Source of the DNA: Serinicoccus chungangensis
GTDB taxonomy: Bacteria > Actinomycetota > Actinomycetes > Actinomycetales > Dermatophilaceae
Direction: 5' to 3'
DNA length: 64,000 nucleotides
Assembly (NCBI RefSeq): GCF_006337125.1
Contig: NZ_CP040887.1
Location: forward strand, 1,612,001 to 1,676,000
Position numbers and translations under genes: made by a program. Below, in pieces: positions 1-64,000 of this stretch; within the stretch, counting starts at the first letter, position 1, and every line of letters starts with the position of its first letter. A model generated the notes under the pieces. The model saw only the letters and a program-made list of their open reading frames with translations, did not search any database and had not been told where the DNA came from.

Positions 1-2
1 CC

Positions 3-1448
3 GAGCAGGACGAGGCGCTGGAGCAGGCGCTGCGGGCCGGGCTCGTCGACTTCGAGCTCTCCGAGGAGGACCGGGCCCTGGTCGAGCGCGGCGAGCTCCC
101 CGACGACGAGGAGACCGCCGCGGGCGGCCGCCCGGTCGTCGCGATCGTCGGCCGCCCCAACGTCGGAAAGTCCAGCCTGGTCAACCGGATCCTCGGACGC
201 CGCGAGGCGGTCGTCGAGGACGTGCCCGGGGTCACCCGGGACCGGGTCGCCTACGACGCGGAGTGGTCCGGTCGGCGGTTCACCGTGGTCGACACCGGCG
301 GCTGGGAGGTCGACGCGCAGGGCATCCACCTGCGGGTCGCCGAGCAGGCCGAGGTCGCGGTGGAGCTGGCCGACGCGGTGATGTTCGTCGTCGACGCCAC
401 CGTCGGCGCGACCGACACCGACGAGCAGGTGGTCCGGCTGCTGCGGCGCGCCGGCAAGCCGGTCGTCCTGGTCGCCAACAAGGTGGACGACCAGCGCTTC
501 GAGGCGGACGCCGCCGTGCTGTGGAGCCTGGGCCTCGGGCAGCCGTGGCCGGTGTCGGCCCTGCACGGCCGCGGCTCGGGCGACGTCCTCGACGCGCTGC
601 TCGAGGTGCTGCCGCAGACCTCGTCGGTGGCCGGGCCCCACGAGCGTGGTGGCCCGCGACGGGTCGCCCTCCTCGGGCGCCCCAACGTCGGCAAGAGCTC
701 CCTGCTCAACAAGCTCGCGGGGACCGAGCGGGTCGTCGTGGACGAGGTCGCCGGGACCACCCGCGACCCGGTCGACGAGCTCATCGAGCTCGGCGACGAC
801 GGGAGGGTGTGGCGCTTCGTCGACACCGCGGGCATCCGCCGGCGGGTGCACCAGACCAAGGGCGCCGACTTCTACGCCTCGCTGCGCACCCAGGCCGCGC
901 TGGAGAAGGCCGAGGTGGCCGTCGTCCTGGTGGACGTCTCCGAGCCCATCGCCGAGCAGGACATCCGGGTGATCCAGCAGGTCGTGGATGCCGGGCGGGC
1001 CCTGGTCGTGGCCTACAACAAGTGGGACGCCCTGGACGAGGAGCGGCGCTACTACCTCGAGCGGGAGATCGAGCGCGAGCTGGTCCAGATCACCTGGGCC
1101 CCGCGGGTCAACATCTCCGCGGCCACCGGGCGCAACGTCGCCAAGCTCGTCCCCGCGCTCGACACGGCGCTCGCCTCGTGGGACAGCCGGATCCCGACGG
1201 CCCGGCTCAACGCCTTCCTGGGCGAGGTCGTGGCCGGGCAGCCGCACCCGGTGCGCAGCGGCAAGCAGCCGAGGGTGCTCTTCGCGACGCAGGCCGACAC
1301 CCGCCCGCCCAAGTTCGTCATCTTCGCCTCGGGCTTCATCGAGGCGGGCTACCGGCGCTTCCTGGAGCGCCGGCTGCGGGAGCAGTTCGGGTTCGCCGGC
1401 ACGCCGATCGAGATCTCCGTGCGGGTCCGGGAGAAGCGCCGCCGCTGA
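3..1448 (+). CDS. der: GTPase Der, ribosome assembly (5' partial)
   Basis: Double-GTPase that acts in maturation of the 50S ribosomal subunit. The reading frame is open to the left edge, so the start lies outside the window; 481 residues are visible. Two G domains follow each other: P-loop GRPNVGKSS near visible residue 50 with PGVTRD after it, and a second GRPNVGKSS near residue 225 followed by [10 protein letters not shown] and the NKWD motif. The C-terminal KH-like domain ends in basic EKRRR, as usual for Der. The acidic stretch before the first G domain fits the N-terminal extension common in actinobacterial Der. A tRNA gene follows after about 76 bases. Confidence 0.95.
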
Positions 1449-1524
1449 CCGACCGGGGGATTGGGTCAGCCGGGCACCGATGGGCTAACCTGATCCTCGC
1501 CCAGCCGGGCGGACAACAGAACAA

Positions 1525-1598
<74 letters not shown>

Positions 1599-1602
1599 CG
1601 AA

Positions 1603-1637
1603 AAGCCCTGGTGAGAGGTCCTCTCTCACCAGGGCTT
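1603..1637 (+). terminator. rho-independent-type terminator after tRNA-Pro
   Basis: A perfect 15-bp stem (AAGCCCTGGTGAGAG at 1603-1617 pairing with 1623-1637) closes a 5-base loop directly after the tRNA. No T tract follows, as is common in GC-rich actinobacteria. It separates der/tRNA transcription from the transporter downstream. From here to 1787 nothing else was recognised. Confidence 0.85.
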
Positions 1638-1787
1638 CGTCGTGTCCGGGGGAGGTCGGACGCGGCACAGCCCCGGAGGCCGCTGTTAGTGTCGGCCCAC
1701 ACCGGCCCCCGGGGTCGGACCCCGCCCGGCGCGCCACCTGTGCGCCAGGGTCTCGACACCGCGACGACTCCCGAGAAGGCCACCGTC

Positions 1788-3782
1788 ATGGCAGAGGACC
1801 GACGACCGCCCCGCACCACGCGTGCCGCCGACGCCCGCCGGGCCGGACGACGGGCCAGCGCCTCCCTCGGCAAGCTCGACTACCAGCGCCCGAGGTACCC
1901 GCACGGCATCCATCCGGCCCTGGTGCCGGGGATCTCGGTGGACGAGCAGCGGCGCCGCTACGGCCTGAGCATGACGGTCTTCGCGCTGGCCGGCGTGCTC
2001 ACCGTCGCCTTCGTCATCTGGGGCGTGACCGACTCCGAGGGCGTGGCCCGGGTCTCCGCGGCTGCCTTCTCGTGGGCGACGACCAACCTGGGCTGGCTGT
2101 TCAACAGCGTGGCGATCATCATCCTGGTCGCGCTGCTCATCATCGCGTTCTCGCCCTACGGCCGGATCCCGCTGGGCAAGGACGGCGAGACGCCGGAGTT
2201 CAGCACCTTCGCCTGGGTGGCGATGCTCTTCGCCGCCGGCATCGGGATCGGCGTGCTCTTCTTCGGCCCCTCCGAGCCGCTCACCTACTTCGTCACCCCG
2301 CCCCCGCTGACGAACGAGGCGGAGTCGACCGAGGCGCTGCACCGGGCGATGGCGCAGACCTACTTCCACTGGGGGTTCCACGCCTGGGCGATGTACGCGC
2401 TCGTGGGCGGGGCGGTGGCCTACGCCGCCTACCGGCGCGGGCGCAGCCTGCTCATGTCCTCGATCTTCCGCAGCCTCTTCGGTGCCCGGCACGCGGAGGG
2501 CTTCGCCGGCAAGCTGGTGGACATCTTCGCGATCATCGCGACCCTGTTCGGCACCGCCGCCGCCCTCGGCATCGCCGCGATGCAGATCGGGGCGGGGGTG
2601 AGCATCGTGTCCGGCGTCGACGAGCTGACCAACACCGTCCTGGTCGTCATCATCCTGGTGCTCACCGTCGGCTTCATCGTCTCCGCGGTCTCCGGGGTCG
2701 CCCGGGGCATCCGCTACCTGTCCAGCATCAACATCGTGCTCACGGTCGGCATCGTCGGCCTCGTGCTCTTCCTCGGGCCGACGCTGTTCCTCATGAACCT
2801 GCTGCCCTCGGCGATGATGGAGTACCTCGGGTCGATGTTCGACATGATGGGCCGCTCGCTGTCGTGGGGTGAGGAGACCCAGACCTACCAGTCCGCCTGG
2901 ACCGTGTACTACTGGGCGTGGTGGATCTCCTGGTCGCCCTTCGTCGGGATCTTCATCGCCCGCATCTCGCGCGGGCGGACGATCCGCCAGTTCCTGCTGG
3001 GGACCATCCTCATCCCCTCGTCCCTGCTCTTCGTCGCCTACGGGATCATGGGCGGCACCTCGATCTGGATGTACCGCGAGGGGCTGCCGGGCATGAGCGC
3101 CGACCTGGCGCCCGCCGAGGTGTTCTTCGCCGTCCTCGACAACCTTCCCTACGTCGGGTGGCTGCCCTACGTCGTCATCGTGGTGCTGTCCATCTTCTTC
3201 ATCACCTCGGCCGACTCGGCCTCGGTGGTCATGGGCATGCTCGCCAGCAACGGGGACCAGAACCCGCGCCGGTGGGTGGTGGTGTTCTGGGGGCTGGTGA
3301 TGTCCGGGATCGCGGTCGTCATGCTCTCGCTCGGGGACGCGACCGCGCTGGAGGGCCTGCAGCAGCTGGTCATCGTCACCGCGGTGCCGTTCGCCCTGGT
3401 GATGCTGCTCATCATCGTGGCCTGGTTCCGGGACCTGCGCACCGACCCGCTCACGCTGCGCCACCTGTATGCCGAGAACGCCGTGCGCAACGCCGTCGTC
3501 GAGGGCATCGACCAGTACGGCGACGACTTCGCCCTCGAGGTCGTGCACGCCCGCCCCGGCGGTGGTGCCGGGGCGGAGGTCGACTCCGAGCACGAGAACT
3601 ACACGGAGTGGTACCGCCGCACCGACGAGAACGGCGACCCGGTCGACTACGACTACGAGACCGGGCAGTGGGGCGACGGGTGGACCGACGGGTCCGCGGC
3701 CGAGGACGCCGACGAGCCGGAGGAGTCCCCGGACGCGGACGTCGCACCCCGGGACGACACCGCCAACCGGAACCCGGTGTGA
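1788..3782 (+). CDS. BCCT-family betaine/choline-type transporter
   Basis: Secondary transporter of the betaine-carnitine-choline family, 664 residues, with about 12 membrane segments. Family motifs are complete: the glycine stretch FAAGIGIGVLFFG on TM3, the TM4 box HWGFHAWAMY, and the TM8 box YYWAWWISWSPF followed by ARISRGR. These supply the full aromatic cage that binds quaternary amines in BetP. Glycine at the position equivalent to BetP G153 suggests a sodium-coupled betaine-type carrier rather than a proton-coupled choline carrier; this is an inference. The last ~110 residues are an acidic hydrophilic tail. Start ATG 1788 follows GAGAAGG. The neighbouring sulfatase suggests choline or choline-O-sulfate as a possible substrate. 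The 3' end overlaps the convergent FGE gene by 130 bases. Confidence 0.88.
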   Translation: MAEDRRPPRTTRAADARRAGRRASASLGKLDYQRPRYPHGIHPALVPGISVDEQRRRYGLSMTVFALAGVLTVAFVIWGVTDSEGVARVSAAAFSWATTNLGWLFNSVAIIILVALLIIAFSPYGRIPLGKDGETPEFSTFAWVAMLFAAGIGIGVLFFGPSEPLTYFVTPPPLTNEAESTEALHRAMAQTYFHWGFHAWAMYALVGGAVAYAAYRRGRSLLMSSIFRSLFGARHAEGFAGKLVDIFAIIATLFGTAAALGIAAMQIGAGVSIVSGVDELTNTVLVVIILVLTVGFIVSAVSGVARGIRYLSSINIVLTVGIVGLVLFLGPTLFLMNLLPSAMMEYLGSMFDMMGRSLSWGEETQTYQSAWTVYYWAWWISWSPFVGIFIARISRGRTIRQFLLGTILIPSSLLFVAYGIMGGTSIWMYREGLPGMSADLAPAEVFFAVLDNLPYVGWLPYVVIVVLSIFFITSADSASVVMGMLASNGDQNPRRWVVVFWGLVMSGIAVVMLSLGDATALEGLQQLVIVTAVPFALVMLLIIVAWFRDLRTDPLTLRHLYAENAVRNAVVEGIDQYGDDFALEVVHARPGGGAGAEVDSEHENYTEWYRRTDENGDPVDYDYETGQWGDGWTDGSAAEDADEPEESPDADVAPRDDTANRNPV

Positions 3783-4624
3783 CCCAGCGAGCTGTCCGCG
3801 GTCGCGCCGGTGCGGGCGGACGTGCGGTAGCGGCGGCAGTAGGACGCGTGGCACAGGTAGGACCCGCCGCGCAGGGCCGCCTCGTCGCGGCCGGGCGCGA
3901 ACGTGCCGGAGGTCCACTCCCAGACGTTCCCGGTCATGTGGTGCAGGCCGTAGCCGTTGGCCGGGTAGGCGTCGACGGGCATGGTGCCGACGGGGCTGCT
4001 GGGGCGGTCCGGGAAGGTGCCCCGGAAGGTGTTCATCCGCGGCACTCCTCCGGGCTCGCGGACCGCACCCCAGGGGTAGGGCTGCTGGTCGAGGCCACCA
4101 CGCGCCGCGAACTCCCACTCCGCCTCGGTGGGCAGGCGGGCGCCCACCCACCGGGCGTAGGCGCGGGCGTCGTCCAGCGAGACCTGGGTGACCGGGTGGT
4201 CCGGACGGTCCTCGGCGCTCGACCCGGGTCCCTCCGGCGCCAGCCAGGTCGCCCCGGCCACCTGCCGCCACCACGGGGCGGACCGCACCGCGGGTGCGGC
4301 CTCCCGGTGCTCCGGGGCGAGCAGCCCGACGAAGACGAAGGAGCTGCCGTGCCGCTCGGCGTCGGTGCGGTGCCCGGTCTCCTGCACGAAGGCCGCGAAG
4401 CCGGCCACGGTCACGGTGGTGGGGGAGAGGGCGAACGGCTCGACACGCACCTCGCGGACCGGCCGCTCCCCGTCCTCGGGGTAGGCCAGGGCGTCCTCGC
4501 TGCCCATCCGGAACGACCCTCCGGCGAGCCCGACGAGGGTGAGCCGCGTCGGCGCCTGCCGGGCCAGCCGGGCGAGGGCGGCCGCGTCGGGGGCCGACGA
4601 CGTCACCGACCGGGCGCCGGGCAT
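3653..4624 (-). CDS. formylglycine-generating enzyme (sulfatase-modifying, SUMF1/FGE)
   Basis: Oxidises the active-site cysteine of type I sulfatases to formylglycine. The 323-residue protein has the FGE-sulfatase fold: GGSFRMGS near residue 36, LPTEAEWEFAARGG near 164, GNVWEWTSG near 232, and the catalytic copper-binding pair in GGSYLCHASYC (Cys258 and Cys263), followed by GHTGFRLA. It is divergent from the sulfatase, whose CxPSR cysteine is its obvious client. ATG 4624 is chosen; an upstream GTG/ATG would run into the sulfatase start. The conserved domain ends near 3755-3800; a Ser/Ala-rich tail of about 30 residues is read antisense to the transporter tail and may be incidental. Confidence 0.9.
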   Translation of the reverse strand: MPGARSVTSSAPDAAALARLARQAPTRLTLVGLAGGSFRMGSEDALAYPEDGERPVREVRVEPFALSPTTVTVAGFAAFVQETGHRTDAERHGSSFVFVGLLAPEHREAAPAVRSAPWWRQVAGATWLAPEGPGSSAEDRPDHPVTQVSLDDARAYARWVGARLPTEAEWEFAARGGLDQQPYPWGAVREPGGVPRMNTFRGTFPDRPSSPVGTMPVDAYPANGYGLHHMTGNVWEWTSGTFAPGRDEAALRGGSYLCHASYCRRYRTSARTGATADSSLGHTGFRLAVSSRGATSASGDSSGSSASSAADPSVHPSPHCPVS

Positions 4625-4707
4625 ACCGTCACCGGGGCGGGCCGGACCGCAGCAGGCACCCACCGCACCACCTCCCAGGACGCACGACCGACGGGAACGA
4701 CGAACCG

Positions 4708-6258
4708 ATGACCGCACCGAACATCGTAGTCATCCAGGCCGACCAGCTGGCGCCGCAGGCGCTCGGCGCTTACGGCGACGAGGCGGCGCTGACGCCGCAC
4801 ATGGACGCGCTGGCCGAGCAGGGTGCGGTCTTCGACCGCGCCTACTGCACGACCCCCCTCTGCGCGCCGTCCCGGGCGTCGATGATGACCGGGCTGATGC
4901 CCTCCGAGCTGGGCTGCTACGACAACGGCGACGACTTCGCGGCCTCGGTGCCGACCTTCGCCCACCTGCTGCGCTCGGCGGGCTACCACACCGCCCTCGT
5001 CGGGCGGATGCACTTCATCGGGCCGGACCAGCACCACGGCTTCGAGCAGCGGCTGACCACGGACGTCTACCCGGCGGACCTGGACATGGTGCCGGACTGG
5101 GGCCGCCCGCTGGACCAGCGGCTGCAGTGGTACCACGCCGCCGACCCGGTCTTCACGGCCGGCGCCGCGACGGCGACCGTGCAGCAGGACTTCGACGACG
5201 AGGTGCTCTTCCGCAGCCTGCGGCACCTCGACGACCGGGCCCGGGCCGACCAGGCGGCGCAGCGGGAGGGGAACCCGGCGCAGCCCTTCCTCATGGTCAC
5301 CTCGTTCATCCACCCGCACGACCCCTACGAGCCGCCGCGGGAGCACTGGGAGCGCTTCGCGGACGTGCCGGTCCCCGCACCGGTCCACCCCCAGGTGCCG
5401 GACGTCGGGCAGGACCCGCACTCGCACCGGCTGCGGACCATGAGCGGCTTCGACCGGCAGGACCCCGGCCCGGAGTCGGTCGCGCGGGCCAGACGCGCCT
5501 ACTACGCGGCCGTGAGCTACGTCGACGACATGGTCGGGGCCCTCCTCGCCCGGCTGGACGTCCTCGGGCTCGCGGACCGCACCGTGGTCGTGCTCACCAG
5601 CGACCACGGGGACATGCTGGGCGAGCGGGGCCTGTGGTACAAGATGTCGCCCTACGAGCGGTCGAGCCGGGTGCCGCTCGTCCTGAGCGGGCCGCCCGAC
5701 CTCGTGCGGCCGGGGCGCTACGCCAACCCGGTGAGCCTGCTCGACGTCCTGCCGACGCTGGTCGAGCTCGCGGGTGCGGACCCCACCCCGGTCGGCGGCG
5801 CCCGGGCGGGTGTCTCGCTGCTGGAGAGCGCGCGGCGGGAGGTGGCCGGCGCCTCGCCGCAGGACCGGGACGTCGTCATCGAGTACCTCGCGGAGGGGAC
5901 CCACCACCCGCAGGTGACCCTCGTCCGCGGCCCGCTCAAGCTGGTGCTCTGCCCGGGGGACCCGGACCAGCTCTACGACCTCGCGGCCGACCCGCACGAG
6001 CTGCGCAACGTCGTGCTGGAGGACGGGTACGCCGAGGACGCGGCCGCGATGCGGGCCGAGCTCGAGGACCGCTACGACCTCGCCGAGGTGGAGGCGGAGG
6101 TCCTGGCCAGCCAGCGGCGGCGCAGCCTCGTGGCCCACGCCCTGTCCCAGGGACGGGCCCGGCCCTGGGACCTGGTCGTGCAGGAGGAGGAACGCTACGT
6201 GCGCGGCGACTTCTGGGCGGCGTTCCGCTACGCCAAGCTGGCCGACGGCGGGGAGTGA
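4708..6258 (+). CDS. betC: choline-O-sulfatase-like type I sulfatase
   Basis: Predicted to hydrolyse choline-O-sulfate to choline and sulfate in the cytoplasm. The 516-residue protein starts with the metal motif IVVIQADQ, then LCAPSRASMMTG, where Cys52 of CxPSR is the residue converted to formylglycine. GKMHF-like GRMHFIGPDQ, HPHDPYEPP, and DHGDMLGERGLWYKM follow. The C-terminal signature VLASQRRRSLVAHAL is typical of BetC and supports choline sulfatase over aryl sulfatase. The adjacent divergent FGE gene supplies its maturation. No choline dehydrogenase (betA) or betaine aldehyde dehydrogenase (betB) is in the window. No secretion signal is seen. Confidence 0.85.
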   Translation: MTAPNIVVIQADQLAPQALGAYGDEAALTPHMDALAEQGAVFDRAYCTTPLCAPSRASMMTGLMPSELGCYDNGDDFAASVPTFAHLLRSAGYHTALVGRMHFIGPDQHHGFEQRLTTDVYPADLDMVPDWGRPLDQRLQWYHAADPVFTAGAATATVQQDFDDEVLFRSLRHLDDRARADQAAQREGNPAQPFLMVTSFIHPHDPYEPPREHWERFADVPVPAPVHPQVPDVGQDPHSHRLRTMSGFDRQDPGPESVARARRAYYAAVSYVDDMVGALLARLDVLGLADRTVVVLTSDHGDMLGERGLWYKMSPYERSSRVPLVLSGPPDLVRPGRYANPVSLLDVLPTLVELAGADPTPVGGARAGVSLLESARREVAGASPQDRDVVIEYLAEGTHHPQVTLVRGPLKLVLCPGDPDQLYDLAADPHELRNVVLEDGYAEDAAAMRAELEDRYDLAEVEAEVLASQRRRSLVAHALSQGRARPWDLVVQEEERYVRGDFWAAFRYAKLADGGE

Positions 6259-6350
6259 GAGGGCGGCCGCAGGCCGCACATCGTTGCCGATTCGTTGCCG
6301 TCCTGCCCGGCGCGGAGGTAGCCAGGGCGTGACCTTCTCGCTATGGTCGC

Positions 6351-6362
6351 GTTGTCGACAAC
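6351..6362. promoter_or_regulatory. putative GntR operator, BCCT2 promoter
   Basis: A perfect 12-bp palindrome, GTTGTCGACAAC, with the same TTGT-NN-ACAA core as the three other sites in the island. A -10-like CATACT at 6374-6379 follows, so the site covers the -35 region of the transporter gene that starts at 6414. A half site ACAATC lies at 6366-6371. Confidence 0.6.
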
Positions 6363-6413
6363 TAGACAATCAGCATACTGCGCTGTCCCGTGCGCGACCC
6401 CAAGGAGACGACC

Positions 6414-8123
6414 GTGGACGACCTCGCACGCCGGTTGGGCCTGAAGACCAACCCTCAAATCTTCTTCACCTCGGCCGGGTTGATGGTCCTCATCCTGGCC
6501 CTGCTGCTCATCTTCCCCGCCAGCATCGGTGACGGCTTCGCCGCAGCCCGCACGTGGGTGACGACCAACCTCGGCTGGTTCTTCATCTTCGGCGTCACCG
6601 TGTGGCTCATCTTCCTCATCTGGATCGCCAGCAGCAAGTACGGCGACCTGAAGCTCGGCAAGGGCGACGAGGTCCCGGCCTACACCCGGGTCTCCTGGTT
6701 CACCATGCTCTTCGCCGGCGGCATCGGCACCATCCTCATGTTCTGGGGCGTCGCCGAGCCCATCTCGCACTTCACCACCCCGCCCTTCCCGGACGTGGAG
6801 CCCTACAGCGCCCAGGCGGCGGAGGACGCGATGAACGTCGCGCTCTACCACCTGGGTCTGCACACGTGGGCCATCTTCACCCTCCCCGGGCTGGCCTTCG
6901 GCTTCTTCATCTACCGCTACGACCTCCCGATGCGCGTGAGCTCGGTGTTCTACCCCTTCCTCAAGGAGCGCATCCACGGCCCGATCGGCAAGACCATCGA
7001 CGTCTTCGCCGTCCTCGGCACCCTCTTCGGCCTCGCGGTCAGCCTGGGTCTGGGCACCTCGCAGATCAGCGCCGGCCTGTCCGAGCTGACCGGTGTCGGT
7101 GACAGCGTGCTCGTCCGGGTCCTCGTCATCACCGTGCTCACCGCCGTGGCGACCACGTCGGTGGCCGTCGGTCTCGACAAGGGCATCAAGCGGCTGTCCA
7201 ACCTCAACATCGGGATGGCCGTCGGCATGATGCTCTTCGTCCTCTTCACCGGGGGCGCGACCGTCTTCCTGCTCCGCTCGCTCATCGAGAGCGCCGGCAA
7301 CTACCTGGCCGCCCTGCCCTCGCTGGCCTTCTGGAACGACGCGCTGGCCAACGCCACCCAGGCCGACGGCTGGGGCTGGCAGGCCGGGTGGACCGTCTTC
7401 TACTGGGCCTGGACGGTCACCTGGGCACCCTTCATGGGAGTCTTCCTGGCCCGGATCTCCCGGGGCCGCACGGTCCGGGAGTTCGTCGGCGGCGTCCTCG
7501 TGGCCCCCACGCTGTTCACCCTCGTGTGGTTCGTCATCTTCGGCTGGTCGGCGATGGAGATCGACGGCATCGGCGGTGACGGCGGGCCGATCTCCGCGGC
7601 GGTCGCCGAGAGCGTGCCGCTCGCGATGTTCACCTTCTTCGAGAACTTCCCCCTGACGACGCTGCTGCAGGGCCTGGTCATCGTCGTCGTGGCGCTCTTC
7701 TTCGCCACGTCGGCCGACTCCGCGGCCCTGGTCATCGACATGCTGTGCAGCGGCGAGAACGAGGAGGGCCCGGTCGGACAGCGCGTGTTCTGGGCGGTCT
7801 GCCTCGGTGCGCTGGCCGCGCTGCTCATCGTCCTCGGCGGTGACGAGGCCCTCCCGGCGCTCCAGGAGGTCATCACCGTCGTCGGGCTCCCGATCTTCAT
7901 CCTCGTCTTCGCGATGATCCCGGCCCTCTTCGCCGGCCTGCGGGCCGAGAAGAAGCGGGTCGAGCACGGCGACCCGACGGTCACGCCCCAGGAGCAGATC
8001 GAGATCGTCGAGCGGGAGGACGAGCGGCAGCGCGAGGAGGCCGCCCGGCAGCGCGAGGAGGCCGCCCGGCAGCGCGAGGAGGCCGAGAACGGCGTCCCCG
8101 CCCAGAAGGAGACCTCCTCCTGA
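6414..8123 (+). CDS. divergent BCCT-family transporter with altered substrate box
   Basis: BCCT-fold secondary transporter, 569 residues. Start GTG 6414 follows AAGGAG with good spacing. It keeps the fold motifs (FYWAWTVTWAPF then ARISRGR on TM8, SADSAA on TM9/10), but the substrate region differs from BetP: the TM3 glycine stretch reads GGIGTILMFWG, the TM4 box reads YHLGLHTWAIF (Trp and Tyr positions replaced by Leu and Phe), and one TM8 cage Trp is Thr. A ligand other than a trimethylammonium compound is therefore likely. The charged C-terminal tail has heptad repeats of QREEAAR. It is probably the uptake system of the adjacent catabolic island, which shares its operator. Confidence 0.88.
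   Translation: MDDLARRLGLKTNPQIFFTSAGLMVLILALLLIFPASIGDGFAAARTWVTTNLGWFFIFGVTVWLIFLIWIASSKYGDLKLGKGDEVPAYTRVSWFTMLFAGGIGTILMFWGVAEPISHFTTPPFPDVEPYSAQAAEDAMNVALYHLGLHTWAIFTLPGLAFGFFIYRYDLPMRVSSVFYPFLKERIHGPIGKTIDVFAVLGTLFGLAVSLGLGTSQISAGLSELTGVGDSVLVRVLVITVLTAVATTSVAVGLDKGIKRLSNLNIGMAVGMMLFVLFTGGATVFLLRSLIESAGNYLAALPSLAFWNDALANATQADGWGWQAGWTVFYWAWTVTWAPFMGVFLARISRGRTVREFVGGVLVAPTLFTLVWFVIFGWSAMEIDGIGGDGGPISAAVAESVPLAMFTFFENFPLTTLLQGLVIVVVALFFATSADSAALVIDMLCSGENEEGPVGQRVFWAVCLGALAALLIVLGGDEALPALQEVITVVGLPIFILVFAMIPALFAGLRAEKKRVEHGDPTVTPQEQIEIVEREDERQREEAARQREEAARQREEAENGVPAQKETSS
8025..8084 (+). repeat. 21-bp in-frame tandem repeat in transporter tail
   Basis: Two exact copies of a 21-bp unit (8025-8045, 8046-8066) plus 18 bases of a third. 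Each encodes RQREEAA, a heptad suited to a charged coiled coil in the cytoplasmic tail of the BCCT protein. Copy number could vary by slippage. Confidence 0.9.
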
Positions 8124-8135
8124 GGCCACCGGCGT

Positions 8136-8179
8136 GACGAGGGCCCGTCACCACCCGAGGGTGGTGACGGGCCCTCGTC
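8136..8179. terminator. bidirectional terminator between convergent genes
   Basis: A 21-base arm at 8136-8156 is perfectly complementary to 8159-8179, giving one of the strongest hairpins in the window. It sits between the end of the BCCT gene and the end of the oppositely transcribed aminotransferase gene and can serve both. Confidence 0.9.
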
Positions 8180-8264
8180 CGTCCGGGGGGCCCGGTGGCG
8201 TCGCTGTCGGGCCTCGTCGCCGCCGCCCGGTGGCCTCGCCGCGGAAGACCCGGCGGTCCGGCCC

Positions 8265-9515
8265 TCAGAGCGCCGAGGCGAGCGCCTTCGTCCAGAGGTC
8301 GCCGGCCTCGTCCACCTGCTCCTCGGTGACCACCAGGGCGGGGATGAAGCGCACCACCTGGCCCCAGGCGCCGCAGGTGAGCAGCAGCAGGCCGTGCTCG
8401 GCGGCGGCCTGCTGGGCGCGCGTCGCCGTGGCGCCGTCGGGCTCGCCGTCCGCGGTGCGGAACTCCGAGCCGAGCATGAGCCCCAGCCCGCGCACGTCGG
8501 TGATCTCGGCGTGCTCCCGGGCGGCGGCGGTGAGGCGCCCGCGCAGCTGCTCGCCGCGCGCCGCCGCGTTGCCCACGAGGTCCTCGCGGCGCATGACGTC
8601 CAGGGTCGCCAGCGCCGCGGCGCAGGCCACCGCGTTGGCGCCGTAGGTGCCGCCCTGGGAGCCGGGCCAGGCCCGCCCCATGAGCTCCTGCGACGCGGCG
8701 ATCCCGGACAGCGGGAAGCCCGAGGCGATCCCCTTGGCGGTGATGAGCACGTCGGGCCGGACGCCGAAGTGGTCGTGGCCCCAGAAGCGGCCGGTGCGCC
8801 CCCAGCCGGTCTGCACCTCGTCGACGACGAGCAGGATGCCGTGCCGGTCGGCCCGCTCGCGCAGCCCGGCGAGGAACTCGGCCGAGGCGGGGACGTAGCC
8901 GCCCTCGCCCAGGACCGGCTCGACGAGGAAGGCCGCGGTGTCCTGCGGCGCGGTCACCGTCTGCAGGAGGTGGTCGAGCTCGCGCAGCGCGAAGTCGGTG
9001 GCCTGCTCCTGGCTCCAGCCGTAGTGCGTCGGGTTGGGGAAGGGGGAGACCGCGACGCCCGGCATGAGCGGGGCGAAGCCGGAGCGGAACTTGGTGCCCG
9101 AGGTCGTCAGCGAGGCGGCCGCCACGGTGCGCCCGTGGAAGCCCCCGTGGAAGGCGACGATGTTGGGCCGGCCGGTGGCCTGCCGGGCGAGGCGCAGCGC
9201 GGCCTCGACCGCCTCCGACCCGCTGTTGGCGAAGAACATCGAGTCCAGGCCCTCGGGGAGGACCTCGGACATGCGCTCGACCAGGTCGAGCAGCGGACGG
9301 TGCATGACCGTGGTGTACTGCGCGTGGATGATCTTGGCGACCTGCTCCTGCGCGGCCGCCACCACGTCGGGGTGGGCGTGACCCGTGCTGGTCACGCCGA
9401 TGCCGGCGGTGAAGTCCAGGTACCGGCGGTCCTGCTCGTCGAAGATCACGGCGCCCTCGCCGCGGTCGGCGATGACGGGAGTGGCTTGCTTGAGCATCGG
9501 GCTGAGGTGCGCCAC
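8265..9515 (-). CDS. class III aminotransferase (GabT/DoeD-like)
   Basis: PLP-dependent omega-aminotransferase of 416 residues, related to 4-aminobutyrate and diaminobutyrate transaminases. Motifs: FFANSGSEAVEAALRLAR (PLP phosphate site), AFHGGFHGRT, VVDEVQTGWGRTG (Asp of the PLP ring) and LITAKGIASGFPLSG with the Schiff-base lysine. The exact amino donor cannot be read from sequence: GABA and L-2,4-diaminobutyrate are both plausible. The link to an ectoine-hydrolase-like gene in the same predicted regulon favours diaminobutyrate to aspartate semialdehyde (DoeD role). GTG 9515 follows AGGAG. It is divergent from the aldehyde dehydrogenase, with the operator palindrome between them. Confidence 0.85.
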   Translation of the reverse strand: MAHLSPMLKQATPVIADRGEGAVIFDEQDRRYLDFTAGIGVTSTGHAHPDVVAAAQEQVAKIIHAQYTTVMHRPLLDLVERMSEVLPEGLDSMFFANSGSEAVEAALRLARQATGRPNIVAFHGGFHGRTVAAASLTTSGTKFRSGFAPLMPGVAVSPFPNPTHYGWSQEQATDFALRELDHLLQTVTAPQDTAAFLVEPVLGEGGYVPASAEFLAGLRERADRHGILLVVDEVQTGWGRTGRFWGHDHFGVRPDVLITAKGIASGFPLSGIAASQELMGRAWPGSQGGTYGANAVACAAALATLDVMRREDLVGNAAARGEQLRGRLTAAAREHAEITDVRGLGLMLGSEFRTADGEPDGATATRAQQAAAEHGLLLLTCGAWGQVVRFIPALVVTEEQVDEAGDLWTKALASAL

Positions 9516-9537
9516 GGTCGACTCTCCTGGGATTGGT

Positions 9538-9553
9538 AGATTGTTGACAATCT
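9538..9553. promoter_or_regulatory. putative GntR operator between aminotransferase and aldehyde dehydrogenase
   Basis: Perfect 7-bp arms AGATTGT and ACAATCT around TG. On the + strand the left arm overlaps a -10-like TAGATT (9537-9542), with AGGAGG and GTG 9582 downstream. One bound dimer could control both divergent genes. Confidence 0.75.
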
Positions 9554-9581
9554 GAACGTACCGCATCACCAGGAGGTCGTC

Positions 9582-11120
9582 GTGAGCGCCGAAGGACCCG
9601 TCGAGCAGACGTCGCAGGACCGGGGGAGCAGCCCGCGGGAGCAGCAGGACCGGGACCCCGCCCTGGACCGCGTCCCGACCGACCTCTTCATCGGCGGTCG
9701 GTGGGTGCCGGCCGCCTCGGGGGAGCGCTTCGACGTGCAGGACCCGGCGACCGGCCGCGTGCTCGCGAGCGTCGCCGACGCCGGACCCGAGGACGGTATG
9801 CGCGCGCTCGAGGCCGCCGCGCAGGCGCAGGCCGAGCTGGCCGCGAGCTCGCCCCGGCAGCGCGCCGACTGGCTGAACGCGGCATACCAGGCGGTGATGG
9901 ACCGCGCCGACGAGCTGGCCCTGGTCATGACCCTGGAGATGGGCAAGCCGCTGGCCGAGGCCAAGGGCGAGGTGACCTACGCCGCGGAGTTCCTGCGCCA
10001 CTTCGCGGGCGAGGCGCTGCGCATCGAGGGGGGCTACCAGAGGTCGCCGGCGGGCGACGGGCGCTTCCTGCTCCTGCGTCAGCCGGTCGGGCCCTCGCTG
10101 CTCATCACCCCGTGGAACTTCCCCATGGCGATGGGCACCCGCAAGATCGCCCCCGCCATCGCCGCGGGGTGCACCAGCGTCATCAAGCCGGCCCACCAGA
10201 CCCCGCTGTCGATGCTGGCCCTCGTCGACGTCCTGGCCGAGGTGGGGGTGCCCGCCGGTGCCGTCAACGCGGTCACCACCACCCACGCCGGTGCGGTCAT
10301 GGAGCCGATGATCCGCTCCGGGCTGGCCCGCAAGCTGTCCTTCACCGGCTCCACGAAGGTCGGCAAGGTCCTGCTCGAGCAGGCGGCCGAGCGGGTCATG
10401 CGCACCTCGATGGAGCTGGGCGGCAACGCCCCCTTCATCGTCTTCGAGGACGCCGACCTCGACGACGCCGTCGCGGGCGCGATGGCGGCCAAGATGCGCA
10501 ACATGGGCGAGGCGTGCACCGCCGCCAACCGGATCTACGTGCAGGAGTCGGTCGCGGAGGCCTTCGGGCAGCGGCTCGCCGAGGCGATGTCCCGGCGCCG
10601 GATGGGCCCCGGCACCGAGGAGGGCGTCACGGTCGGTCCGCTCATCGACGAGGCCGCCCTGGACAAGGTGCGCGAGCTGGTGCAGGACGCGGTCGAGCGC
10701 GGTGCGCAGGTGCTCACCGGGGGCGAGGCCCCCGGCGGGGACGGCTGGTTCTACCCGCCCACCGTGCTGACCGGGGTGTCCCCGGAGGCCCGGATGGGCA
10801 GCGAGGAGATCTTCGGCCCGGTCGCGCCGCTCACCCCGTTCACGACCGAGGCCGAGGTCGTGGGCCTGGCCAACGACACCCCGTTCGGGCTGGTGTCCTA
10901 CGTCTACACGCGCGACCTGGACCGGGCGCTGCGCATGGCCGAGGCGCTGGAGTCCGGCATGGTCGGTCTCAACCAGGGCGTGGTGTCCAACCCCGCGGCG
11001 CCCTTCGGCGGCATCAAGGAGTCCGGGCTGGGCCGCGAGGGCGGTGCGGTCGGCATCGAGGAGTTCCTCGAGCTGAAGTACGTCGGGATCGCCGGTCCGC
11101 GGTCCGCTCAGGAGGGCTGA
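9582..11120 (+). CDS. NAD(P)-dependent aldehyde dehydrogenase (succinate/aspartate-semialdehyde type)
   Basis: Aldehyde dehydrogenase superfamily, 512 residues. It has the cofactor and catalytic motifs ITPWNFPMAM, FTGSTKVGK, MELGGNAPFIVF (general-base Glu) and GEACTAANR with catalytic Cys312, then EEIFGPVAPL and PFGGIKESGLGREGG. Closest in style to GabD/SSADH enzymes. In the island context it would oxidise the semialdehyde made by the divergent aminotransferase (DoeC role: aspartate semialdehyde to aspartate, or succinate semialdehyde to succinate). GTG 9582 follows AGGAGG. Its 3' end overlaps the convergent regulator gene by 13 bases. Confidence 0.9.
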   Translation: MSAEGPVEQTSQDRGSSPREQQDRDPALDRVPTDLFIGGRWVPAASGERFDVQDPATGRVLASVADAGPEDGMRALEAAAQAQAELAASSPRQRADWLNAAYQAVMDRADELALVMTLEMGKPLAEAKGEVTYAAEFLRHFAGEALRIEGGYQRSPAGDGRFLLLRQPVGPSLLITPWNFPMAMGTRKIAPAIAAGCTSVIKPAHQTPLSMLALVDVLAEVGVPAGAVNAVTTTHAGAVMEPMIRSGLARKLSFTGSTKVGKVLLEQAAERVMRTSMELGGNAPFIVFEDADLDDAVAGAMAAKMRNMGEACTAANRIYVQESVAEAFGQRLAEAMSRRRMGPGTEEGVTVGPLIDEAALDKVRELVQDAVERGAQVLTGGEAPGGDGWFYPPTVLTGVSPEARMGSEEIFGPVAPLTPFTTEAEVVGLANDTPFGLVSYVYTRDLDRALRMAEALESGMVGLNQGVVSNPAAPFGGIKESGLGREGGAVGIEEFLELKYVGIAGPRSAQEG

Positions 11121-11830
11121 GCCCCCGCCACCGGCGGGCCCAGGCTGCCCCGGGGCGAGCCGGTGAGGCGGTGCATGGCGTCGCGCATGTGCCGGACGAG
11201 CAGGGCGTCGGTGCGGCGTGCCCCGCCCCGCGTGAACGACCGCGCGAGCTCCCGGTGCTCGCCGACCCGCTCCTCGTCGACCGCGTAGGTCGGCTCCAGC
11301 AGGTGGATGCACATCCGCGTCTCGGTGAGCAGCGTGGCGTGGACGCGGGACAGCTGCGGGCTCTGCGCCCGGTCGACCAGCACCTGGTGGAAGCGGATGT
11401 CGGCCGTGCTGACCTCGCGCACGTCGCCGGTGGCCGCGGCGGCGGCCATGTCCTCCACGACGGCGAGCAGGGCCCGGCCGGCGTCCTCCGGGTCGGTCTC
11501 GTGGATCCGGTCACCCGCGGCCCGCTCGACCGCGGCGCGGGCGAGGTAGAGGTCGCGCACCCGGTCGTCGGTCATCTCGACGACGAACAGGCCGCGGTTG
11601 CGGTGGGCGACGAGCAGCCCCTCCTGGGAGAGCCGCTGCAGGCCCTCGCGCAGGGGGCCCCGGCTCACGCCGAGGCGCGCGGCGTACTCCACCTCGCCGA
11701 GCTGGCTGCCGGGCGCGATCTCGCCGGTGGCGATGGCCTCGCGGATCCGCGCCGCGACGATGCTCGGGGTCGACTCCCGCGGCACCGGCCGCAGGGCCGG
11801 GGCGGCGAGCTCGGTCCAGGGGTCGGTCAT
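11108..11830 (-). CDS. GntR-family (FCD) transcriptional regulator
   Basis: 240 residues: an N-terminal winged helix-turn-helix (IVAARIREAIATGEIAPGSQ, then LGVSRGPLREGLQRL) and a C-terminal FCD ligand domain, with metal-binding candidates in ADIRFHQVLVD and the RHMRDAMHR segment. FCD regulators typically bind TNGT-N-ACNA-type palindromes as dimers and are released by small organic acids or amino acids. The four TTGT-NN-ACAA palindromes in this island are its likely operators. ATG 11830 overlaps the stop of the upstream racemase-like gene (ATGA), so the two are co-transcribed from the palindrome at 12,636. Confidence 0.92.
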   Translation of the reverse strand: MTDPWTELAAPALRPVPRESTPSIVAARIREAIATGEIAPGSQLGEVEYAARLGVSRGPLREGLQRLSQEGLLVAHRNRGLFVVEMTDDRVRDLYLARAAVERAAGDRIHETDPEDAGRALLAVVEDMAAAAATGDVREVSTADIRFHQVLVDRAQSPQLSRVHATLLTETRMCIHLLEPTYAVDEERVGEHRELARSFTRGGARRTDALLVRHMRDAMHRLTGSPRGSLGPPVAGAQPS

Positions 11831-12588
11831 CGGTGGGCTCCCTCCGTGGTCCCGGGGTGGTGGGCGGCCGCGAAGAGCCGGCCCAGCCCCGGCACCGCCG
11901 GCACCTCGCCCAGCAGCGCCAGGCCGTCGTGCAGGCTCACCTGGTTGGCCGTGAGCACGACGGTGCCGAGGTCGGCCTCCAGGTCCTCCAGCCAGGGCAG
12001 GGTGTGCAGGGCGGTGTCCGGGACGAGCACGGCCTGCGCGCCGGTGCGGTCGACCCCGCCGGCGAGGGCGAGCACCTGCTCGCGGCCCAGGGTGCCGACC
12101 TCCGCGGCCGTGAGGATGTCGTGGCTGCCCAGGGCGGTCACCTCGATGCCGGCCCGGCCGAGGAAGGTGACGAAGGCCGAGGCGACGTCGTGCGGGTAGG
12201 ACGCCGCCACCGCCACCCTCGTCAGGCCCAGCCGGTGCGCCGCCCGGACGAACGCCAGCGAGGTCGACGTGGTCGGCAGCCCGGTGCGGGCGGCCAGCCC
12301 GGCCACCTGCTCGTGCGCCCCCTCCCAGCCGAAGACGAAGCTGCCCGAGGTGCACGCCCACACGAGCGCGTCGCAGGGGGTGCTGCGGGTCAGCCGGTCG
12401 GCACCCTCGGCCAGCCGCGCCGCGCCACCCAGGTCGAGCAGGGCGTCGACCCGGTGGGCGTCCTCGCCGACGCTGGTGTGCGCGACCGGCAGGCGCACGG
12501 CATACCCCGCCTCGCGGAGCACCCCCTCCACCCACGGGTAGTCGTCCTCGGCGCTGTGGCCGGGGTAGAGGATCCCGATCGTGCTCAC
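11827..12588 (-). CDS. Asp/Glu racemase-superfamily protein (EutA/maleate isomerase-like), one catalytic Cys lost
   Basis: 253 residues of the aspartate/glutamate racemase, arylmalonate decarboxylase and maleate isomerase superfamily. The first cysteine motif ACTSGSFVFG is present near residue 85. The second, which reads SCTNLRT in the paralogue at 19.5-20.3 kb, reads PDTALHT here, so the second catalytic cysteine is absent. True two-base racemase or isomerase chemistry is therefore doubtful. It is cotranscribed with the GntR gene by ATGA overlap. GTG 12,588 is chosen; GTG 12,594 is equally possible. No substrate can be named. Confidence 0.8.
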   Translation of the reverse strand: MSTIGILYPGHSAEDDYPWVEGVLREAGYAVRLPVAHTSVGEDAHRVDALLDLGGAARLAEGADRLTRSTPCDALVWACTSGSFVFGWEGAHEQVAGLAARTGLPTTSTSLAFVRAAHRLGLTRVAVAASYPHDVASAFVTFLGRAGIEVTALGSHDILTAAEVGTLGREQVLALAGGVDRTGAQAVLVPDTALHTLPWLEDLEADLGTVVLTANQVSLHDGLALLGEVPAVPGLGRLFAAAHHPGTTEGAHR

Positions 12589-12635
12589 GCTCACCCCTGT
12601 CGACGGCGGCCGTCGTCCTCGGCCGGCTGGTGCGT

Positions 12636-12651
12636 AGATTGTAGACAATCA
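12636..12651. promoter_or_regulatory. putative GntR operator between racemase/gntR and FAD/Fe-S oxidoreductase
   Basis: GATTGT and ACAATC arms around AG (core 12,637-12,650). It overlaps a -10-like TAGATT (12,635-12,640) on the + strand and TACAAT on the - strand, so it can repress both divergent units, including the regulator's own. Confidence 0.75.
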
Positions 12652-12666
12652 TCGTCAGGAGGACAG

Positions 12667-15582
12667 ATGGAGTACGACGTCGCCCGGCTCTCCCGGGCCC
12701 TCGGGTCCCAGGTGCGGGGGTCGGTCGGCGCGGACGCGCTCTCGCGGGCGCTCTACGCCACCGACGCGTCCAACTACCGCGTCGTGCCCGACGTCGTCGT
12801 CGTGCCGCGGGACGAGCAGGACCTCGTCACGGCGCTGGCGCTGGCCCGCGAGGCGGGGGCACCGGTCGCGCTGCGCGGGGGAGGGACCTCGATGGCCGGC
12901 AACGCGCTCGGCGGCGTGGTCGTCGACGTCTCGCGGCACCTCGACCGCGTCCTCGACCTCGACCCGGTCGCGCGGACGGCGACCGTCCAGCCGGGGGTCG
13001 TGCTCGGCCACCTCGTGGCGGCGGCGAGGAGGCACGGCCTGACCTTCGGCGCCGACCCGTCGTCGGCGAGCCGCTGCACGCTCGGCGGGATGATCGCCAA
13101 CAACGCCTGCGGGGCGCACTCCGTCGCCTGGGGGACCACGGCGGACAACGTGCGGAGCCTGCGGGTGCTCACCGCGGCGGGGGAGCAGGCGAGGGTGGAC
13201 GCCCTCGGGCCCGACGGTGCCGGGGCGGGAGCCGCACCCGACCCCGCCCTGGCCGGCATCCACGCCGAGATGTCCCGCCTCGGCCGGGACCATGCGACCC
13301 TCGTCGGCCGGCGCTTCGGGACCTTCTCCCGGCAGATCTCGGGGTACGCCCTCCAGCACCTGCACCCCGACCGCGGCGTCGACCTGGCACGGCTGCTGTG
13401 CGGCAGCGAGGGCACCCTCGCCACCACGCTGGAGGCGACCGTCGCGCTCGCCGAGCCGCCGCCCGCGGTGGTCCTGCTGACGCTGGGCTTCCCGGACGCG
13501 GTGTCGGCCGCGCGCAGCGTGCCCACCGTCCTCCCGCACGGGCCGCTGACGATGGAGTCCATCAACGCCACCCTCGTCGAGCGGCTGCCCGACGACACCC
13601 GACGGGCGGCGCAGCGGGCCGGGCTGCCGGAGGGGCGCATGTGGCTGCTCGTCGAGATCGGCGGCGACGACGACGCCGAGGCGCGCACCCGGGCGGCCGA
13701 CGTGGCCGAGGCGGTGCGTGACGGCATACCCGGCAGCACGGCGGCCGTCGTCACCGACCCCGGCGCGCAGGCGGTGCTGTGGCGCTGCCGCCGGGACGGC
13801 ACCGGTCTGGCCACGCGGCGCGCGGACGGCGCCGAGGCGTGGGCGGGGTGGGAGGACGCCGCGGTCCCGCCGCAGCGGCTCGGTGACTACCTCACCGGGC
13901 TGGACGACCTCATGGGGCGCTACGGCTACTCGGGCGCGTCCTACGGCCACTTCGGCGAGGGCTGCATGCATCTGCGCATCGACTTCGACCTCGTCACGGA
14001 CGCCGGGGTGCGGGACTACCGCGCGTTCGTCGAGCAGGCCACCGACCTGGTCGTCTCGATGGGCGGGTCGGTCTCGGGCGAGCACGGCGACGGGCGGGCG
14101 CGCGGCGGCCTGCTGGAGCGGATGTACGGCGCGGACGCGACCGCGCTGTTCGCGGAGGTCAAGCGCGCGTGGGACCCCCAGGGGCGGCTCAACCCCGGCG
14201 TCATCGTGGACCCGCCGCCGGTCGACGCGTCCCTGCGCCAGCACGGCCACGCGCGGGGCTTCCCGCAGCGCACCACCCTGGCCTTCACGGCCGACGGCGG
14301 CAGCTTCGCGCAGGCGCAGCGACGCTGCGTCGGGGTGGGCAAGTGCGTCCAGACCTCCGGCGGGGTGATGTGCCCGAGCTACCAGGTCACCCGGGACGAG
14401 AAGGACTCCACCCGGGGCCGCGCGCGTGTGCTCTTCGAGATGATGGAGGGCGACGTCATCACCGACGGGTGGCGGGCCGAGGAGGTCCACGACGCGCTCG
14501 ACCTGTGCCTGTCGTGCAAGGGGTGCGTGGGCGACTGCCCGGTCAACGTCGACATGGCGACCTACAAGGCCGAGTTCACCCACCAGTACTACCGGGGCCG
14601 GCCGTGGGCGCGGCCGCGCTCGCACTGGTCGATGGGGTGGCTGCCGGCGCTCGCGCGCGGCGCGGCGCTCGCCCCCCGGGCGACGAACGCGCTGACCGGC
14701 TCGCGCCTGGCCGGTGCGGTGCGGCGGGCCGGGGGCGTGGCCGCCGACCGCGAGCTGCCCACCTTCGCCGCCCGCAGCCTCACGTCGTGGTTCGCGAAGG
14801 AGCACACGCCCGCGCGGGGGCAGGGACGCACCCCCGTCCTGCTCTGGCCGGACACCTTCACCACCTTCCTCGCGCCCGAGGTGGGCCGGGCCGCGGTCGC
14901 GGTGCTCGAGGACGCCGGGATGGAGGTCCACCTGCCGCGCGGGCCGGTGTGCTGCGGCCTCACCTGGGTCTCGACCGGTCAGCTCGGCGTGGCCCAGCGG
15001 GTCCTGCGGCGGTCGCTGGCCACCATCGGGCCGGCCCTGCGGGCCGGGGCGGTGGTCGTCGGGCTCGAGCCCAGCTGCACGGCGCTCTTCCGGCACGAGG
15101 CGGTCGACCTGCTCCCGGACGATGAGCTCGCGGCGCTCGCGAAGGGCCAGGTGCGGACGCTGGCCGAGACGCTCGCCGAGGTGGCGCCCGGGTGGGAGCC
15201 GCCGCAGGTCGGTGGCGACGCGCTCGTCCAGGTCCACTGCCACCAGCACGCGGTGCTGGGCTTCGACGCCGACCGGGCCCTCATGGAGCGGGCCGGGATC
15301 CGGGCGCGGGTCCCGGACTCCGGGTGCTGCGGGCTCGCCGGCAACTTCGGCTTCGAGGACGGGCACGCCGACCTCTCGCGGCAGATCGGGGAGCGCGTGC
15401 TGGCCCCCGAGGTCCGCGCGGCGGACGCCTCCACCGCGGTGCTCGCCGACGGCTTCTCCTGCCGCACCCAGATCGCCGACCTCACCCCCCGCCGCGGCCG
15501 CCACCTGGCCGAGCTGCTGGCCGACGGCATACCCCGCACCCAGGCGGCGGGCGCCGGCGGGTCCGCGCCGGGCCCGCGGTAG
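12667..15582 (+). CDS. FAD- and Fe-S-containing D-2-hydroxyacid (D-lactate/glycolate-type) dehydrogenase
   Basis: 971 residues in the fused layout of bacterial D-lactate/glycolate dehydrogenases. An N-terminal FAD-binding type 4 domain (VALRGGGTSMAGNALGG near residue 75; GGMIANNACG near 140) is followed by the FAD oxidase C-terminal domain (GEGCMHLRIDF, SGEHGDGRARGG), two iron-sulfur motifs (Cys554/Cys560 and CLSCKGCVGDCP from Cys614) and a CCG domain (VCCGLTWVSTGQ, DSGCCGLAGNFGFE). It probably passes electrons from a D-2-hydroxyacid to the quinone pool. ATG 12,667 follows AGGAGG. It shares the divergent promoter and palindrome with the gntR unit, so it belongs to the regulon. The natural substrate is unknown. 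Confidence 0.9.
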   Translation: MEYDVARLSRALGSQVRGSVGADALSRALYATDASNYRVVPDVVVVPRDEQDLVTALALAREAGAPVALRGGGTSMAGNALGGVVVDVSRHLDRVLDLDPVARTATVQPGVVLGHLVAAARRHGLTFGADPSSASRCTLGGMIANNACGAHSVAWGTTADNVRSLRVLTAAGEQARVDALGPDGAGAGAAPDPALAGIHAEMSRLGRDHATLVGRRFGTFSRQISGYALQHLHPDRGVDLARLLCGSEGTLATTLEATVALAEPPPAVVLLTLGFPDAVSAARSVPTVLPHGPLTMESINATLVERLPDDTRRAAQRAGLPEGRMWLLVEIGGDDDAEARTRAADVAEAVRDGIPGSTAAVVTDPGAQAVLWRCRRDGTGLATRRADGAEAWAGWEDAAVPPQRLGDYLTGLDDLMGRYGYSGASYGHFGEGCMHLRIDFDLVTDAGVRDYRAFVEQATDLVVSMGGSVSGEHGDGRARGGLLERMYGADATALFAEVKRAWDPQGRLNPGVIVDPPPVDASLRQHGHARGFPQRTTLAFTADGGSFAQAQRRCVGVGKCVQTSGGVMCPSYQVTRDEKDSTRGRARVLFEMMEGDVITDGWRAEEVHDALDLCLSCKGCVGDCPVNVDMATYKAEFTHQYYRGRPWARPRSHWSMGWLPALARGAALAPRATNALTGSRLAGAVRRAGGVAADRELPTFAARSLTSWFAKEHTPARGQGRTPVLLWPDTFTTFLAPEVGRAAVAVLEDAGMEVHLPRGPVCCGLTWVSTGQLGVAQRVLRRSLATIGPALRAGAVVVGLEPSCTALFRHEAVDLLPDDELAALAKGQVRTLAETLAEVAPGWEPPQVGGDALVQVHCHQHAVLGFDADRALMERAGIRARVPDSGCCGLAGNFGFEDGHADLSRQIGERVLAPEVRAADASTAVLADGFSCRTQIADLTPRRGRHLAELLADGIPRTQAAGAGGSAPGPR

Positions 15583-15584
15583 GC

Positions 15585-15666
15585 ATACACAGGACGCGCC
15601 GTAGGCGCGCTCCGGACGGGTGCTCGCGCTACACAGGACGCATGTCTGGGATACACAGGACGCGTG
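15585..15666. repeat. three dispersed TACACAGGACGC units
   Basis: The 12-mer TACACAGGACGC occurs at 15,586-15,597, 15,630-15,641 and 15,652-15,663 just after the oxidoreductase stop. The units are near-complementary, with G-U pairing, to the CGTGTTCTGTGT units of the tandem array that follows. A small inverted repeat ACAGAC/GTCTGT lies at about 15,672-15,690. Confidence 0.8.
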
Positions 15667-15712
15667 TTCCGACAGACGAGTCGTGTCTGTGCCTCGCGCA
15701 CGTCCTGGGGGT

Positions 15713-15822
15713 GCTGACGACGTGTTCGGTGTGCGCTGGTGACGAGTTCGGTATGCGCTGGTGACGTGTTCTGTGTGCGCTGGTGACGTGTTCTGTGTGC
15801 GCTGGTGACGTGTTCTGTGGGT
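15713..15822. repeat. 22-bp tandem repeat array, five copies
   Basis: Five head-to-tail 22-bp units (15,713, 15,735, 15,757, 15,779, 15,801); the third and fourth are identical and read GCTGGTGACGTGTTCTGTGT plus GC. There are no spacers, so it is not a CRISPR array. It ends 3 bases from the stop of the convergent M20 gene and could fold against the preceding ACACAGGACGC units as a long imperfect hairpin. Confidence 0.9.
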
Positions 15823-15824
15823 GG

Positions 15825-17066
15825 CTAGCGCGCGTCCGGGGCGAGCAGGTGGAGGATCGTGCGGGCGTAGCCCCGGGCGGCGACGAGCAGCTCCTCGACC
15901 GCGACCGACTCGTCGGGCCGGTGGGCCTGCTCGTGCACCGAGCCGGGGCCCTGGACCACCACGGGGACGCCCCACTCACGCGCCACGAAGCCGCCGTCGC
16001 AGGCGGCCGTCCACCCCTGGAGCGGCACCGGGCCGCGCCCGGCCCCGTCCGTCGCCGCGTCGACGACCCGCACGAGCTCCTCGGACGGCGACGTCTCGAA
16101 GCCGGGCATGTCCATGGGCGAGCTCACCGACCAGCTCAGCCCGCGCGACTCCAGGTCGAGCGCCGCGAGTCGCTCCCGGACGGTCTCGACGACCGTCTCC
16201 ATCGGCTCCCCGGGCAGCAGCCGGCGGTCCACCTCGACGCGGCACAGGTCGGGCACGGCCGACCCCGACGTGCCGCCCCGGATGACGCCGACGTTGACGG
16301 TGGCCGGGCCCACCAGGGCGTGCGCGGCCGTCGCCAGCTCCTCGTGCCACCGGTCCAGGTCCGCGACGACCAGGGCCGCGCCGCTGATGGCGTTGCGCCC
16401 GTCGGCCGGTCGGCCAGCGTGGGCGGCGACCCCGCGCACCTCGATGTGCAGGTATGACGCACCGCGCGCGGCCACGACCGTCGCCAGGTCCGTGGGCTCG
16501 GCCACGACGCACCCCAGCAGCGGCGGGGGCGGCTGCTGCACGTAACGGCGGATGCCGATGCCGTTCTGCTCCTCGTCGCACAGCGCGTCCAGCCGGACCG
16601 GGCCGCTGAGCCGGACCCCGCTCTCGTGGACGGCGGCCATCGCGACCAGGACCGCCGCGAGCCCGCCCTTCATGTCGGCGCTGCCGCGGCCGACGATCCG
16701 CCCGTCGACGAGCGCCGCGGCATACGGGTCGACACCCCAGTCCTCCAGCGACCCGGGCGGGACGACGTCCGTGTGCCCGAGGAAGAGCAGACCGGGGCCG
16801 TCGCCGCCGTCGAGCCGCACGCCGACGTTGGGCCGGCCCGGCTCCACCTCCTCGAGCGCGGACCGCAGCCCCAGCTCCTGGGCGAGCCCGGCCAGCACGT
16901 CCGCCGTCGCGGCCTCCTCGCCCGGGGGGTTGGCGCCGGGGGCCCGGACGAGCCGCTGCGTCAGCGGCACCAGCCGGTCGGCGGTGATCCGGCCCAGGAC
17001 CTCCTGCTCGGTGCCCGTCCGCTCGCCCCCGCCGCGCCCGGTGCCGGCCTGGCCGGCGCCGGTCAT
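15825..17066 (-). CDS. M20-family metallo-deacylase (ArgE/DapE-like)
   Basis: 413 residues with the M20 dinuclear-zinc layout: LFLGHTDVVPP near residue 94, GRGSADMKGGLA, CDEEQNGIG, VAEPTDL, and AHAGRPADGRNA in the lid domain. Family members remove acyl groups from amino acids (acetylornithine, succinyl-diaminopimelate). Last gene of a four-gene unit (eutA-like, M24, aminotransferase, M20) joined by stop/start overlaps; its ATG 17,066 overlaps the upstream stop. In classical ectoine breakdown, N-acetyl-diaminobutyrate is opened by DoeB/EutE, an AstE-type enzyme; this M20 enzyme may fill that step. That role is inferred. Confidence 0.88.
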   Translation of the reverse strand: MTGAGQAGTGRGGGERTGTEQEVLGRITADRLVPLTQRLVRAPGANPPGEEAATADVLAGLAQELGLRSALEEVEPGRPNVGVRLDGGDGPGLLFLGHTDVVPPGSLEDWGVDPYAAALVDGRIVGRGSADMKGGLAAVLVAMAAVHESGVRLSGPVRLDALCDEEQNGIGIRRYVQQPPPPLLGCVVAEPTDLATVVAARGASYLHIEVRGVAAHAGRPADGRNAISGAALVVADLDRWHEELATAAHALVGPATVNVGVIRGGTSGSAVPDLCRVEVDRRLLPGEPMETVVETVRERLAALDLESRGLSWSVSSPMDMPGFETSPSEELVRVVDAATDGAGRGPVPLQGWTAACDGGFVAREWGVPVVVQGPGSVHEQAHRPDESVAVEELLVAARGYARTILHLLAPDAR

Positions 17067-18274
17067 CGGCCGGCGGCGACGTCCACCGCGCGCGCCAGCC
17101 TCGCCACCCCCTCGTGGATGCGCTCCGGCCGGGTCGAGGCGAAGCAGAGCCGCAGGTCGTGCGGGAAGCGGCGGGCGGGGGAGAAGGCGTTGCCCGGGAT
17201 GTAGGCGACGCCCTCGGCCAGGGCGGTCTCGAAGAGCGCCTCGGTGTCCACCTCCTCGCCGAAGGACACCCAGAGGAAGAAGCCGCCCTCGGGGTCGGTC
17301 CACGTCGCCCGGCCGGAGAAGTGCTCGGTGAGCGCCTGCTGCATGGCGTCCTTGCGCCGGCGGTACTCCTCCCGCTGCACGGCGAGGTGCTCCTCCAGCC
17401 GTCCCGAGCGCAGGAAGGCGGCGACGAGACGCTGGGCGGGCAGGTTGGTGCAGGTGTCCATGGACTGCTTGGCGTGGATGAGCAGCTGGCCCAGCGAGGG
17501 GTCCGCGTCCACCCAGCCCACCCGCAGCCCGGGGGCGACGATCTTGGAGAAGGTGCGCACCGAGAAGACCAAGGGGTCGCCGTCGGCGAGCTCGTGCAGG
17601 CTCGGCACCGGGTGCCCCGCGAAGCGCAGCATGCCGTAGGGGTCGTCGTCGAGGACGACGCTGCCCCAGGAGCGGGCCACCTCGAGCAGCTCGCGACGAC
17701 GGTCCAGGGACATCGTGGTGCCGGAGGGGTTCTGGAAGGTCGGGACGGTGTAGATGACCTTGGGCGCCCGGCCCGCCCGGTCGACGGCGGCGCGCAGCGC
17801 GTCGATGGACATCCCGTCCTCGTCGACCTCGATCTCGGCGAGCTCGGCCTGGTAGGCCAGGGCGGTCGCGCTGCCGTTGGTGTAGGTGGGCGACTCCACG
17901 GTGACGAGGTCACCCGGGTCGATGAACAGCTTGGCGGCGAGGTCGAGCCCCTGCATGCCGCCGGCGGTGATGGTGAGCCGGTCCTCGGTGGTGGCGTCGG
18001 TCGTGCCCTCGAGCATGGTCAGCAGCGCGGCGCGCAGGTCCGGGTCGCCCTCCGTCGCCGCGTAGTCGAAGGACGCGGGCGTGCCGAGCTCGGCCGCGGC
18101 GGCCTCGGCGAGCGCCTCGGTGGGGATCGCCTCGGCCGCGGGGCTGCCCATGGCGAAGCGGACGATGTCGTGGGTCTGCCGGGCCAGCAGCGAGGTGCTG
18201 GAGTCGATGACCGACCCGACCAGCAGGTCGGCCCGGGAGGCCAGCGGGAGGTGGGTCGTGGCGGCGGAGGTCAT
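17063..18274 (-). CDS. class I/II PLP aminotransferase (2-aminoadipate-type)
   Basis: 403 residues of the aspartate aminotransferase fold, resembling LysN/KAT-type and MocR-associated aminotransferases. Visible: ITAGGMQGLDLAAKLF near residue 105, YTVPTFQNPSGTTMS near 185, VVLDDDPYGMLRF near 215, and the PLP lysine in FSVRTFSKIVAPGLRVGW near 247. No DNA-binding domain is attached, so it is an enzyme and not a MocR regulator. Start ATG 18,274 overlaps the M24 stop, and its stop overlaps the M20 start. A second transaminase in the island implies either a different amino donor or a further 2-oxo-acid step. Confidence 0.9.
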   Translation of the reverse strand: MTSAATTHLPLASRADLLVGSVIDSSTSLLARQTHDIVRFAMGSPAAEAIPTEALAEAAAAELGTPASFDYAATEGDPDLRAALLTMLEGTTDATTEDRLTITAGGMQGLDLAAKLFIDPGDLVTVESPTYTNGSATALAYQAELAEIEVDEDGMSIDALRAAVDRAGRAPKVIYTVPTFQNPSGTTMSLDRRRELLEVARSWGSVVLDDDPYGMLRFAGHPVPSLHELADGDPLVFSVRTFSKIVAPGLRVGWVDADPSLGQLLIHAKQSMDTCTNLPAQRLVAAFLRSGRLEEHLAVQREEYRRRKDAMQQALTEHFSGRATWTDPEGGFFLWVSFGEEVDTEALFETALAEGVAYIPGNAFSPARRFPHDLRLCFASTRPERIHEGVARLARAVDVAAGR

Positions 18275-19491
18275 GGGTGGGTCACCAGTCCTTGGTCGAG
18301 GGGGGCGAGCAGTTCGGGCGGGCCGTCGGTGACCAGCACCGACTCGGAGGTCTCGTAGCCCCAGCGGTCCATCCACATCCCGAGGATGACGTGGAAGCAC
18401 ATTCCGGGCGTCAGCACCGTGTGGTCCTCGGCGCGCAGGCTGACGGTGCGCTCGCCCCAGTCGGGCGGGTAGCCGATGCCGATGGAGTAGCCGATCCGCG
18501 ACTCCTTGGACAGGCCGTAGCGGGAGATGGTGCGGGTGAAGGCCGCGTGCACGTCGGCCGTGGTGCTGCCGGGCCGCATCGCCGCGAGCGCCTGCTCCAG
18601 CCCGAGGCCGGTGGCCTCGGCGGTCTGTGCGAGCTGGGCGGGGGGAGGCCCCAGGCTGACGGTGCGCGCCAGCGGCACGTGGTAGCGCCGGTGCACGCCG
18701 GCCAGCTCGATCGTCGTGGCCTCGCCCTGCCGCAGCGGCTCCTCGACCCAGGTCAGGTGCGGGGTGCCGGCGGTCTCCCCGCTGGGCAGCATCGGCACGA
18801 TGGCGGGGTAGTCGCCGCCGAGCGCCTCGGTGCCGTGGGCCTGCGCCTGCTGGATCTGCGCGACCACGTCGCACTGGCGCGCCCCCGCCCGCAGGCTGTC
18901 GATGGCGACGGTCATGGCCCGCACCGTCACCTCACCGGCCGCCCGCATGAGCGCGATCTCGGTGTCCGACTTGACCACCCGCAGCCAGTTGACCAGCTCG
19001 TGGCTGTCGACCAGCCGTGCCTCGGGCAGGCAGGCGTCCAGGGCGAGGTAGGCGCGCGGGCTGAAGTAGTGGGCGTCCAGCTCCAGGGCCAGCACGCAGG
19101 GCCCGGTGGGCAGCGCGCCGACCTCGCGGCCGCGGCGGGCGATCCACTCCCAGGGGTGGATGTCGCGCCGGTGGACGTAGTGCTCGGGGTAGCCGTGGAT
19201 GCGCTCGGGCGGCAGGGTCGCGGTGTGGTGCCCGCCCTTGGCGTCCATGGCCCGGAGCACCAGGTGGGCCTCGCCCCGCACCGGGACCAGCAGGGCCTGC
19301 GGCATGTAGAACGACCAGGCGTTGTAGCCGGTGAGGTAGTAGAGGTTGGCCGGGTCGGTGACGACCAGCGCGTCCTGGCCGCGGCCGGCCAGCACCTCCT
19401 GGACCCGCGCCAGCCGCTCCTCGTGCTCGGCCCGCAGGAGGTGCGGGTGGGCCGTCTGCTCGGCCGTGGTGATCTCGGTCAGCTCGCTCAC
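18271..19491 (-). CDS. doeA: M24 creatinase-fold hydrolase, ectoine hydrolase-like (DoeA/EutD)
   Basis: 406 residues in the pita-bread fold of M24. Several stretches match ectoine hydrolases closely rather than prolidases: DPANLYYLTGYNAWSFY near residue 45, GGDYPAIVPMLPSG near 220, PHLTWVEEPLRQGEAT, IELAGVHRRYHVPLART, KESRIGYSIGIGYPPDWGER, and the C-terminal FHVILGMWMDRWGYETSES. Ectoine hydrolase opens the tetrahydropyrimidine ring to N-acetyl-2,4-diaminobutyrate. The GTG start at 19,491 overlaps the upstream racemase stop (GTGA). Family-level call is strong; ectoine itself as the substrate is less certain because the rest of the island is atypical. Confidence 0.8.
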   Translation of the reverse strand: MSELTEITTAEQTAHPHLLRAEHEERLARVQEVLAGRGQDALVVTDPANLYYLTGYNAWSFYMPQALLVPVRGEAHLVLRAMDAKGGHHTATLPPERIHGYPEHYVHRRDIHPWEWIARRGREVGALPTGPCVLALELDAHYFSPRAYLALDACLPEARLVDSHELVNWLRVVKSDTEIALMRAAGEVTVRAMTVAIDSLRAGARQCDVVAQIQQAQAHGTEALGGDYPAIVPMLPSGETAGTPHLTWVEEPLRQGEATTIELAGVHRRYHVPLARTVSLGPPPAQLAQTAEATGLGLEQALAAMRPGSTTADVHAAFTRTISRYGLSKESRIGYSIGIGYPPDWGERTVSLRAEDHTVLTPGMCFHVILGMWMDRWGYETSESVLVTDGPPELLAPLDQGLVTHP

Positions 19492-20269
19492 GGTGCTCCC
19501 TGCAGGGTCGGGGTGGTGCTGAGGACGTCGTGGTCCCCGAGGTCGGGGCGCCGGTCGAGCAGCGGCTGGCCGGGCCCGACGGCCTGGCGGCCCAGCACCG
19601 CGAGCGCGAGCCACAGGGTGACCTGGTTGGCGCTGAGGACGGGTATGCCGAGCGCGGCCCCGAGGTCGGCCAGGAGGTCGTAGGTCCGCAGGTTGGTGCA
19701 GGAGACGAAGACGGCCCCTGCGTCGGGGGACACGGTGCGCCGCACGAGGTCTGCCGTGACCTCCTCGGGGACGGTCCAGATCTCCCCGGACAGGCCGAGG
19801 TGCCCGGTGGAGACCACCTCGATCCCGGCCGCGGTGAGGAAGCGTCCCAGGCTGACGGTGACGTCCTCGTCGTAGGGCGTCACGACGCTGACCCGGTCGA
19901 CGCCCAGCGCGCGGAGGGCGCCGACGGCGGCGCCGCTGGTCGTGACCGCCGCGGGGGCGCCGGCCTCGACGACGGTCTCGCGCAGCGCGCGCTCGCCCGG
20001 CGCCCCGGCGACGAAGCTCCCGGACGTGCAGGCGTAGGCCACCACGCCCGGGAGGACGGCCGACAGGTCGTGCGTCGCCTGGACCACCGCACCGGGCGCC
20101 CCGACCGCCCGCGCCTGGGCCATGCTCACCGGCAGCGGCAGGTGCGGCGTCCGGGTCAGGTGCAGGGTGGCGCCCAGCGGGCACCACCGCCACAGCTCAC
20201 GGTCCAGGGCGAAGTCGTAGGGCACGATCACGCCGATCCCGTCCTCGCGGATCTCACGCACCTGCCCCA
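19488..20269 (-). CDS. eutA: EutA-like Asp/Glu racemase/maleate isomerase-family protein
   Basis: About 260 residues from GTG 20,269; a GTG three codons downstream is also possible, and longer starts would cross the operator. Two cysteine motifs are intact: YACTSGSFVAG and VSCTNLRTYD, as in maleate isomerase and EutA proteins of ectoine loci. YDFALDRELWRW precedes them. The family shuffles a proton or isomerises C4-type acids; the EutA role in ectoine use is poorly defined. First gene of the unit running to 15,825 and expressed from the palindrome-bearing promoter shared with the dehydrogenase at 20,327. Confidence 0.82.
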
Positions 20270-20285
20270 CCCTGCCTGACGACGA

Positions 20286-20301
20286 GGATTGTTGACAATC
20301 C
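20286..20301. promoter_or_regulatory. putative GntR operator between eutA-like unit and D-2-hydroxyacid dehydrogenase unit
   Basis: Perfect 7-bp arms GGATTGT and ACAATCC around TG. It contains a consensus -35 TTGACA (20,292-20,297), exactly 17 bases before -10 TACGGT (20,315-20,320). GTG 20,327 begins six bases later, a textbook leaderless promoter with the operator on its -35. Confidence 0.8.
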
Positions 20302-20326
20302 GACACGGCCTTTCTACGGTCTCGGT

Positions 20327-21325
20327 GTGACGGGATCTCGCGCACGAGCCGTGGTGCTGACGGCGCCGGGTCTGGACCCGCCGCCCCAGCTCGCCGACCT
20401 GGAGGACGACCTCGACCTGCACGTCGTGGACGCCGAGGGGCTCGCGTCGGCCCTCGGCGGGGCGAGGGTGCTCTTCCTCTGGGACTTCTTCTCGCCCGCG
20501 GTGGCGCAGGCGTGGGACTCGGCCGACGCGCTCGAGTGGATCCACGTGGCGGCCGCCGGCGTCGACAGCCTGCTCTTCCCCGCGCTGGTCCGCTCGCCGG
20601 TCACCGTCACCAACGCCCAGGGGGTCTTCGACCGCCCCATCGCGGAGTTCGTCCTGGCCAGCGTGCTCGCGCACGCCAAGCGGCTGCACGAGAGCCGCGA
20701 GCTGCAGCGCCAGCACGTGTGGCAGCACCGGGAGACGACGCTCCTGCAGGGCCAGCGGGTGCTGGTCGTCGGCACCGGCGGGATCGGTCGGGCGACCGTC
20801 CACCTGCTGCGCGCCGTGGGCTGCGAGGTGCGCGCCGTGGGTCGGCGGGCGGTCCCGGACGACCCGGAGCTCGGCGAGGTCGTGGCGAGCGACGCGCTCG
20901 CCGCGCACGTCGGCTGGGCCGACCACGTCGTCAACGCCGCGCCCCTGACCGCCGCCACGACCGGGCTGCTGGACGCCGCGGTGTTCGCGGCCATGCGGCC
21001 GGGGGCGCACGTCGTCAACATCGGCCGCGGGGCGAGCGTCGTGCAGGAGGACCTCCTCGCGGCCCTGCGCGAGGGGCATCTCGGCGGGGCCTCGCTCGAC
21101 GTGCTGGAGGAGGAGCCCCCGCCACCGGGGTCCCCGGTGTGGGACACCCCCGGCCTCGTGCTCTCGGCCCACCTGTCCGGCGACGTCGTCGGCTGGCGGG
21201 ACACCCTGGCCGAGCAGTTCGTCGCCAACGCCCGCCGCTTCCTCGCCGGTGCACCCCTGAGCGGGGTCGTCGACAAGGAGCTGGGCTACGTACCCCGCTC
21301 GCCCGCAGGTCAGGTCCAGGTATGA
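20327..21325 (+). CDS. NAD(P)-dependent D-2-hydroxyacid dehydrogenase
   Basis: 332 residues. Rossmann motif VVGTGGIGRATVH near residue 145, the family NIGRGASVV segment near 228, and catalytic Arg/Glu/His positions represented by NIGRG, EEEPPP and the SAHLSG histidine. Members reduce 2-oxo acids to D-2-hydroxyacids reversibly (glyoxylate/hydroxypyruvate reductase branch). Leaderless GTG 20,327 sits six bases after TACGGT. Its stop overlaps the amidase start (ATGA). Together with the FAD/Fe-S D-hydroxyacid dehydrogenase of the same regulon it could form an oxo-acid/hydroxy-acid couple. Confidence 0.9.
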   Translation: MTGSRARAVVLTAPGLDPPPQLADLEDDLDLHVVDAEGLASALGGARVLFLWDFFSPAVAQAWDSADALEWIHVAAAGVDSLLFPALVRSPVTVTNAQGVFDRPIAEFVLASVLAHAKRLHESRELQRQHVWQHRETTLLQGQRVLVVGTGGIGRATVHLLRAVGCEVRAVGRRAVPDDPELGEVVASDALAAHVGWADHVVNAAPLTAATTGLLDAAVFAAMRPGAHVVNIGRGASVVQEDLLAALREGHLGGASLDVLEEEPPPPGSPVWDTPGLVLSAHLSGDVVGWRDTLAEQFVANARRFLAGAPLSGVVDKELGYVPRSPAGQVQV

Positions 21326-22794
21326 CGTCCGCCCCCCGCGGCGGGGCAGGTCCCCGTCACCCGTCCCGCCCGACCGCGCTGGAGCTCTCCGCCGGGTTCG
21401 CCGCGGGCAGCACCACGCCGGAGCAGGCCACGGAGCGGGCCCTGGCGGCGATCGAGGCCCTGGACCCGCTCGTGCGGGCCATGGTGCTGGTCGACGCCGA
21501 GGGGGCCAGGCGCGCGGCCCACGAGTCGACGCGCCGCTGGGAGCAGGGACGGCCGCTCGGCCCGGCGGACGGCATACCGACGACGATCAAGGACATCCTG
21601 CTCACCCGGGGGTGGCCGACGCTGCGGGGGAGCCGGCTCATCGACCCCGGGACGGGGGCGGACTGGCCCGAGGACGCTCCCGCGGTGGCGCGTCTGCGCG
21701 CGGCCGGCTGCGTGTTCCTCGGCAAGAACGCCACCCCCGAGTTCGCCTGGAAGGGCACCACCGACTCGCTGCGGCACGGCGCGACGGGCAACCCCTGGGA
21801 CCCGGCGCTCACCGCCGGTGGGTCCAGCGGGGGAGCGGCAGCGGCCGTGGGCCTGGGGATGGGCGCCTGGTCGGTCGGCACCGACGGCGGGGGGTCCGTG
21901 CGGATCCCGGCCGCCTTCACCGGGACCGTCGCGATCAAGCCCACCTACGGCCGGGTGCCGCTGCACCCGGCCAGCCCCTACGGCACCCTGGCCCACGCCG
22001 GCCCGATGACCACCTCGGTCGCGGACGCCGCCCTCATGCTCGACCTCATCGGGGTGCCCGACCCCCGCGACTGGTCCGCGCTGCCGGAGCCGCCGCGCTC
22101 CTTCCTCGACGGGATCGAGGACGGGGTCGAGGGGCTGCGGGTCGCGGTGTCCCCGCGGCTGGGGCTGGGGGGCGACGTCGTCAACCACCCGGCGGTGGAC
22201 CGGGCCCTGCTCGAGGCCGCCGAGGTGCTGGCCGCCGCGGGGGCCCGGGTCGAGGAGGTCGACCCGGAGCTGGCCGGCACGGGCTGCCTGGAGGCCTTCC
22301 ACACGCTGTGGTTCACCGGTGCCGACAAGGTCGTCCAGGCCTACGGTCAGGACGCCCTGGAGCAGGTCGACCCCGGGCTCCGGCGGGCGATCCGTCGCCA
22401 CGGGCAGGGGGTGAGCGCCGCGGACTACCTCGACGCCACCGCCGTGCGGATGGAGCTGGGTCGACGGATGGGCCGCTTCCACGAGGAGCACGACGTGCTC
22501 CTCACGCCGACCGTCCCCGGCCCCGCCTTCGACCTCACCCGGCAGGGGCCCGACGCCCCCGACCAGCTGTGGACGTCGTGGACCCCCTACACCTACCCCT
22601 TCAACATGACCCAGCAGCCGGCGCTGTCGGTGCCCGCCGGGCTCACCGACGACGGCCGACCCGTCGGCGTGCAGCTGGTGACCGCGCGGCACGCCGACGC
22701 CCTCGCCCTCCGGGTGGGGCGCACGCTGGAGCAGCGCACCCGCTGGCGCGACGTCCTACCCCCGCTGCTGGACCGGACCGAGGAGCACCCATGA
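21322..22794 (+). CDS. amidase-signature hydrolase
   Basis: 490 residues with the amidase signature: Lys in IPTTIKDILL near residue 90, GGSSGGAAAA near 170 with the cis-Ser, and the nucleophile Ser in DGGGSVRIPAAF near 195; PFNMTQQPALSVPAGL closes the domain. It cleaves an unspecified amide and could act on an N-acyl intermediate or side substrate of the island. It lies between the hydroxyacid dehydrogenase and the DUF3830 gene with 4-base overlaps on both sides, so the three products are translationally coupled. Confidence 0.9.
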   Translation: MTSAPRGGAGPRHPSRPTALELSAGFAAGSTTPEQATERALAAIEALDPLVRAMVLVDAEGARRAAHESTRRWEQGRPLGPADGIPTTIKDILLTRGWPTLRGSRLIDPGTGADWPEDAPAVARLRAAGCVFLGKNATPEFAWKGTTDSLRHGATGNPWDPALTAGGSSGGAAAAVGLGMGAWSVGTDGGGSVRIPAAFTGTVAIKPTYGRVPLHPASPYGTLAHAGPMTTSVADAALMLDLIGVPDPRDWSALPEPPRSFLDGIEDGVEGLRVAVSPRLGLGGDVVNHPAVDRALLEAAEVLAAAGARVEEVDPELAGTGCLEAFHTLWFTGADKVVQAYGQDALEQVDPGLRRAIRRHGQGVSAADYLDATAVRMELGRRMGRFHEEHDVLLTPTVPGPAFDLTRQGPDAPDQLWTSWTPYTYPFNMTQQPALSVPAGLTDDGRPVGVQLVTARHADALALRVGRTLEQRTRWRDVLPPLLDRTEEHP

Positions 22795-23297
22795 GCCGCT
22801 TCATCACCATCACCCTCGACACCCGCGGCGTCACCTGCCGGGCGCGGCTGCTGGAGGACGAGGCGCCCCGGACCTGCGCCGCGGTCTGGGACGCGCTGCC
22901 GCTCACCGCGCCGGTGTTCCACGGCAAGTACGCCCGCAACGAGATCTACACCCTGCTGCCGCGCTTCGGGGACGACCCCGGCAAGGAGAACACCACGGTC
23001 ACCCCCATCCCCGGTGACGTGTGCTGGTTCACCTTCGACGGCGCCGACCTCGGCAACCCCGCCTACGGCTACGAGACCGAGCGCGAGCACCGCGCGGCGG
23101 GGGAGGGCGGCATCGTCGACCTCGCCGTGTTCTACGGGCGTAACAACCTGCTCATCAACGGCGACCAGGGCTGGGTGCCCGGCAACGTGTTCGGCGAGAT
23201 CGTCGACGGCCTGCCGGAGATGGCGCGCGCCTGCCAGGACGTCTGGATGGGCGGCGCCCGCGGCGAGACCCTGACGCTGGCGCGCGCCGAGGGCTGA
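22791..23297 (+). CDS. DUF3830 family protein (cyclophilin-like fold)
   Basis: 168 residues of the DUF3830/cyclophilin-like family: VFHGKYARNEIYTLLPRFG near residue 40, VTPIPGDVCWFTFDG near 65 and the C-terminal EMARACQDVWMGGARGE. Function is not established. Relatives tend to sit beside amidases, racemase-superfamily proteins and M24 hydrolases, as here, which hints at a shared pathway. ATG 22,791 overlaps the amidase stop. Confidence 0.8.
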   Translation: MSRFITITLDTRGVTCRARLLEDEAPRTCAAVWDALPLTAPVFHGKYARNEIYTLLPRFGDDPGKENTTVTPIPGDVCWFTFDGADLGNPAYGYETEREHRAAGEGGIVDLAVFYGRNNLLINGDQGWVPGNVFGEIVDGLPEMARACQDVWMGGARGETLTLARAEG

Positions 23298-23321
23298 CCC
23301 GCACCGCCGCGCCGGCCGGCC

Positions 23322-23804
23322 TCACCCGCCGAGCGCGGCCTCCCGGATGGGACCCATCTCGATCTTCTGCTGGGTCAGCATGACCTCGGTCGCCCGACGG
23401 GCGACCTCCGGGTCCTCGTGGGTGGTGAGCTCGTCCAGCTCGGTCGGGTAGACCTGCCACGAGATCCCGAAGCGGTCCTTGAGCCAGCCGCACCGGCTCT
23501 CCTGGCCGCCGCCCTCGAGCAGCGCCGCCCAGTAGTGGTCGGTCTCCTCCTGGGTGTCCGTGCGCAGCACGAGGGAGAAGGCCTCGTCCGGGGTGAAGTG
23601 CGGCCCTCCGTTGAGGCCGGTGTAGCGCACGCCGGCGAGCTCGAACTCGACCGTCAGCACCGAGCCGACCGGCTTGTCCGACGGGGTCTCCGCGGTGTAG
23701 CGGCTCACCTCCAGGACGCGTGAGCCCGGCACGACGGAGCAGTAGAACTCGGCCGCCTCCTGTGCCTGGTCGTCGAACCACAGACAGTGCCCGAGGTGGA
23801 TCAT
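23322..23804 (-). CDS. VOC-superfamily (PhnB-like) protein
   Basis: 160 residues of the glyoxalase/vicinal-oxygen-chelate fold, PhnB/3-demethylubiquinone methyltransferase-like branch: LGHCLWFDDQAQEAAEFY at the start, GGPHFTPDEAFSLVL in the middle, WLKDRFGISWQVYP near the end. Proteins of this branch are often uncharacterised. A GGGAGGAG ribosome site precedes ATG 23,804. It is convergent with the DUF3830 gene and outside the predicted GntR regulon. Confidence 0.85.
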   Translation of the reverse strand: MIHLGHCLWFDDQAQEAAEFYCSVVPGSRVLEVSRYTAETPSDKPVGSVLTVEFELAGVRYTGLNGGPHFTPDEAFSLVLRTDTQEETDHYWAALLEGGGQESRCGWLKDRFGISWQVYPTELDELTTHEDPEVARRATEVMLTQQKIEMGPIREAALGG

Positions 23805-23915
23805 GGGGTCTCCTCCCGATCGGCGCGCCGGGGTGGCGCGCTGGTGGTGGTACGACCGTGGTCGCCCCCCGGACTCATCGCCGCACCTCCGCGGGCGAGC
23901 ACCTAGGGTGGGGCC

Positions 23916-24392
23916 ATGCGCAAGGTATGGGTGTGCGTCGGGGCGCTCCTGGTGGTCGGGTTCCTGCTGAGCCTGCCCTCGATCAGCCTGTGGCGGCCCA
24001 CCCCGTCGACCCCACTGCGGCAGGGGATGTTCGCGGTGGCCGGGGTCAGCGCCCTCCTCTCCTCGCTGCTGATCGGTCTGGGTGCCGTCCTGGCCGCGCT
24101 CGCCCTCGCCGTGCGCTGGGACGTGGTGCGCCTGCCGACGGGTGCACCGGCGGCGCGAGCCGCCGGTGTCGGTGTCCTGCTCGTCGCGGCGGGGCTCGTC
24201 CTGCAGCTGCTCCAGGGCTCCGTCGGCCAGCTCGGGCTGCTGACCATGGTCGTCCTGAACGGCTCCGGGGTACTCCACGGAGTCGGCATCGCGCTGCTCG
24301 CGGTCTGGCTCCTCGGTCGTCTGGCCCCGCCGTCACAGCCTCCGGCCCCGGGTGCGGGCCCACCGGTGTCAGACCAGTCACACCCCCGCTGA
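23916..24392 (+). CDS. small integral membrane protein, unknown function
   Basis: 158 residues with four predicted membrane helices (about 5-25, 38-66, 80-105, 110-140) and a Pro-rich tail. No recognised domain. The start is supported by TAGGGT at 23,904-23,909, six bases before ATG, a leaderless promoter. Confidence 0.7.
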   Translation: MRKVWVCVGALLVVGFLLSLPSISLWRPTPSTPLRQGMFAVAGVSALLSSLLIGLGAVLAALALAVRWDVVRLPTGAPAARAAGVGVLLVAAGLVLQLLQGSVGQLGLLTMVVLNGSGVLHGVGIALLAVWLLGRLAPPSQPPAPGAGPPVSDQSHPR

Positions 24393-24444
24393 CGGGCGGG
24401 TCGCGGCTCCGGAGGGCCACCTCCCAGCGCCTACACTCGGGGAC

Positions 24445-25077
24445 ATGACCGACGTCCAGGGGGACAGCTCCGGGCCGGCCGGCCGACAGCGGGTGCTGCC
24501 GGTCACCGACCGGCTGTGGACGGTGCCCAACCTGCTCTCGATGGTGCGGCTGGCCCTGGTGCCCGTCTTCGTCTGGGCGCTGGTGGAGCGCGAGCTGGGG
24601 TGGGCGGCCCTCGTGCTCGTGGTGGCCGGGGTGTCCGACTTCGCGGACGGCAAGATCGCCCGCCGCTACGGGCTGACCAGCCGGCTGGGCCAGGTCCTCG
24701 ACCCGATCGCCGACCGGCTCTACATCGCGGCCACGCTGCTCGGGCTCGCGGCGGTCGGGGTCATCCCCTGGTGGCTGGTCGCGGTGCTCTTCGCCCGCGA
24801 GCTGTTCATCGTGCTCATGTACCCCGTGGTGCGCCACCACCACCTCCCCATCCCCGAGGTCACCTTCATCGGCAAGGCCGCCACCTTCAACCTCCTGGGC
24901 GGCTTCCCGCTGGTGCTGCTGGGTCACGTGCCGGGCTGGTGGAGCGTGCTCAGCCTGGCCTCCGGGTGGGCCCTCGTGTGGTGGGGCACGGTCCTCTACT
25001 GGGTGACGGGTCTCGTCTACGCCTGGCAGGTGGCGGTCATGGTGCGGCAGCGCCGGCGCTCGGGGGTGCCCGCATGA
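24445..25077 (+). CDS. CDP-alcohol phosphatidyltransferase (PgsA-type)
   Basis: Membrane phospholipid synthase of 210 residues. The CDP-alcohol signature D-G-x2-A-R-x8-G-x3-D-x3-D is complete in ADGKIARRYGLTSRLG followed by QVLDPIADR near residues 72-97. Several hydrophobic helices surround it. By position it corresponds to M. tuberculosis Rv1822 (pgsA2); phosphatidylglycerophosphate or cardiolipin synthesis is likely but not provable from sequence. Leaderless: TACACT at 24,432-24,437 ends seven bases before ATG. Its stop overlaps the next start. Confidence 0.88.
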   Translation: MTDVQGDSSGPAGRQRVLPVTDRLWTVPNLLSMVRLALVPVFVWALVERELGWAALVLVVAGVSDFADGKIARRYGLTSRLGQVLDPIADRLYIAATLLGLAAVGVIPWWLVAVLFARELFIVLMYPVVRHHHLPIPEVTFIGKAATFNLLGGFPLVLLGHVPGWWSVLSLASGWALVWWGTVLYWVTGLVYAWQVAVMVRQRRRSGVPA

Positions 25078-25988
25078 GCCGCCGGCGTCCCAGCGAGGCC
25101 GACCCCGACCCGGCCGCCTCGATGGCCCTCCTGGAGGAGGTCCTCGACCCGCCGCTCGGGCCGGGCTACTCCTCGGCGGCGCAGGACCGGGTCGCCCAGG
25201 GGCTGGCCCCCTCCTCGGGCACGCGGACCTGGCTCATGTTCGGCACCGCCGTGGCGCTGGGCCTGCTGTTCACCGTGACGGCGGCCACCCTGCGCACCCC
25301 CGACCCGGCCGAGGCGGCCGGGCGCGACCAGCTCATCGAGCGGATCGAGGCGGCCCAGGAGCTGGGCGACGAGCGCACCGAGCAGGTGGCCGGGCTGCGC
25401 GCCGACATCCGCGGCATCGAGCAGGCGGAGCTGAAGACCACCGGCAGCGGTGCCCGGCTGGCCGCCGCGGAGCTGCGCGCCGGGGGAGTCGCCCTCCAGG
25501 GGCCGGGGGTCGAGGTCACCCTGCGGGACGCCGAGCGGGCGACCGACGCCGCACCGGGGGACGAGGGCGAGCTGGAGCGGGTCACCTCGCGCGACCTGCA
25601 GCTCGTGGTCAACGGCCTGTGGGGCGCCGGCGCCGAGGCCATGGCGATCAACGACCACCGGCTCACCAGCACGTCCGCGATCCGCTTCGCCGGCCAGGCC
25701 ATCATCGTCGACTTCCGCGGCCTCACGCCGCCCTACGTCGTCCGGGCGATCGGTGACCCGCAGGCCCTCCAGGAGGAGCTGACCTCGGGGATGACCGGGG
25801 CCTACCTCCTGGAGCTGGACCGGCAGTTCGGGCTCGGCTCCGAGGTCGTCCCCCAGGACCGGGTCGTCGTCGGGCCGGGAGCACGCCTCAGCACGCGCGA
25901 GGGTCGGATCCCGACCGAGCTCGCGCCGCAGACCCCGGAGCAGGACGCCGCACCGAGCTCGACCCCCACCCGTGAGGAGCCCCGTTGA
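25074..25988 (+). CDS. DUF881 family membrane-anchored protein
   Basis: 304 residues: cytoplasmic N-terminus, one membrane helix near 52-75, a short coiled coil (RDQLIERIEAAQELGDERTE) and the DUF881 domain (LQGPGVEVTLRD, LQLVVNGLWGAGAEAMAIND). Position matches Rv1823. DUF881 proteins accompany division and cell-envelope genes in Gram-positive bacteria; their molecular role is not settled. First of a DUF881-DUF1290-DUF881 set with overlapping or abutting reading frames. Confidence 0.88.
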   Translation: MSRRRPSEADPDPAASMALLEEVLDPPLGPGYSSAAQDRVAQGLAPSSGTRTWLMFGTAVALGLLFTVTAATLRTPDPAEAAGRDQLIERIEAAQELGDERTEQVAGLRADIRGIEQAELKTTGSGARLAAAELRAGGVALQGPGVEVTLRDAERATDAAPGDEGELERVTSRDLQLVVNGLWGAGAEAMAINDHRLTSTSAIRFAGQAIIVDFRGLTPPYVVRAIGDPQALQEELTSGMTGAYLLELDRQFGLGSEVVPQDRVVVGPGARLSTREGRIPTELAPQTPEQDAAPSSTPTREEPR

Positions 25989-26317
25989 TCCCCGTCCTCG
26001 GCCTTGTGGTCGGCATCGTCCTGGGGCTGGTCGTCAGCCCCGAGGTCCCGTCCTGGCTGCAGCCCTACCTCCCCATCGCCGTCATCGCCGCGCTCGACGC
26101 GGTCTTCGGCGCGGCCCGGGCGTCGCTGGAGGGCATCTTCAACGACCGGGTCTTCGTCATCTCCTTCCTCTCCAACGTCGTCGTGGCGGCGCTCATCGTC
26201 TTCCTCGGCAACCAGCTGGGGGTGGGGGCGCAGCTGTCCACCGGGGTGGTGGTCGTCCTGGGCCTGCGGATCTTCTCCAACGTCGCCGCCATCCGACGGC
26301 ACCTGCTGGGGGCCTGA
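25985..26317 (+). CDS. sbp: DUF1290 small basic membrane protein (Sbp)
   Basis: 110 residues, three to four hydrophobic helices, with family segment YLPIAVIAALDAVFGAAR and NDRVFVISFLSN. Corresponds to Rv1824. It begins with the rare start codon TTG at 25,985, inside the stop of the preceding gene (TTGA), which fixes the start by coupling. Confidence 0.88.
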   Translation: MIPVLGLVVGIVLGLVVSPEVPSWLQPYLPIAVIAALDAVFGAARASLEGIFNDRVFVISFLSNVVVAALIVFLGNQLGVGAQLSTGVVVVLGLRIFSNVAAIRRHLLGA

Positions 26318-27151
26318 GTGGCCGAGGACCGAGGACCAGGACCCGGACCCCCGGACGAGCGCACCCCCGCGGACCGGCCCGCACGCCGGCACCTGCGGCC
26401 CCGCCGGCGCCCGCTGCCCAGCCGCGAGGAGGCGCGACGGCGGCTGCGCGCCTTCAGCCGGTTCCACCCCACGCGGGGCCAGCTCGTCGCGGCCCTGCTG
26501 ACCGCCAGCCTCGGCGTGGCGCTGGTCGCCCAGGCCCGGGTGACGGAGGAGGCCGGTCTGCAGCAGCTGCGGCAGACCGAGCTGGTCGCCCTCCTGGACG
26601 ACGTCACCACCCGCGCCCAGGAGCTGGGGGTGGAGGTGGCCGAGCTGGAGGACGACCGGTCCCGGCTGCTGGGGTCGGAGGGCGACGAGGCGGCCCGCGA
26701 GGCGGCGCGGCAGCGGCTGCAGTCCTACCAGATCCTGGCCGGCACCGTCCCGGTCGAGGGCCCCGGGATCACCGTGCTCGTGGACGACGACGCCGGGGTC
26801 ATCACGCAGACCATGCTGCTGGACGGCATCCAGGAGCTGCGCGACGCGGGTGCCGAGGCGATCCAGGTCGGCACGGTGCGGGTGGTCGCCTCCTCCTACG
26901 TGGGGACCGGTGACCAGGGCCAGGTGCTCCTCGACGGCCAGGCGCTGAGCACGCCCTACACCATCACCGCGGTGGGGGAGGCGCATACCCTCGCGGGCGC
27001 CATGGCCATCCCCGGCGGCTTCTCCGACTCCCTGCGCGGCGCCGGCGCCGACGTCACCGTGGTGGAGGCGGACACGGTGCTCATCGACGCGTTGCACGAG
27101 CCGAGCGAGCCTCGTTACGCTCAGCCTGTGCCGCCGACCCAGGACCCCTAG
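26318..27151 (+). CDS. second DUF881 family protein
   Basis: 277 residues with a basic N-terminus, a membrane helix near 50-70, a coiled coil (QLRQTELVALLDDVTTRAQE) and DUF881 (VEGPGITVLVDDDAG, ILDGIQELRDAGAEAIQVG-like). Corresponds to Rv1825. GTG 26,318 directly abuts the previous stop. Likely forms a membrane complex with the two preceding proteins. Confidence 0.86.
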   Translation: MAEDRGPGPGPPDERTPADRPARRHLRPRRRPLPSREEARRRLRAFSRFHPTRGQLVAALLTASLGVALVAQARVTEEAGLQQLRQTELVALLDDVTTRAQELGVEVAELEDDRSRLLGSEGDEAAREAARQRLQSYQILAGTVPVEGPGITVLVDDDAGVITQTMLLDGIQELRDAGAEAIQVGTVRVVASSYVGTGDQGQVLLDGQALSTPYTITAVGEAHTLAGAMAIPGGFSDSLRGAGADVTVVEADTVLIDALHEPSEPRYAQPVPPTQDP

Positions 27152-27216
27152 GTCGCCGGCAGGCCACTGCCGTCCGAGACACGTGCGGCGACCGGTACGT
27201 CCGTCCGAGGAGAGCG

Positions 27217-27606
27217 ATGAGCACCTTGCAGTACCCCGATGACCTGCGTTACACGACCGACCACGAGTGGGTCCGCGACGTGGGGGACGGGGTGGTGCGG
27301 GTCGGGATCACCGCCTACGCCCAGGACGCGCTCGGCGACGTCGTCTACGTCTCGCTGCCCTCCGTGGGTGACGACGTGGCCCCCGGGGACTCCTGCGGGG
27401 AGGTCGAGTCGACCAAGTCGGTGAGCGACATCTACGCCCCCCTGGCCGGCGAGGTCACGGCCGTCAACGAGCTCCTGGACGCCACCCCGGAGCTGGTCAA
27501 CACCGACAGCTACGGCGAGGGCTGGATGTACGAGCTCAGGCTCGCCGACTCCTCCGTCCTGGACGGGCTCATGGACGCCGAGGCCTACGAGAGCCAGCTC
27601 GACTGA
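27217..27606 (+). CDS. gcvH: glycine cleavage system H protein
   Basis: 129-residue lipoyl carrier that shuttles the aminomethyl group between GcvP, GcvT and Lpd. The lipoylated lysine sits in GEVESTKSVSDIYAP near residue 68. N-terminal YTTDHEWVRD is characteristic. It has its own GAGGAGAG ribosome site and is separated from gcvP by garA, two merR genes and a nuclease-fold gene, as in mycobacteria. gcvT is not in the window. Confidence 0.96.
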   Translation: MSTLQYPDDLRYTTDHEWVRDVGDGVVRVGITAYAQDALGDVVYVSLPSVGDDVAPGDSCGEVESTKSVSDIYAPLAGEVTAVNELLDATPELVNTDSYGEGWMYELRLADSSVLDGLMDAEAYESQLD

Positions 27607-27698
27607 GGTGTCGGGGGCCTGACGTAGAGTTGGGCCACCACCGTCGACCACCGGTCGACGGTCAGCACACCCACCCCACCGACGAGGAGGTCCGCACC

Positions 27699-28160
27699 AT
27701 GAGTGGCGACGATCGTGACCGCGAGCACCACGACCTGGGTGCCGACCCGACGACGGCGCGCCTGCCCGGTGGCGTGGACCTGCCCGCGGCGGAGTACTCC
27801 TTCGACGACGAGGCGCCCCGGCTCTCCGCCGACGACCAGCGCACGGTGGACGCGCTGCGGCCGGGCACGGCCCTGCTCATCGTGCTGCGCGGACCCAACT
27901 CCGGTGCCCGGTTCCTGCTGGACGCCGACGAGGTGAGCTCCGGGCGCCACCCGCACAGCGACATCTTCCTCGACGACGTCACCGTCTCGCGACGGCACGC
28001 GCAGTTCGTCAAGGAGCAGGACGGGTATGCCGTCCGCGACGTCGGGTCGCTCAACGGCACCTACGTCAACCGGCAGCGGATCGAGGAGATGCCGCTCAAC
28101 CAGGGCGACGAGGTGCAGATCGGCAAGTTCCGGCTGGTCTACTACCGCGGTCGGTCGTGA
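27699..28160 (+). CDS. garA: FHA-domain signalling protein GarA/OdhI
   Basis: 153 residues; an unstructured N-terminus and an FHA domain (SSGRHPHSDIFLDDVTVSRRH, then VGSLNGTYVNR). GarA/OdhI binds and inhibits 2-oxoglutarate dehydrogenase and binds glutamate dehydrogenase, depending on phosphorylation of a Thr pair in an ETTS motif by Ser/Thr kinases. Here the equivalent N-terminal position reads PTTARL (Thr18-Thr19): the Thr pair remains, but the ETTSVF context is absent. ATG 27,699 follows GAGGAGG. It overlaps the next gene by GTGA. Confidence 0.9.
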   Translation: MSGDDRDREHHDLGADPTTARLPGGVDLPAAEYSFDDEAPRLSADDQRTVDALRPGTALLIVLRGPNSGARFLLDADEVSSGRHPHSDIFLDDVTVSRRHAQFVKEQDGYAVRDVGSLNGTYVNRQRIEEMPLNQGDEVQIGKFRLVYYRGRS

Positions 28161-28936
28161 GCTCACCGGCCCACGACGAGGTTCCCGCCGGGCCGGCGAG
28201 GGGGGTCTCCATCGGAGCCGTGCTCAAGCAGCTGCACGGCGACTTCCCCGACCTCACCGACTCCAAGATCCGCTACCTCGAGCAGGAGGGGCTCATCAGC
28301 CCCGAGCGCCGCGCCTCTGGCTACCGGCACTTCACCGAGGCCGACATCGCCCGCCTGCGCTTCGTCCTCACCGCCCAGCGCGACCGGTTCTGGCCGCTCA
28401 AGGTCATCAAGGACGCCCTCGACCGGCTCGACCGCGGGCTGGACGTGCCGGGCCTGACCACCTCCGCGCCGCAGGCGACCCCGACCGCCCCCGCGCCGGC
28501 ACCGCCCGCCGAGACCTCGACCGAGGCCCCGGTGGCGGACCTGAGCGCCAGCGCGCTGCGTCGGCGACGGGCCGTCCGCCTCTCCCCGCCGGAGCTGCGC
28601 GAGCGCACCGGCCTCGACGCCGCGGCCTACGCCCAGCTCAAGGCCTTCGGGCTGCTGCGCACCGACGCGGGGGGCAAGCACCAGGCCGACGACGTCGACG
28701 TGGCCGAGGCCGCGGTGGCGCTGTCGCGCTACGGGCTGGAGGCCCGGCACCTGCGGCTGTTCCGGGTGGCGGCGGACCGCGAGATCGGTCTGACCCAGCA
28801 GCTCCTCGAGCCGCTGCGCCGTCGGCGCGCCCGCGGCGCCTCCGGCCCGGACCCGGCCGACCGGGAGGCCGAGCTGCTGGCGCACACGCTGTCGTTGCAC
28901 GTCGCGCTCGTGCGCTCCGGGCTCGCCCAGCGCTGA
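28157..28936 (+). CDS. ftsR: MerR-family regulator, FtsR-like (Rv1828 type)
   Basis: 259 residues. An N-terminal MerR winged helix (SIGAVLKQLHGDFPDLTDSKIRYLEQEG) is followed by an Ala/Pro-rich linker near 95-125 and a C-terminal domain with a second DNA-binding-like segment (LSPPELRERTGLDAAAYAQLKAFG). Corynebacterial FtsR activates ftsZ. Order and domain layout match Rv1828. GTG 28,157 is coupled to garA. Confidence 0.86.
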   Translation: MSSPAHDEVPAGPARGVSIGAVLKQLHGDFPDLTDSKIRYLEQEGLISPERRASGYRHFTEADIARLRFVLTAQRDRFWPLKVIKDALDRLDRGLDVPGLTTSAPQATPTAPAPAPPAETSTEAPVADLSASALRRRRAVRLSPPELRERTGLDAAAYAQLKAFGLLRTDAGGKHQADDVDVAEAAVALSRYGLEARHLRLFRVAADREIGLTQQLLEPLRRRRARGASGPDPADREAELLAHTLSLHVALVRSGLAQR

Positions 28937-28998
28937 GCGGAGGCCCCCACGCGACCTCCGGCCCGGCGCGCGCGGGCCGGGAGCGGTACCGTGGCGGG

Positions 28999-29496
28999 GT
29001 GAGAGAGCTCGACGTGCTCGGTGTCCGGGTCGAGATGCCGAACAACAGCCCCATCGTCCTGCTGCGCGAACGCGACGGGCAGCGCTACGTCCCCATCTGG
29101 ATCGGGGCCCCGGAGGCCACCGCGATCGCCTACGCCCAGCAGGGGGTGGAGCCGCCGCGACCCCTGACCCACGACCTCATGGTCACCATGATCGGGGCGC
29201 TGGGGCGGACGCTGGAGGAGGTCCGCATCACCGGGCTCCAGGAGGGCATCTTCCACGCCGAGCTGCACTTCGACGGCGGGACCGTCCTGTCGGCCCGTCC
29301 CTCGGACGCCATCGCGCTGGCGCTGCGGTCGGCCACCCCGATCCGCACCACGGAGGAGCTGCTCGACGACGTCGGCGTGACCATGGCGGTCGAGGAGGAG
29401 GACGAGGTCGAGCGCTTCCGCGAGTTCCTCGACGAGGTGTCCGCGGAGGACTTCGAGTCGCCCGGGGAGCCCGGCACCGACGAGGACCGGCCCTGA
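28999..29496 (+). CDS. DUF151 bifunctional nuclease-fold protein
   Basis: 165 residues of the DUF151/BFN family: NNSPIVLLRERDGQRYVPIWIG near residue 16, LHFDGGTVLSARPSDAIALA near 92. Corresponds to Rv1829. Plant homologues have nuclease activity; the bacterial role is unclear. Leaderless start: TACCGT at 28,987-28,992 ends six bases before GTG. Confidence 0.88.
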   Translation: MRELDVLGVRVEMPNNSPIVLLRERDGQRYVPIWIGAPEATAIAYAQQGVEPPRPLTHDLMVTMIGALGRTLEEVRITGLQEGIFHAELHFDGGTVLSARPSDAIALALRSATPIRTTEELLDDVGVTMAVEEEDEVERFREFLDEVSAEDFESPGEPGTDEDRP

Positions 29497-29544
29497 TGTC
29501 ACGGCGTGGCGTCGTTGACCAGGGGTGCCCCTGCGCATACCGTC

Positions 29545-29589
29545 GACTCGTGCCCACGCGGCACCTCAGTCACACGAGTCACACGAGTC
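29545..29589 (+). promoter_or_regulatory. three GACTCGTG half-sites upstream of second merR gene
   Basis: GACTCGTG at 29,545-29,552 is inverted relative to two CACGAGTC copies at 29,573-29,580 and 29,582-29,589, which lie in a TCACACGAG direct repeat. The cluster ends 20 bases before GTG 29,609, suggesting an autoregulatory operator. Confidence 0.5.
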
Positions 29590-29608
29590 ATAACTGCGAG
29601 GAGGACCG

Positions 29609-30202
29609 GTGAACGTTGGAGCAGACGCACCGGGCGGGTCGAGCGGACGCCCGATGGACCAGCCGGCCGCCTCGCAGGGGCTGCTGTTCACCGAGGACAC
29701 CGCCGCGCTGGACGACGGCATCGGCTACCGCGGCCCCACGGTCTGCGGCGCGGCCGGGGTGACCTACCGCCAGCTCGACTACTGGGCCCGCACCGGGCTC
29801 CTGGAGCCTTCGGTGCGCAACCCCTCCGGGTCCGGCACGCAGCGGCTCTACAGCTTCCGCGACATCCTCGTGCTCAAGATCATCAAGCGGCTGCTCGACA
29901 CCGGGGTCTCGCTGCAGCAGATCCGGGTGGCGGTGACCGCCCTGCGCGAGCGCGGCGTCCAGGACCTGGCCCACATCACGCTGATGAGCGACGGGGCGAG
30001 CGTCTACGAGTGCACCAGCGACGACGAGGTCATCGACCTCGTGCGCGGGGGACAGGGCGTCTTCGGCATCGCGGTCGGCAGCGTGTGGCGCGAGGTCGAG
30101 GGCCAGCTCGCGCAGCTGCCCAGCGAGCGCGCCGACGCCCCGCTCGGCGAGCACCCGGCGGACGAGCTGTCCGCCCGGCGCCGGGCCCGCAAGACCTCCT
30201 GA
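29609..30202 (+). CDS. MerR-family regulator (Rv1830/ResR/McdR type)
   Basis: 197 residues: disordered start, then a MerR domain (GPTVCGAAGVTYRQLDYWARTG, NPSGSGTQRLYSFRDILVLK) and a C-terminal part (VYECTSDDEVIDLVRGGQGVFGIAVG). In mycobacteria the homologue controls cell-division timing genes. GAGGAGG precedes GTG 29,609. Two MerR genes flanking the DUF151 gene reproduce the Rv1828-Rv1830 order. Confidence 0.88.
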   Translation: MNVGADAPGGSSGRPMDQPAASQGLLFTEDTAALDDGIGYRGPTVCGAAGVTYRQLDYWARTGLLEPSVRNPSGSGTQRLYSFRDILVLKIIKRLLDTGVSLQQIRVAVTALRERGVQDLAHITLMSDGASVYECTSDDEVIDLVRGGQGVFGIAVGSVWREVEGQLAQLPSERADAPLGEHPADELSARRRARKTS

Positions 30203-30244
30203 CCCACCGGCTCCGCCGGGGCGTCGACCCCGCGGCACCGGTGC

Positions 30245-30250
30245 TAGATT
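30245..30250 (+). promoter_or_regulatory. -10 hexamer for the glycine riboswitch transcript
   Basis: TAGATT about 18 bases upstream of the aptamer's first helix, consistent with transcription starting near 30,257. Confidence 0.55.
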
Positions 30251-30267
30251 GAGCACGCCGACGACGT

Positions 30268-30400
30268 CGCGTGGGAGAGTCCTCTCCGCACAGCGGTGAG
30301 GCGCCGAAGGGGCATACTCCCCACCAAGCTCTCAGGCGCCCGGGACCACGCGGAGCAGGCAACTCTGGAACGTCCCGTGCACGGGGCCGGCAGAGGGGGA
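30268..30400 (+). ncRNA. glycine riboswitch (gcvT motif) in the gcvP leader
   Basis: The conserved aptamer core is clear: GGGAGAGT, then GCGCCGAAGGGGCATACTCC, then AGCTCTCAGGCGCC. Outer helix P1 pairs CGCGTGG (30,268-30,274) with CCACGCG (30,346-30,352). A second full aptamer is not obvious; the following AGGCAACTCTGGAAC may be the remnant (ghost aptamer) seen in single-aptamer types. It should raise gcvP expression when glycine is abundant. Confidence 0.93.
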
Positions 30401-30439
30401 GGTGCCAGCGCAGGCCCGTCCCGAAGGAGCCGTCCGTCC

Positions 30440-33346
30440 ATGAGCCACCACTCACCCGACTTCGTCGCCCGTCACGTCGGCCCCCGCCCCGACGACGTCG
30501 ACCGCATGCTCGAGGTCGTCGGCTACGACAGCCTCGAGGCCCTGGTCGAGGCGGCCACCCCCGAGGGCATCCGCGGGGCGGCGCCGCTGGCGATCGAGGC
30601 CGCGGCCAGCGAGCAGGCGGTCATCGCCGAGCTCCGCGAGCTCGCCAGCCGCAACAGCGTCGTCACCCCGATGATCGGCCTGGGCTACTACGGCACCCAG
30701 ACCCCGCCGGTGGTCCTGCGCAACATCCTGGAGAACCCGGCCTGGTACACCGCCTACACGCCCTACCAGCCGGAGATCTCGCAGGGCCGCCTCGAGGCCC
30801 TGCTCAACTTCCAGACCGTCGTCACCGACCTCACCGGGCTGGCGGTGGCCGGCGCGTCCATGCTCGACGAGGGCACGGCGGCCGCGGAGGCGATGGCGCT
30901 CATGCGACGCTCCAGCAAGGTGGCCCAGGACGCCGTGCTGCTGCTCGACGAGCACGTCTTCCCGCAGACCGAGGCCGTCGTCCGGGCCCGGGCGCAGGCC
31001 ATCGGCTGGCAGGTCGTCACGGCCGACGTCAGCGGCGTCTCCGACGCCGACGGCCTGCGCGCCGCGGCGGGGGACCAGGAGGTCTTCGGGGTGCTCGTCC
31101 AGTACCCGGGGGCCGACGGCCAGGTCCGCGACGTCACCGCCCTCAGCGCCGCGGCCCACGAGGCCGGTGCCCTCGTCACCGCCGCCGCGGACCTGCTCGC
31201 GCTCACCCTGCTCGCGCCGCCGTCGCGGTGGGGTGCCGACGTCGCCGTCGGCAGCACCCAGCGCCTCGGGGTGCCGCTCGGCTTCGGCGGCCCGCACGCG
31301 GGCTACCTCGCCGTCCGCGAAGGCCTGGAGCGCACCCTGCCCGGGCGCCTCGTCGGCGTGTCGAAGGACGTCGACGGCAAGCAGGCCTACCGGCTGGCGC
31401 TGCAGACGCGCGAGCAGCACATCCGGCGGGAGAAGGCGACGTCCAACATCTGCACGGCGCAGGTCCTGCTCGCCGTCATGGCGTCGATGTATGCCGTGTG
31501 GCACGGCCCCGAGGGGCTGCGCCGGATCGCGCGGCGGGTGCACGGCCAGGCCGCGGCCCTCGCCGAGGTGCTCACCGGGGCCGGCCTCGAGCTCGCCGGG
31601 GACCGCTTCTTCGACACCCTGCAGGTGCGCGTCCCGGGGCGGGCGGGCGAGGTGCTCGCGGCCGCGCTCGAGCGCGGCATCAACCTGTGGCGGGTCGACG
31701 ACGACACGGTGCTGCTGTCCGTCGACGAGCTGACGACCACGGCGGACCTGCGGGCCGTCGCGGAGGCGTTCGGCGCGGACCCGGACGGGCTGCCCTCCGG
31801 CGACGGCACCGAGGAGGGGAGCTCCGGGGAGGACCTCCCCGCGCTGTTCGGCGACCTCTCCCGCGCCGGGGACGAGGCATACCTCACCCACCCGGTGTTC
31901 TCCAGCCACCGCAGCGAGACCGCCATGCTGCGCTACCTGCGCACGCTCTCCGACAAGGACTACGCGCTGGACCGGGGCATGATCCCGCTGGGCTCGTGCA
32001 CCATGAAGCTCAACCCGACGACGGCCATGGAGTCGGTGACCTGGCCGGAGTTCGGGTCGATCCACCCCTTCGCGCCGGCCGACCAGAGCGAGGGCTACCG
32101 CGAGCTCATCGCCCAGCTGTGCGGCTGGCTGGAGGAGATCACCGGCTACGACCGGGTGTCCCTGCAGCCGAACGCCGGCGCGCAGGGCGAGTTCGCCGGG
32201 CTCCTCGCCATCCGGCAGTACCACCTGGCCCGCGGCGACGACCAGCGGACCGTCTGCCTCATCCCGGCCAGCGCGCACGGCACCAACGCCGCGAGCGCGG
32301 TGATGGCGGGCCTCAAGGTCGTCGTGGTGAAGAGCACCGGGACCGGGGAGGTCGACCTCGAGGACCTGCGCGCCAAGATCGACACGCACCGTGAGCAGCT
32401 GGCCGCGATCATGGTGACCTACCCGTCGACGCACGGGGTCTACGAGGACACCATCACCGAGCTCTGCGAGCTGGTGCACGAGGCCGGTGGCCAGGTCTAC
32501 GTCGACGGCGCCAACCTCAACGCCCTCCTCGGGATCGCCAAGCCCGGGGAGTTCGGCGGCGACGTCAGCCACCTCAACCTGCACAAGACCTTCACCATCC
32601 CGCACGGCGGCGGCGGCCCCGGCGTCGGCCCGGTCGCCGTGCGCGAGCACCTCGCGCCGTACCTGCCCAACCACCCCTTCGACGAGCAGGCCGGACCGCA
32701 GAGTGGCCCCGGACCGATCTCGGCGGCCCCCTTCGGCTCGGCCGGCATCCTGCAGATCCCGTGGGCCTACATCCGGCTCATGGGCGGGGAGGGGCTCACC
32801 CGCTCCGGGCAGGTCGCGGTGCTGTCGGCCAACTACGTGGCCCGCCGGCTGCACGAGCACTTCCCGGTGCTCTACACCGGCGACCACGGGCTGGTGGCGC
32901 ACGAGTGCATCCTCGACCTGCGCGGCCTGACCAAGACCACCGGGGTGAGCGTCGACGACGTCGCCAAGCGGCTCATCGACTACGGCTTCCACGCCCCGAC
33001 GATGTCCTTCCCGGTGGCGGGCACCCTCATGGTCGAGCCGACCGAGTCCGAGGACCTCACCGAGATCGACCGCTTCATCGACGCGATGATCGCCATCCGC
33101 GCGGAGATGGACGAGGCGGCGCAGGCCGAGGGCGGCGTCGAGGCCAGCGCGCTGCGCGGGGCCCCGCACACCGCGCTGTCCCTGGCGGGGGAGTGGGACG
33201 CGTCCTACGACCGGATGCACGCGGCCTACCCCCCTGGCGTCGACCCCGACCGGAAGTACTGGCCGCCGGTGCGCCGCATCGACGGCGTCTTCGGCGACCG
33301 CAACCTCGTCTGCTCCTGCCCCCCGCCGGAGCACTTCGAGTCCTGA
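30440..33346 (+). CDS. gcvP: glycine dehydrogenase (decarboxylating), P protein
   Basis: 968-residue fused two-domain P protein that decarboxylates glycine and loads the aminomethyl group onto GcvH. Start region [20 protein letters not shown] is typical; [18 protein letters not shown] [14 protein letters not shown] follows. The PLP lysine lies in [19 protein letters not shown] in the C-terminal half. ATG 30,440 has GAAGGAG upstream and lies directly downstream of the glycine riboswitch. Orthologue of Rv1832, closing the syntenic block. Confidence 0.97.
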
Positions 33347-33397
33347 CGCCCTCGATGGTGGTGGTCATGCACGTCACAGTGTGTGAGGATTCAGCGC

Positions 33398-34951
33398 ATG
33401 GGCCAAGAGGTGAGTCACAGCGAGTTCACGCGGGAGCAGCGGCTGGCGTTCCGAGCCAAGGTCCGCGACGACCTCGACTGCTTCGAGCAGATGCTCGAGG
33501 GGAGCCGGTTCGACTTCACCCGCCCGCAGATGGGTCTGGAGATCGAGCTCAACCTCGTCGACGAGGAGTCGCTGGACCCGGCGCTGCGCAACCGTGAGGT
33601 GCTGGCCGACATCGGCGAGGGCGACTTCCAGACCGAGGTCGGGCGTTACAACATCGAGCTCAACGTGCCGCCGCGGCCGATGGCCGGCGACCAGGCCGTG
33701 CGGCTGGAGCGCTGGCTGTCCCAGTCGCTGCGGCGCGCCGGCGACGCGGCCCGCGGCCACGGCTGCCGGGTCGCCTCGGTGGGCGTCGTCCCCACCCTGC
33801 AGGCCGAGCTCTTCGACCAGCCGTGGCTCTCCGACGGGGTGCGCTACACCGCGCTCAACGACTCGCTCATCCGTGAGCGCGGCGAGGGCCTGGAGCTGGA
33901 GATCGAGGGGCCGACGGGGGAGCGCGTCGAGAGCTACCACGACACCATCGGGCCGCTCTCGGGATGCACCTCGGTGCAGCTGCACCAGCAGGTGACGCCG
34001 CTGGACTTCCCGGTCTACTGGAACGCCGCGACGGTCATCTCGAGCCTGCAGATCGCCGTCGGCGCCAACTCGCCCTACTTCTTCGGCAAGCGGCTGTGGG
34101 CCGAGACCCGCATCCCGCTCTTCACGCAGATGACCGACACCCGCTCGATCGAGCTCAAGCACCAGGGCGTGCGGCCGCGGGCCTACTTCGGGCGCACCTG
34201 GATCACCTCGATCTTCGACCTCTTCGAGGAGAACGTCCGGTCCTTCCCGGCGCTGCTGCCGGAGACCTCGGACGAGGACGCCAAGGCGGTGCTCGCGGCG
34301 GGCGGTGTCCCGCACCTGCTCGACCTCAAGCTGCACAACGGCACGGTATGGCGCTGGAACCGCCCGATCTACGACACCACCCAGGGCGTCCCCCACCTGC
34401 GGGTGGAGAACCGCGTGCTGCCCGCCGGGCCCACGGCCGTCGACACGGTCGCCAACGCCTGCTTCTACTACGGGCTGCTGGAGTCCTTCACGACCAGCGG
34501 TCGCCCGATCTGGACCAAGATGGCCTTCGCCGACGCCGACCGCAACTTCCGGGAGGCCGCCAAGCACGGCATCGCGGCGACCCAGGTCTGGCCCGGCGTC
34601 GGCACCCTGCCGGCCGTCGACCTCGTGGCGGACCACCTGCTCTCGGTCGCCGACGACGGTCTGGCGGCGCTGGGCCTGCGGCGCGAGGTCCGCAGCCACT
34701 ACCTCTCCGTCATCGAGGGCAGGTGTCGCGCCCGCACCAACGGGGCGAGCTGGCAGGTGGCGGTCACCGAGGCCTACGAGGCGGCCGGCTACTCCCGGCC
34801 GGAGGCCCTGCGGGCCATGTTCGGGCACTACCTCGACCACGCCGAGGAGAACACCCCGGTGCACACGTGGGAGGTGCCCGAGGTGCAGGCGCCCGCAGCC
34901 GCCGACGCCGACCGGGAAGGCGTGGCGCAGGTCACCGGGCGCTCGGCCTAG
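33398..34951 (+). CDS. GCS2-family carboxylate-amine ligase (glutamate-cysteine ligase-like)
   Basis: 517 residues. The N-terminal half has MGLEIELNLVDE near residue 48 and EVGRYNIELNVPP, the ATP/metal and substrate motifs of GCS2 enzymes; LQIAVGANSPYFFGKRLW and RENRVLPAGPT-like VENRVLPAGPTAVD follow. Actinobacteria use mycothiol instead of glutathione, so the product may be another gamma-glutamyl compound. The TAG stop shares four bases (CTAG) with the stop of the convergent phosphatase gene. Confidence 0.82.
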   Translation: MGQEVSHSEFTREQRLAFRAKVRDDLDCFEQMLEGSRFDFTRPQMGLEIELNLVDEESLDPALRNREVLADIGEGDFQTEVGRYNIELNVPPRPMAGDQAVRLERWLSQSLRRAGDAARGHGCRVASVGVVPTLQAELFDQPWLSDGVRYTALNDSLIRERGEGLELEIEGPTGERVESYHDTIGPLSGCTSVQLHQQVTPLDFPVYWNAATVISSLQIAVGANSPYFFGKRLWAETRIPLFTQMTDTRSIELKHQGVRPRAYFGRTWITSIFDLFEENVRSFPALLPETSDEDAKAVLAAGGVPHLLDLKLHNGTVWRWNRPIYDTTQGVPHLRVENRVLPAGPTAVDTVANACFYYGLLESFTTSGRPIWTKMAFADADRNFREAAKHGIAATQVWPGVGTLPAVDLVADHLLSVADDGLAALGLRREVRSHYLSVIEGRCRARTNGASWQVAVTEAYEAAGYSRPEALRAMFGHYLDHAEENTPVHTWEVPEVQAPAAADADREGVAQVTGRSA

Positions 34952-35571
34952 CGGTGGTTCCAGGCCTCCACCGTGGGCTGCTCGCGGTGGTGGCCGAGGA
35001 TGGCCACCGAGCCGACCTCGAAGGTGAGGTGCTGACCGAACCGCGGCGCCTGCCGCAGGTAGACGCTGGTGAGGATGCGCAACGCGTGCCCGTGGCCCAC
35101 GAGGGCGACGTCCCCGTCGAAGAGGTGGGGCCACACCCGCTCCAGCACGACGCTGGCGCGGCCGGCGACCTGCTCCACGGTCTCACCCGGGGTGTCGCCG
35201 GGGACGACCCCGTGGTGGAAGACGTTCCACCGGTAGCCCAGCTCCCGGCGGATGTCCGGGGTGCTGCGGCCCTCGTAGCCGCCGTAGTCCCACTCCTTGA
35301 GGTCCTCGTCGATCTCGTCGACCCGCAGGCCGGCCAGGTCGGCGGTGTGCCGGGCCCGCTGCAGCGGGGAGCAGCGCACGTGGGCGAAGGTCCGGCCGGC
35401 CAGGACCTTCTGCAGCCCGCTGGCGGCCTCCTCGCCCTCGGGCAGCAGCGGCAGGTCGGTGAGGCCGGTGTGCTGGCCGGAGCGCGACCACTCGGTCTCC
35501 CCGTGCCGGATGAGCACGAGGCGGTGCGGGGGGATGGCAGGGCCGGGGATCTCGCTGGTGGGGTCGTCCAT
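34948..35571 (-). CDS. histidine phosphatase (phosphoglycerate mutase family)
   Basis: 207 residues with the phosphohistidine motif LVLIRHGETEWS near residue 20 and the second histidine in LVGHGHALRI near 160; GRSTPDIRRELG in between. Similar to acid phosphatase/cofactor-dependent mutase-like enzymes; substrate unknown. Divergent from the OsmC gene with only 18 bases between starts, so the promoters overlap. Confidence 0.88.
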   Translation of the reverse strand: MDDPTSEIPGPAIPPHRLVLIRHGETEWSRSGQHTGLTDLPLLPEGEEAASGLQKVLAGRTFAHVRCSPLQRARHTADLAGLRVDEIDEDLKEWDYGGYEGRSTPDIRRELGYRWNVFHHGVVPGDTPGETVEQVAGRASVVLERVWPHLFDGDVALVGHGHALRILTSVYLRQAPRFGQHLTFEVGSVAILGHHREQPTVEAWNHR

Positions 35572-35589
35572 TCCTGGCACACTACCCAC

Positions 35590-36021
35590 ATGGCTGACGA
35601 CACCTACCGCTCCGTGTCCCTCACCCGCACCGGCCCCGGGCAGTTCGAGGCCGTGAACGCCCGCGGCGGGTCGATCCCCGTGGGGATGGGTGCCGGCGAG
35701 GACGGCACGGCGTTCTCCCCGGTGGAGCTGCTGCTCGTGGCGGTGGCCGGCTGCTCCGGCATCGACGTCGACCTGCTGACCTCCCGCAAGGCCGAGCCGC
35801 TGTCCTTCGAGGTCTCCGCCGGGGCCGAGAAGCTGCGGGACGAGGACGGCAACCACCTCGGCCCGGTGACGGTCACCGTGCAGGTCGCCTTCCCGGACGA
35901 CGCGGGCGGTCAGGAGGCGCGGGACCGGCTGCCGGACGCCGTCGCGAAGTCCCGGGACCGGCTGTGCACCGTCTCCCGCACGGTCGCCCTGCCGACGCAG
36001 GTCGACTTCGAGATCCGCTGA
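35590..36021 (+). CDS. OsmC/Ohr-family protein
   Basis: 143 residues, OsmC-like: SPVELLLVAVAGCSGIDV near residue 44 carries one of the redox cysteines and SRDRLCTVSRTV near 120 the other. These proteins reduce organic or fatty-acid hydroperoxides. A short promoter region is shared with the divergent phosphatase gene. Confidence 0.88.
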   Translation: MADDTYRSVSLTRTGPGQFEAVNARGGSIPVGMGAGEDGTAFSPVELLLVAVAGCSGIDVDLLTSRKAEPLSFEVSAGAEKLRDEDGNHLGPVTVTVQVAFPDDAGGQEARDRLPDAVAKSRDRLCTVSRTVALPTQVDFEIR

Positions 36022-36035
36022 GCCGCAGCACCGGT

Positions 36036-37316
36036 ATGCCGTCGGGGGGCCCGTCCCCGGGAGGGACGGGCGGCGCGGGCGGGGCCCTGCTGCGCACGCT
36101 CACCCTGCGGGACGCGGTCGTCGTCGGGCTGGGGGCCATGCTGGGCGCCGGCGTGTTCGCGGTGTGGGGTCCGGCCACGCGGGCCGCGGGCCCCGCCGTC
36201 CTGGTCGCGGTGCTGCTGGCCGGGGCGGTCGCCACCTGCAACGCGCTGTCCTCGGCGGCACTCGCGGCGCGCCACCCCGCGGCCGGGGGCGCCTACGTCT
36301 ACGGGCGCGAGCGGCTGGGTCCGCTCTGGGGCTACCTCGCCGGGTGGACGTTCGTCGTCGGCAAGACCGCCTCCTGCGCCGCCATGGCGATGACCGCCGC
36401 CGCCTACCTCGCGCCGGGCCGGGAGCGGACGGCCGCCGCCGTCTCCGTCGTCGTCGTCACGGCGCTCAACCTCGCCGGGGTGCAGCGCTCCGCGGGCGTG
36501 ACCCGGGTGGTCGTGGCGGTGGTGCTCGCCACCCTCGTGGGGGTCCTCGTCGCGGCCGGTCGACCCGGCGGGCCGGCGGAGGCGGGCGTCGAGCTCACCG
36601 CCGGGGACGACGTCCTCGGTCTGCTGCAGGGGGCCGCCCTCTTCTTCTTCGCCTTCGCCGGGTACGCCCGGGTCGCCACCCTCGGTGAGGAGGTGCGGGA
36701 CCCGGCGCGGACCATCCCTCGCGCGGTGGTCGTCTCGTTGGGCGTGGTCCTCGTGGTCTACCTGCTCCTGGCGGTCGGCCTGCTCCGCGGCCTCGGCGTC
36801 CCGGGGGTGGCGGGCTCCTCGGCGCCGGTGGCCGACCTCGCGGCGACGGCCCTCCCGGGGCCGGCGGAGGGCGTGGTGCGGGTCGTCGCCGGGCTCGCCG
36901 CGCTCGGTGCCCTGCTCAACCTGCTGCTGGGCATCTCGAGGACGACCGTGGCGATGGCCCGGGACGGCCACCTCCCCCGGACCCTGGCGGTCCTGTCCGG
37001 GCCGCGCCGGGTGCCGCGGGCCGCCGAGGTGGGCGTGGGCGCCGTGCTGCTCCTGGTGGTCCTGCTGGCGGACCTGCGCGGGGCCATCGCCTTCTCCAGC
37101 TTCGGGGTGCTGCTCTACTACGCGGTCGCCAACGCCAGCGCGCTGACGCTGCGGGGGGAGTGGGTCGGCGCCCCCTGGGTGCCCGCCCTCGGTCTCGCCG
37201 GGTGCCTGACGCTCGCCCTGGCGCTACCGGGACCCGCCGTCGGCGGTGGGCTGGCCGTCCTCGCCCTGGGACTGGTCGGCTACACCCTGACCCGGCGCCG
37301 GGACGCTGCGGGGTGA
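36036..37316 (+). CDS. APC-superfamily amino acid permease
   Basis: 426 residues, about 12 membrane helices. The TM1 unwound motif GLGAMLGAGVFAVWG near residue 32, AARHPAAGGAYVYGRERLG near 88 and FFFAFAGYARVATLGEEV on TM6 mark the amino-acid/polyamine/organocation fold. The ligand is unknown. It begins 14 bases after osmC. Its last 93 bases overlap the convergent DUF421 gene. Confidence 0.88.
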   Translation: MPSGGPSPGGTGGAGGALLRTLTLRDAVVVGLGAMLGAGVFAVWGPATRAAGPAVLVAVLLAGAVATCNALSSAALAARHPAAGGAYVYGRERLGPLWGYLAGWTFVVGKTASCAAMAMTAAAYLAPGRERTAAAVSVVVVTALNLAGVQRSAGVTRVVVAVVLATLVGVLVAAGRPGGPAEAGVELTAGDDVLGLLQGAALFFFAFAGYARVATLGEEVRDPARTIPRAVVVSLGVVLVVYLLLAVGLLRGLGVPGVAGSSAPVADLAATALPGPAEGVVRVVAGLAALGALLNLLLGISRTTVAMARDGHLPRTLAVLSGPRRVPRAAEVGVGAVLLLVVLLADLRGAIAFSSFGVLLYYAVANASALTLRGEWVGAPWVPALGLAGCLTLALALPGPAVGGGLAVLALGLVGYTLTRRRDAAG

Positions 37317-37943
37317 GGAGCCGGGCGTCGGCTCCGAGGGGTGGGCGGCCCGCGGCTGCTCGGCGTGGCCGGTGTGCAGGTGCCCGGCGTCGCGCAGGTG
37401 CTCCTGCACCCGGTGCGCGCCCTTGACCCCGAGCAGGGCGCGCGGGTGGATCGGCTGACCGGCCCGCACGACGGAGATCTGCCCGTTCGGCTCCAGGACC
37501 ACGAGAGCCACCTGCGTGAGGTGGCTGACGCCGGCCTGGCGCAGGGCGCTCCACAGCATGGGCGTCGTCAGCCCGTAGGTCCGCATCGTGTCGTTCTGCA
37601 CCTTGCCCGCCACCACGAGGACGGCCGCCCGGGCGCGCGACTGCCCGTCCAGCTGCGGCAGCGGCAGCCGCCGCAGGTTGCGGAAGAGCACCTCCAGGGT
37701 GGCCAGCGTGCCGAGCGCGATCAGGCCTCCGGTCAGGGTCGGCACGTGGCCCATCGTGGACCGGCCGACGATGGCGCCGAGCACGGTGACGATGGCCAGG
37801 TCGAGGCTGCGCGGGCTGGAGTAGAGGCGCTGGCCCCACAGCCGCAGCACCGCGCCGAAGACGAAGTAGATGGTGACCGTGCTGAGCACCACGGCGATCG
37901 CCCCGGCAGGGGTGATCCCGATGTAGTGCCACAGGTCACGCAT
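37224..37943 (-). CDS. DUF421 (YetF-like) membrane protein
   Basis: 239 residues: two to three N-terminal helices and the cytoplasmic DUF421 domain (RSLDLAIVTVLGAIVGRSTMG, LTTPMLWSALRQAGVSHLTQVALVVLEPNGQISV). The C-terminal ~45 residues are Pro/Ser/Gly-rich and are read antisense to the end of the permease gene. Function unknown. Confidence 0.82.
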   Translation of the reverse strand: MRDLWHYIGITPAGAIAVVLSTVTIYFVFGAVLRLWGQRLYSSPRSLDLAIVTVLGAIVGRSTMGHVPTLTGGLIALGTLATLEVLFRNLRRLPLPQLDGQSRARAAVLVVAGKVQNDTMRTYGLTTPMLWSALRQAGVSHLTQVALVVLEPNGQISVVRAGQPIHPRALLGVKGAHRVQEHLRDAGHLHTGHAEQPRAAHPSEPTPGSSPRSVPAPGQGVADQSQGEDGQPTADGGSR

Positions 37944-38014
37944 GGCCCCATGGTGGCAGACCGCCCCCGACAAACCGCTTGGGGCCGGTCGGTGCCGTCG
38001 GGCAGGCTAGGACC

Positions 38015-39004
38015 ATGGACGAGGACATGGCGCCGGGCACGGCATACCGCTGGAGCAGGCTGGGCGAGCAGGACGTGACGGCGTGGGCCGAGCTGGTCAA
38101 CCACCTGGCCGTGGCCGACGGGACCGAGGAGTTCCTCTCCGCCGAGGACCTGGCCGAGGAGCTGCGCACCCCCGGGCACGACCCCGCGCAGGACTCCTGG
38201 GCGGTCTGGCAGGGTGACGCCATGGTCGGCTACGGCGTCGCCCTCGTCCCGCCGACGACCGACCACGAGGGCCAGGCCCGGGGCTACCTCGGCGGGGGCG
38301 TGCACGCCGACCACCGGGGGCGCGGCCTGGGCACCGCGCTGCTGGACCGGCTCGAGCCGCGGGCCGTCGAGCTGCTGGCGCAGCGTCACGCCGGGGTGCC
38401 CGGCTACCTCTCCGCGGGTGGCGGGCGGCAGGGGTCCGCCGCGCAGGAGCTCCTCTCCGACCGGGGGTATGCCGTGGTGCGCTGGTTCAACCTGCTGACG
38501 CGCCCGGTGGCCGACGGCCCGGTGGTCCGGGAGGTCGAGGGTGTCGAGCTCCGCTCGCCGCGGCCGGAGGACGAGGAGGCCGTGCGCCTGGCCCACAACG
38601 CGGCGTTCCGCGACCACTGGGGCTCCGGTCCGCAGTCGGCCGAGCTCTGGCACGAGCACTGGTCCTCGCGCAGCGCCCGTCCCGCGGTGTCCACCCTCGC
38701 CTGGGCCGTCGACGGGGAGCTGGCCGGCCAGGTCGTCGCCTACGTCATGGTCGGCCAGTGGGTGGACCGGGAGGCCTACGTCACCATCCTCGGCACGGTT
38801 CCCGAGGCTCGTGGGCGTGGTGTCGCCGCGGCGGCCCTGGCCCGGACCATCGCGGAGGCGGAGCGCAGCGGCGACCTGGACGTCATCGAGCTCGACGTGG
38901 ACTCGGCCAGCCTCACCGGGGCGACCCGGCTCTACGAGCGCCTGGGCTTCGTGCACAAGCACGCCACCTGTGCGATGCGCCGACCGCTGCCGCGCTCGTC
39001 CTAG
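38015..39004 (+). CDS. tandem GNAT acetyltransferase
   Basis: 329 residues with two GNAT domains: GGVHADHRGRGLGTALLDRL near residue 92 and GTVPEARGRGVAAAALART near 262, each with the acetyl-CoA loop R/QxxGxG/A. The two-domain layout recalls mycothiol synthase MshD, but motifs outside the CoA loops are not distinctive, so the substrate is left open. Followed after nine bases by a hydrolase gene. Confidence 0.85.
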   Translation: MDEDMAPGTAYRWSRLGEQDVTAWAELVNHLAVADGTEEFLSAEDLAEELRTPGHDPAQDSWAVWQGDAMVGYGVALVPPTTDHEGQARGYLGGGVHADHRGRGLGTALLDRLEPRAVELLAQRHAGVPGYLSAGGGRQGSAAQELLSDRGYAVVRWFNLLTRPVADGPVVREVEGVELRSPRPEDEEAVRLAHNAAFRDHWGSGPQSAELWHEHWSSRSARPAVSTLAWAVDGELAGQVVAYVMVGQWVDREAYVTILGTVPEARGRGVAAAALARTIAEAERSGDLDVIELDVDSASLTGATRLYERLGFVHKHATCAMRRPLPRSS

Positions 39005-39013
39005 GCTGGTCGG

Positions 39014-39826
39014 GTGACCTCCGCACCCGACGCCGCCACCGGACCCCTCGCCCAGACCGTCGTCGGCGACGGCGGACCGACCGTGGTCTTCTGCCACGGT
39101 CTGCTGGGTCGCGGCCGCAACTTCACCGGCATCGCCAAGGCGCTGCAGCCGGACTTCCGCTGCGTCCTGCTCGACATGCCCGACCACGGACGCTCGCCGT
39201 GGACCGAGCGCATCGACTACTCGACCGCGGCCGAGCTGCTCGTCGAGCAGCTGCAGGTGCTCGCGACCGACGGGCCGGTGCACCTCGTCGGCCACTCGAT
39301 GGGCGGCAAGACCGCCATGACCGCCGCCCTGCGCGCCCCCGAGCTGGTCGACCGGCTGGTGGTCGTCGACGTCAGCCCCACCGGCGCGGGGGAGGTGGGG
39401 GAGTTCGAGCACCTCATCTCCTCCCTGCTCGCCATCGACCTCGACGCGATCACCTCGCACGGCCAGGCCGACGCCGAGCTGGCCGGTGCCGTCGACTCGC
39501 GGATGCTGCGCGGCTTCCTGCTGCAGAACCTGCGGCGCGACCCCGAGACGCACGCCTTCGGCTGGCAGCCCCACCTCGAGGTGCTCCTGCGCGACCTCGC
39601 CAGCATCACCGGAGACGTCCCGCACGGGGGGCGGACCTTCACCGGGCCGGTGCTCTGGGTCGGCGGCAGCGAGTCCGGCTACATCACCCCGGAGCAGGAG
39701 GGCCCGATGCGGGCGCTCTTCCCGCGCACCGTCCAGGTCACCATCAAGGGTGCCGGGCACTGGGTGCACTCGGAGCAGCCGGAGGCGTTCACCGCCACGT
39801 TGCGCCACTTCCTGCGGGCCGCCTGA
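39014..39826 (+). CDS. alpha/beta-fold hydrolase
   Basis: 270 residues. FCHGLLGRGRNF near residue 26 (oxyanion hole), nucleophile elbow VGHSMGGKTAM near 95, and the C-terminal histidine in KGAGHWVHSEQPEAF. Similar to YbfF-type esterases. Leaderless: TAGGCT at 39,002-39,007 overlaps the upstream stop and lies six bases before GTG. Confidence 0.88.
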   Translation: MTSAPDAATGPLAQTVVGDGGPTVVFCHGLLGRGRNFTGIAKALQPDFRCVLLDMPDHGRSPWTERIDYSTAAELLVEQLQVLATDGPVHLVGHSMGGKTAMTAALRAPELVDRLVVVDVSPTGAGEVGEFEHLISSLLAIDLDAITSHGQADAELAGAVDSRMLRGFLLQNLRRDPETHAFGWQPHLEVLLRDLASITGDVPHGGRTFTGPVLWVGGSESGYITPEQEGPMRALFPRTVQVTIKGAGHWVHSEQPEAFTATLRHFLRAA

Positions 39827-39903
39827 CACCACCGGGGGTCCGCGGCCGACCTCGGCGGCCCCGACCCCTGTCTCCCGAGCCGTCAGGTGGCTACAGTCGG
39901 ACG

Positions 39904-40524
39904 ATGGCACGCTTCCTCGACATCCACCCGGTCGACCCGCAGCCCCGGCTCATCCGGCAGGTGGCGGAGGTGCTCACCGAGGGAGGTCTCGTGGCCTTCC
40001 CCACCGACGCCTGCTACAGCCTGGGTGCGCGACTGGACGACCCGGCCGCCAAGGCCCGCATCGTCAGCATCCGCCAGCTCGACGACCGCCACCACTTCAC
40101 CCTCATGTGCGCCGACTTCTCCCAGCTCGGGCAGTTCGTGCAGCTCGACACCGCGGTCTTCCGCACCGTCAAGGCCGCCACCCCCGGGTGCTACACCTTC
40201 ATCCTGCCGGCGACCAAGGAGGTGCCGCGACGCCTGCTGCACCCCAAGAAGAAGACGGTCGGCGTCCGCATCCCGGCCGACCCGATCTGTCGCCACCTGC
40301 TCTCGGAGATGGGGGAGCCGCTGCTGACGAGCACCCTGCTCATGCCGGGTGAGGAGGAGCCGCTGGGCTACGGCTGGGAGGTCAAGGAGCGCCTGGACCA
40401 CCAGGTGGAGGTCGTCGTCGACGGCGACCAGACGGGGTGCGAGCCGACGACCGTGGTCGACCTCTCCGAGGGCTACGCCGAGGTCCTGCGGGTGGGATCG
40501 GGGGACCCCACGCCCTTCCGGTGA
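39904..40524 (+). CDS. yciO: YciO-type Sua5/YrdC domain protein
   Basis: 206 residues matching YciO along its length: VAFPTDACYSLGARLDD near residue 30, IRQLDDRHHFTLMC near 57, PGCYTFILPATKEVPRRLL near 98 and CEPTTVVDLSEG near 180. YrdC/Sua5 paralogue; YciO has weak or no threonylcarbamoyl-AMP synthase activity, so TsaC duty is not assumed. Leaderless: TACAGT at 39,892-39,897 ends six bases before ATG. Confidence 0.88.
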   Translation: MARFLDIHPVDPQPRLIRQVAEVLTEGGLVAFPTDACYSLGARLDDPAAKARIVSIRQLDDRHHFTLMCADFSQLGQFVQLDTAVFRTVKAATPGCYTFILPATKEVPRRLLHPKKKTVGVRIPADPICRHLLSEMGEPLLTSTLLMPGEEEPLGYGWEVKERLDHQVEVVVDGDQTGCEPTTVVDLSEGYAEVLRVGSGDPTPFR

Positions 40525-40574
40525 CTCCGGTGCCGTCGGACCAGGCCCGCGCACGGGACCGTGGGCGGCGGGTC

Positions 40575-40919
<345 letters not shown>

Positions 40920-40935
40920 TCAGCAAGGAGCACCG

Positions 40936-42297
40936 ATGACCACCACCACGGTTCTGCCGATCGAGACCTCCTCCCTCGGTGACCGCAGCTATCTCGTGCA
41001 CGACGGCGAGGTGGCTTTCGTCGTCGACCCGCAGCGCGACATCGACCGTGTCCTGGCCCTCGCCGCGCAGGAGGGGGTCCGGATCACCCACGTCTTCGAG
41101 ACGCACATCCACAACGACTACGTGACGGGTGGCTACCAGCTCGCCCGGGAGACGGGCGCCCGCTACCACGTCAACGCGGACGACCCGGTCGGCTTCGAGC
41201 GCGCGGCCATCAGCGACGGCGACGTGGTCGAGGTCTCCCCGACGCTGCGGGTCCGGGCCATCCACACCCCCGGGCACACCTTCACCCACCTGTCCTACGC
41301 CCTGGAGGGCGAGGACCCCTACGTCTTCACCGGCGGCTCGCTGCTGTTCGGCTCCACCGGCCGGCCGGACCTGCTGGGGGAGGATCACGCGGAGACCCTG
41401 GCGCGGCACCAGCACGCCTCGGCGCACCGCCTGGCCCGTGAGCTCCCCGAGCAGGCCCAGGTCATGCCCACGCACGGCTTCGGGTCCTTCTGCTCGGCCA
41501 CCCAGGCCGAGGGCGACGCCTCGACCATCGGCCAGGAGCTGACCCAGAACCCCGTGCTGCGCCAGGACGTGGAGGACTACGTCCGGGAGGTCCTCGACGG
41601 CCTCGACCTCTACCCCGCCTACTACGCCCACATGGGCCCGGCCAACGCCAAGGGCCCGGAGGAGATCAGCCTCGAGCTGCCCGAGCGGGCCGACAAGAAC
41701 GTGCTCCGGGAGCGCCTCGAGGCGGGGGAGTGGGTCGTCGACCTGCGCCACCGCCGGGCCTTCTCCGCGGGCCACGTCCCGGGGACGCTCAACATCGGGC
41801 TCGACGGACAGTTCTCCACCTGGCTCGGGTGGATGATCCCCTGGGGCACCCCGCTCACCCTGCTCGGTGAGGACCCGGAGCAGGTGAGCCAGGCCCAGCG
41901 CGAGCTGGTCCGGATCGGCATTGACGAGCTGGCCGGGCAGAGCACCGGCGCACCCGAGGACTGGACCGACGCCCCGCTGGCCACCCTGCGGCAGGCGAGC
42001 TTCGCCGACCTCGCCCAGGTGCGCCACCACCGCCCGGTCTGCGTGCTCGACGTCCGCAACCCGCACGAGTACGCCGCCGGGCACGTCGACGGAGCGCTGA
42101 ACATCCCCCTGGGCCAGCTCGCCCGGCGGGTCGCGGAGGTGCCGGAGGGCGAGGTCTGGGTCCACTGCGCGGGCGGGTACCGTGCCTCCGTGGGCGCCTC
42201 CGTCGTCTCCGCCGCCGGGCGCGACGCGGTGGCGGTCGACGACAGCTTCGACCAGGCCCGCTCGTGCGGGCTGCCGGTCGTCGGCGCGGACGCCTGA
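40936..42297 (+). CDS. persulfide dioxygenase-rhodanese fusion (CstB-like)
   Basis: 453 residues. N-terminal metallo-beta-lactamase domain with FETHIHNDYVTGG near residue 54, HTPGHTFTHLSY near 112 and a MPTHGFGSFC segment, as in ETHE1/Blh-type persulfide dioxygenases. Then come a rhodanese domain without catalytic cysteine (about 262-350) and an active one with VHCAGGYRAS near 410. Such enzymes oxidise persulfide to sulfite and make thiosulfate. AAGGAG precedes ATG 40,936. The adjacent CstR-type repressor and operators support sulfide/persulfide detoxification. Confidence 0.9.
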   Translation: MTTTTVLPIETSSLGDRSYLVHDGEVAFVVDPQRDIDRVLALAAQEGVRITHVFETHIHNDYVTGGYQLARETGARYHVNADDPVGFERAAISDGDVVEVSPTLRVRAIHTPGHTFTHLSYALEGEDPYVFTGGSLLFGSTGRPDLLGEDHAETLARHQHASAHRLARELPEQAQVMPTHGFGSFCSATQAEGDASTIGQELTQNPVLRQDVEDYVREVLDGLDLYPAYYAHMGPANAKGPEEISLELPERADKNVLRERLEAGEWVVDLRHRRAFSAGHVPGTLNIGLDGQFSTWLGWMIPWGTPLTLLGEDPEQVSQAQRELVRIGIDELAGQSTGAPEDWTDAPLATLRQASFADLAQVRHHRPVCVLDVRNPHEYAAGHVDGALNIPLGQLARRVAEVPEGEVWVHCAGGYRASVGASVVSAAGRDAVAVDDSFDQARSCGLPVVGADA

Positions 42298-42325
42298 GCC
42301 TCCGCGGCCGCCGCCGTCCCCTGCC

Positions 42326-42370
42326 ACATCCCTGAACCCCACATCCCTGAACCCCACATCCCTGAACCCC
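42326..42370 (+). repeat. 15-bp tandem repeat, three copies
   Basis: ACATCCCTGAACCCC three times, exact, in the gap between the fusion gene and the membrane rhodanese. It ends just before CACGAGGAGAG, the next gene's ribosome site. The unusually A/C-rich strand is unlike neighbouring coding DNA. Confidence 0.92.
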
Positions 42371-42393
42371 ACCCCCCTCACGAGGAGAGTCCC

Positions 42394-42996
42394 ATGAGCA
42401 GTGCGCCCACGCGCACCACCACCCACCCCGTCGAGATCAGCGCGGGCGCGCTGCGCACGTGGCTGGCCGGTGACGCCGCCCCGCGTGTCCTCGACGTGCG
42501 CACGCCGGGCGAGTACGCCGCCGGGCACGTGCCCGGGTCCTACAACATCCCGCTGGCCACGCTGACCGAGCACGCGCGCTCGGTCGCCGACCACCTCGAT
42601 CAGGACGTCGTGCTCGTCTGCCGGTCCGGGGCCCGCGCCGGCGTCGCCGCCCAGGCGTTGGCGGGCACCGGTGGCACCGGGATGCACGTGCTCTCCGGGG
42701 GCATGCAGGCCTGGTCCGGCGCCGGCGGCGAGGTCCGCGAGACCTCAGGTCCGTGGGAGCTGGAGCGGCAGGTGCGCCTGGTCGCCGGAGGCATCGTGCT
42801 GACGTCGGTCCTCGCGAGCACCGTGGTGCCGGGCGCGAAGTGGGTGGCCGCGGGGATCGGCGGCGGGCTGACGTTCGCGGCGCTCAGCAACACCTGCGCC
42901 ATGGCGCAGGGGCTCATGCAGATGCCGTGGAACCGCGGCAGCGCCGGTCAGCTCCAGGAGGCCCTGAGCGGTCTCGCCGGGCGGTCTCGGGGCTGA
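42394..42996 (+). CDS. rhodanese domain protein with DUF2892 membrane tail
   Basis: 200 residues: a rhodanese domain (VLDVRTPGEYAAGHVPGSYN near 30; active-site loop LVCRSGARAG with Cys near 75), then DUF2892 with two membrane helices (RLVAGGIVLTSVLAS; VAAGIGGGLTFAALSNTCAM). Likely moves sulfane sulfur at the membrane together with the fusion enzyme in the same operon. GAGGAGAG precedes ATG 42,394. Confidence 0.9.
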   Translation: MSSAPTRTTTHPVEISAGALRTWLAGDAAPRVLDVRTPGEYAAGHVPGSYNIPLATLTEHARSVADHLDQDVVLVCRSGARAGVAAQALAGTGGTGMHVLSGGMQAWSGAGGEVRETSGPWELERQVRLVAGGIVLTSVLASTVVPGAKWVAAGIGGGLTFAALSNTCAMAQGLMQMPWNRGSAGQLQEALSGLAGRSRG

Positions 42997-43027
42997 GCGG
43001 TCCGGGGCCGACGGCGCACCGGGAGGC

Positions 43028-43354
43028 TCAGTCGCGCTCCCAGGTCAGGCTGTCGGCCCCGTCGCCGAGCTCCACCTCGACCTCGCCCTCGATGTAGGTC
43101 CGACGCTCCTCGGTGGGTGCGTCGACCTGGAACACCAGACCGGCCGGCTCGGACCCGTCCTCGCGCACCGTGATGCGGACCTGCCCGCCGTCACGGAAGG
43201 GCACGGTGTAGCCGTCCTGCTCCCGCAGCGACCCCCGGTGCATCTGCGAGCGCTCCATGTAGTCCTCGAGCCGCTGCTCGGGCTGCTCGACCGCGAGGAA
43301 GGCCGTGCTGCGCTCGTGGCCGGCGGAGGGGACGGCCTCAAAGGTGTTCGGCAT
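43028..43354 (-). CDS. small acidic protein, unknown function
   Basis: 108 residues; no recognised domain. Predicted mostly beta (YTVPFRDGGQVRITVRED, RRTYIEGEVEVELGD), no membrane segment. GAGGAAG upstream of ATG 43,354 supports translation. Not evidently tied to its neighbours. Confidence 0.6.
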   Translation of the reverse strand: MPNTFEAVPSAGHERSTAFLAVEQPEQRLEDYMERSQMHRGSLREQDGYTVPFRDGGQVRITVREDGSEPAGLVFQVDAPTEERRTYIEGEVEVELGDGADSLTWERD

Positions 43355-43434
43355 CGGTCTGGCACTTCCTCGTCGTCGGGGATGTCGATGAGCCACCATC
43401 ATGGCAGAGCCGGGCGTCCCGGACGGCGACACCC

Positions 43435-44589
43435 TCAGGCGCGCCGGTCGAGCAGCAGCGCGACCTCGTGGTGCCCGGTCTGGGGGAACATGTCGAACAC
43501 CCGGGCGTGCCGCACCGCGTAGGACGGCATACGCGCCAGGTCGCGGGCCAGGCTCGTCGCGGCACAGCTGGAGTAGACCACGTGCGGCACGCCGGAGGAC
43601 TCCACCCAGTCGGCCAGCTCGGCGCCGACGCCCCGCCGCGGCGGGTTGACCACGAGCAGGTCGGGCCGCTCGGAGGTGGGCGCTGACCGGGCGTGGTCGG
43701 TGGCGTCCCCGGCGACGAAGGTGGTGCCGTCGGCACGACCCCGCAGGGCCGGGTCCTCCCGGCTGCGGAGCGCGCTGCGGACCGCCTCCGCCGAGCGCTC
43801 CACCCCGACCACCTCGCGACCGGGCGCCGAGGCGTGCAGCGCGAACCCGCCGACGCCGCAGTAGAGGTCCCACACGCGGGCCGGGCCGACCTCGTCGACC
43901 CAGGCGGCCACCTGCCGGTAGAGCGCGGCGGCGACCGAGGTGTTGGTCTGGAAGAAGCTCCGGGTGCCGAGGTGCAGGGTGAGGCCGCCGACCTGCACGG
44001 GCAGGGTCCGGTCCGGGGTCAGGACCTCCTCGGTCTCGCCCTCGAGCACGGCCTTGTGCTCCGGCTGCAGGTTGAGGCTGGCCACCCGCAGCCGCGGACC
44101 GCCGGCGCCGGTGCGCAGGTCGTCCACCAGGTCGACGACCCGTCGGCGCTGCCCGGGGGAGCGCAGCACGAAGCGGGCCATGAGCTCGCCGTCGGGGGAG
44201 TGGGTCAGCAGGACGTGCTTGAGCTCGCCCTGGCGGGTGGGCACGTCGTAGGGCGTCAGGCCGGACGACGGCAGCCGGTCGGCCAGGTCGAGCACGGCCG
44301 CGCGCAGCCCGGGTTCGTAGAGGCCGCACCAGCGCAGGTCGACCCCCTGGCCGGCCCGGTCCAGGATGCCGACGGTAGGGGCGCCCTTGCGGCCCCCGAC
44401 GACCAGCTTGGCCTTGTTGCGGAAGCCGGACTCGGCGCTCGGGGCCGGGGCCGACCACGCCCCGGGGGCGACCCACGGTGCCAGGGTGCCGGCCACCGAC
44501 GACTGCTTGGCGGCCAGCTGGGCCGGGTACGGCTCGCCCATGAGGGTGCAGGAACGGCAGACCCCCGCGTCGAAGTAGTCGCACTGCAC
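43435..44589 (-). CDS. rlmC: 23S rRNA (uracil747-C5)-methyltransferase
   Basis: 384 residues, class I RNA m5U methyltransferase. N-terminal four-cysteine iron-sulfur motif CDYFDAGVCRSCTLMG, then FRNKAKLVVGG, FFQTNTSVAAALY, SAM motif WDLYCGVGGFALHA and catalytic loop VVYSSCAATSLARDL. GTG 44,589 is preferred over GTG 44,598 because VQCDYFDAG aligns with the known RlmC start and TAGGGT (44,597-44,602) lies seven bases upstream as a leaderless -10. Confidence 0.9.
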   Translation of the reverse strand: MQCDYFDAGVCRSCTLMGEPYPAQLAAKQSSVAGTLAPWVAPGAWSAPAPSAESGFRNKAKLVVGGRKGAPTVGILDRAGQGVDLRWCGLYEPGLRAAVLDLADRLPSSGLTPYDVPTRQGELKHVLLTHSPDGELMARFVLRSPGQRRRVVDLVDDLRTGAGGPRLRVASLNLQPEHKAVLEGETEEVLTPDRTLPVQVGGLTLHLGTRSFFQTNTSVAAALYRQVAAWVDEVGPARVWDLYCGVGGFALHASAPGREVVGVERSAEAVRSALRSREDPALRGRADGTTFVAGDATDHARSAPTSERPDLLVVNPPRRGVGAELADWVESSGVPHVVYSSCAATSLARDLARMPSYAVRHARVFDMFPQTGHHEVALLLDRRA

Positions 44590-44631
44590 GAGCGCCACCC
44601 TAGGGGTGGACGTGCCGGGTGGCGCGCCCGC

Positions 44632-45150
44632 TCAGGGGCGTCCGGCGGTCCGCAGGCTGTCCACCGACAGCCGCCCCGCCCCGGTGAAGGCCAGCGGCAG
44701 GGTGATGCCGAGCAGCAGCAGGGCGCTCTGCGCGGTCAGTCCGCCGGGGCCGACGAGCAGCGTCTCGTCCTCGCCGAGGAAGACGCCCACCGACCAGACG
44801 GCGGCCATGAGCGCGGCGAGCAGGAAGCCGGCCGGGCGGGTGAAGAGGCCCACGGCGACGAGGACCGGGAGCGCGACGAGGCCGACCATGACCCCCCAGG
44901 CGACCACGTCGGGAGCGGTCGAGCCGAGCGTCGTGCCGGACACCTGGGCGGTGAAGCCCGGCATGTCGGTCGCCGCGCGGGCGCCCTGGACGACGAGGGG
45001 GAGGACGGCCAGGCGCAGCAGCAGCAGCCCGAAGTCGAGGCCCCGCCCGTGCGCCTCGACCGGGCCGGTGAAGGCATACCCCTCGTCCCAGGGGTCGTCC
45101 ACCTCACGGTGGAAGTCGCCGGTGTCGTCGGGGTCGACGCGCTCGCTCAT
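44632..45150 (-). CDS. DoxX-family membrane protein
   Basis: 172 residues; polar N-terminus of about 37 residues, then four hydrophobic helices with LLLLRLAVLPLVVQGARAA and GLFTRPAGFLLAALMAAVW, the DoxX/SURF4-like pattern. In mycobacteria, DoxX proteins join membrane redox complexes; the role here is unknown. Confidence 0.78.
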   Translation of the reverse strand: MSERVDPDDTGDFHREVDDPWDEGYAFTGPVEAHGRGLDFGLLLLRLAVLPLVVQGARAATDMPGFTAQVSGTTLGSTAPDVVAWGVMVGLVALPVLVAVGLFTRPAGFLLAALMAAVWSVGVFLGEDETLLVGPGGLTAQSALLLLGITLPLAFTGAGRLSVDSLRTAGRP

Positions 45151-45211
45151 CCGGCCACCCCGACCCTCCCGGGTGCGCCCGGGGGCCGCGGCGACGGCGT
45201 GTCCCGCAGTC

Positions 45212-45610
45212 TCACCGGCCGGCCAGCGCCTCGCGGAGCGCCGCGGCGTCGTGGGCCAGGTCGTCCTGGTCCCGCGGACCCTTGCGGCTCAGGTCGAAGT
45301 CGGCGGGGTCGGAGGTGGGGAAGACGTGGACGTGGGCGTGCGGGACCTCGAAGCCCTGGACGATGAGCCCCACCCGACGGGCGTCGAAGACCTCCAGCTG
45401 AGCCCGGCCGACCCGGGCCGCGACCTGCATGAGGTGCGCCGTGGTCTCCTCGGGCAGGTCGACCCAGTGGTCGACCTCGGCCCGGGGCACGACGAGCGCG
45501 TGGCCGGGGGTGAGCGGCTCGATGTCGAGGAAGACGGCGCAGACGTCGTCGGTCCAGACGACGTGGGCGGGGATCTCGCCCTCGATGATCCTGGTGAAGA
45601 TCGTGCTCAT
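45212..45610 (-). CDS. HIT-family hydrolase
   Basis: 132 residues with the histidine triad EVPHAHVHVFPT near residue 95 and N-terminal IIEGEIPAHVVW. HIT proteins hydrolyse nucleoside phosphoramidates or dinucleotides. Leaderless: TAGGGT (45,617-45,622, - strand) ends six bases before ATG 45,610. Confidence 0.92.
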   Translation of the reverse strand: MSTIFTRIIEGEIPAHVVWTDDVCAVFLDIEPLTPGHALVVPRAEVDHWVDLPEETTAHLMQVAARVGRAQLEVFDARRVGLIVQGFEVPHAHVHVFPTSDPADFDLSRKGPRDQDDLAHDAAALREALAGR

Positions 45611-45668
45611 GGCCCCACCCTAGGCTCGCGGACGCCGGATGTCCGGAGGGCGCGGCATACTCGCTGCC

Positions 45669-46379
45669 ATGACGACACAGATGGTGCTGGTGCCCGGGTT
45701 CTGGTTGGGGGAGTGGGCGTGGGAGGAGGTCGCCCGCTCGCTCGCGCAGCGGGGGTATGCCGTGGACGCGCTCACCCTGCCCGGGCTCGGCCACGACGAC
45801 CCGAACCGTGCGGTGGTGACCCCGCAGGACCAGGCGGACGCGATCGTCGCGGCGCTCGACCCGTCGGCGGACCGGCGGGTGCTCGCCGTGCACAGCGGGG
45901 CGGCCGTCCCGGGGACCCTCGTCCTGGACCAGCGGCCCGAGCTCGTGGACCACGTGGTGTGGGTGGACACCGCGCCCTCGGCGGACGGGGCGGCGATGGA
46001 CCCCGACTTCTCCGCCGACGTGCTCACGCTCGACGACCGGTGGGAGGACGAGCTCGCCGACGGGTCGATGCGCGACCTCACCGACGACCAGCTCGCGACC
46101 TTCCGCGAGCGCGCGGTGCCCGAGCCCGGTCGCGTGGTGAGCACCCCGGTGTCCCTCGGCAACGACGCCCGGCACGACGTGCCGGGCACGGTCGTCTGCA
46201 CGTCCTTCCCGGCCAGCGACTTCCGCTCCTACGCCGAGCAGGGCGTGAGCTTCCTCGCGGCCCTGCCGGACTACCGGTCGCTCACCTACGTCGACCTGCC
46301 CACCGGCCACTGGCCCATGTGGTCGCGCCCGGCGGACCTGGCGGACCTGCTCGACGAGGCCGCCCGCGCCGACCGGTGA
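45669..46379 (+). CDS. alpha/beta-fold hydrolase (methylesterase-like)
   Basis: 236 residues: LVPGFWLGEWAWEEVARSL at the start, nucleophile region LAVHSGAAVPG near residue 77 (HSG instead of the usual GHSxG), catalytic histidine in LPTGHWPMWSRP. Resembles plant-type methylesterase/hydroxynitrile lyase relatives. CATACT lies seven bases before ATG and may be its -10. The stop overlaps the next GTG. Confidence 0.82.
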   Translation: MTTQMVLVPGFWLGEWAWEEVARSLAQRGYAVDALTLPGLGHDDPNRAVVTPQDQADAIVAALDPSADRRVLAVHSGAAVPGTLVLDQRPELVDHVVWVDTAPSADGAAMDPDFSADVLTLDDRWEDELADGSMRDLTDDQLATFRERAVPEPGRVVSTPVSLGNDARHDVPGTVVCTSFPASDFRSYAEQGVSFLAALPDYRSLTYVDLPTGHWPMWSRPADLADLLDEAARADR

Positions 46380-47284
46380 CCCGGGTCGGGGGGCGGGGGA
46401 GCGGCCGGGGCCGTCCGGCGGCCGCGCTGCTGCGGGCGCTGGCGCTCTGCTACGCGCTCGTGCTGCTCCTGGGGGTGGCCGGCCTGTGGGTCGGTGCGGC
46501 GCTCCCGTGCGAGGGCGGCCTGGAGTGCCTCGGCCCGCCGCTGGGCGGGGCGCTGCTGGGCGCGGCCGCGGGGGCGCTGGCGACCGCCGTGCTCTGCCGG
46601 CGCACGCTGCGGTGGTGGTGGCTGCCGACCACGGCGGTCCTCGTGGCGGTCGCCACGATGCTCGGCTCGGTGGCCTCGTGGCTCGGGCTCGCGCTGGCCG
46701 TCCTGGCGCCGGTCGTCGCCGGTCTGACGGCGGTGCGTCCCGACGTGCCACCGTCCGCGGGCCTCGGGACCGGGGGCCGACCCTGGCTGCGGGGGGTGCT
46801 GGTCCTGGGGGTCGCGCTGGCGCTGCTGGCCGGCTCGTGGTGGGCCCTGGAGCGACGCGAGCGCGCCCAGGAGATCGCCGAGCTGGAGGCGGTCGACGTG
46901 TCGCTGGTCGCGCCGCCGGACACCGACGACCTGCGCCTTTCCACGCTGACGGTGCTCGACGGGTCGGTCCGCTACACGCTCGCGCGCGGTGAGGCGTCCG
47001 GGGCGGGTCACCTCGACGTCGCGCTGCGGCCCGGAGGAGGCGGGTGCGCCGCCCTCGACCTCCGGCCGTGCACCGACCTCGGGGACGGCACCGGGGTCTA
47101 CCGGCAGACCGGTGGCGACCACTGGGTCGTCGTGCGTGACCTGGGCGGCAGCCACGCACGGGTCAGCGATCAGACCCGACCGGGCCACGAGCCCTGGACC
47201 GAGGACGAGGGGCTCGCCGTCGCGCGTGTCCTGGTGCAGGTCGACGCCGCCGCGCTGGTGGACCGGCACCGTCGCGACGGCTGA
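46376..47284 (+). CDS. membrane protein of unknown function
   Basis: 302 residues. Four to five hydrophobic helices in the first 160 residues (ALCYALVLLLGVAGLWVGA, WLGLALAVLAPVVAGL, GVLVLGVALALLAGSWW) followed by an extracellular-like domain of about 140 residues with two cysteines (CAALDLRPC). No family recognised. GTG 46,376 overlaps the hydrolase stop (GTGA). Its end lies 59 bases from the dif-like site. Confidence 0.68.
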   Translation: MTRVGGRGSGRGRPAAALLRALALCYALVLLLGVAGLWVGAALPCEGGLECLGPPLGGALLGAAAGALATAVLCRRTLRWWWLPTTAVLVAVATMLGSVASWLGLALAVLAPVVAGLTAVRPDVPPSAGLGTGGRPWLRGVLVLGVALALLAGSWWALERRERAQEIAELEAVDVSLVAPPDTDDLRLSTLTVLDGSVRYTLARGEASGAGHLDVALRPGGGGCAALDLRPCTDLGDGTGVYRQTGGDHWVVVRDLGGSHARVSDQTRPGHEPWTEDEGLAVARVLVQVDAAALVDRHRRDG

Positions 47285-47343
47285 CGTGAGGCGGAGCACC
47301 GGGGGGAGCGGCAGGACCGCTCCTCGCGCGGCCGCTGACACTT

Positions 47344-47371
47344 ACTTGACATAATGTGCCTTATCGGCGTT
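47344..47371. other. dif: dif site: XerC/XerD chromosome-dimer resolution target
   Basis: A 28-bp AT-rich island between convergent genes. One arm is ACTTGACATAA (reverse complement TTATGTCAAGT), the near-invariant XerD arm of actinobacterial dif. Then a 6-base spacer TGTGCC, then TTATCGGCGTT, whose complement AACGCCGATAA is a XerC-type arm. Base composition and layout differ sharply from all surrounding DNA. It marks the probable replication terminus. Confidence 0.85.
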
Positions 47372-47375
47372 CTCA

Positions 47376-47777
47376 TCAGGGTGCTGCCGGTCCGTCCACG
47401 TTGACCGTCGGCGCACCGCTGCCGCACCGGACGACGACGGCCCGGGAGGTCTCGTCGCCGGGGTTGGACTCACGGTGCACGGCGCCGGCGGGCACCCGCA
47501 CGAAGTCACCCGGACCGGCCTCGACGACGTCGCCGCCGTCCGGACCGGACTCCAGCCGGAACGTGCCCCAGACGATGTAGAGCGTCGTCTCGTGCTCGCC
47601 GTGGTGGTGCCAGCCGGTGACCGCCCCCGGCTCGGTGTCCACGGTGCCGGTCCACATCCCGGCGGCGTGCTCGGCCACCCTGCGGCTCATCCCCGGTGTC
47701 GGGTCGGCCGCCTGCAGCGCGCCGTCGACGATGCGCCGGCACGGCTGGGCGGCCCGCTGGTCGGTGTGTGCGTCCAT
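47376..47777 (-). CDS. cupin-domain protein
   Basis: 133 residues; cupin motif 1 GWHHHGEHETTLYIVWGTF supplies the metal-binding histidines and glutamate, motif 2 PGDFVRVPAGAVHRESNP the last histidine. Probably a small metal-binding enzyme or sensor. Its 3' end almost touches the dif-like site (4 bases). Confidence 0.85.
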   Translation of the reverse strand: MDAHTDQRAAQPCRRIVDGALQAADPTPGMSRRVAEHAAGMWTGTVDTEPGAVTGWHHHGEHETTLYIVWGTFRLESGPDGGDVVEAGPGDFVRVPAGAVHRESNPGDETSRAVVVRCGSGAPTVNVDGPAAP

Positions 47778-47918
47778 GGGCCCATTCGACCGGTCGCGAC
47801 CCCGCCTGTCCAGAGCACCGCCGTGGGACCGACGCAGGCGTGACGCCACGGCGTCGCCCGCGGTGCGGTATACCGTGTGGTGCCGCAGGTGCGGACGGTC
47901 AGGCGAGGAGGACGACGG

Positions 47919-49010
47919 GTGGCGGAGGTCCAGGAGGACGGCGTCGAGCGCAACCTCTTCTGGCGCGCCATCCACCGGGTGGACACCTCGCGCCCGGTGC
48001 GGGCCTTCGTGCGCTACCTGCTGGTGCGGGGCAACCTGTCGGCCGGCGGGGTCACCATCTCCGCCCTGGTGTCCCTCACGGCCCTGGTGACCATCGGCGT
48101 CAACGGGTTCCGCGCCGTCCTCGGTCGCCAGCCCGAGCTGTTCGACCGGGTGGTCATGGCCATCAATACGGCCTTCCCGGGGCTGGTGGACGACGGCAGC
48201 AACGGCGGCATCATCGACCCCGACCGGCTGGTCCTGGAGCGTTCGCTGACGCTGGCCACCCTCATCTCCATCCCGGTCCTGCTGTGGACCGCCACCAACG
48301 TCATGACCGGGCTGCGCAACAGCATCCGGTCCATGTTCGGGCTCACCGGGGCCCCGATGCGCCCCTTCCGCGGCAAGGGCTGGGACGCCATCGGCATCCT
48401 CCTGCTCAGCCTGGCGGTGCTGCTCTCCTCCGCGCTGCTGAGCGGGTCCGCCGTGCTGGCCCGGGCGGTGCTCGGCGAGTTCGAGGTCAGCCGGGGCGCG
48501 AGCGGCCTGCTCATCCAGGTGGCGGCCGTGGTCGTCGCCTTCGTCGTGGACGCGGTCGTGTTCTACCTGCTCTTCCGGGTCACGGCCAAGGTGCGGATGC
48601 CCTCCCCCGACTGGTGGAAGGGCGCGTTGCTCGGGGCCGCCGGATGGGGCGTGCTGCGGGTGGCGGGGACGCAGGTCATCGGCGCCTGGGACAACCCGGT
48701 CTTCGCCTCCTTCGCGGTCCTGGCCACGCTCATCGTGTGGATCAACCTGGGGCTGCGCTGGGTGATGTTCACCGCGGCCTGGACCGCCAACCCCCCGCAC
48801 ACCAACCTGCCGGTCGTCCCCACCGAGGTGCACGCGCGGGAGACGCCGAACTACGTCACCCAGACCGTCCCCCACACCCTCGACTGGCCCCACCACGAGG
48901 TCACCGGGACCCTCATCCCGCACAACGGCGTCGCCGGCGACGTCACGGAGACGGGCCCGCCGCCGGACGAGCCGTCCACGGAGCAGAGCGCCGACCCGGC
49001 CACGCCCTAG
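47919..49010 (+). CDS. YihY/UPF0761 family membrane protein
   Basis: 363 residues with about six membrane helices and the YihY pattern (LSAGGVTISALVSLTALVTIG; WWKGALLGAAGWGVLRVAG; VLATLIVWINLGLRWVMFTAAW). Often mis-named ribonuclease BN. GTG 47,919 follows GAGGAGGA. Its TAG stop doubles as part of the TAGACT -10 of the next gene. Confidence 0.86.
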   Translation: MAEVQEDGVERNLFWRAIHRVDTSRPVRAFVRYLLVRGNLSAGGVTISALVSLTALVTIGVNGFRAVLGRQPELFDRVVMAINTAFPGLVDDGSNGGIIDPDRLVLERSLTLATLISIPVLLWTATNVMTGLRNSIRSMFGLTGAPMRPFRGKGWDAIGILLLSLAVLLSSALLSGSAVLARAVLGEFEVSRGASGLLIQVAAVVVAFVVDAVVFYLLFRVTAKVRMPSPDWWKGALLGAAGWGVLRVAGTQVIGAWDNPVFASFAVLATLIVWINLGLRWVMFTAAWTANPPHTNLPVVPTEVHARETPNYVTQTVPHTLDWPHHEVTGTLIPHNGVAGDVTETGPPPDEPSTEQSADPATP

Positions 49011-49019
49011 ACTCCGGCC

Positions 49020-50498
49020 ATGGACGGGGCCACTGCCACCGCATCCACGATGTACGCGGTCGTGCTGGCCGTCGAGTACGGCCTCAAGATCTGGGCCGTC
49101 GGGACGGTCCCGGAGAACCGGCGGCCGGGGGCGTCCTCGGCCTGGCTGCTGCTCATCCTCTTCGTCCCGGTCCTCGGGTTCCCGCTGTACTTCCTCATCG
49201 GCAGCAAGGTCGTCGCCGGGCGTCGGCACGACATCCAGCGCCAGGCCAACCAGCTCCTGGGCGACTATGCCGACACCCTGCCCGACCTGCCGCAGGTCCA
49301 GCCCGAGGAGGACCTCGCCTCGGTCCTGCGGATGAACCGCCGGCTGACCGGGCTGTCCTGCGTGAGCGGGGCGTGCGACGGGGTCTACCCCGACACCGCG
49401 GACTTCTTCGCGGCGATGGCGGCCGCGGTCGACGAGGCGGAGGACTTCGTCTTCGTCGAGTTCTACATCGTGGCGTGGGACGAGAGCACCGACGTCCTCT
49501 TCGCCGCCCTGGAGCGGGCCGCCGGTCGAGGGGTCGAGGTGCGCCTGCTGCTGGACCAGCTCGGCTCGCGCAAGTACCCAGGTCGTCGCCAGCTGGGGGC
49601 CCGCATGGAGGCCGCCGGGATCAGCTGGCACTACATGATGCCGCTGAACCTGTGGCGCGGGCAGTGGCAGCGACCGGACCTGCGCAACCACCGCAAGCTG
49701 CTCGTCGTCGACGGGCGGGTCGGGTTCGTCGGCTCGCACAACCTCATCGACCCCGCCTACGGCAGCGCCAAGAACGCCCGCATCGGCCGGGCGTGGAGCG
49801 ACGTGTCCGTCCAGGTCAGCGGGGACGTCGTCCTGCAGCTCTCCGCCGTCTTCGTCACCGACTGGTTCACCGAGACCTCGGAGAACCTCAGCCTGGACCG
49901 CGAGCGCTACTTCCCCGACCAGCCCGACCTGGTGCCCGGCGGGGCGGCCCACGCCATGCAGCTCGTGCCGTCCGGTCCCGGCTTCCCCACCGAGCCCAAC
50001 TGGCGGCAGTTCGTCGCGCTCGTGCACCTGGCGCGCGAGCGGGTCGCCATCACCAGCCCCTACTTCGTGCCGGACGAGGCGCTGCTGGCCGCGATCACCA
50101 GTGCCGTCTACCGGGGTGTGCAGGTCGAGCTGTTCGTCGGCGAGGAGGCCGACCAGTTCCTCGTCGGGCACGCCCAGCGCTCCTACTACCAGGTGCTGCT
50201 CGAGGCCGGTGTCGTCATCCACCTCTACCCCGCGCCCACGGTGCTGCACGGCAAGTACCTGACGATCGACGACCGGGTCGCGGTGATCGGGTCCAGCAAC
50301 ATGGACTTCCGTTCGTTCGCGCTGACCTACGAGGTCATGCTGCTCGCCTTCGGCGGCGACCTCGTCGCCCGGCTGCAGGAGAACGACGAGGCCTACCGTC
50401 AGGCGTCCCGGGTCCTGACGCTGCAGGAGTGGGCGGGGCGACCGTGGCACCAGCGCTACGTGGACAACGTCTGCCGGCTCACCTCGGCGCTCATGTGA
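49020..50498 (+). CDS. cls: cardiolipin synthase (phospholipase D family)
   Basis: 492 residues. Two N-terminal membrane helices, then two HKD catalytic motifs: NHRKLLVVDGRVGFVGSHN near residue 221 and LHGKYLTIDDRVAVIGSSN near 410. Joins two phosphatidylglycerols to cardiolipin. Leaderless: TAGACT (49,008-49,013) ends six bases before ATG and overlaps the yihY stop codon. Confidence 0.93.
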   Translation: MDGATATASTMYAVVLAVEYGLKIWAVGTVPENRRPGASSAWLLLILFVPVLGFPLYFLIGSKVVAGRRHDIQRQANQLLGDYADTLPDLPQVQPEEDLASVLRMNRRLTGLSCVSGACDGVYPDTADFFAAMAAAVDEAEDFVFVEFYIVAWDESTDVLFAALERAAGRGVEVRLLLDQLGSRKYPGRRQLGARMEAAGISWHYMMPLNLWRGQWQRPDLRNHRKLLVVDGRVGFVGSHNLIDPAYGSAKNARIGRAWSDVSVQVSGDVVLQLSAVFVTDWFTETSENLSLDRERYFPDQPDLVPGGAAHAMQLVPSGPGFPTEPNWRQFVALVHLARERVAITSPYFVPDEALLAAITSAVYRGVQVELFVGEEADQFLVGHAQRSYYQVLLEAGVVIHLYPAPTVLHGKYLTIDDRVAVIGSSNMDFRSFALTYEVMLLAFGGDLVARLQENDEAYRQASRVLTLQEWAGRPWHQRYVDNVCRLTSALM

Positions 50499-50572
50499 CC
50501 CACCCTGGCGCAGCGGGTCGGCCCGCTGACCCACGGGCTGCGCAGCGGCGCCCGGCCCCCTAGCGTGAGGAC

Positions 50573-51397
50573 ATGCATACCCTTCCTGACGGCACCACGC
50601 TCCCCCACGTCGGCTTCGGCACCTACCCCCTGCGCGGCGAGGAGGGGATCGAGGCCATGGTGTCCGCCCTCGAGGCGGGCTACCGCTATCTCGACACCGC
50701 GGTCAACTACGAGAACGAGCGCGAGGTCGGTGAGGCGCTGCGCCGCAGCGGCGTCCCCCGCGCCGAGGTGCTGGTCGCGACCAAGATCCCCGGGCGGGCG
50801 CACGAGCGCGCCGCGGCGATCGAGTCCGTCGAGCAGTCGCTGGAGCGGCTCGGCCTGGAGCAGGTCGACGTCGCCCTGGTGCACTGGCCCAACCCGTCGC
50901 AGGGCCGGTACGTCGAGGCCGTCGAGGCCCTGCTGGAGTGCCGGGACCGGGGGCTCGTGCGAGGGGTCGGCACCAGCAACTACACCGCCGCCCACCTGGA
51001 CGAGGTCGTCCGGGCCACCGGTGAGACCCCGGTGCTCAACCAGGTCGAGTGCCACCCCCTCTTCCCCCAGTCCGACCTGCTGGAGGTGCACGCGGACCTC
51101 GGCGTGCTCACGCAGGCGTGGAGCCCGCTGGGCAAGCGGCAGGCGCAGTACGACGCCGAGGCGGTGGCCGGCCCGGCAGGCCGGCTCGGCGTCTCCCCCG
51201 CCCAGGTCATCCTGCGCTGGCACCTGCAGCGCGGGGTGATGCCGCTGCCGAAGTCCGCGACCCCCGCGCGTCAGCGGGCCAACCTCGACGTGCTCGACGT
51301 CGAGCTCACCGACGCGGAGGTCCGGGCCATCACCGCGCTCGGCCGGCCGGACGGACGGCTCTTCGGCGGGGACCCGGAGACGCACGAGGAGATGTGA
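50573..51397 (+). CDS. aldo/keto reductase
   Basis: 274 residues, TIM-barrel AKR. Catalytic set visible: Asp in YRYLDTAVNYENE with Tyr close by, Lys in LVATKIPGR, His in VALVHWPNP; NADPH-site PLPKSATPARQRAN. Similar to 2,5-diketogluconate reductases; substrate unknown. Leaderless: TAGCGT (50,561-50,566) six bases before ATG. Confidence 0.92.
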   Translation: MHTLPDGTTLPHVGFGTYPLRGEEGIEAMVSALEAGYRYLDTAVNYENEREVGEALRRSGVPRAEVLVATKIPGRAHERAAAIESVEQSLERLGLEQVDVALVHWPNPSQGRYVEAVEALLECRDRGLVRGVGTSNYTAAHLDEVVRATGETPVLNQVECHPLFPQSDLLEVHADLGVLTQAWSPLGKRQAQYDAEAVAGPAGRLGVSPAQVILRWHLQRGVMPLPKSATPARQRANLDVLDVELTDAEVRAITALGRPDGRLFGGDPETHEEM

Positions 51398-51502
51398 GCG
51401 AGGGCCGGCGGCCCCGTCCACACCCGCCCGGCGGCTCGCCGCCCGTCCACAGATCCGCCGCACCCTCTCCCCCACGCCCGGCGACCCGGTCATCGTGGAC
51501 CC

Positions 51503-51862
51503 ATGACGACCACAGCGGCGGCACCGGCCAACGAGGTGCACCTGCGCGGGCGGGTGAGCGGTGCCCCGACGCAGCGGGAGCTGCCCAGCGGCGACGTCCT
51601 GGTCCAGCTGCGGGTGGTCGTGCCGCGGCCCCGGCGGCGGGGCCGCTCCAGGGCGTCCGGGTCGGCCCAGCGGGTGGACACCATCGACGTGTCCTGCTGG
51701 ACGGCACGGGCCAGGGCAGCCGCGCTGCGGCTGCAGGACGGCGCCGGGGTCGAGGTGACCGGCGCCCTGCGCCGGCGCTTCTTCCGCACCGGTGCGGGGG
51801 CCGCCTCCCGCTACGACGTCGAGGCGACGTCGCTGCGCGCGGTCCCGACGCCGGGGCCGTGA
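51503..51862 (+). CDS. SSB-like OB-fold protein
   Basis: 119 residues with a single-strand-binding OB fold: NEVHLRGRVSGAPTQRELPSGD at the start, TIDVSCWTARARAAALRLQDG in the middle, VEVTGALRRRFFR at the end. It lacks the acidic C-terminal tail of the main SSB and has a basic loop, so it is a paralogue with an accessory role. Confidence 0.82.
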   Translation: MTTTAAAPANEVHLRGRVSGAPTQRELPSGDVLVQLRVVVPRPRRRGRSRASGSAQRVDTIDVSCWTARARAAALRLQDGAGVEVTGALRRRFFRTGAGAASRYDVEATSLRAVPTPGP

Positions 51863-51863
51863 C

Positions 51864-52922
51864 TCACAGCACCCGCCGCACCACCGGGACCCGCCGTCCG
51901 ACCAGCACCAGACCCGTGGTCACGGCCGCGACCACGGCGAAGCGCGCCACCAGGACCGGCCAGGGAGCCACCGGGGGTCCGAGCACCCCGGTGTCCGTGG
52001 CGACGAGCAGGACGAGGAAGTGCAGCGCGAAGATGCCCAGGGTGGCCCGCCCCACCGGGTCCACCGCGGCCATCACCCGGTCCGAGGTGAGCGCCGAGAG
52101 GGCGCCCCCGGGGGCGAGCAGCGCCTGCGCCAGCAGGTAGACGGCGACCGACAGCACGGCGACCGAGGGCGAGTAGTAGTGCGCCCCCGCCCACTCCTGC
52201 AGCCAGGTCGGCGCGGCGGGGTTCTCCCACTGCCAGGTGAGGAGCACCGACAGGGCGACCACGACGAGCACCAGGACCGGCACGAGGGCTCCGGGCACCC
52301 GCACCCCGCGCAGCGCCCAGCCCAGGAGGTAGGCGCCGAGGTAGGGCAGCCACCACGTCCACGCGGCGTGCGTGACGCCGACCGGTGCGCCGCCCGCCCC
52401 CAGGGGCCACAGGGACAGGATCGGCACGGCGTACGCCGCCACCCCGGCGAGGAGCCACGCCCGACGGCTGGTCGCGGCCAGCCACGGCACGAGCAGCGGC
52501 GTCAGCAGCGACAGCCCCAGGACGATCCAGAGGAAGTACAGGTGCGGGGCGACCTGGCCGACGAGGGCCCGCCGCAACGCGTCCACGGGTCCCGCCCACG
52601 ACCCGGGCCGGGTCAGCGAGAGGTAGATCACGTAGACGAGGTTCCACACCACCACCGCGGGCAGCAGCCGCCCGACGCGCCGGCGCAGGAACTCTCCCGC
52701 GCCCGGGTAGCGCGCCGGGTCGAGCGCCAGGGTTCCGGACACCATGACGAAGACCGGCACGACCCACAGCAGCGGGAGGTCCAGGGCCCGGGCGACCCAC
52801 CCGTCCACCGGGTCCGTCCGCCCCTGCGCCCCCGCGGTGGCGGTGGCGCCGACCGTGTGGATGAGCACCACGCCGTAGACCGCCAGGCACCGCAGCCAGC
52901 TGATCCACGCCGTGCCTCGCAT
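51864..52922 (-). CDS. acyltransferase 3 family membrane protein
   Basis: 352 residues, about ten membrane helices. WLRCLAVYGVVLIHT at the start provides the family histidine; FVMVSGTLAL and RRRVGRLLPAVVVWNLVY follow, as in OafA/WecH-type O-acyltransferases. It probably acetylates a cell-surface sugar. Convergent with the SSB-like gene; stops are one base apart. Confidence 0.86.
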   Translation of the reverse strand: MRGTAWISWLRCLAVYGVVLIHTVGATATAGAQGRTDPVDGWVARALDLPLLWVVPVFVMVSGTLALDPARYPGAGEFLRRRVGRLLPAVVVWNLVYVIYLSLTRPGSWAGPVDALRRALVGQVAPHLYFLWIVLGLSLLTPLLVPWLAATSRRAWLLAGVAAYAVPILSLWPLGAGGAPVGVTHAAWTWWLPYLGAYLLGWALRGVRVPGALVPVLVLVVVALSVLLTWQWENPAAPTWLQEWAGAHYYSPSVAVLSVAVYLLAQALLAPGGALSALTSDRVMAAVDPVGRATLGIFALHFLVLLVATDTGVLGPPVAPWPVLVARFAVVAAVTTGLVLVGRRVPVVRRVL

Positions 52923-53003
52923 GCTCCCAGCCTCTCACCCGGGGGTGGTGGCGACGGCGGATCGTCGGGCAGGGCGTGGGCCGCGCGCCGTAGCCTGTCC
53001 CCC

Positions 53004-53867
53004 ATGCCCTCCCCCGCGCCGCCGACCCCCCGCACCGTCGAGCACGGTCCCTCACGCCTCGTCGCCTACGACTTCGGGGCCCACCTCAGCACCTGGGAGC
53101 TGGACGGCCGACCGGTGGTCTGGTGCAGCGAGGCGGCCGTGCTGGACGGCAGCCGGGCCATCCGGGGCGGGGTGCCCGTGTGCTTCCCCTGGTTCGCCGC
53201 GGGGCCCGACGGGGACCGCTCCCCCAGCCACGGCCTGGTCCGCACCGCGACCTGGCACCGCGCCCCGTCCCGGGACGCGGAGGTCTGGGCCTGGACCGTG
53301 ACCGACGAGGACGTCTCCGGCTCCCCCGGCGTCGAGCACCTGCCCGGGCCGTTCCGCCTGCGCTACGCCGTGTCGCTGCCGGCCGGGGCGGAGCACCCGT
53401 CGCTGCGTCTCGAGCTGGAGGTCACGAACCCGGGCACCGAGGTGCTGCCCGTCGAGGTGGCGCTGCACACCTACCTGGCGGTCCACGACGTGCGGCAGAC
53501 CGAGGTCACCGGCCTGGACGGTGCGACCTACCTCGACAAGACCACCGGCCGGCGCGGGCGCCTGCAGGGGCCGCTGCGCATCGAGGGACCGACCGACGCC
53601 GTGGTCGACTCCCCCGGCCGTCCGCACGTCGAGGTGCTCGACCAGGACCGCCGCCTCGTCCTGGAGACCCACGGCAGCACCCAGACGGTCGTCTGGAACC
53701 CCGGGCCCGAGCAGGCCGCCGCGACCAGCGACCTGGGGGACGACGCCTGGCCCGGGTTCCTCTGCGTGGAGACGGCGGCCACCGGTGACCTCGCCCTGCG
53801 CGTCCCGCCCGGGGCGACGCATACCGTGGGGTGCACCATCACGGTCCTCGACCGGAGGAGACGATGA
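53004..53867 (+). CDS. D-hexose-6-phosphate mutarotase (YeaD-type)
   Basis: 287 residues of the aldose-1-epimerase fold: AIRGGVPVCFPWFAAGPDG near residue 53, SPSHGLVRTATW near 74, VALHTYLAVHDV near 152 (His) and PGFLCVETAA near 250 (Glu). Interconverts anomers of glucose-6-phosphate. Leaderless: TAGCCT (52,991-52,996) seven bases before ATG. The stop overlaps the next ATG. Confidence 0.9.
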   Translation: MPSPAPPTPRTVEHGPSRLVAYDFGAHLSTWELDGRPVVWCSEAAVLDGSRAIRGGVPVCFPWFAAGPDGDRSPSHGLVRTATWHRAPSRDAEVWAWTVTDEDVSGSPGVEHLPGPFRLRYAVSLPAGAEHPSLRLELEVTNPGTEVLPVEVALHTYLAVHDVRQTEVTGLDGATYLDKTTGRRGRLQGPLRIEGPTDAVVDSPGRPHVEVLDQDRRLVLETHGSTQTVVWNPGPEQAAATSDLGDDAWPGFLCVETAATGDLALRVPPGATHTVGCTITVLDRRRR

Positions 53868-55336
53868 GCACGCAGGACCAGCCGGGCACGGCGGAGGACG
53901 CGCCCTCCCTCGACACCGACCTGCCGCAGCAGCCGCTGCCCGCCGGGCCCACCGGCCCGCTGCCGGACGAGGAGCCGCGCGGGGCCCCTGAGGAGGACAC
54001 CCCCGCGGCGCCGCCGACGGTGGACCGCGGTGACCTCATCCTGCAGGGGCTGCGGAGCGCGGCCGCCTGGTCGTGGCGCTTCCTGCTCGTCGTCGCCGCG
54101 GTCGCGGTGGTGCTCTACCTGCTCGGTCGGGTCTGGGTCGGGGTGCTGCCGATCATCCTCGCCCTCATCGTCAGCTCGGTGCTGTGGCCGACCGTCCGCT
54201 GGCTGCGCCGGTACCGCTGGCCGGCCGGGCTCGCCGCCGCCACGGTGCTCATCGGCGCCCTGGGCCTCTTCAGCGGGATCATCGCGGCCATCGCCCCTGG
54301 GGTCGGCAGCCAGCTGCGCCAGGTCGCCGACAACGTCACCGAGGGCGCCGACATCGTCCTCGAGTGGCTCTCCGGCCCCCCGGTCAACCTGCAGAGCGAG
54401 CAGCTCGACGACTACGTCGCCCGCGCCACGCAATGGCTCGAGTCCCGGGCCAGCGTGCTCGCCGAGGGCGCGCTGTCCACGCTGACGACCGTCGGCTCCA
54501 TCCTCGTCACCACCGTGCTCGTGCTCGTGCTCACCTTCTTCTTCCTCAAGGACGGGCACCGTTTCCTGCCCTGGCTGCGCCGGTCCGTGGGCCGCACCGC
54601 TGGTCTCTACCTCACCGAGGCGCTGGCGCGGGTGTGGGTGACGCTCGGTGGCTTCCTGCGGGCGCAGGCCGTCGTCGCCGCCGTCGACTCGGTCTTCATC
54701 GGCCTGGGGCTCGTCCTGCTCCAGGTGCCCCTCGCCTTCGCCCTGGCCGTCATCACCTTCTTCCTGGCCTTCATCCCCATCATCGGCGCCTTCGTCGCCG
54801 GCGGCCTCGCGGTGCTCGTCGCCCTGGTGTCGCAGGGCTGGGTGACCGCCCTCTGGGTGCTCGTCATCGTCGTGGTCGTGCAGCAGGCGGAGAGCACCTT
54901 CGTCGCCCCGCTCATGCACAGCCGCGTCATGTCGATGCACCCGGTCGTGGTGATCCTGGGGGTCGCGGCGGGCGGCACGCTGTGGGGCGTGCTCGGCGCG
55001 TTCCTCGCGGTGCCCGTGCTCGCCTCGGCGCTGACCCTCATCCGGTTCGGCAGCGAGCACCTGGACCTGCGCACCGGCGAGCTGCACACCGACGACCTGC
55101 GCAACGTCACCCCCGAGGGCCGGCGGGCCGCCGAGCGGGCGGAGAGCGCCGCGCCCATCTTCCAGCTGCGGGCGCGCCGGGCCTACCTCCAGGCGCAGGG
55201 CGAGCAGGGCGCGGCCCGGGTCGCGCTGCTCGACCGGACCACCGAGATCGCGGCGTCGCTGCGCGACCGGCTCCTTCCCCCCATCCTGCGCCGGGACCGG
55301 GAGGACGCCGAGCAGGACGGTCCACCCCGGGCATGA
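53864..55336 (+). CDS. AI-2E/YdiK-family permease
   Basis: 490 residues: a 55-residue acidic, Pro-rich N-terminus, then the UPF0118/AI-2E transporter core with about eight helices (VLPIILALIVSSVLWPTVRWL; FLKDGHRFLPWLRRS; FLAFIPIIGAFVAGGLA; HPVVVILGVAAGGTLWG). Family members include autoinducer-2 exporters and Na+/H+ antiporter-like proteins; the ligand is unknown here. ATGA overlap with the mutarotase gene; a strong hairpin follows. Confidence 0.88.
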   Translation: MSTQDQPGTAEDAPSLDTDLPQQPLPAGPTGPLPDEEPRGAPEEDTPAAPPTVDRGDLILQGLRSAAAWSWRFLLVVAAVAVVLYLLGRVWVGVLPIILALIVSSVLWPTVRWLRRYRWPAGLAAATVLIGALGLFSGIIAAIAPGVGSQLRQVADNVTEGADIVLEWLSGPPVNLQSEQLDDYVARATQWLESRASVLAEGALSTLTTVGSILVTTVLVLVLTFFFLKDGHRFLPWLRRSVGRTAGLYLTEALARVWVTLGGFLRAQAVVAAVDSVFIGLGLVLLQVPLAFALAVITFFLAFIPIIGAFVAGGLAVLVALVSQGWVTALWVLVIVVVVQQAESTFVAPLMHSRVMSMHPVVVILGVAAGGTLWGVLGAFLAVPVLASALTLIRFGSEHLDLRTGELHTDDLRNVTPEGRRAAERAESAAPIFQLRARRAYLQAQGEQGAARVALLDRTTEIAASLRDRLLPPILRRDREDAEQDGPPRA

Positions 55337-55339
55337 CGA

Positions 55340-55367
55340 ACGCCCCCGGCCGTCCGGCCGGGGGCGT
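55340..55367. terminator. hairpin terminator
   Basis: 12-bp perfect stem ACGCCCCCGGCC/GGCCGGGGGCGT with a four-base loop, directly after the permease stop and before the end of the convergent csbD gene. Confidence 0.88.
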
Positions 55368-55399
55368 CGTCGTGGTCGGCGCGGCGCGCCGGACCCGGA

Positions 55400-55582
55400 C
55401 TAGCGCGTGGCATCCTTCCAGGCGTCCTTGGCGTTCTCGCCGGCCTGCTTGACGTTGGCGCCGGTCTGGTCGGCCCGACCCTCCGCCTCCATCTGCTCGT
55501 TGTCGGTGGCGTCGCCGACGCCCTCCTTGGCCTTGCCCTTCAGCTCCTCGGCCTTGTTCGAGATCTTGTCTCCGAGACCCAT
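55400..55582 (-). CDS. CsbD-family stress protein
   Basis: 60 residues, highly charged, with the CsbD pattern DKISNKAEELKGKAKEGVGD and a second VKQAGENAKDAWKDA segment. Small general-stress protein of unknown mechanism. AAGGAG lies seven bases before ATG 55,582. Confidence 0.9.
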   Translation of the reverse strand: MGLGDKISNKAEELKGKAKEGVGDATDNEQMEAEGRADQTGANVKQAGENAKDAWKDATR

Positions 55583-55699
55583 GGTCTGCTCCTTTCCTCG
55601 GCAACCCCCTCAGCCTCGCCCCGGCAGGAGGCCCCCGCAACCCGAACCGCCCCCTCGAGCCTCCTCACCGCTGGCCGTCGTGTCCCTACGATGGGCCTC

Positions 55700-57088
55700 A
55701 TGACAGCTCCCCCGGTGCCCAGGGCCGACCCCGCGTCCGAACGCACCCGCGCCCACCAGCGCGCCTTCGGGTGGTACGACTGGGCCAACTCCGCCTACGT
55801 CACGACCACCGGCACGGTCCTCATCGCGCCCTACCTCACCGCCCTGGCCCGGGCCGACGCCTGCCCGGACCTGGCCGAGGGCGACACCTGCGAGCAGATG
55901 CTGTCCGTGCTCGGGGTGCCGGTGGCCGTGGGGTCGGTCGCGCCCTACACCATCACCGTGGCGACCCTGGTGTCGGCCGTGGTGCTGCTCTTCGTCGGGG
56001 CCGTCGCGGACCGGCACCCCCGGCCGACGTGGCTCCTCGGTGGGCTGGCCTGGGTCGGCGCCGCCGCCGCCGCCTCGATGTTCTTCCTCGACGGCAGCAA
56101 CTGGGAGCTGGGGGTGCTGCTCGTCGTCGTGGCCAACCTGTGCCTGGGGGCCTCGACCGTGGTCTACGACGCCCTGCTCGTCCGGGTGGCCTCGCCCGAC
56201 GACCGCGACCGGGTCTCCTCGAGAGCCTGGGCCCTGGGCTACCTGGGTGGAGGCGTGCTGCTCGCGCTCAACCTCGGTCTCATGACCGTCCACGAGTCCC
56301 TCGGCATCTCCTACACGATGGCCGTGCGCCTCAACCTGCTGTCGGCCGGCCTCTGGTGGGCGGTCTTCACGCTCATCCCCGTCATCGGGCTGCGGCGCAT
56401 CCGGGGCACCACCGCCGCCCCCGTGGCGCGCTCGGCCGGGGTGCTGGGCGGCACGGTCACCCAGCTGCGGGACACCTTCGGGGACCTGCGCGGCTACCCG
56501 CACACGCTGCTGTTCCTGCTGGCCTACCTCTTCTTCAACGACGGCATCCAGACGGTCATCTCCTCCGCGAGCCTCTACGGCAGCGAGGCCCTGGGGTTCG
56601 ACACGAGCCAGCTCATCATCACCATCCTGCTCGTCCAGTTCGTCGCCTTCGGCGGTGCGCTGGTCTTCGGCGCGATCGCCGGGCGGGTGGGGGCCAAGCG
56701 CACGGTGCTGGGCGGGCTCGTCATGTGGACGCTGGTGGTGGCCTTCGCCTACTTCGTGCCCACCGGCGCGTTCACGGTCTGGCTCGTCTGCGCGGTCTTC
56801 ATCGGCACCGTCATGGGTGGGACCCAGGCGCTGTCCCGCTCGCTCTACTCCCAGCTCGTCCCCACGGGCAAGGAGTCGGAGTACTTCAGCTTCTACCAGG
56901 CGATGGAGCGGGGCACGAGCTGGTTCGGGACCCTCGCCTTCGGTCTCACCTACCAGCTCACCGGGTCCTACCGCCCGGCGATCCTGGTCACCATCGCCTT
57001 CTTCGTCGTCGGGGGCCTCATCCTCACCCGCGTCGACATGCGCCGCGGCATCGCCATGGCCGGCAACGAGCAGCCGCGCAAGGTCTGA
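55700..57088 (+). CDS. MFS transporter, UMF1/ATG22 family
   Basis: 462 residues, about 12 helices. FGWYDWANSAYVTTTGTVL at the start and QALSRSLYSQLVPTGKESEYFSFY in the second half are the UMF1/ATG22-like signatures (amino-acid efflux relatives). ATG 55,700 is preferred to ATG 55,691 because TACGAT (55,687-55,692) lies seven bases upstream and would overlap the longer start. Confidence 0.88.
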   Translation: MTAPPVPRADPASERTRAHQRAFGWYDWANSAYVTTTGTVLIAPYLTALARADACPDLAEGDTCEQMLSVLGVPVAVGSVAPYTITVATLVSAVVLLFVGAVADRHPRPTWLLGGLAWVGAAAAASMFFLDGSNWELGVLLVVVANLCLGASTVVYDALLVRVASPDDRDRVSSRAWALGYLGGGVLLALNLGLMTVHESLGISYTMAVRLNLLSAGLWWAVFTLIPVIGLRRIRGTTAAPVARSAGVLGGTVTQLRDTFGDLRGYPHTLLFLLAYLFFNDGIQTVISSASLYGSEALGFDTSQLIITILLVQFVAFGGALVFGAIAGRVGAKRTVLGGLVMWTLVVAFAYFVPTGAFTVWLVCAVFIGTVMGGTQALSRSLYSQLVPTGKESEYFSFYQAMERGTSWFGTLAFGLTYQLTGSYRPAILVTIAFFVVGGLILTRVDMRRGIAMAGNEQPRKV

Positions 57089-57107
57089 GGGGTCCCGGGG
57101 ACGCCGA

Positions 57108-57141
57108 GAGGGCGTGGCCCGCCGTCGCGGACCACGCCCTC
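57108..57141. terminator. bidirectional hairpin between UMF1 gene and rbpA
   Basis: GAGGGCGTGG (57,108-57,117) pairs with CCACGCCCTC (57,132-57,141); 14-base loop. It lies between the convergent stops. Confidence 0.75.
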
Positions 57142-57162
57142 ACCGGACGGGTAGGTCGTGCC

Positions 57163-57522
57163 TCAGGCGCTGCGCTTGCGCCGCGGCTTCTCGCCGCGCA
57201 TCTCGCGCAGCAGGGCCAGCCGCTCCTCGAGGAGCTCCTCGAGCTCGGGCACCGAGCGGCGCTCGAGCAGCATGTCCCAGTGGGTGCGCTGCGGCTTGGT
57301 CGCCTTCAGCTCGGGCTCGGGGCCGTTCTCCAGCTTGGCGTCGAGACCGCAACGGCACTCCCAGATCGGCGGGATCTCCGCCTCCACCGAGAAGGGCAGC
57401 TCGCTGACGTGCCCGTCCGGGCAGACGTAGCGGCTGATCTCTCGGTCACTGAAGGTGACGCCCTCGTCGCTCTCGAAGGAGAGCCAGCTGAGGTTGGTGC
57501 CGCGCAGGGACCGCTCTGCCAT
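57163..57522 (-). CDS. rbpA: RNA polymerase-binding protein RbpA
   Basis: 119 residues. RbpA binds the primary sigma factor and stabilises the promoter open complex; it is specific to actinobacteria. Visible: GTNLSWLSFESDEGV, zinc-type core VCPDGHVSELPFSVEAEIP and WECRCGLDAKL, C-terminal sigma-interacting helix WDMLLERRSVPELEELLEER. GGGAG is eight bases before ATG 57,522; an ATG five codons upstream is possible. The 230 bases upstream hold no obvious sigma-R promoter. Confidence 0.96.
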   Translation of the reverse strand: MAERSLRGTNLSWLSFESDEGVTFSDREISRYVCPDGHVSELPFSVEAEIPPIWECRCGLDAKLENGPEPELKATKPQRTHWDMLLERRSVPELEELLEERLALLREMRGEKPRRKRSA

Positions 57523-57736
57523 GTGTTCCACTCCCATCGTGTCATCGGACACGCGTGATCGTTTCGCTGTCGCGTTCGGTGGGCGGCTGCCGGACCTGGA
57601 CCTGTGACCGCCCTGCTGACTGGTGTCAACGTCGACCGGCCGCCCCGTGTTCCCTGTCCCGTCCACCGTCCTGGACGCATCGAGATGCGGTGGTCGGTGC
57701 GAGGGGGAAACGTCTCATGATAGCGCTGTCGGGGTC

Positions 57737-57754
57737 GCGCTGACCAGTCAGCGC
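57737..57754 (-). terminator. short hairpin after fxsA
   Basis: Perfect 8-bp arms GCGCTGAC/GTCAGCGC with a two-base centre, immediately downstream of the fxsA stop. It may attenuate or terminate the lnt-ppm1-fxsA transcript before rbpA, or act as an operator. Confidence 0.5.
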
Positions 57755-57755
57755 G

Positions 57756-58304
57756 TCACCGTCCGAGAGGAGGACGCGTGTCGTCCTCCCACGGTGGCGG
57801 GTGCTCGTCGACGATCTCGCCGTCGATGACCGTCCCGGAGCCGGGTGGTCGACCGGCGCGACGACCGGCCGGTCCGACCGGGCCCCCGACCACCGTCAGC
57901 GCCCTGCTGGCCACCACGGCCTGGAGCAGCCGCCGGGCCGCGGGTCGGGTGAAGGGCAGCACGAGGAGGAGGGCCAGGACGTCGCTGACGAAGCCCGGCA
58001 GGAGCAGCAGCAGGCCCCCGACCATGAGCAGGATCGCGTCGGTGGCCTCGTCGGCCGGCATCCTGCCCGAGCTCAGCGCCTGCTGCAGCGCGCGGTAGGT
58101 GCGGCTGCTCTCCCGTCGGGCCAGCCAGGTGCCGAGGACGGCCACCGCCACGACGAGGAAGAGGGTCCACCACAGACCGATGCTGCGTCCCACGGCCACG
58201 AGGACGGCGATCTCCACGAGCGGGAGCAGCACCAGGGCGAGCAGCACCCACCTCAGGACCGGTCGGCGCCGGGCGCTGCTGCCGGATGGGGCGGTCGTGC
58301 TCAC
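57756..58304 (-). CDS. fxsA: FxsA family membrane protein
   Basis: 182 residues: helices LLALVLLPLVEIAVLVAVGRSIG and LFLVVAVAVLGTWLARRES, then AILLMVGGLLLLLPGFVSDVLALLLVLP, the FxsA pattern; hydrophilic tail. Suppresses phage exclusion in E. coli when overexpressed; native role unclear. GTG 58,304 overlaps the ppm1 stop (GTGA). Confidence 0.9.
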   Translation of the reverse strand: MSTTAPSGSSARRRPVLRWVLLALVLLPLVEIAVLVAVGRSIGLWWTLFLVVAVAVLGTWLARRESSRTYRALQQALSSGRMPADEATDAILLMVGGLLLLLPGFVSDVLALLLVLPFTRPAARRLLQAVVASRALTVVGGPVGPAGRRAGRPPGSGTVIDGEIVDEHPPPWEDDTRPPLGR

Positions 58305-59101
58305 GTGGCCTCCTCGAGGTGGTGCCAACGAGAACGGTCCCGCCCGGCCAGGTGTTCCCTGAGCTGCTCCGTCCGGCGCTGCCACGCCCACACGCCCACC
58401 AGCACCACGGCCTCCCGGACGATGTCGCCGGTCATCTTGGAGGACCCCTCGACGCGCTCGACGAAAGCGATCGGCACCTCGACGACGCGCAGCCCCGCCT
58501 CCACGGCACGGCGCGTGAGGTCCACCTGGAAGCAGTAGCCCTGGGAGGCCACCGGACCGGCCACCAGCTCGGTCAGCTGCGGCAGCCGGTAGACCCGGAA
58601 GCCGGCCGTGGCGTCGTGGACGGGCAGCCCCAGGGCGAGCCGGGTGTAGGTGTTGGCGCCGACCGACAGCAACCGCCGGTGCCAGGGCCAGCGGTGCACC
58701 GAACCCCCCGCCACCCAGCGGGAGCCGATGACCACGTCGGCGCCCGGTCCGCGCTCGGCGGCCGCCAGCAGGGCGGGCAGCTGCTCGGGCTGGTGCGACC
58801 CGTCGGCGTCCATCTCCACGACCGCGTCGAACCCTCGTCGCGCGGCCCAGGCGAAACCGGCCAGGTAGGCCGGGCCGAGGCCCTGCTTGCCCGGTCGGTG
58901 CAGGACGTGGACGTTCGGGTCGGCGGCGGCGATCCGCCCGGCCAGCTCGCCGGTGCCGTCCGGGCTGGCGTCGTCGACGACCAGCACGTCCGCCTCGGGG
59001 ACGGCCTGCCGGACCCGGCGCAGCACCTCGGGGAGGGAGGCACGCTCCTGGTAGGTCGGGATGCAGACGCAGACGCGGTGCAGCGGGCCACGAGAGGTCA
59101 T
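58301..59101 (-). CDS. ppm1: polyprenol monophosphomannose synthase
   Basis: 266 residues, GT2 glycosyltransferase making polyprenyl-phosphate-mannose from GDP-mannose: CIPTYQERASLPEVL, VVDDASPDGTGELA, MDADGSHQPEQLP (DxD), IGSRWVAGGSV. The donor feeds mannosylation of lipoglycans and proteins. It lies nine bases after lnt in the same operon; the two are fused in mycobacterial Ppm1, so this is the split form. Confidence 0.92.
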   Translation of the reverse strand: MTSRGPLHRVCVCIPTYQERASLPEVLRRVRQAVPEADVLVVDDASPDGTGELAGRIAAADPNVHVLHRPGKQGLGPAYLAGFAWAARRGFDAVVEMDADGSHQPEQLPALLAAAERGPGADVVIGSRWVAGGSVHRWPWHRRLLSVGANTYTRLALGLPVHDATAGFRVYRLPQLTELVAGPVASQGYCFQVDLTRRAVEAGLRVVEVPIAFVERVEGSSKMTGDIVREAVVLVGVWAWQRRTEQLREHLAGRDRSRWHHLEEAT

Positions 59102-59110
59102 CCGGTCAGC

Positions 59111-60640
59111 CTAGACGGCGTCGGGAGGGCGCCTGACCAGCAGCCCGACCAGAGCGAGCAGCACGAGCAGGGCGGCTGCGGGCACGACCCACGGGCCGGT
59201 GGTGACCGCGGGGGTGAGCTCGGAGCGCAGCGGCAGCTCGTCGCGCAGCACCGCCTGCGTGAAGAGGTCGGTGGGCTCGTGCACCACCCCGTCCGGGCTG
59301 ATGAGCCCCGAGATCCCGACATTGCTGATGTGGACGACGGAGCGGCCGTACTCGACGGCGCGCACCCGGGAGGTGGCGATGTGCTGGGCGGACTGGTCGC
59401 CCTCGCCGAACCACGCGTTGCTCGTCGGGACGACCAGCAGCTCGGCCCCACCGGCGACCACGTCGCGCACGGCCGGGTCGACGACCACCTCGAAGCAGAT
59501 GCCCAGCCCCAACCGGACGTCCCGGCCGTCGGCGAGCCGCACGTCCATGAGTCCGGGCTCGGAGCCCGCCTCCCAGTCGGGGATGCGGTCGACCCACTCG
59601 GACAGGTGGCGCACGAGCGGGCGCAGCGGCATCCGCTCCCCGAACGGGGCGAGGTAGACCTTCTGGTAGGTGTCGTCCACCCCCTCGCCCGGCTGCAGCT
59701 CGAGCACGATGTTGCGCGGCGCCTCCCCCGTGCCGTAGGACACGGCCCCGAGCACGACCGGTGCACCGAGCGCGTCGACGCCGGCCATCATCTGCTCGAC
59801 CGTGGTGGGTCCCTCGGACGGGGAGAACGGGTCGAGGTCGCTCGCGCCCTCGGGCCAGATGACGAGGTCGGGCGCTGCGGTCTCTCCGGCCGAGACCTCC
59901 GCGGCCAGCTCCTCGGTCATCGAGGTGTAGCGCTCGAGCATGGTGCCGCGCTCGGCGCTCAGGGTCCGGGTGAACTCCGGCGGCAGGTCGCCCTGGACGG
60001 CGACGACGTCCAGCGGCTCCCCCTCGGTGGGCCGCGGCAGCGCGGTCGGCGCCAGGGCCACCACGGTCGCCACGGCCACGAGGAGCGCGGCACGCGGCAG
60101 GCTCCTGGTGGCTCCGGACCCGACGGCGAATTGCGCCGCACGGGCGAGCACGCCGCCGACCAGGGCCACGAGGAAGCCCAGCCCGGTGACCGCGACGAGG
60201 CTCGCGGCCCCCAGCAGAGGGCTGTCCGCCTGGCTGAACCCGAGCCGCGCCCACGGGAACCCGCCGAAGGGCGTGACCGACCGGGCGTACTCCATGAGCA
60301 CCCACGCCGCCGCCCCGACGACCGGTCGGACGGCTGCCGAGCGCTGCAGCAGGGCGAGCAGACCTCCCAGCGCGGCGGGGTAGAGCGCCGAGGCGACGCT
60401 CATGGCGACCCACGGCATGATGCCGGCGTAGGTGCTGGCCCAGACGAACATCGGGGTGTACCACGTCAGGCCGAGCAGGAACCCGGCCGCCAGGCCGGTC
60501 CGCACCCGCGCTCCGGCCGTGGCGAGGGCCAGCGCCCCCACCCCCACCATGGCGAGCGGCCAGACGTCGTGCCCCGGGAAGGCGAGCCAGAGGGCGACGC
60601 CGCCGAGGATCGCGAGCAGGAGTCGGAGCGGCCAGGGCAC
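59111..60640 (-). CDS. lnt: apolipoprotein N-acyltransferase
   Basis: 509 residues. About seven N-terminal membrane helices and a nitrilase-like domain with the Glu-Lys-Cys triad in LVIWPEGASDLDP, DTYQKVYLAPFGERMP and RLGLGICFEVVV. Transfers an acyl chain to the N-terminal cysteine of lipoproteins. Start GTG 60,640 (VPWPLRLLLAILGG); a longer GTG start at 60,685 exists. Pairs with ppm1 downstream. Confidence 0.92.
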   Translation of the reverse strand: MPWPLRLLLAILGGVALWLAFPGHDVWPLAMVGVGALALATAGARVRTGLAAGFLLGLTWYTPMFVWASTYAGIMPWVAMSVASALYPAALGGLLALLQRSAAVRPVVGAAAWVLMEYARSVTPFGGFPWARLGFSQADSPLLGAASLVAVTGLGFLVALVGGVLARAAQFAVGSGATRSLPRAALLVAVATVVALAPTALPRPTEGEPLDVVAVQGDLPPEFTRTLSAERGTMLERYTSMTEELAAEVSAGETAAPDLVIWPEGASDLDPFSPSEGPTTVEQMMAGVDALGAPVVLGAVSYGTGEAPRNIVLELQPGEGVDDTYQKVYLAPFGERMPLRPLVRHLSEWVDRIPDWEAGSEPGLMDVRLADGRDVRLGLGICFEVVVDPAVRDVVAGGAELLVVPTSNAWFGEGDQSAQHIATSRVRAVEYGRSVVHISNVGISGLISPDGVVHEPTDLFTQAVLRDELPLRSELTPAVTTGPWVVPAAALLVLLALVGLLVRRPPDAV

Positions 60641-61080
60641 GGCTCCAGCGTACGGACCCCTGCGGACATAGCCGGACCCCGGCACCTTTGGGGCCGGTCC
60701 GTACGCGGCTGGCGGCCGGCACGGTCCCGTTGTCTACTCGGTGCTCGGGGCCCTGGCTCCCCCGCCGGGCGCGTCGACGCCCGAGGGACAGACACGAAGG
60801 TAGGTCGCGCCGAGACGAGTGTCAACAACGCTCTGACCTGCGGCGATGGGAGAAATCGCAGGTCAGTCGGTCGCCCTGGTCGAGGTCCTTGGTGAGATAT
60901 TTACCTCACCTCGGCGTGTCGCTACGGACACGCCGCCCCGACATCTGCGAAGGGTGGCCGTCGGGAGGGCGGTCGGCTGAGACCGGCTGTGCGGCCACAT
61001 CGTCCGGCCAATAGGTCATGTGACAAGAAATCATCCTGTCGGTACTCGCATACGCCGGACATCATCCGTAGCATGGCGGG
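60641..61080. other. 440-bp intergenic region with three inverted repeats
   Basis: Longest non-coding gap. It separates the divergent lnt and KamA-family genes. Three inverted repeats stand in a row: CTGACCTGCG/CGCAGGTCAG (60,833-60,866), GGTGAGATATTTACCTCACC (60,891-60,910) and GGCGTGTC/GACACGCC (60,913-60,934). A leaderless -10 TAGCAT is at 61,069-61,074. The upstream part (60,641-60,830) shows nothing recognisable. Confidence 0.75.
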
Positions 61081-62553
61081 ATGAGCGCACAGATCGAGCA
61101 GCCCTACGTCTACTCCCGCCGTGAGCTGGTGGAGCCGGACTGGACCCGTTACCCCGGGTGGTCCGAGGTGACGCCGCAGCAGTGGGCCGACGTGCAGTGG
61201 CAACGGGTCAACTGCGTCAAGAACATCGGGCAGCTGCGGACGGTCATGGGTCCGCTGCTCACCGAGGAGTTCTACGCCGACCTGCAGCGCGACCAGGAGC
61301 AGCGCGCGACCATGTCGATGCTGCTGCCCCCGCAGATGCTCAACACCATGGTCAGCGAGCCGACCTGGGCCGACGGCCGGATGCCGGCTGCGGGGGCCGA
61401 CTTCACCGCCGCGTTCCTGGCCGACCCGGTGCGCCGCTACATGCTGCCGGTCTTCTCCGACCGGCGCACCGACTGGTCCAGCCATCCCTACGCCACCCGA
61501 GACAGCCTGCACGAGCACGACATGTGGGTCGCCGAGGGGCTCACCCACCGCTACCCCACCAAGGTCCTCGCGGAGATGCTCCCCACCTGTCCCCAGTACT
61601 GCGGCCACTGCACGCGGATGGACCTGGTGGGCAACTCGACCCCGACCGTCACCAAGCTCAAGCTGGCCGGCAAGCCGGTGGACCGGCACACCGCCATCCT
61701 GGACTACCTGCGCGCCACCCCGGGCGTGCGCGACGTCGTCGTCTCCGGCGGTGACGTCGCCAACATGCCGTGGAAGAACCTCGAGTCCTGGCTGGACCGG
61801 CTGCTCGACATCGACTCGATCCGTGACGTCCGGCTCGCGACCAAGGCACTCATGGGGATGCCGCAGCACTGGTTGGCCCCCGACACCGTCGAGGGCGTCG
61901 GGCGGGTCGCCCGCAAGGCCCGGGAGCGCGGTGTGGGGCTGGCGATCCACACCCACATCAACGCGGCCCAGTCGGTGACGCCGCTGGTGGCCGAGGCGAG
62001 CAAGGCCATGCTCGAGGCGGGCATCCGCGACGTCCGCAACCAGGGCGTGCTCATGCGGGGGGTCAACGACACGTCCGCGCAGCTGCTCGACCTGTGCTTC
62101 GCCATGTCCGACGAGGCCATGATCACGCCGTACTACTTCTACATGTGCGACATGATCCCCTTCAGCGAGCACTGGCGGGTCTCGCTCGGCCACGCCCAGC
62201 ACCTGCAGCACTCGATGCTGGGCTACCTGCCGGGCTTCGCCACGCCGCGCATCGTCTGCGACGTGCCCTTCGTCGGGAAGCGATGGGTCCACCAGGTCGA
62301 CACCTACGACACCGAGCGCGGGATCTCCTACTGGCGCAAGAACTACCGCACCTCCATCGAGGGCGAGGACGTCGACGTGACCAGCGCCGAGTACGTCTAC
62401 TACGACCCCATCGACACCCTGCCCGCCAGCGGTCAGGACTGGTGGCGTCGTGAGGCCGCCGAGGTGCACGGCACCGACGAGGCCGGCCAGCAGGAGAAGG
62501 CCGAGGAGGCCGCGGCCGCCTCGCGCCGCGCCTCGGTGGACCAGCTCGCCTGA
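61081..62553 (+). CDS. KamA-family radical SAM aminomutase (lysine 2,3-aminomutase-like)
   Basis: 490 residues. The radical SAM cluster motif is Cys170-x3-Cys174-x2-Cys177 (CPQYCGHC); VVVSGGDVANMP and IHTHINAAQSVTP follow. The PLP lysine is probably Lys400 in CDVPFVGKRW. The two aspartates that bind the lysine side chain in clostridial lysine 2,3-aminomutase appear kept (YMCDM and VCDVP), which favours lysine or beta-lysine chemistry over glutamate. No ablB-type beta-lysine acetyltransferase is adjacent. Leaderless: TAGCAT ends six bases before ATG. The C-terminal tail is Ala/Glu-rich. Confidence 0.87.
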   Translation: MSAQIEQPYVYSRRELVEPDWTRYPGWSEVTPQQWADVQWQRVNCVKNIGQLRTVMGPLLTEEFYADLQRDQEQRATMSMLLPPQMLNTMVSEPTWADGRMPAAGADFTAAFLADPVRRYMLPVFSDRRTDWSSHPYATRDSLHEHDMWVAEGLTHRYPTKVLAEMLPTCPQYCGHCTRMDLVGNSTPTVTKLKLAGKPVDRHTAILDYLRATPGVRDVVVSGGDVANMPWKNLESWLDRLLDIDSIRDVRLATKALMGMPQHWLAPDTVEGVGRVARKARERGVGLAIHTHINAAQSVTPLVAEASKAMLEAGIRDVRNQGVLMRGVNDTSAQLLDLCFAMSDEAMITPYYFYMCDMIPFSEHWRVSLGHAQHLQHSMLGYLPGFATPRIVCDVPFVGKRWVHQVDTYDTERGISYWRKNYRTSIEGEDVDVTSAEYVYYDPIDTLPASGQDWWRREAAEVHGTDEAGQQEKAEEAAAASRRASVDQLA

Positions 62554-62632
62554 CCCCACCGGAGGGCGCCCGGGGCAGGCCAGGGGACCTCCCGGACGCC
62601 GCCGCGGGCCGGCGACGGCATACCCTCCCTCC

Positions 62633-63130
62633 GTGGCCAGGAAGAAGTCCGGCGGCGGCACGCCGGCGACCGTCGTGCTGGACCGCGCCGGCATCCCCTA
62701 CGTCCTGCGCGGCTACGAACACGACCCCGCGGTGCGGTCGTTCGGGCTGGAGGCGGCCGAGGCCCTGGGCGTCGACCCGGAGCGTGTCCTCAAGACGCTG
62801 CTGGTGCAGGGCGAGGACGGTCTGGGCGTCGGGATCGTGCCCGTCGTGGCGCAGCTGGACCTCAAGGCCGTGGCGGCGGCGCTGGGCGTGAAGAAGGTCG
62901 CCATGGCCGACCCCCGGGCGGCCGAGCGCGCGACGGGCTACGTCGTGGGCGGGATCAGCCCGCTCGGTCAGAAGAAGGCGCTGCCCACGGTCCTCGACAG
63001 CTCCGCGCTGGGGTATGACGCGGTGCTGGTCAGCGGGGGCCGGCGCGGCCTGGACCTCGAGCTGGCGCCGGCAGACCTGGTCGCGGTGACGTCGGCCACG
63101 GTCGCGGCGATCGCCCGCGAGGGCCGCTGA
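62633..63130 (+). CDS. ybaK: Cys-tRNA(Pro)/aminoacyl-tRNA deacylase YbaK/EbsC
   Basis: 165 residues: SFGLEAAEALGVDPERVLKTL near residue 38, LDLKAVAAALGVKKVAMAD near 75, GYVVGGISPLGQKKALPTV near 103 with the family GGxSPxGxKK motif. Hydrolyses mischarged Cys-tRNA(Pro). Leaderless: TACCCT (62,621-62,626), itself part of a GGCATACC octamer, ends six bases before GTG. Confidence 0.93.
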   Translation: MARKKSGGGTPATVVLDRAGIPYVLRGYEHDPAVRSFGLEAAEALGVDPERVLKTLLVQGEDGLGVGIVPVVAQLDLKAVAAALGVKKVAMADPRAAERATGYVVGGISPLGQKKALPTVLDSSALGYDAVLVSGGRRGLDLELAPADLVAVTSATVAAIAREGR

Positions 63131-63188
63131 GCCGACGGTCGTCGACGACCCTCCGGCGTCGTGCCCGGGGAACGCCGCCGCGCCCGGG

Positions 63189-63653
63189 TCAGGGGGTCGT
63201 GGGCAGCTCGTGCGGCAGGGCGCCCAGCCGGTCCTCCCAGGGCGTGGACAGCACGATCGTCGTGTTGGTCGAGCAGGAGCCCTCCTGCCGGATGCGGCCG
63301 AGCAGCTCCTCGAGGTCCTGCGGGCGGGGCACCCGGATGAGCAGGACGTAGTTCTCGTCGCCGGCGACCGACCAGCAGGCCACGATCTCCTCGATGTGGG
63401 CCAGCCGCTCCGGGATGTCGTCGTCGTCCGAGGGGTCGAAGGGGGTGACCGACATGAGGGCCGTGAGCGGCAGCCCCACCGACGCGTAGTCCACGACGGC
63501 GCGGTAGCCGGTGATGATGCCCCGCTCCTCGAGCCGCTTCACCCGCTGGTGCACCGCCGACGTGGACAGCCCCACCTGCCGCCCCAGGTCGGCGAAGCTG
63601 ATGCGACCGTCCTGCGCCAGGACGGTGACGATGTGGCGATCCAGCGGCTCCAT
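63189..63653 (-). CDS. Lrp/AsnC-family regulator
   Basis: 154 residues: helix-turn-helix LGRQVGLSTSAVHQRVKRLEERG and the RAM ligand domain (VACWSVAGDENYVLLIRV). Feast/famine-type amino acid sensor. Leaderless: TAGGGT (63,661-63,666, - strand) seven bases before ATG. Possible control of the nearby aminomutase gene is only a guess. Confidence 0.92.
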   Translation of the reverse strand: MEPLDRHIVTVLAQDGRISFADLGRQVGLSTSAVHQRVKRLEERGIITGYRAVVDYASVGLPLTALMSVTPFDPSDDDDIPERLAHIEEIVACWSVAGDENYVLLIRVPRPQDLEELLGRIRQEGSCSTNTTIVLSTPWEDRLGALPHELPTTP

Positions 63654-63663
63654 GGGGGCAACC

Positions 63664-63900
63664 CTAGTGCCGGGCGCCCCGCCCCCGGCGTCCGCCGCGC
63701 GTGGCCACGAGCAGCGCCGTCACCGCCGCCGCGAGCACCAGGGTGGGCAGGCTCAGCCGCAGCACCGCCGCGTAGTCCGGACCGGGCGGCCGGGTCAACG
63801 GGTTCTCCCCGGCGGCCGTGTCCCACCAGGGACCGAGGAGGAGAAACGCCGAGGCCAGCAGCACGCCGGTGAGGAGCGTGAGGGCGCGGCGCCGAGGCAT
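63664..63900 (-). CDS. small two-helix membrane protein
   Basis: 78 residues with helices LTLLTGVLLASAFLLLGPW and LSLPTLVLAAAVTALLVAT and a basic C-terminus. No known family. It shares a 35-bp divergent promoter region with the next gene; TAGCGT lies five bases before ATG 63,900. Confidence 0.7.
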   Translation of the reverse strand: MPRRRALTLLTGVLLASAFLLLGPWWDTAAGENPLTRPPGPDYAAVLRLSLPTLVLAAAVTALLVATRGGRRGRGARH

Positions 63901-63935
63901 ACCTCACGCTAACCCACCCCACTAGGGTGAGGCGC

Positions 63936-64000
63936 ATGACGACCTCCACCGAGGCGACCGCGGGTGCCGACGTCGCAGCGCCGCAGCTGCTCCTGCTCGA
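63936..64000 (+). CDS. start of an unidentified gene (3' partial)
   Basis: 21 codons are visible (MTTSTEATAGADVAAPQL and on) before the window ends; too short to identify. The start is supported by a leaderless -10, TAGGGT at 63,923-63,928, seven bases upstream. Confidence 0.55.
   Translation, partial: MTTSTEATAGADVAAPQLLLL

Follow-up and report, generated by a model that had tools for sequence, protein, structure and literature searches.

A putative GntR regulon for import and breakdown of ectoine or 5-hydroxyectoine in Serinicoccus chungangensis

According to a 2026 survey (PMC13188858), ectoine catabolism has been proved experimentally only in a few Proteobacteria, and its authors call the Gram-positive and haloarchaeal EutD clusters provisional. 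The described ectoine routes, as far as the accounts of them go, have EutD/DoeA as the ring opener. A literature search returned no report pairing Serinicoccus with ectoine and none that connects a 2-hydroxyacid dehydrogenase and an aminotransferase to ectoine degradation in actinobacteria.

Judged from sequence, an island at positions 6351 to 23297 of a 64-kb stretch of S. chungangensis DNA (the window; Table 1) is probably one GntR-controlled regulon for the import and breakdown of ectoine and/or 5-hydroxyectoine. The named genes were checked as intact ORFs and assigned to families by profile, and every protein class given in the original prediction was indeed present at its place as an intact ORF. 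The absence of AstE-type DoeB/EutE, EutB and EutC, also claimed there, was confirmed among the ORFs of the island. Neighbouring genes overlap by 4 bp within EutA2-M24-AT1-M20, HADH-amidase-DUF3830 and EutA1-GntR. Because of the operators found there (12638-12649 and 20288-20299) the start at 12594 was preferred for EutA1 (the ORF runs to 12648) and that at 20270 for EutA2 (the ORF runs to 20345). BCCT2 adjoins AT3 in all five Serinicoccus relatives, at matching coordinates. The whole gene set was seen again in other genera, reordered yet complete (loci L018, L075 and L131), and the arrangement is therefore not due to chance. In the rest of the genome the DoeA model gives a 19.9-bit match only, and an intact second doe/eut set was ruled out on the single DoeA match (EutB and EutC were sought in the island only). 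An AstE-type DoeB encoded outside the island was ruled out as well: one AstE-family protein (G000:C1:3296970) reaches 95 of the 402.7 bits that the EutE model requires.

Table 1. Genes and putative operators of the island (positions in the window)
Feature	Position	Strand	Remarks
Degenerate putative GntR operator GTTGTCGACAAC	6351..6362	+	2 mismatches; before BCCT2
BCCT2, putative importer of the solute	6390..8123	+	489.6 bits to the BCCT family (cut-off 407.55)
AT3, class III aminotransferase (GabT/acetylornithine-type, DoeD-like)	8265..9515	-	Family assignment
Putative GntR operator ATTGTTGACAAT	9540..9551	+	Between AT3 and ALDH
ALDH, SSADH-like (DoeC-like) aldehyde dehydrogenase	9582..11120	+	Family assignment
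GntR-family regulator, FadR-like by NCBIfam neighbours	11108..11830	-	Proposed reader of the operator
EutA1, Amdase/EutA-like isomerase, Cys..Asp pair	11827..12594	-	Second Cys is Asp in 42/43 rows
Putative GntR operator ATTGTAGACAAT	12638..12649	+	Between EutA1-GntR and FAD/Fe-S gene
FAD/Fe-S D-2-hydroxyacid dehydrogenase (YdiJ/GlcD-like)	12667..15582	+	Family assignment
M20, ArgE/DapE-type deacylase, proposed N-acetyl-diaminobutyrate deacetylase	15825..17066	-	Above the TIGR01910 cut-off
AT1, class I alpha-aminotransferase, LysN/KAT II type	17063..18274	-	Family assignment
M24, DoeA-like predicted ring-opening hydrolase	18271..19491	-	Metal site lost (E262, P273); profile, alignment, tree
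EutA2, EutA-like isomerase, Cys..Cys pair	19488..20270	-	Family assignment; M24 fusions in three other proteins
Putative GntR operator ATTGTTGACAAT	20288..20299	+	Between EutA2-M24-AT1-M20 and HADH-amidase-DUF3830
HADH, NAD D-2-hydroxyacid dehydrogenase	20327..21325	+	Start 20327 or 20351
Amidase-signature amidase	21322..22794	+	618 bits to NF004815 (cut-off 506)
DUF3830 (PF12903), cyclophilin-like fold, candidate C-N ring enzyme	22791..23297	+	Family and fold comparison

Three exact copies of the palindrome ATTGTNNACAAT lie in the window, one at each of the island's divergent promoters. With up to two mismatches allowed there are five matches in the window against 0.73 expected, a number reached in none of 100 shuffles. 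In a survey of 80 loci, which are related to one another so that the counts are not independent, the exact operator was found in 44 of the 45 loci with the GntR gene (105 copies, where base composition predicts 0.04), and six control palindromes gave no copy at all. Every exact copy among those listed lies at most 260 bp from a gene of the set. In relatives the exact operator also precedes transporter genes: EhuB in L018, L075 (genome G380), L131 (G183), G381 and G005, with ehuADCB adjoining EutA2 in the last two; ProP in L010, L074, L077 and L209; and BCCT in L210 and L211, about 30 bp upstream of the gene. Many M24-M20-ProP loci have neither the GntR gene nor the site. With this site standing before the same genes and before EhuB, ProP or BCCT genes in relatives, the island appears to form a single GntR regulon, and the GntR protein would be the reader of the operator. 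The original prediction named neither the GntR gene nor the operator; its start coordinate, 6351, is that of the degenerate operator before BCCT2.

The M24 protein had been called DoeA/EutD-like. From end to end it aligns with the DoeA structure 6TWJ (348 bits), and the prolidase metal Asp pair is replaced by Glu and Pro (E262, P273), with the PHLTW and YPPDWGE blocks kept and IELAG...HxP where prolidase-like outgroups have VDIGG...SD. These active-site blocks (E262, P273, H245, YPPDWGERT) are as in DoeA of Sinorhizobium meliloti and Rhizobium. On the other hand, it scores 402 bits to TIGR02993 (DoeA/EutD), below the cut-off of 613, and 176 of 575 bits to NF038259, and in a tree of 57 rows it belongs to an actinobacterial clade of 37, the sister of the 14-row group that holds the eut-linked DoeA (support 96/91 and 92/96). 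The likeness to DoeA thus holds for alignment and active-site replacements but not for membership of the eut-linked clade. The original prediction counted a position outside the DoeA clade as a refutation; as the replacements are shared with DoeA, we do not take it to decide on the substrate. The DoeA-specific columns told little: M24 keeps 28 of 94, Shinella 30-31 and haloarchaeal relatives 34-38. We infer that M24, like DoeA, hydrolyses the ring without a metal.

The position of M24, the scores of both EutA-like proteins far under the EutA equivalog cut-off (103.1 and 68 bits against 318 for TIGR02990) and the presence of transporters from three unrelated families (ProP and BCCT being broad in specificity) would fit some other zwitterion or cyclic amidine, for instance a diamino acid carrying an acetyl group or a cyclic amidine derived from glutamine, with the specificity of EhuB-like and DoeA-like proteins shifted. 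We consider this unlikely in view of the catalytic blocks of M24 and of the transporters of the relatives. An EhuB above NCBI's curated cut-off for ectoine is encoded in seven of the islands or module loci that were tested (L018, L075, L131, L203, L206, L207 and L215) and behind the same operator in five relatives (L018, G380, G183, G005 and G381). The four top EhuB scores among 396 genomes (G380, G005, G183 and G381; 255-276 bits, cut-off 190.9) all lie in the GntR regulon. In L018, EhuB (262 bits), EhuC (222, cut-off 197) and EhuA (358, cut-off 345) all pass, as do EhuA and EhuD in L214. The best match of the L075 EhuB among solved structures is 2q88/2q89 (226 bits, the next 74), which we take to be the ectoine-binding EhuB.

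No EhuB match was found in the S. chungangensis genome at E 1e-40; BCCT2 may import the solute, and the site before it has two mismatches. In the order as a whole 80 of the 396 genomes match EhuB at 1e-40, 28 of them above the cut-off. Near-cut-off matches in other genomes were rejected as proof, as 11 of the 15 neighbourhoods examined from the order had neither of the two modules described below nor a site with at most one mismatch; the genomes of seven of these 11 carry, of the two modules, only the amidase/DUF3830 one. Among the 15, ehuB follows an exact site in L163 and L164, which adjoin EutA2. In L160 a one-mismatch site lies between ehuB and a gene for a GntR protein (42%), and in L168 such a site stands before ehuB and the stretch runs into the HADH/AT3 end of an island. 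These EhuB results cut both ways. Ectoine synthase was not found in the S. chungangensis genome (17 of 99 genomes of the order give a match), and the organism is therefore read as a consumer. Ectoine or 5-hydroxyectoine appears the best substrate, and the original ectoine or cyclic-amidine reading is strengthened by the M24 alignment, the common loss of the metal site and ehuB behind the same operator in the five relatives.

In the proposed pathway BCCT2 would bring the solute in, M24 would open the ring to N-acetyl-diaminobutyrate, M20 would strip the acetyl group in place of AstE-type DoeB, and AT3 and ALDH would turn the gamma-amino end into an acid. M20 has 240 bits to TIGR01910 (ArgE/DapE; cut-off 217.6). 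Its use instead of AstE is not new in kind, because the DoeB2 model NF038260 matches M20-type proteins and PMC13188858 reports Gram-positive clusters that have an abgB amidohydrolase but no eutE. The exit could be aspartate, as in the known route and as originally predicted, yet AT1 and the two D-2-hydroxyacid dehydrogenases also permit a D-malate exit: AT1 would yield 4-amino-2-oxobutanoate, to be reduced by HADH and converted by AT3/ALDH to D-malate, which the FAD/Fe-S enzyme would oxidize to oxaloacetate. We put this second exit forward only tentatively. The EutA1/EutA2/amidase/DUF3830 genes would serve the same solute class, as a 5-hydroxyectoine branch or as a DoeA-independent branch for ring opening and deacylation, and an early intermediate would release GntR.

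Across the surveyed loci two modules can be told apart, M24-M20-AT1 on the one hand and EutA1-EutA2-amidase-DUF3830-hydroxyacid dehydrogenase on the other. In 25 of the 80 loci the latter is present and M24 is not, so that the hydrolase-centred view of the original prediction is too simple. M24-M20-ProP in turn occurs without the other module (e.g. L020-L026, L083 and L084), and in L009 and L014 no deacylase accompanies M24-AT1-HADH-ALDH-AT3 locally. On paper M24, M20, AT3 and ALDH are enough to convert ectoine to aspartate, and the EutA, amidase, DUF3830 and D-2-hydroxyacid genes might belong to an unrelated pathway that shares the neighbourhood. This is quite improbable, as both modules lie behind one site, M24 is fused with EutA2 in three proteins (P0022, P0082 and P0095) and the modules stay together, reordered, in L018, L075 and L131.

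Four of the M24-less loci lie beside ehuBCDA (L203, L206, L207 and L215); three of these also lack AT3/ALDH, the local set being incomplete there. With one exception the genomes of M24-less loci have no M24 above 95 bits to DoeA, and none of the neighbours scanned, four in L206 and one in L215, is a known ring hydrolase. The module without a known ectoine-opening enzyme hints at a second, undescribed way of breakdown. DUF3830 would open the cyclic amidine of ectoine or 5-hydroxyectoine and the amidase would deacylate the product, independently of DoeA, the module acting alone in many actinobacteria and beside M24/M20 under one GntR operator in Serinicoccus; we regard this route as possible but doubtful. 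DUF3830 consists of a single domain, and its fold resembles the Pictet-Spenglerases McbB/KslB and cucumopine synthase at 21-22% identity (profile E 0.47-1.5, not significant), a likeness in fold, which shows no function. The literature search found no mention of DUF3830, and plasmids gave one weak match. Pantothenate and maleamate pathways, considered as candidates for the amidase module, were dropped owing to the osmolyte transporters. Alternatively, the module would act on 5-hydroxyectoine only, after ring opening, with M24-less genomes using an unrelated opener encoded elsewhere. EutABC is needed for 5-hydroxyectoine in Ruegeria pomeroyi, according to PMC8739950. EutA2 retains both Cys like rhizobial EutA, and a gene resembling EutB or haloarchaeal IlvA is present in L015, L017 and L032 (by tblastn). 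The module beside ehuBCDA, with no known ring hydrolase among the scanned neighbours, speaks against this explanation, which has some chance of being right but a rather low one.

The operator-defined regulon makes Gram-positive ectoine catabolism directly testable and shows which genes are members. Should the M24-free module act on ectoines, a reaction could be assigned to a domain whose function is not known, the opening of cyclic amidines would have a second evolutionary solution, and many actinobacteria not now counted would become ectoine consumers.

Haloarchaeal M24 loci (L039 of Haloprofundus and L040 of Natrialba) resemble the island in combining M24 with an FAD/Fe-S dehydrogenase, a D-2-hydroxyacid dehydrogenase, a class III aminotransferase and an amidohydrolase or M20, but they carry a threonine-dehydratase-like gene and glutamate dehydrogenase and gave no EutA, DUF3830 or AT1 match within the stretches examined. 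The putative Gram-positive and haloarchaeal EutD clusters of PMC13188858 are likewise similar in having an EutD homologue with an amidohydrolase, an aminotransferase and BCCT and in lacking eutE; an operator, D-2-hydroxyacid enzymes, the amidase/DUF3830 module and M24-free versions are not described in the survey's text on these clusters. Compared with the eut/doe clusters (ehuABCD-eutABCDE of S. meliloti, doeABCD of Halomonas elongata and ueh-eut of R. pomeroyi), the island lacks AstE-type DoeB, EutB and EutC, has an M24 of a sister clade and a GntR protein of another subfamily than their MocR-type EnuR, and carries AT1, HADH, the FAD/Fe-S enzyme, the amidase and DUF3830 in addition. What it has in common with them is the M24 ring hydrolase, an EutA-type protein, DoeD- and DoeC-like last steps and an osmolyte transporter.

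The genes named in the original prediction of an ectoine-hydrolase-centred catabolic island were all found as intact ORFs, although a GntR-type regulator gene had been overlooked there (see the table). The genome is a single contig of 3.46 Mb. Four-base overlaps join EutA2-M24-AT1-M20 (a EutA-like protein, the M24 hydrolase, a class I aminotransferase and an M20 deacylase), HADH-amidase-DUF3830 (HADH being an NAD D-2-hydroxyacid dehydrogenase) and EutA1-GntR, and the genes within these groups are thus coupled. The M24 protein is 93-96% identical in four Serinicoccus loci and 84% in a fifth, and the transporter gene BCCT2 adjoins the class III aminotransferase gene AT3 in 5/5 Serinicoccus relatives (by coordinate matching, with contig names inferred). 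The BCCT2 homologue of Serinicoccus kebangsaanensis (G257:C11:262028-263701; the genome of locus L008) carries one in-frame TGA, and in L009 HADH and AT1 were each matched as two overlapping pieces, which may reflect a frameshift or misassembly. A further osmolyte locus lies beside the island, with a choline-sulfatase scoring 566 bits to TIGR03417 (cut-off 433). In four relatives (L012, L013, L011 and L073), homogentisate/fumarylacetoacetase-pathway-like genes (u24 and u25, named from translation) stand just outside the island.

Features of the island and its surroundings (window coordinates)
Feature	Position	Remark
tRNA-Pro	1525	near the BCCT1/choline-sulfatase locus
Osmolyte locus	1788-6258	BCCT1, choline-sulfatase and divergent gene
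Divergent gene	3653-4663	probably formylglycine-generating-enzyme-like (weak NCBIfam matches)
2-mismatch site	6351	upstream of BCCT2
Island	6390-23297	BCCT2 to DUF3830
Exact site	9540	between AT3 and ALDH
GntR gene	11108-11830	
Exact site	12638	between EutA1-GntR and FAD-FeS
Exact site	20288	between EutA2-M24-AT1-M20 and HADH-amidase-DUF3830
2-mismatch match	60818	off island

We found three exact copies of a palindrome, ATTGTNNACAAT, in the 64 kb; with up to two mismatches there are five matches versus 0.73 expected in the window, a number reached in 0/100 shuffles. In a set of 80 loci (31, 19 of 20, 16 of 18 and 14 from four locus sets, leaving out L081, L133 and L134 as extra copies of the same islands) the exact site occurs in 44 of the 45 loci with a GntR match (exception L212) and in 4/35 loci without one (L012, L017, L019 and L130). 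These loci comprise 0.89 Mb and contain 105 exact sites, compared to 0.04 predicted from base composition, the counts being non-independent events because the loci share ancestry and some genomes possibly belong to the same species as a named locus (as seen for L008 and G257); six control palindromes of the same composition had no copies in the same 0.89 Mb. Sites precede EutA2/HADH, AT3/ALDH, M24 and EutA1/FAD-FeS as well as transporter genes, namely those of the ectoine ABC importer component EhuB (L018, L075, L131), of ProP (L010, L074, L077, L209, with 1-mismatch copies in L072 and L016) and of BCCT (L210, L211). The island thus looks like one regulon, and since the GntR gene and the site co-occur, GntR is the protein that probably reads it.

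The M24 protein, predicted to be DoeA/EutD-like, aligns over its full length with the solved DoeA at 348 bits, compared to 73 for the next family, and shares DoeA's swapped prolidase metal residues (E262 and P273) and the blocks GDYPAIVP, PHLTW, RYH and YPPDWGERT. Because of these shared residues it should work like DoeA, although it does not class as a DoeA equivalog: it scores 402 bits against a cut-off of 613, and in a 57-row tree it falls within a 37-row actinobacterial clade that is sister to a 14-row group of eut-linked DoeA, haloarchaeal and Shinella proteins. In one genus (L086, L087, L088 and L091) M24 proteins 50-54% identical adjoin a class III aminotransferase, with a probable permease in 3/4 (read from translation) and no M20, GntR or operator; this is another setting for the same hydrolase family. 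More distant M24 proteins (27-39%) on rhizobial plasmids (L139, L140 and L143) neighbour M20, EutA-like racemase, mandelate-racemase-like, D-amino-acid transaminase or glyoxylate-reductase genes, a putative part of a wider set of DoeA-like pathways.

The island consists of two separable modules. Counting the amidase-type module when at least three of EutA1, EutA2, amidase and DUF3830 matched, 17 of the 80 loci have both modules, 25 this module without M24, 34 M24 only and 4 neither. In the 25 M24-less loci all four module genes are present (25/25), with HADH in 24, GntR in 22, AT3 in 16 and ALDH in 14; M24, M20, AT1 and the FAD/Fe-S D-2-hydroxyacid dehydrogenase occur in none. The M24-only loci have M20 in 24, AT1 in 14, HADH in 11 and a ProP-like transporter in 21, and the loci with both modules AT1 and HADH in all 17, M20 in 15 and FAD/Fe-S in 12. 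The split varies with the stretch covered: L130 of genome G005 was scored as M24 only, although its EutA1, EutA2, amidase, GntR and ehu genes are found ~80-95 kb away (L164). All twelve genes occur in another order in Homoserinimonas (L018), L075 and L131, where ehu genes are interspersed with them or adjoin them. Genome G380 has two M24 genes, one in a full regulon with ehu (L075) and one in M24-M20-ProP without operator (L076). Three proteins (P0022, P0082 and P0095) are EutA2-M24 fusions with an N-terminal EutA-like Cys..Cys domain; EutA2 has Cys..Cys in 46/46 aligned rows. In EutA1 the second position is Asp in 42/43 rows, the remaining row having a gap there, and the first is Cys in 39/43.

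In five module-only genomes (G562, G520, G552, G616 and G596, those of L203, L206, L207, L215 and L214) no M24 exceeds 86.1 bits against DoeA or 136 bits against DoeA_2, compared to 402 and 175 bits for the window protein. Across the order, 16 genomes have DUF3830 and no close M24, and their top DoeA score is 95 bits. G490 is an exception to this pattern, with a distant M24 (173 bits DoeA, 219 bits DoeA_2) beside the module.

The Ehu transporters bear on the substrate. Island EhuB proteins score 262 (L018), 264 (L131) and 276 bits (L075) against a cut-off of 190.9, and in L018, where alone these were scored, EhuC reaches 222 (cut-off 197) and EhuA 358 (cut-off 345). EhuB matches at 1e-40 are present in 80 of the 396 genomes searched in the order, with 28 exceeding the cut-off; each of the four top scorers (G380 276, G005 268, G183 264 and G381 255) carries M24 as well as DUF3830, ehu genes adjoining regulon EutA genes and an exact site ~150-200 bp upstream of ehuB. 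Module-only loci also have EhuB (L203 256, L206 268, L207 262 and L215 206 bits) or, at a contig end (L214), EhuA (408, cut-off 345) and EhuD (290, cut-off 205). Counting against ectoine, no transporter passed thresholds within the stretches taken of 12 order-level module-only loci (L117-L127, L129), the ehuB neighbourhoods of seven of eight module-only genomes (L157-L162, L167, L169) have no site with up to one mismatch, L160 being the one that does, and L203, L206 and L207 have an IclR-type gene and neither GntR nor site. The 1-mismatch operator before ehuB in L160 (at 8749) stands beside a GntR gene 42% like that of the window; another such copy precedes ehuB in L168 (at 2641), these being two more genomes. 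Ectoine synthase is absent from the organism's own genome, the same search being positive in 17/99 order genomes, and the BCCT family includes known ectoine carriers (PMC5924519).

Site, modules and families are observed, and each reaction is one that we infer from sequence. Known DoeA is described as yielding N-acetyl-diaminobutyrate as the alpha isomer, exclusively or for the most part (PMC7192451; PMC5924519), which suits an ArgE-like M20 deacetylase. It is possible, if rather doubtful, that the island uses a D-malate branch, which would account jointly for AT1, HADH and the FAD/Fe-S enzyme and fits haloarchaeal gene sets, where a dehydratase-like gene could yield the same keto acid from hydroxy-diaminobutyrate; against it, FAD/Fe-S is absent from 5/17 both-module loci and most M24-only loci.

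In the parts available of a 2026 survey (PMC13188858) and in a literature search we found no description of the operator, of the separable amidase/DUF3830 module or of its M24-free occurrence beside ehu. An AstE/EutE-like protein is encoded elsewhere in the genome that carries the island (L003, 9635-10666, minus strand; 95 bits to EutE, cut-off 402.7). The survey reports EutD-like clusters, termed provisional, in Actinomycetes, Bacilli, Clostridia and Halobacteria, and describes Bacillaceae clusters without eutE; NCBIfam already has a DoeB2 model matching M20-type proteins.
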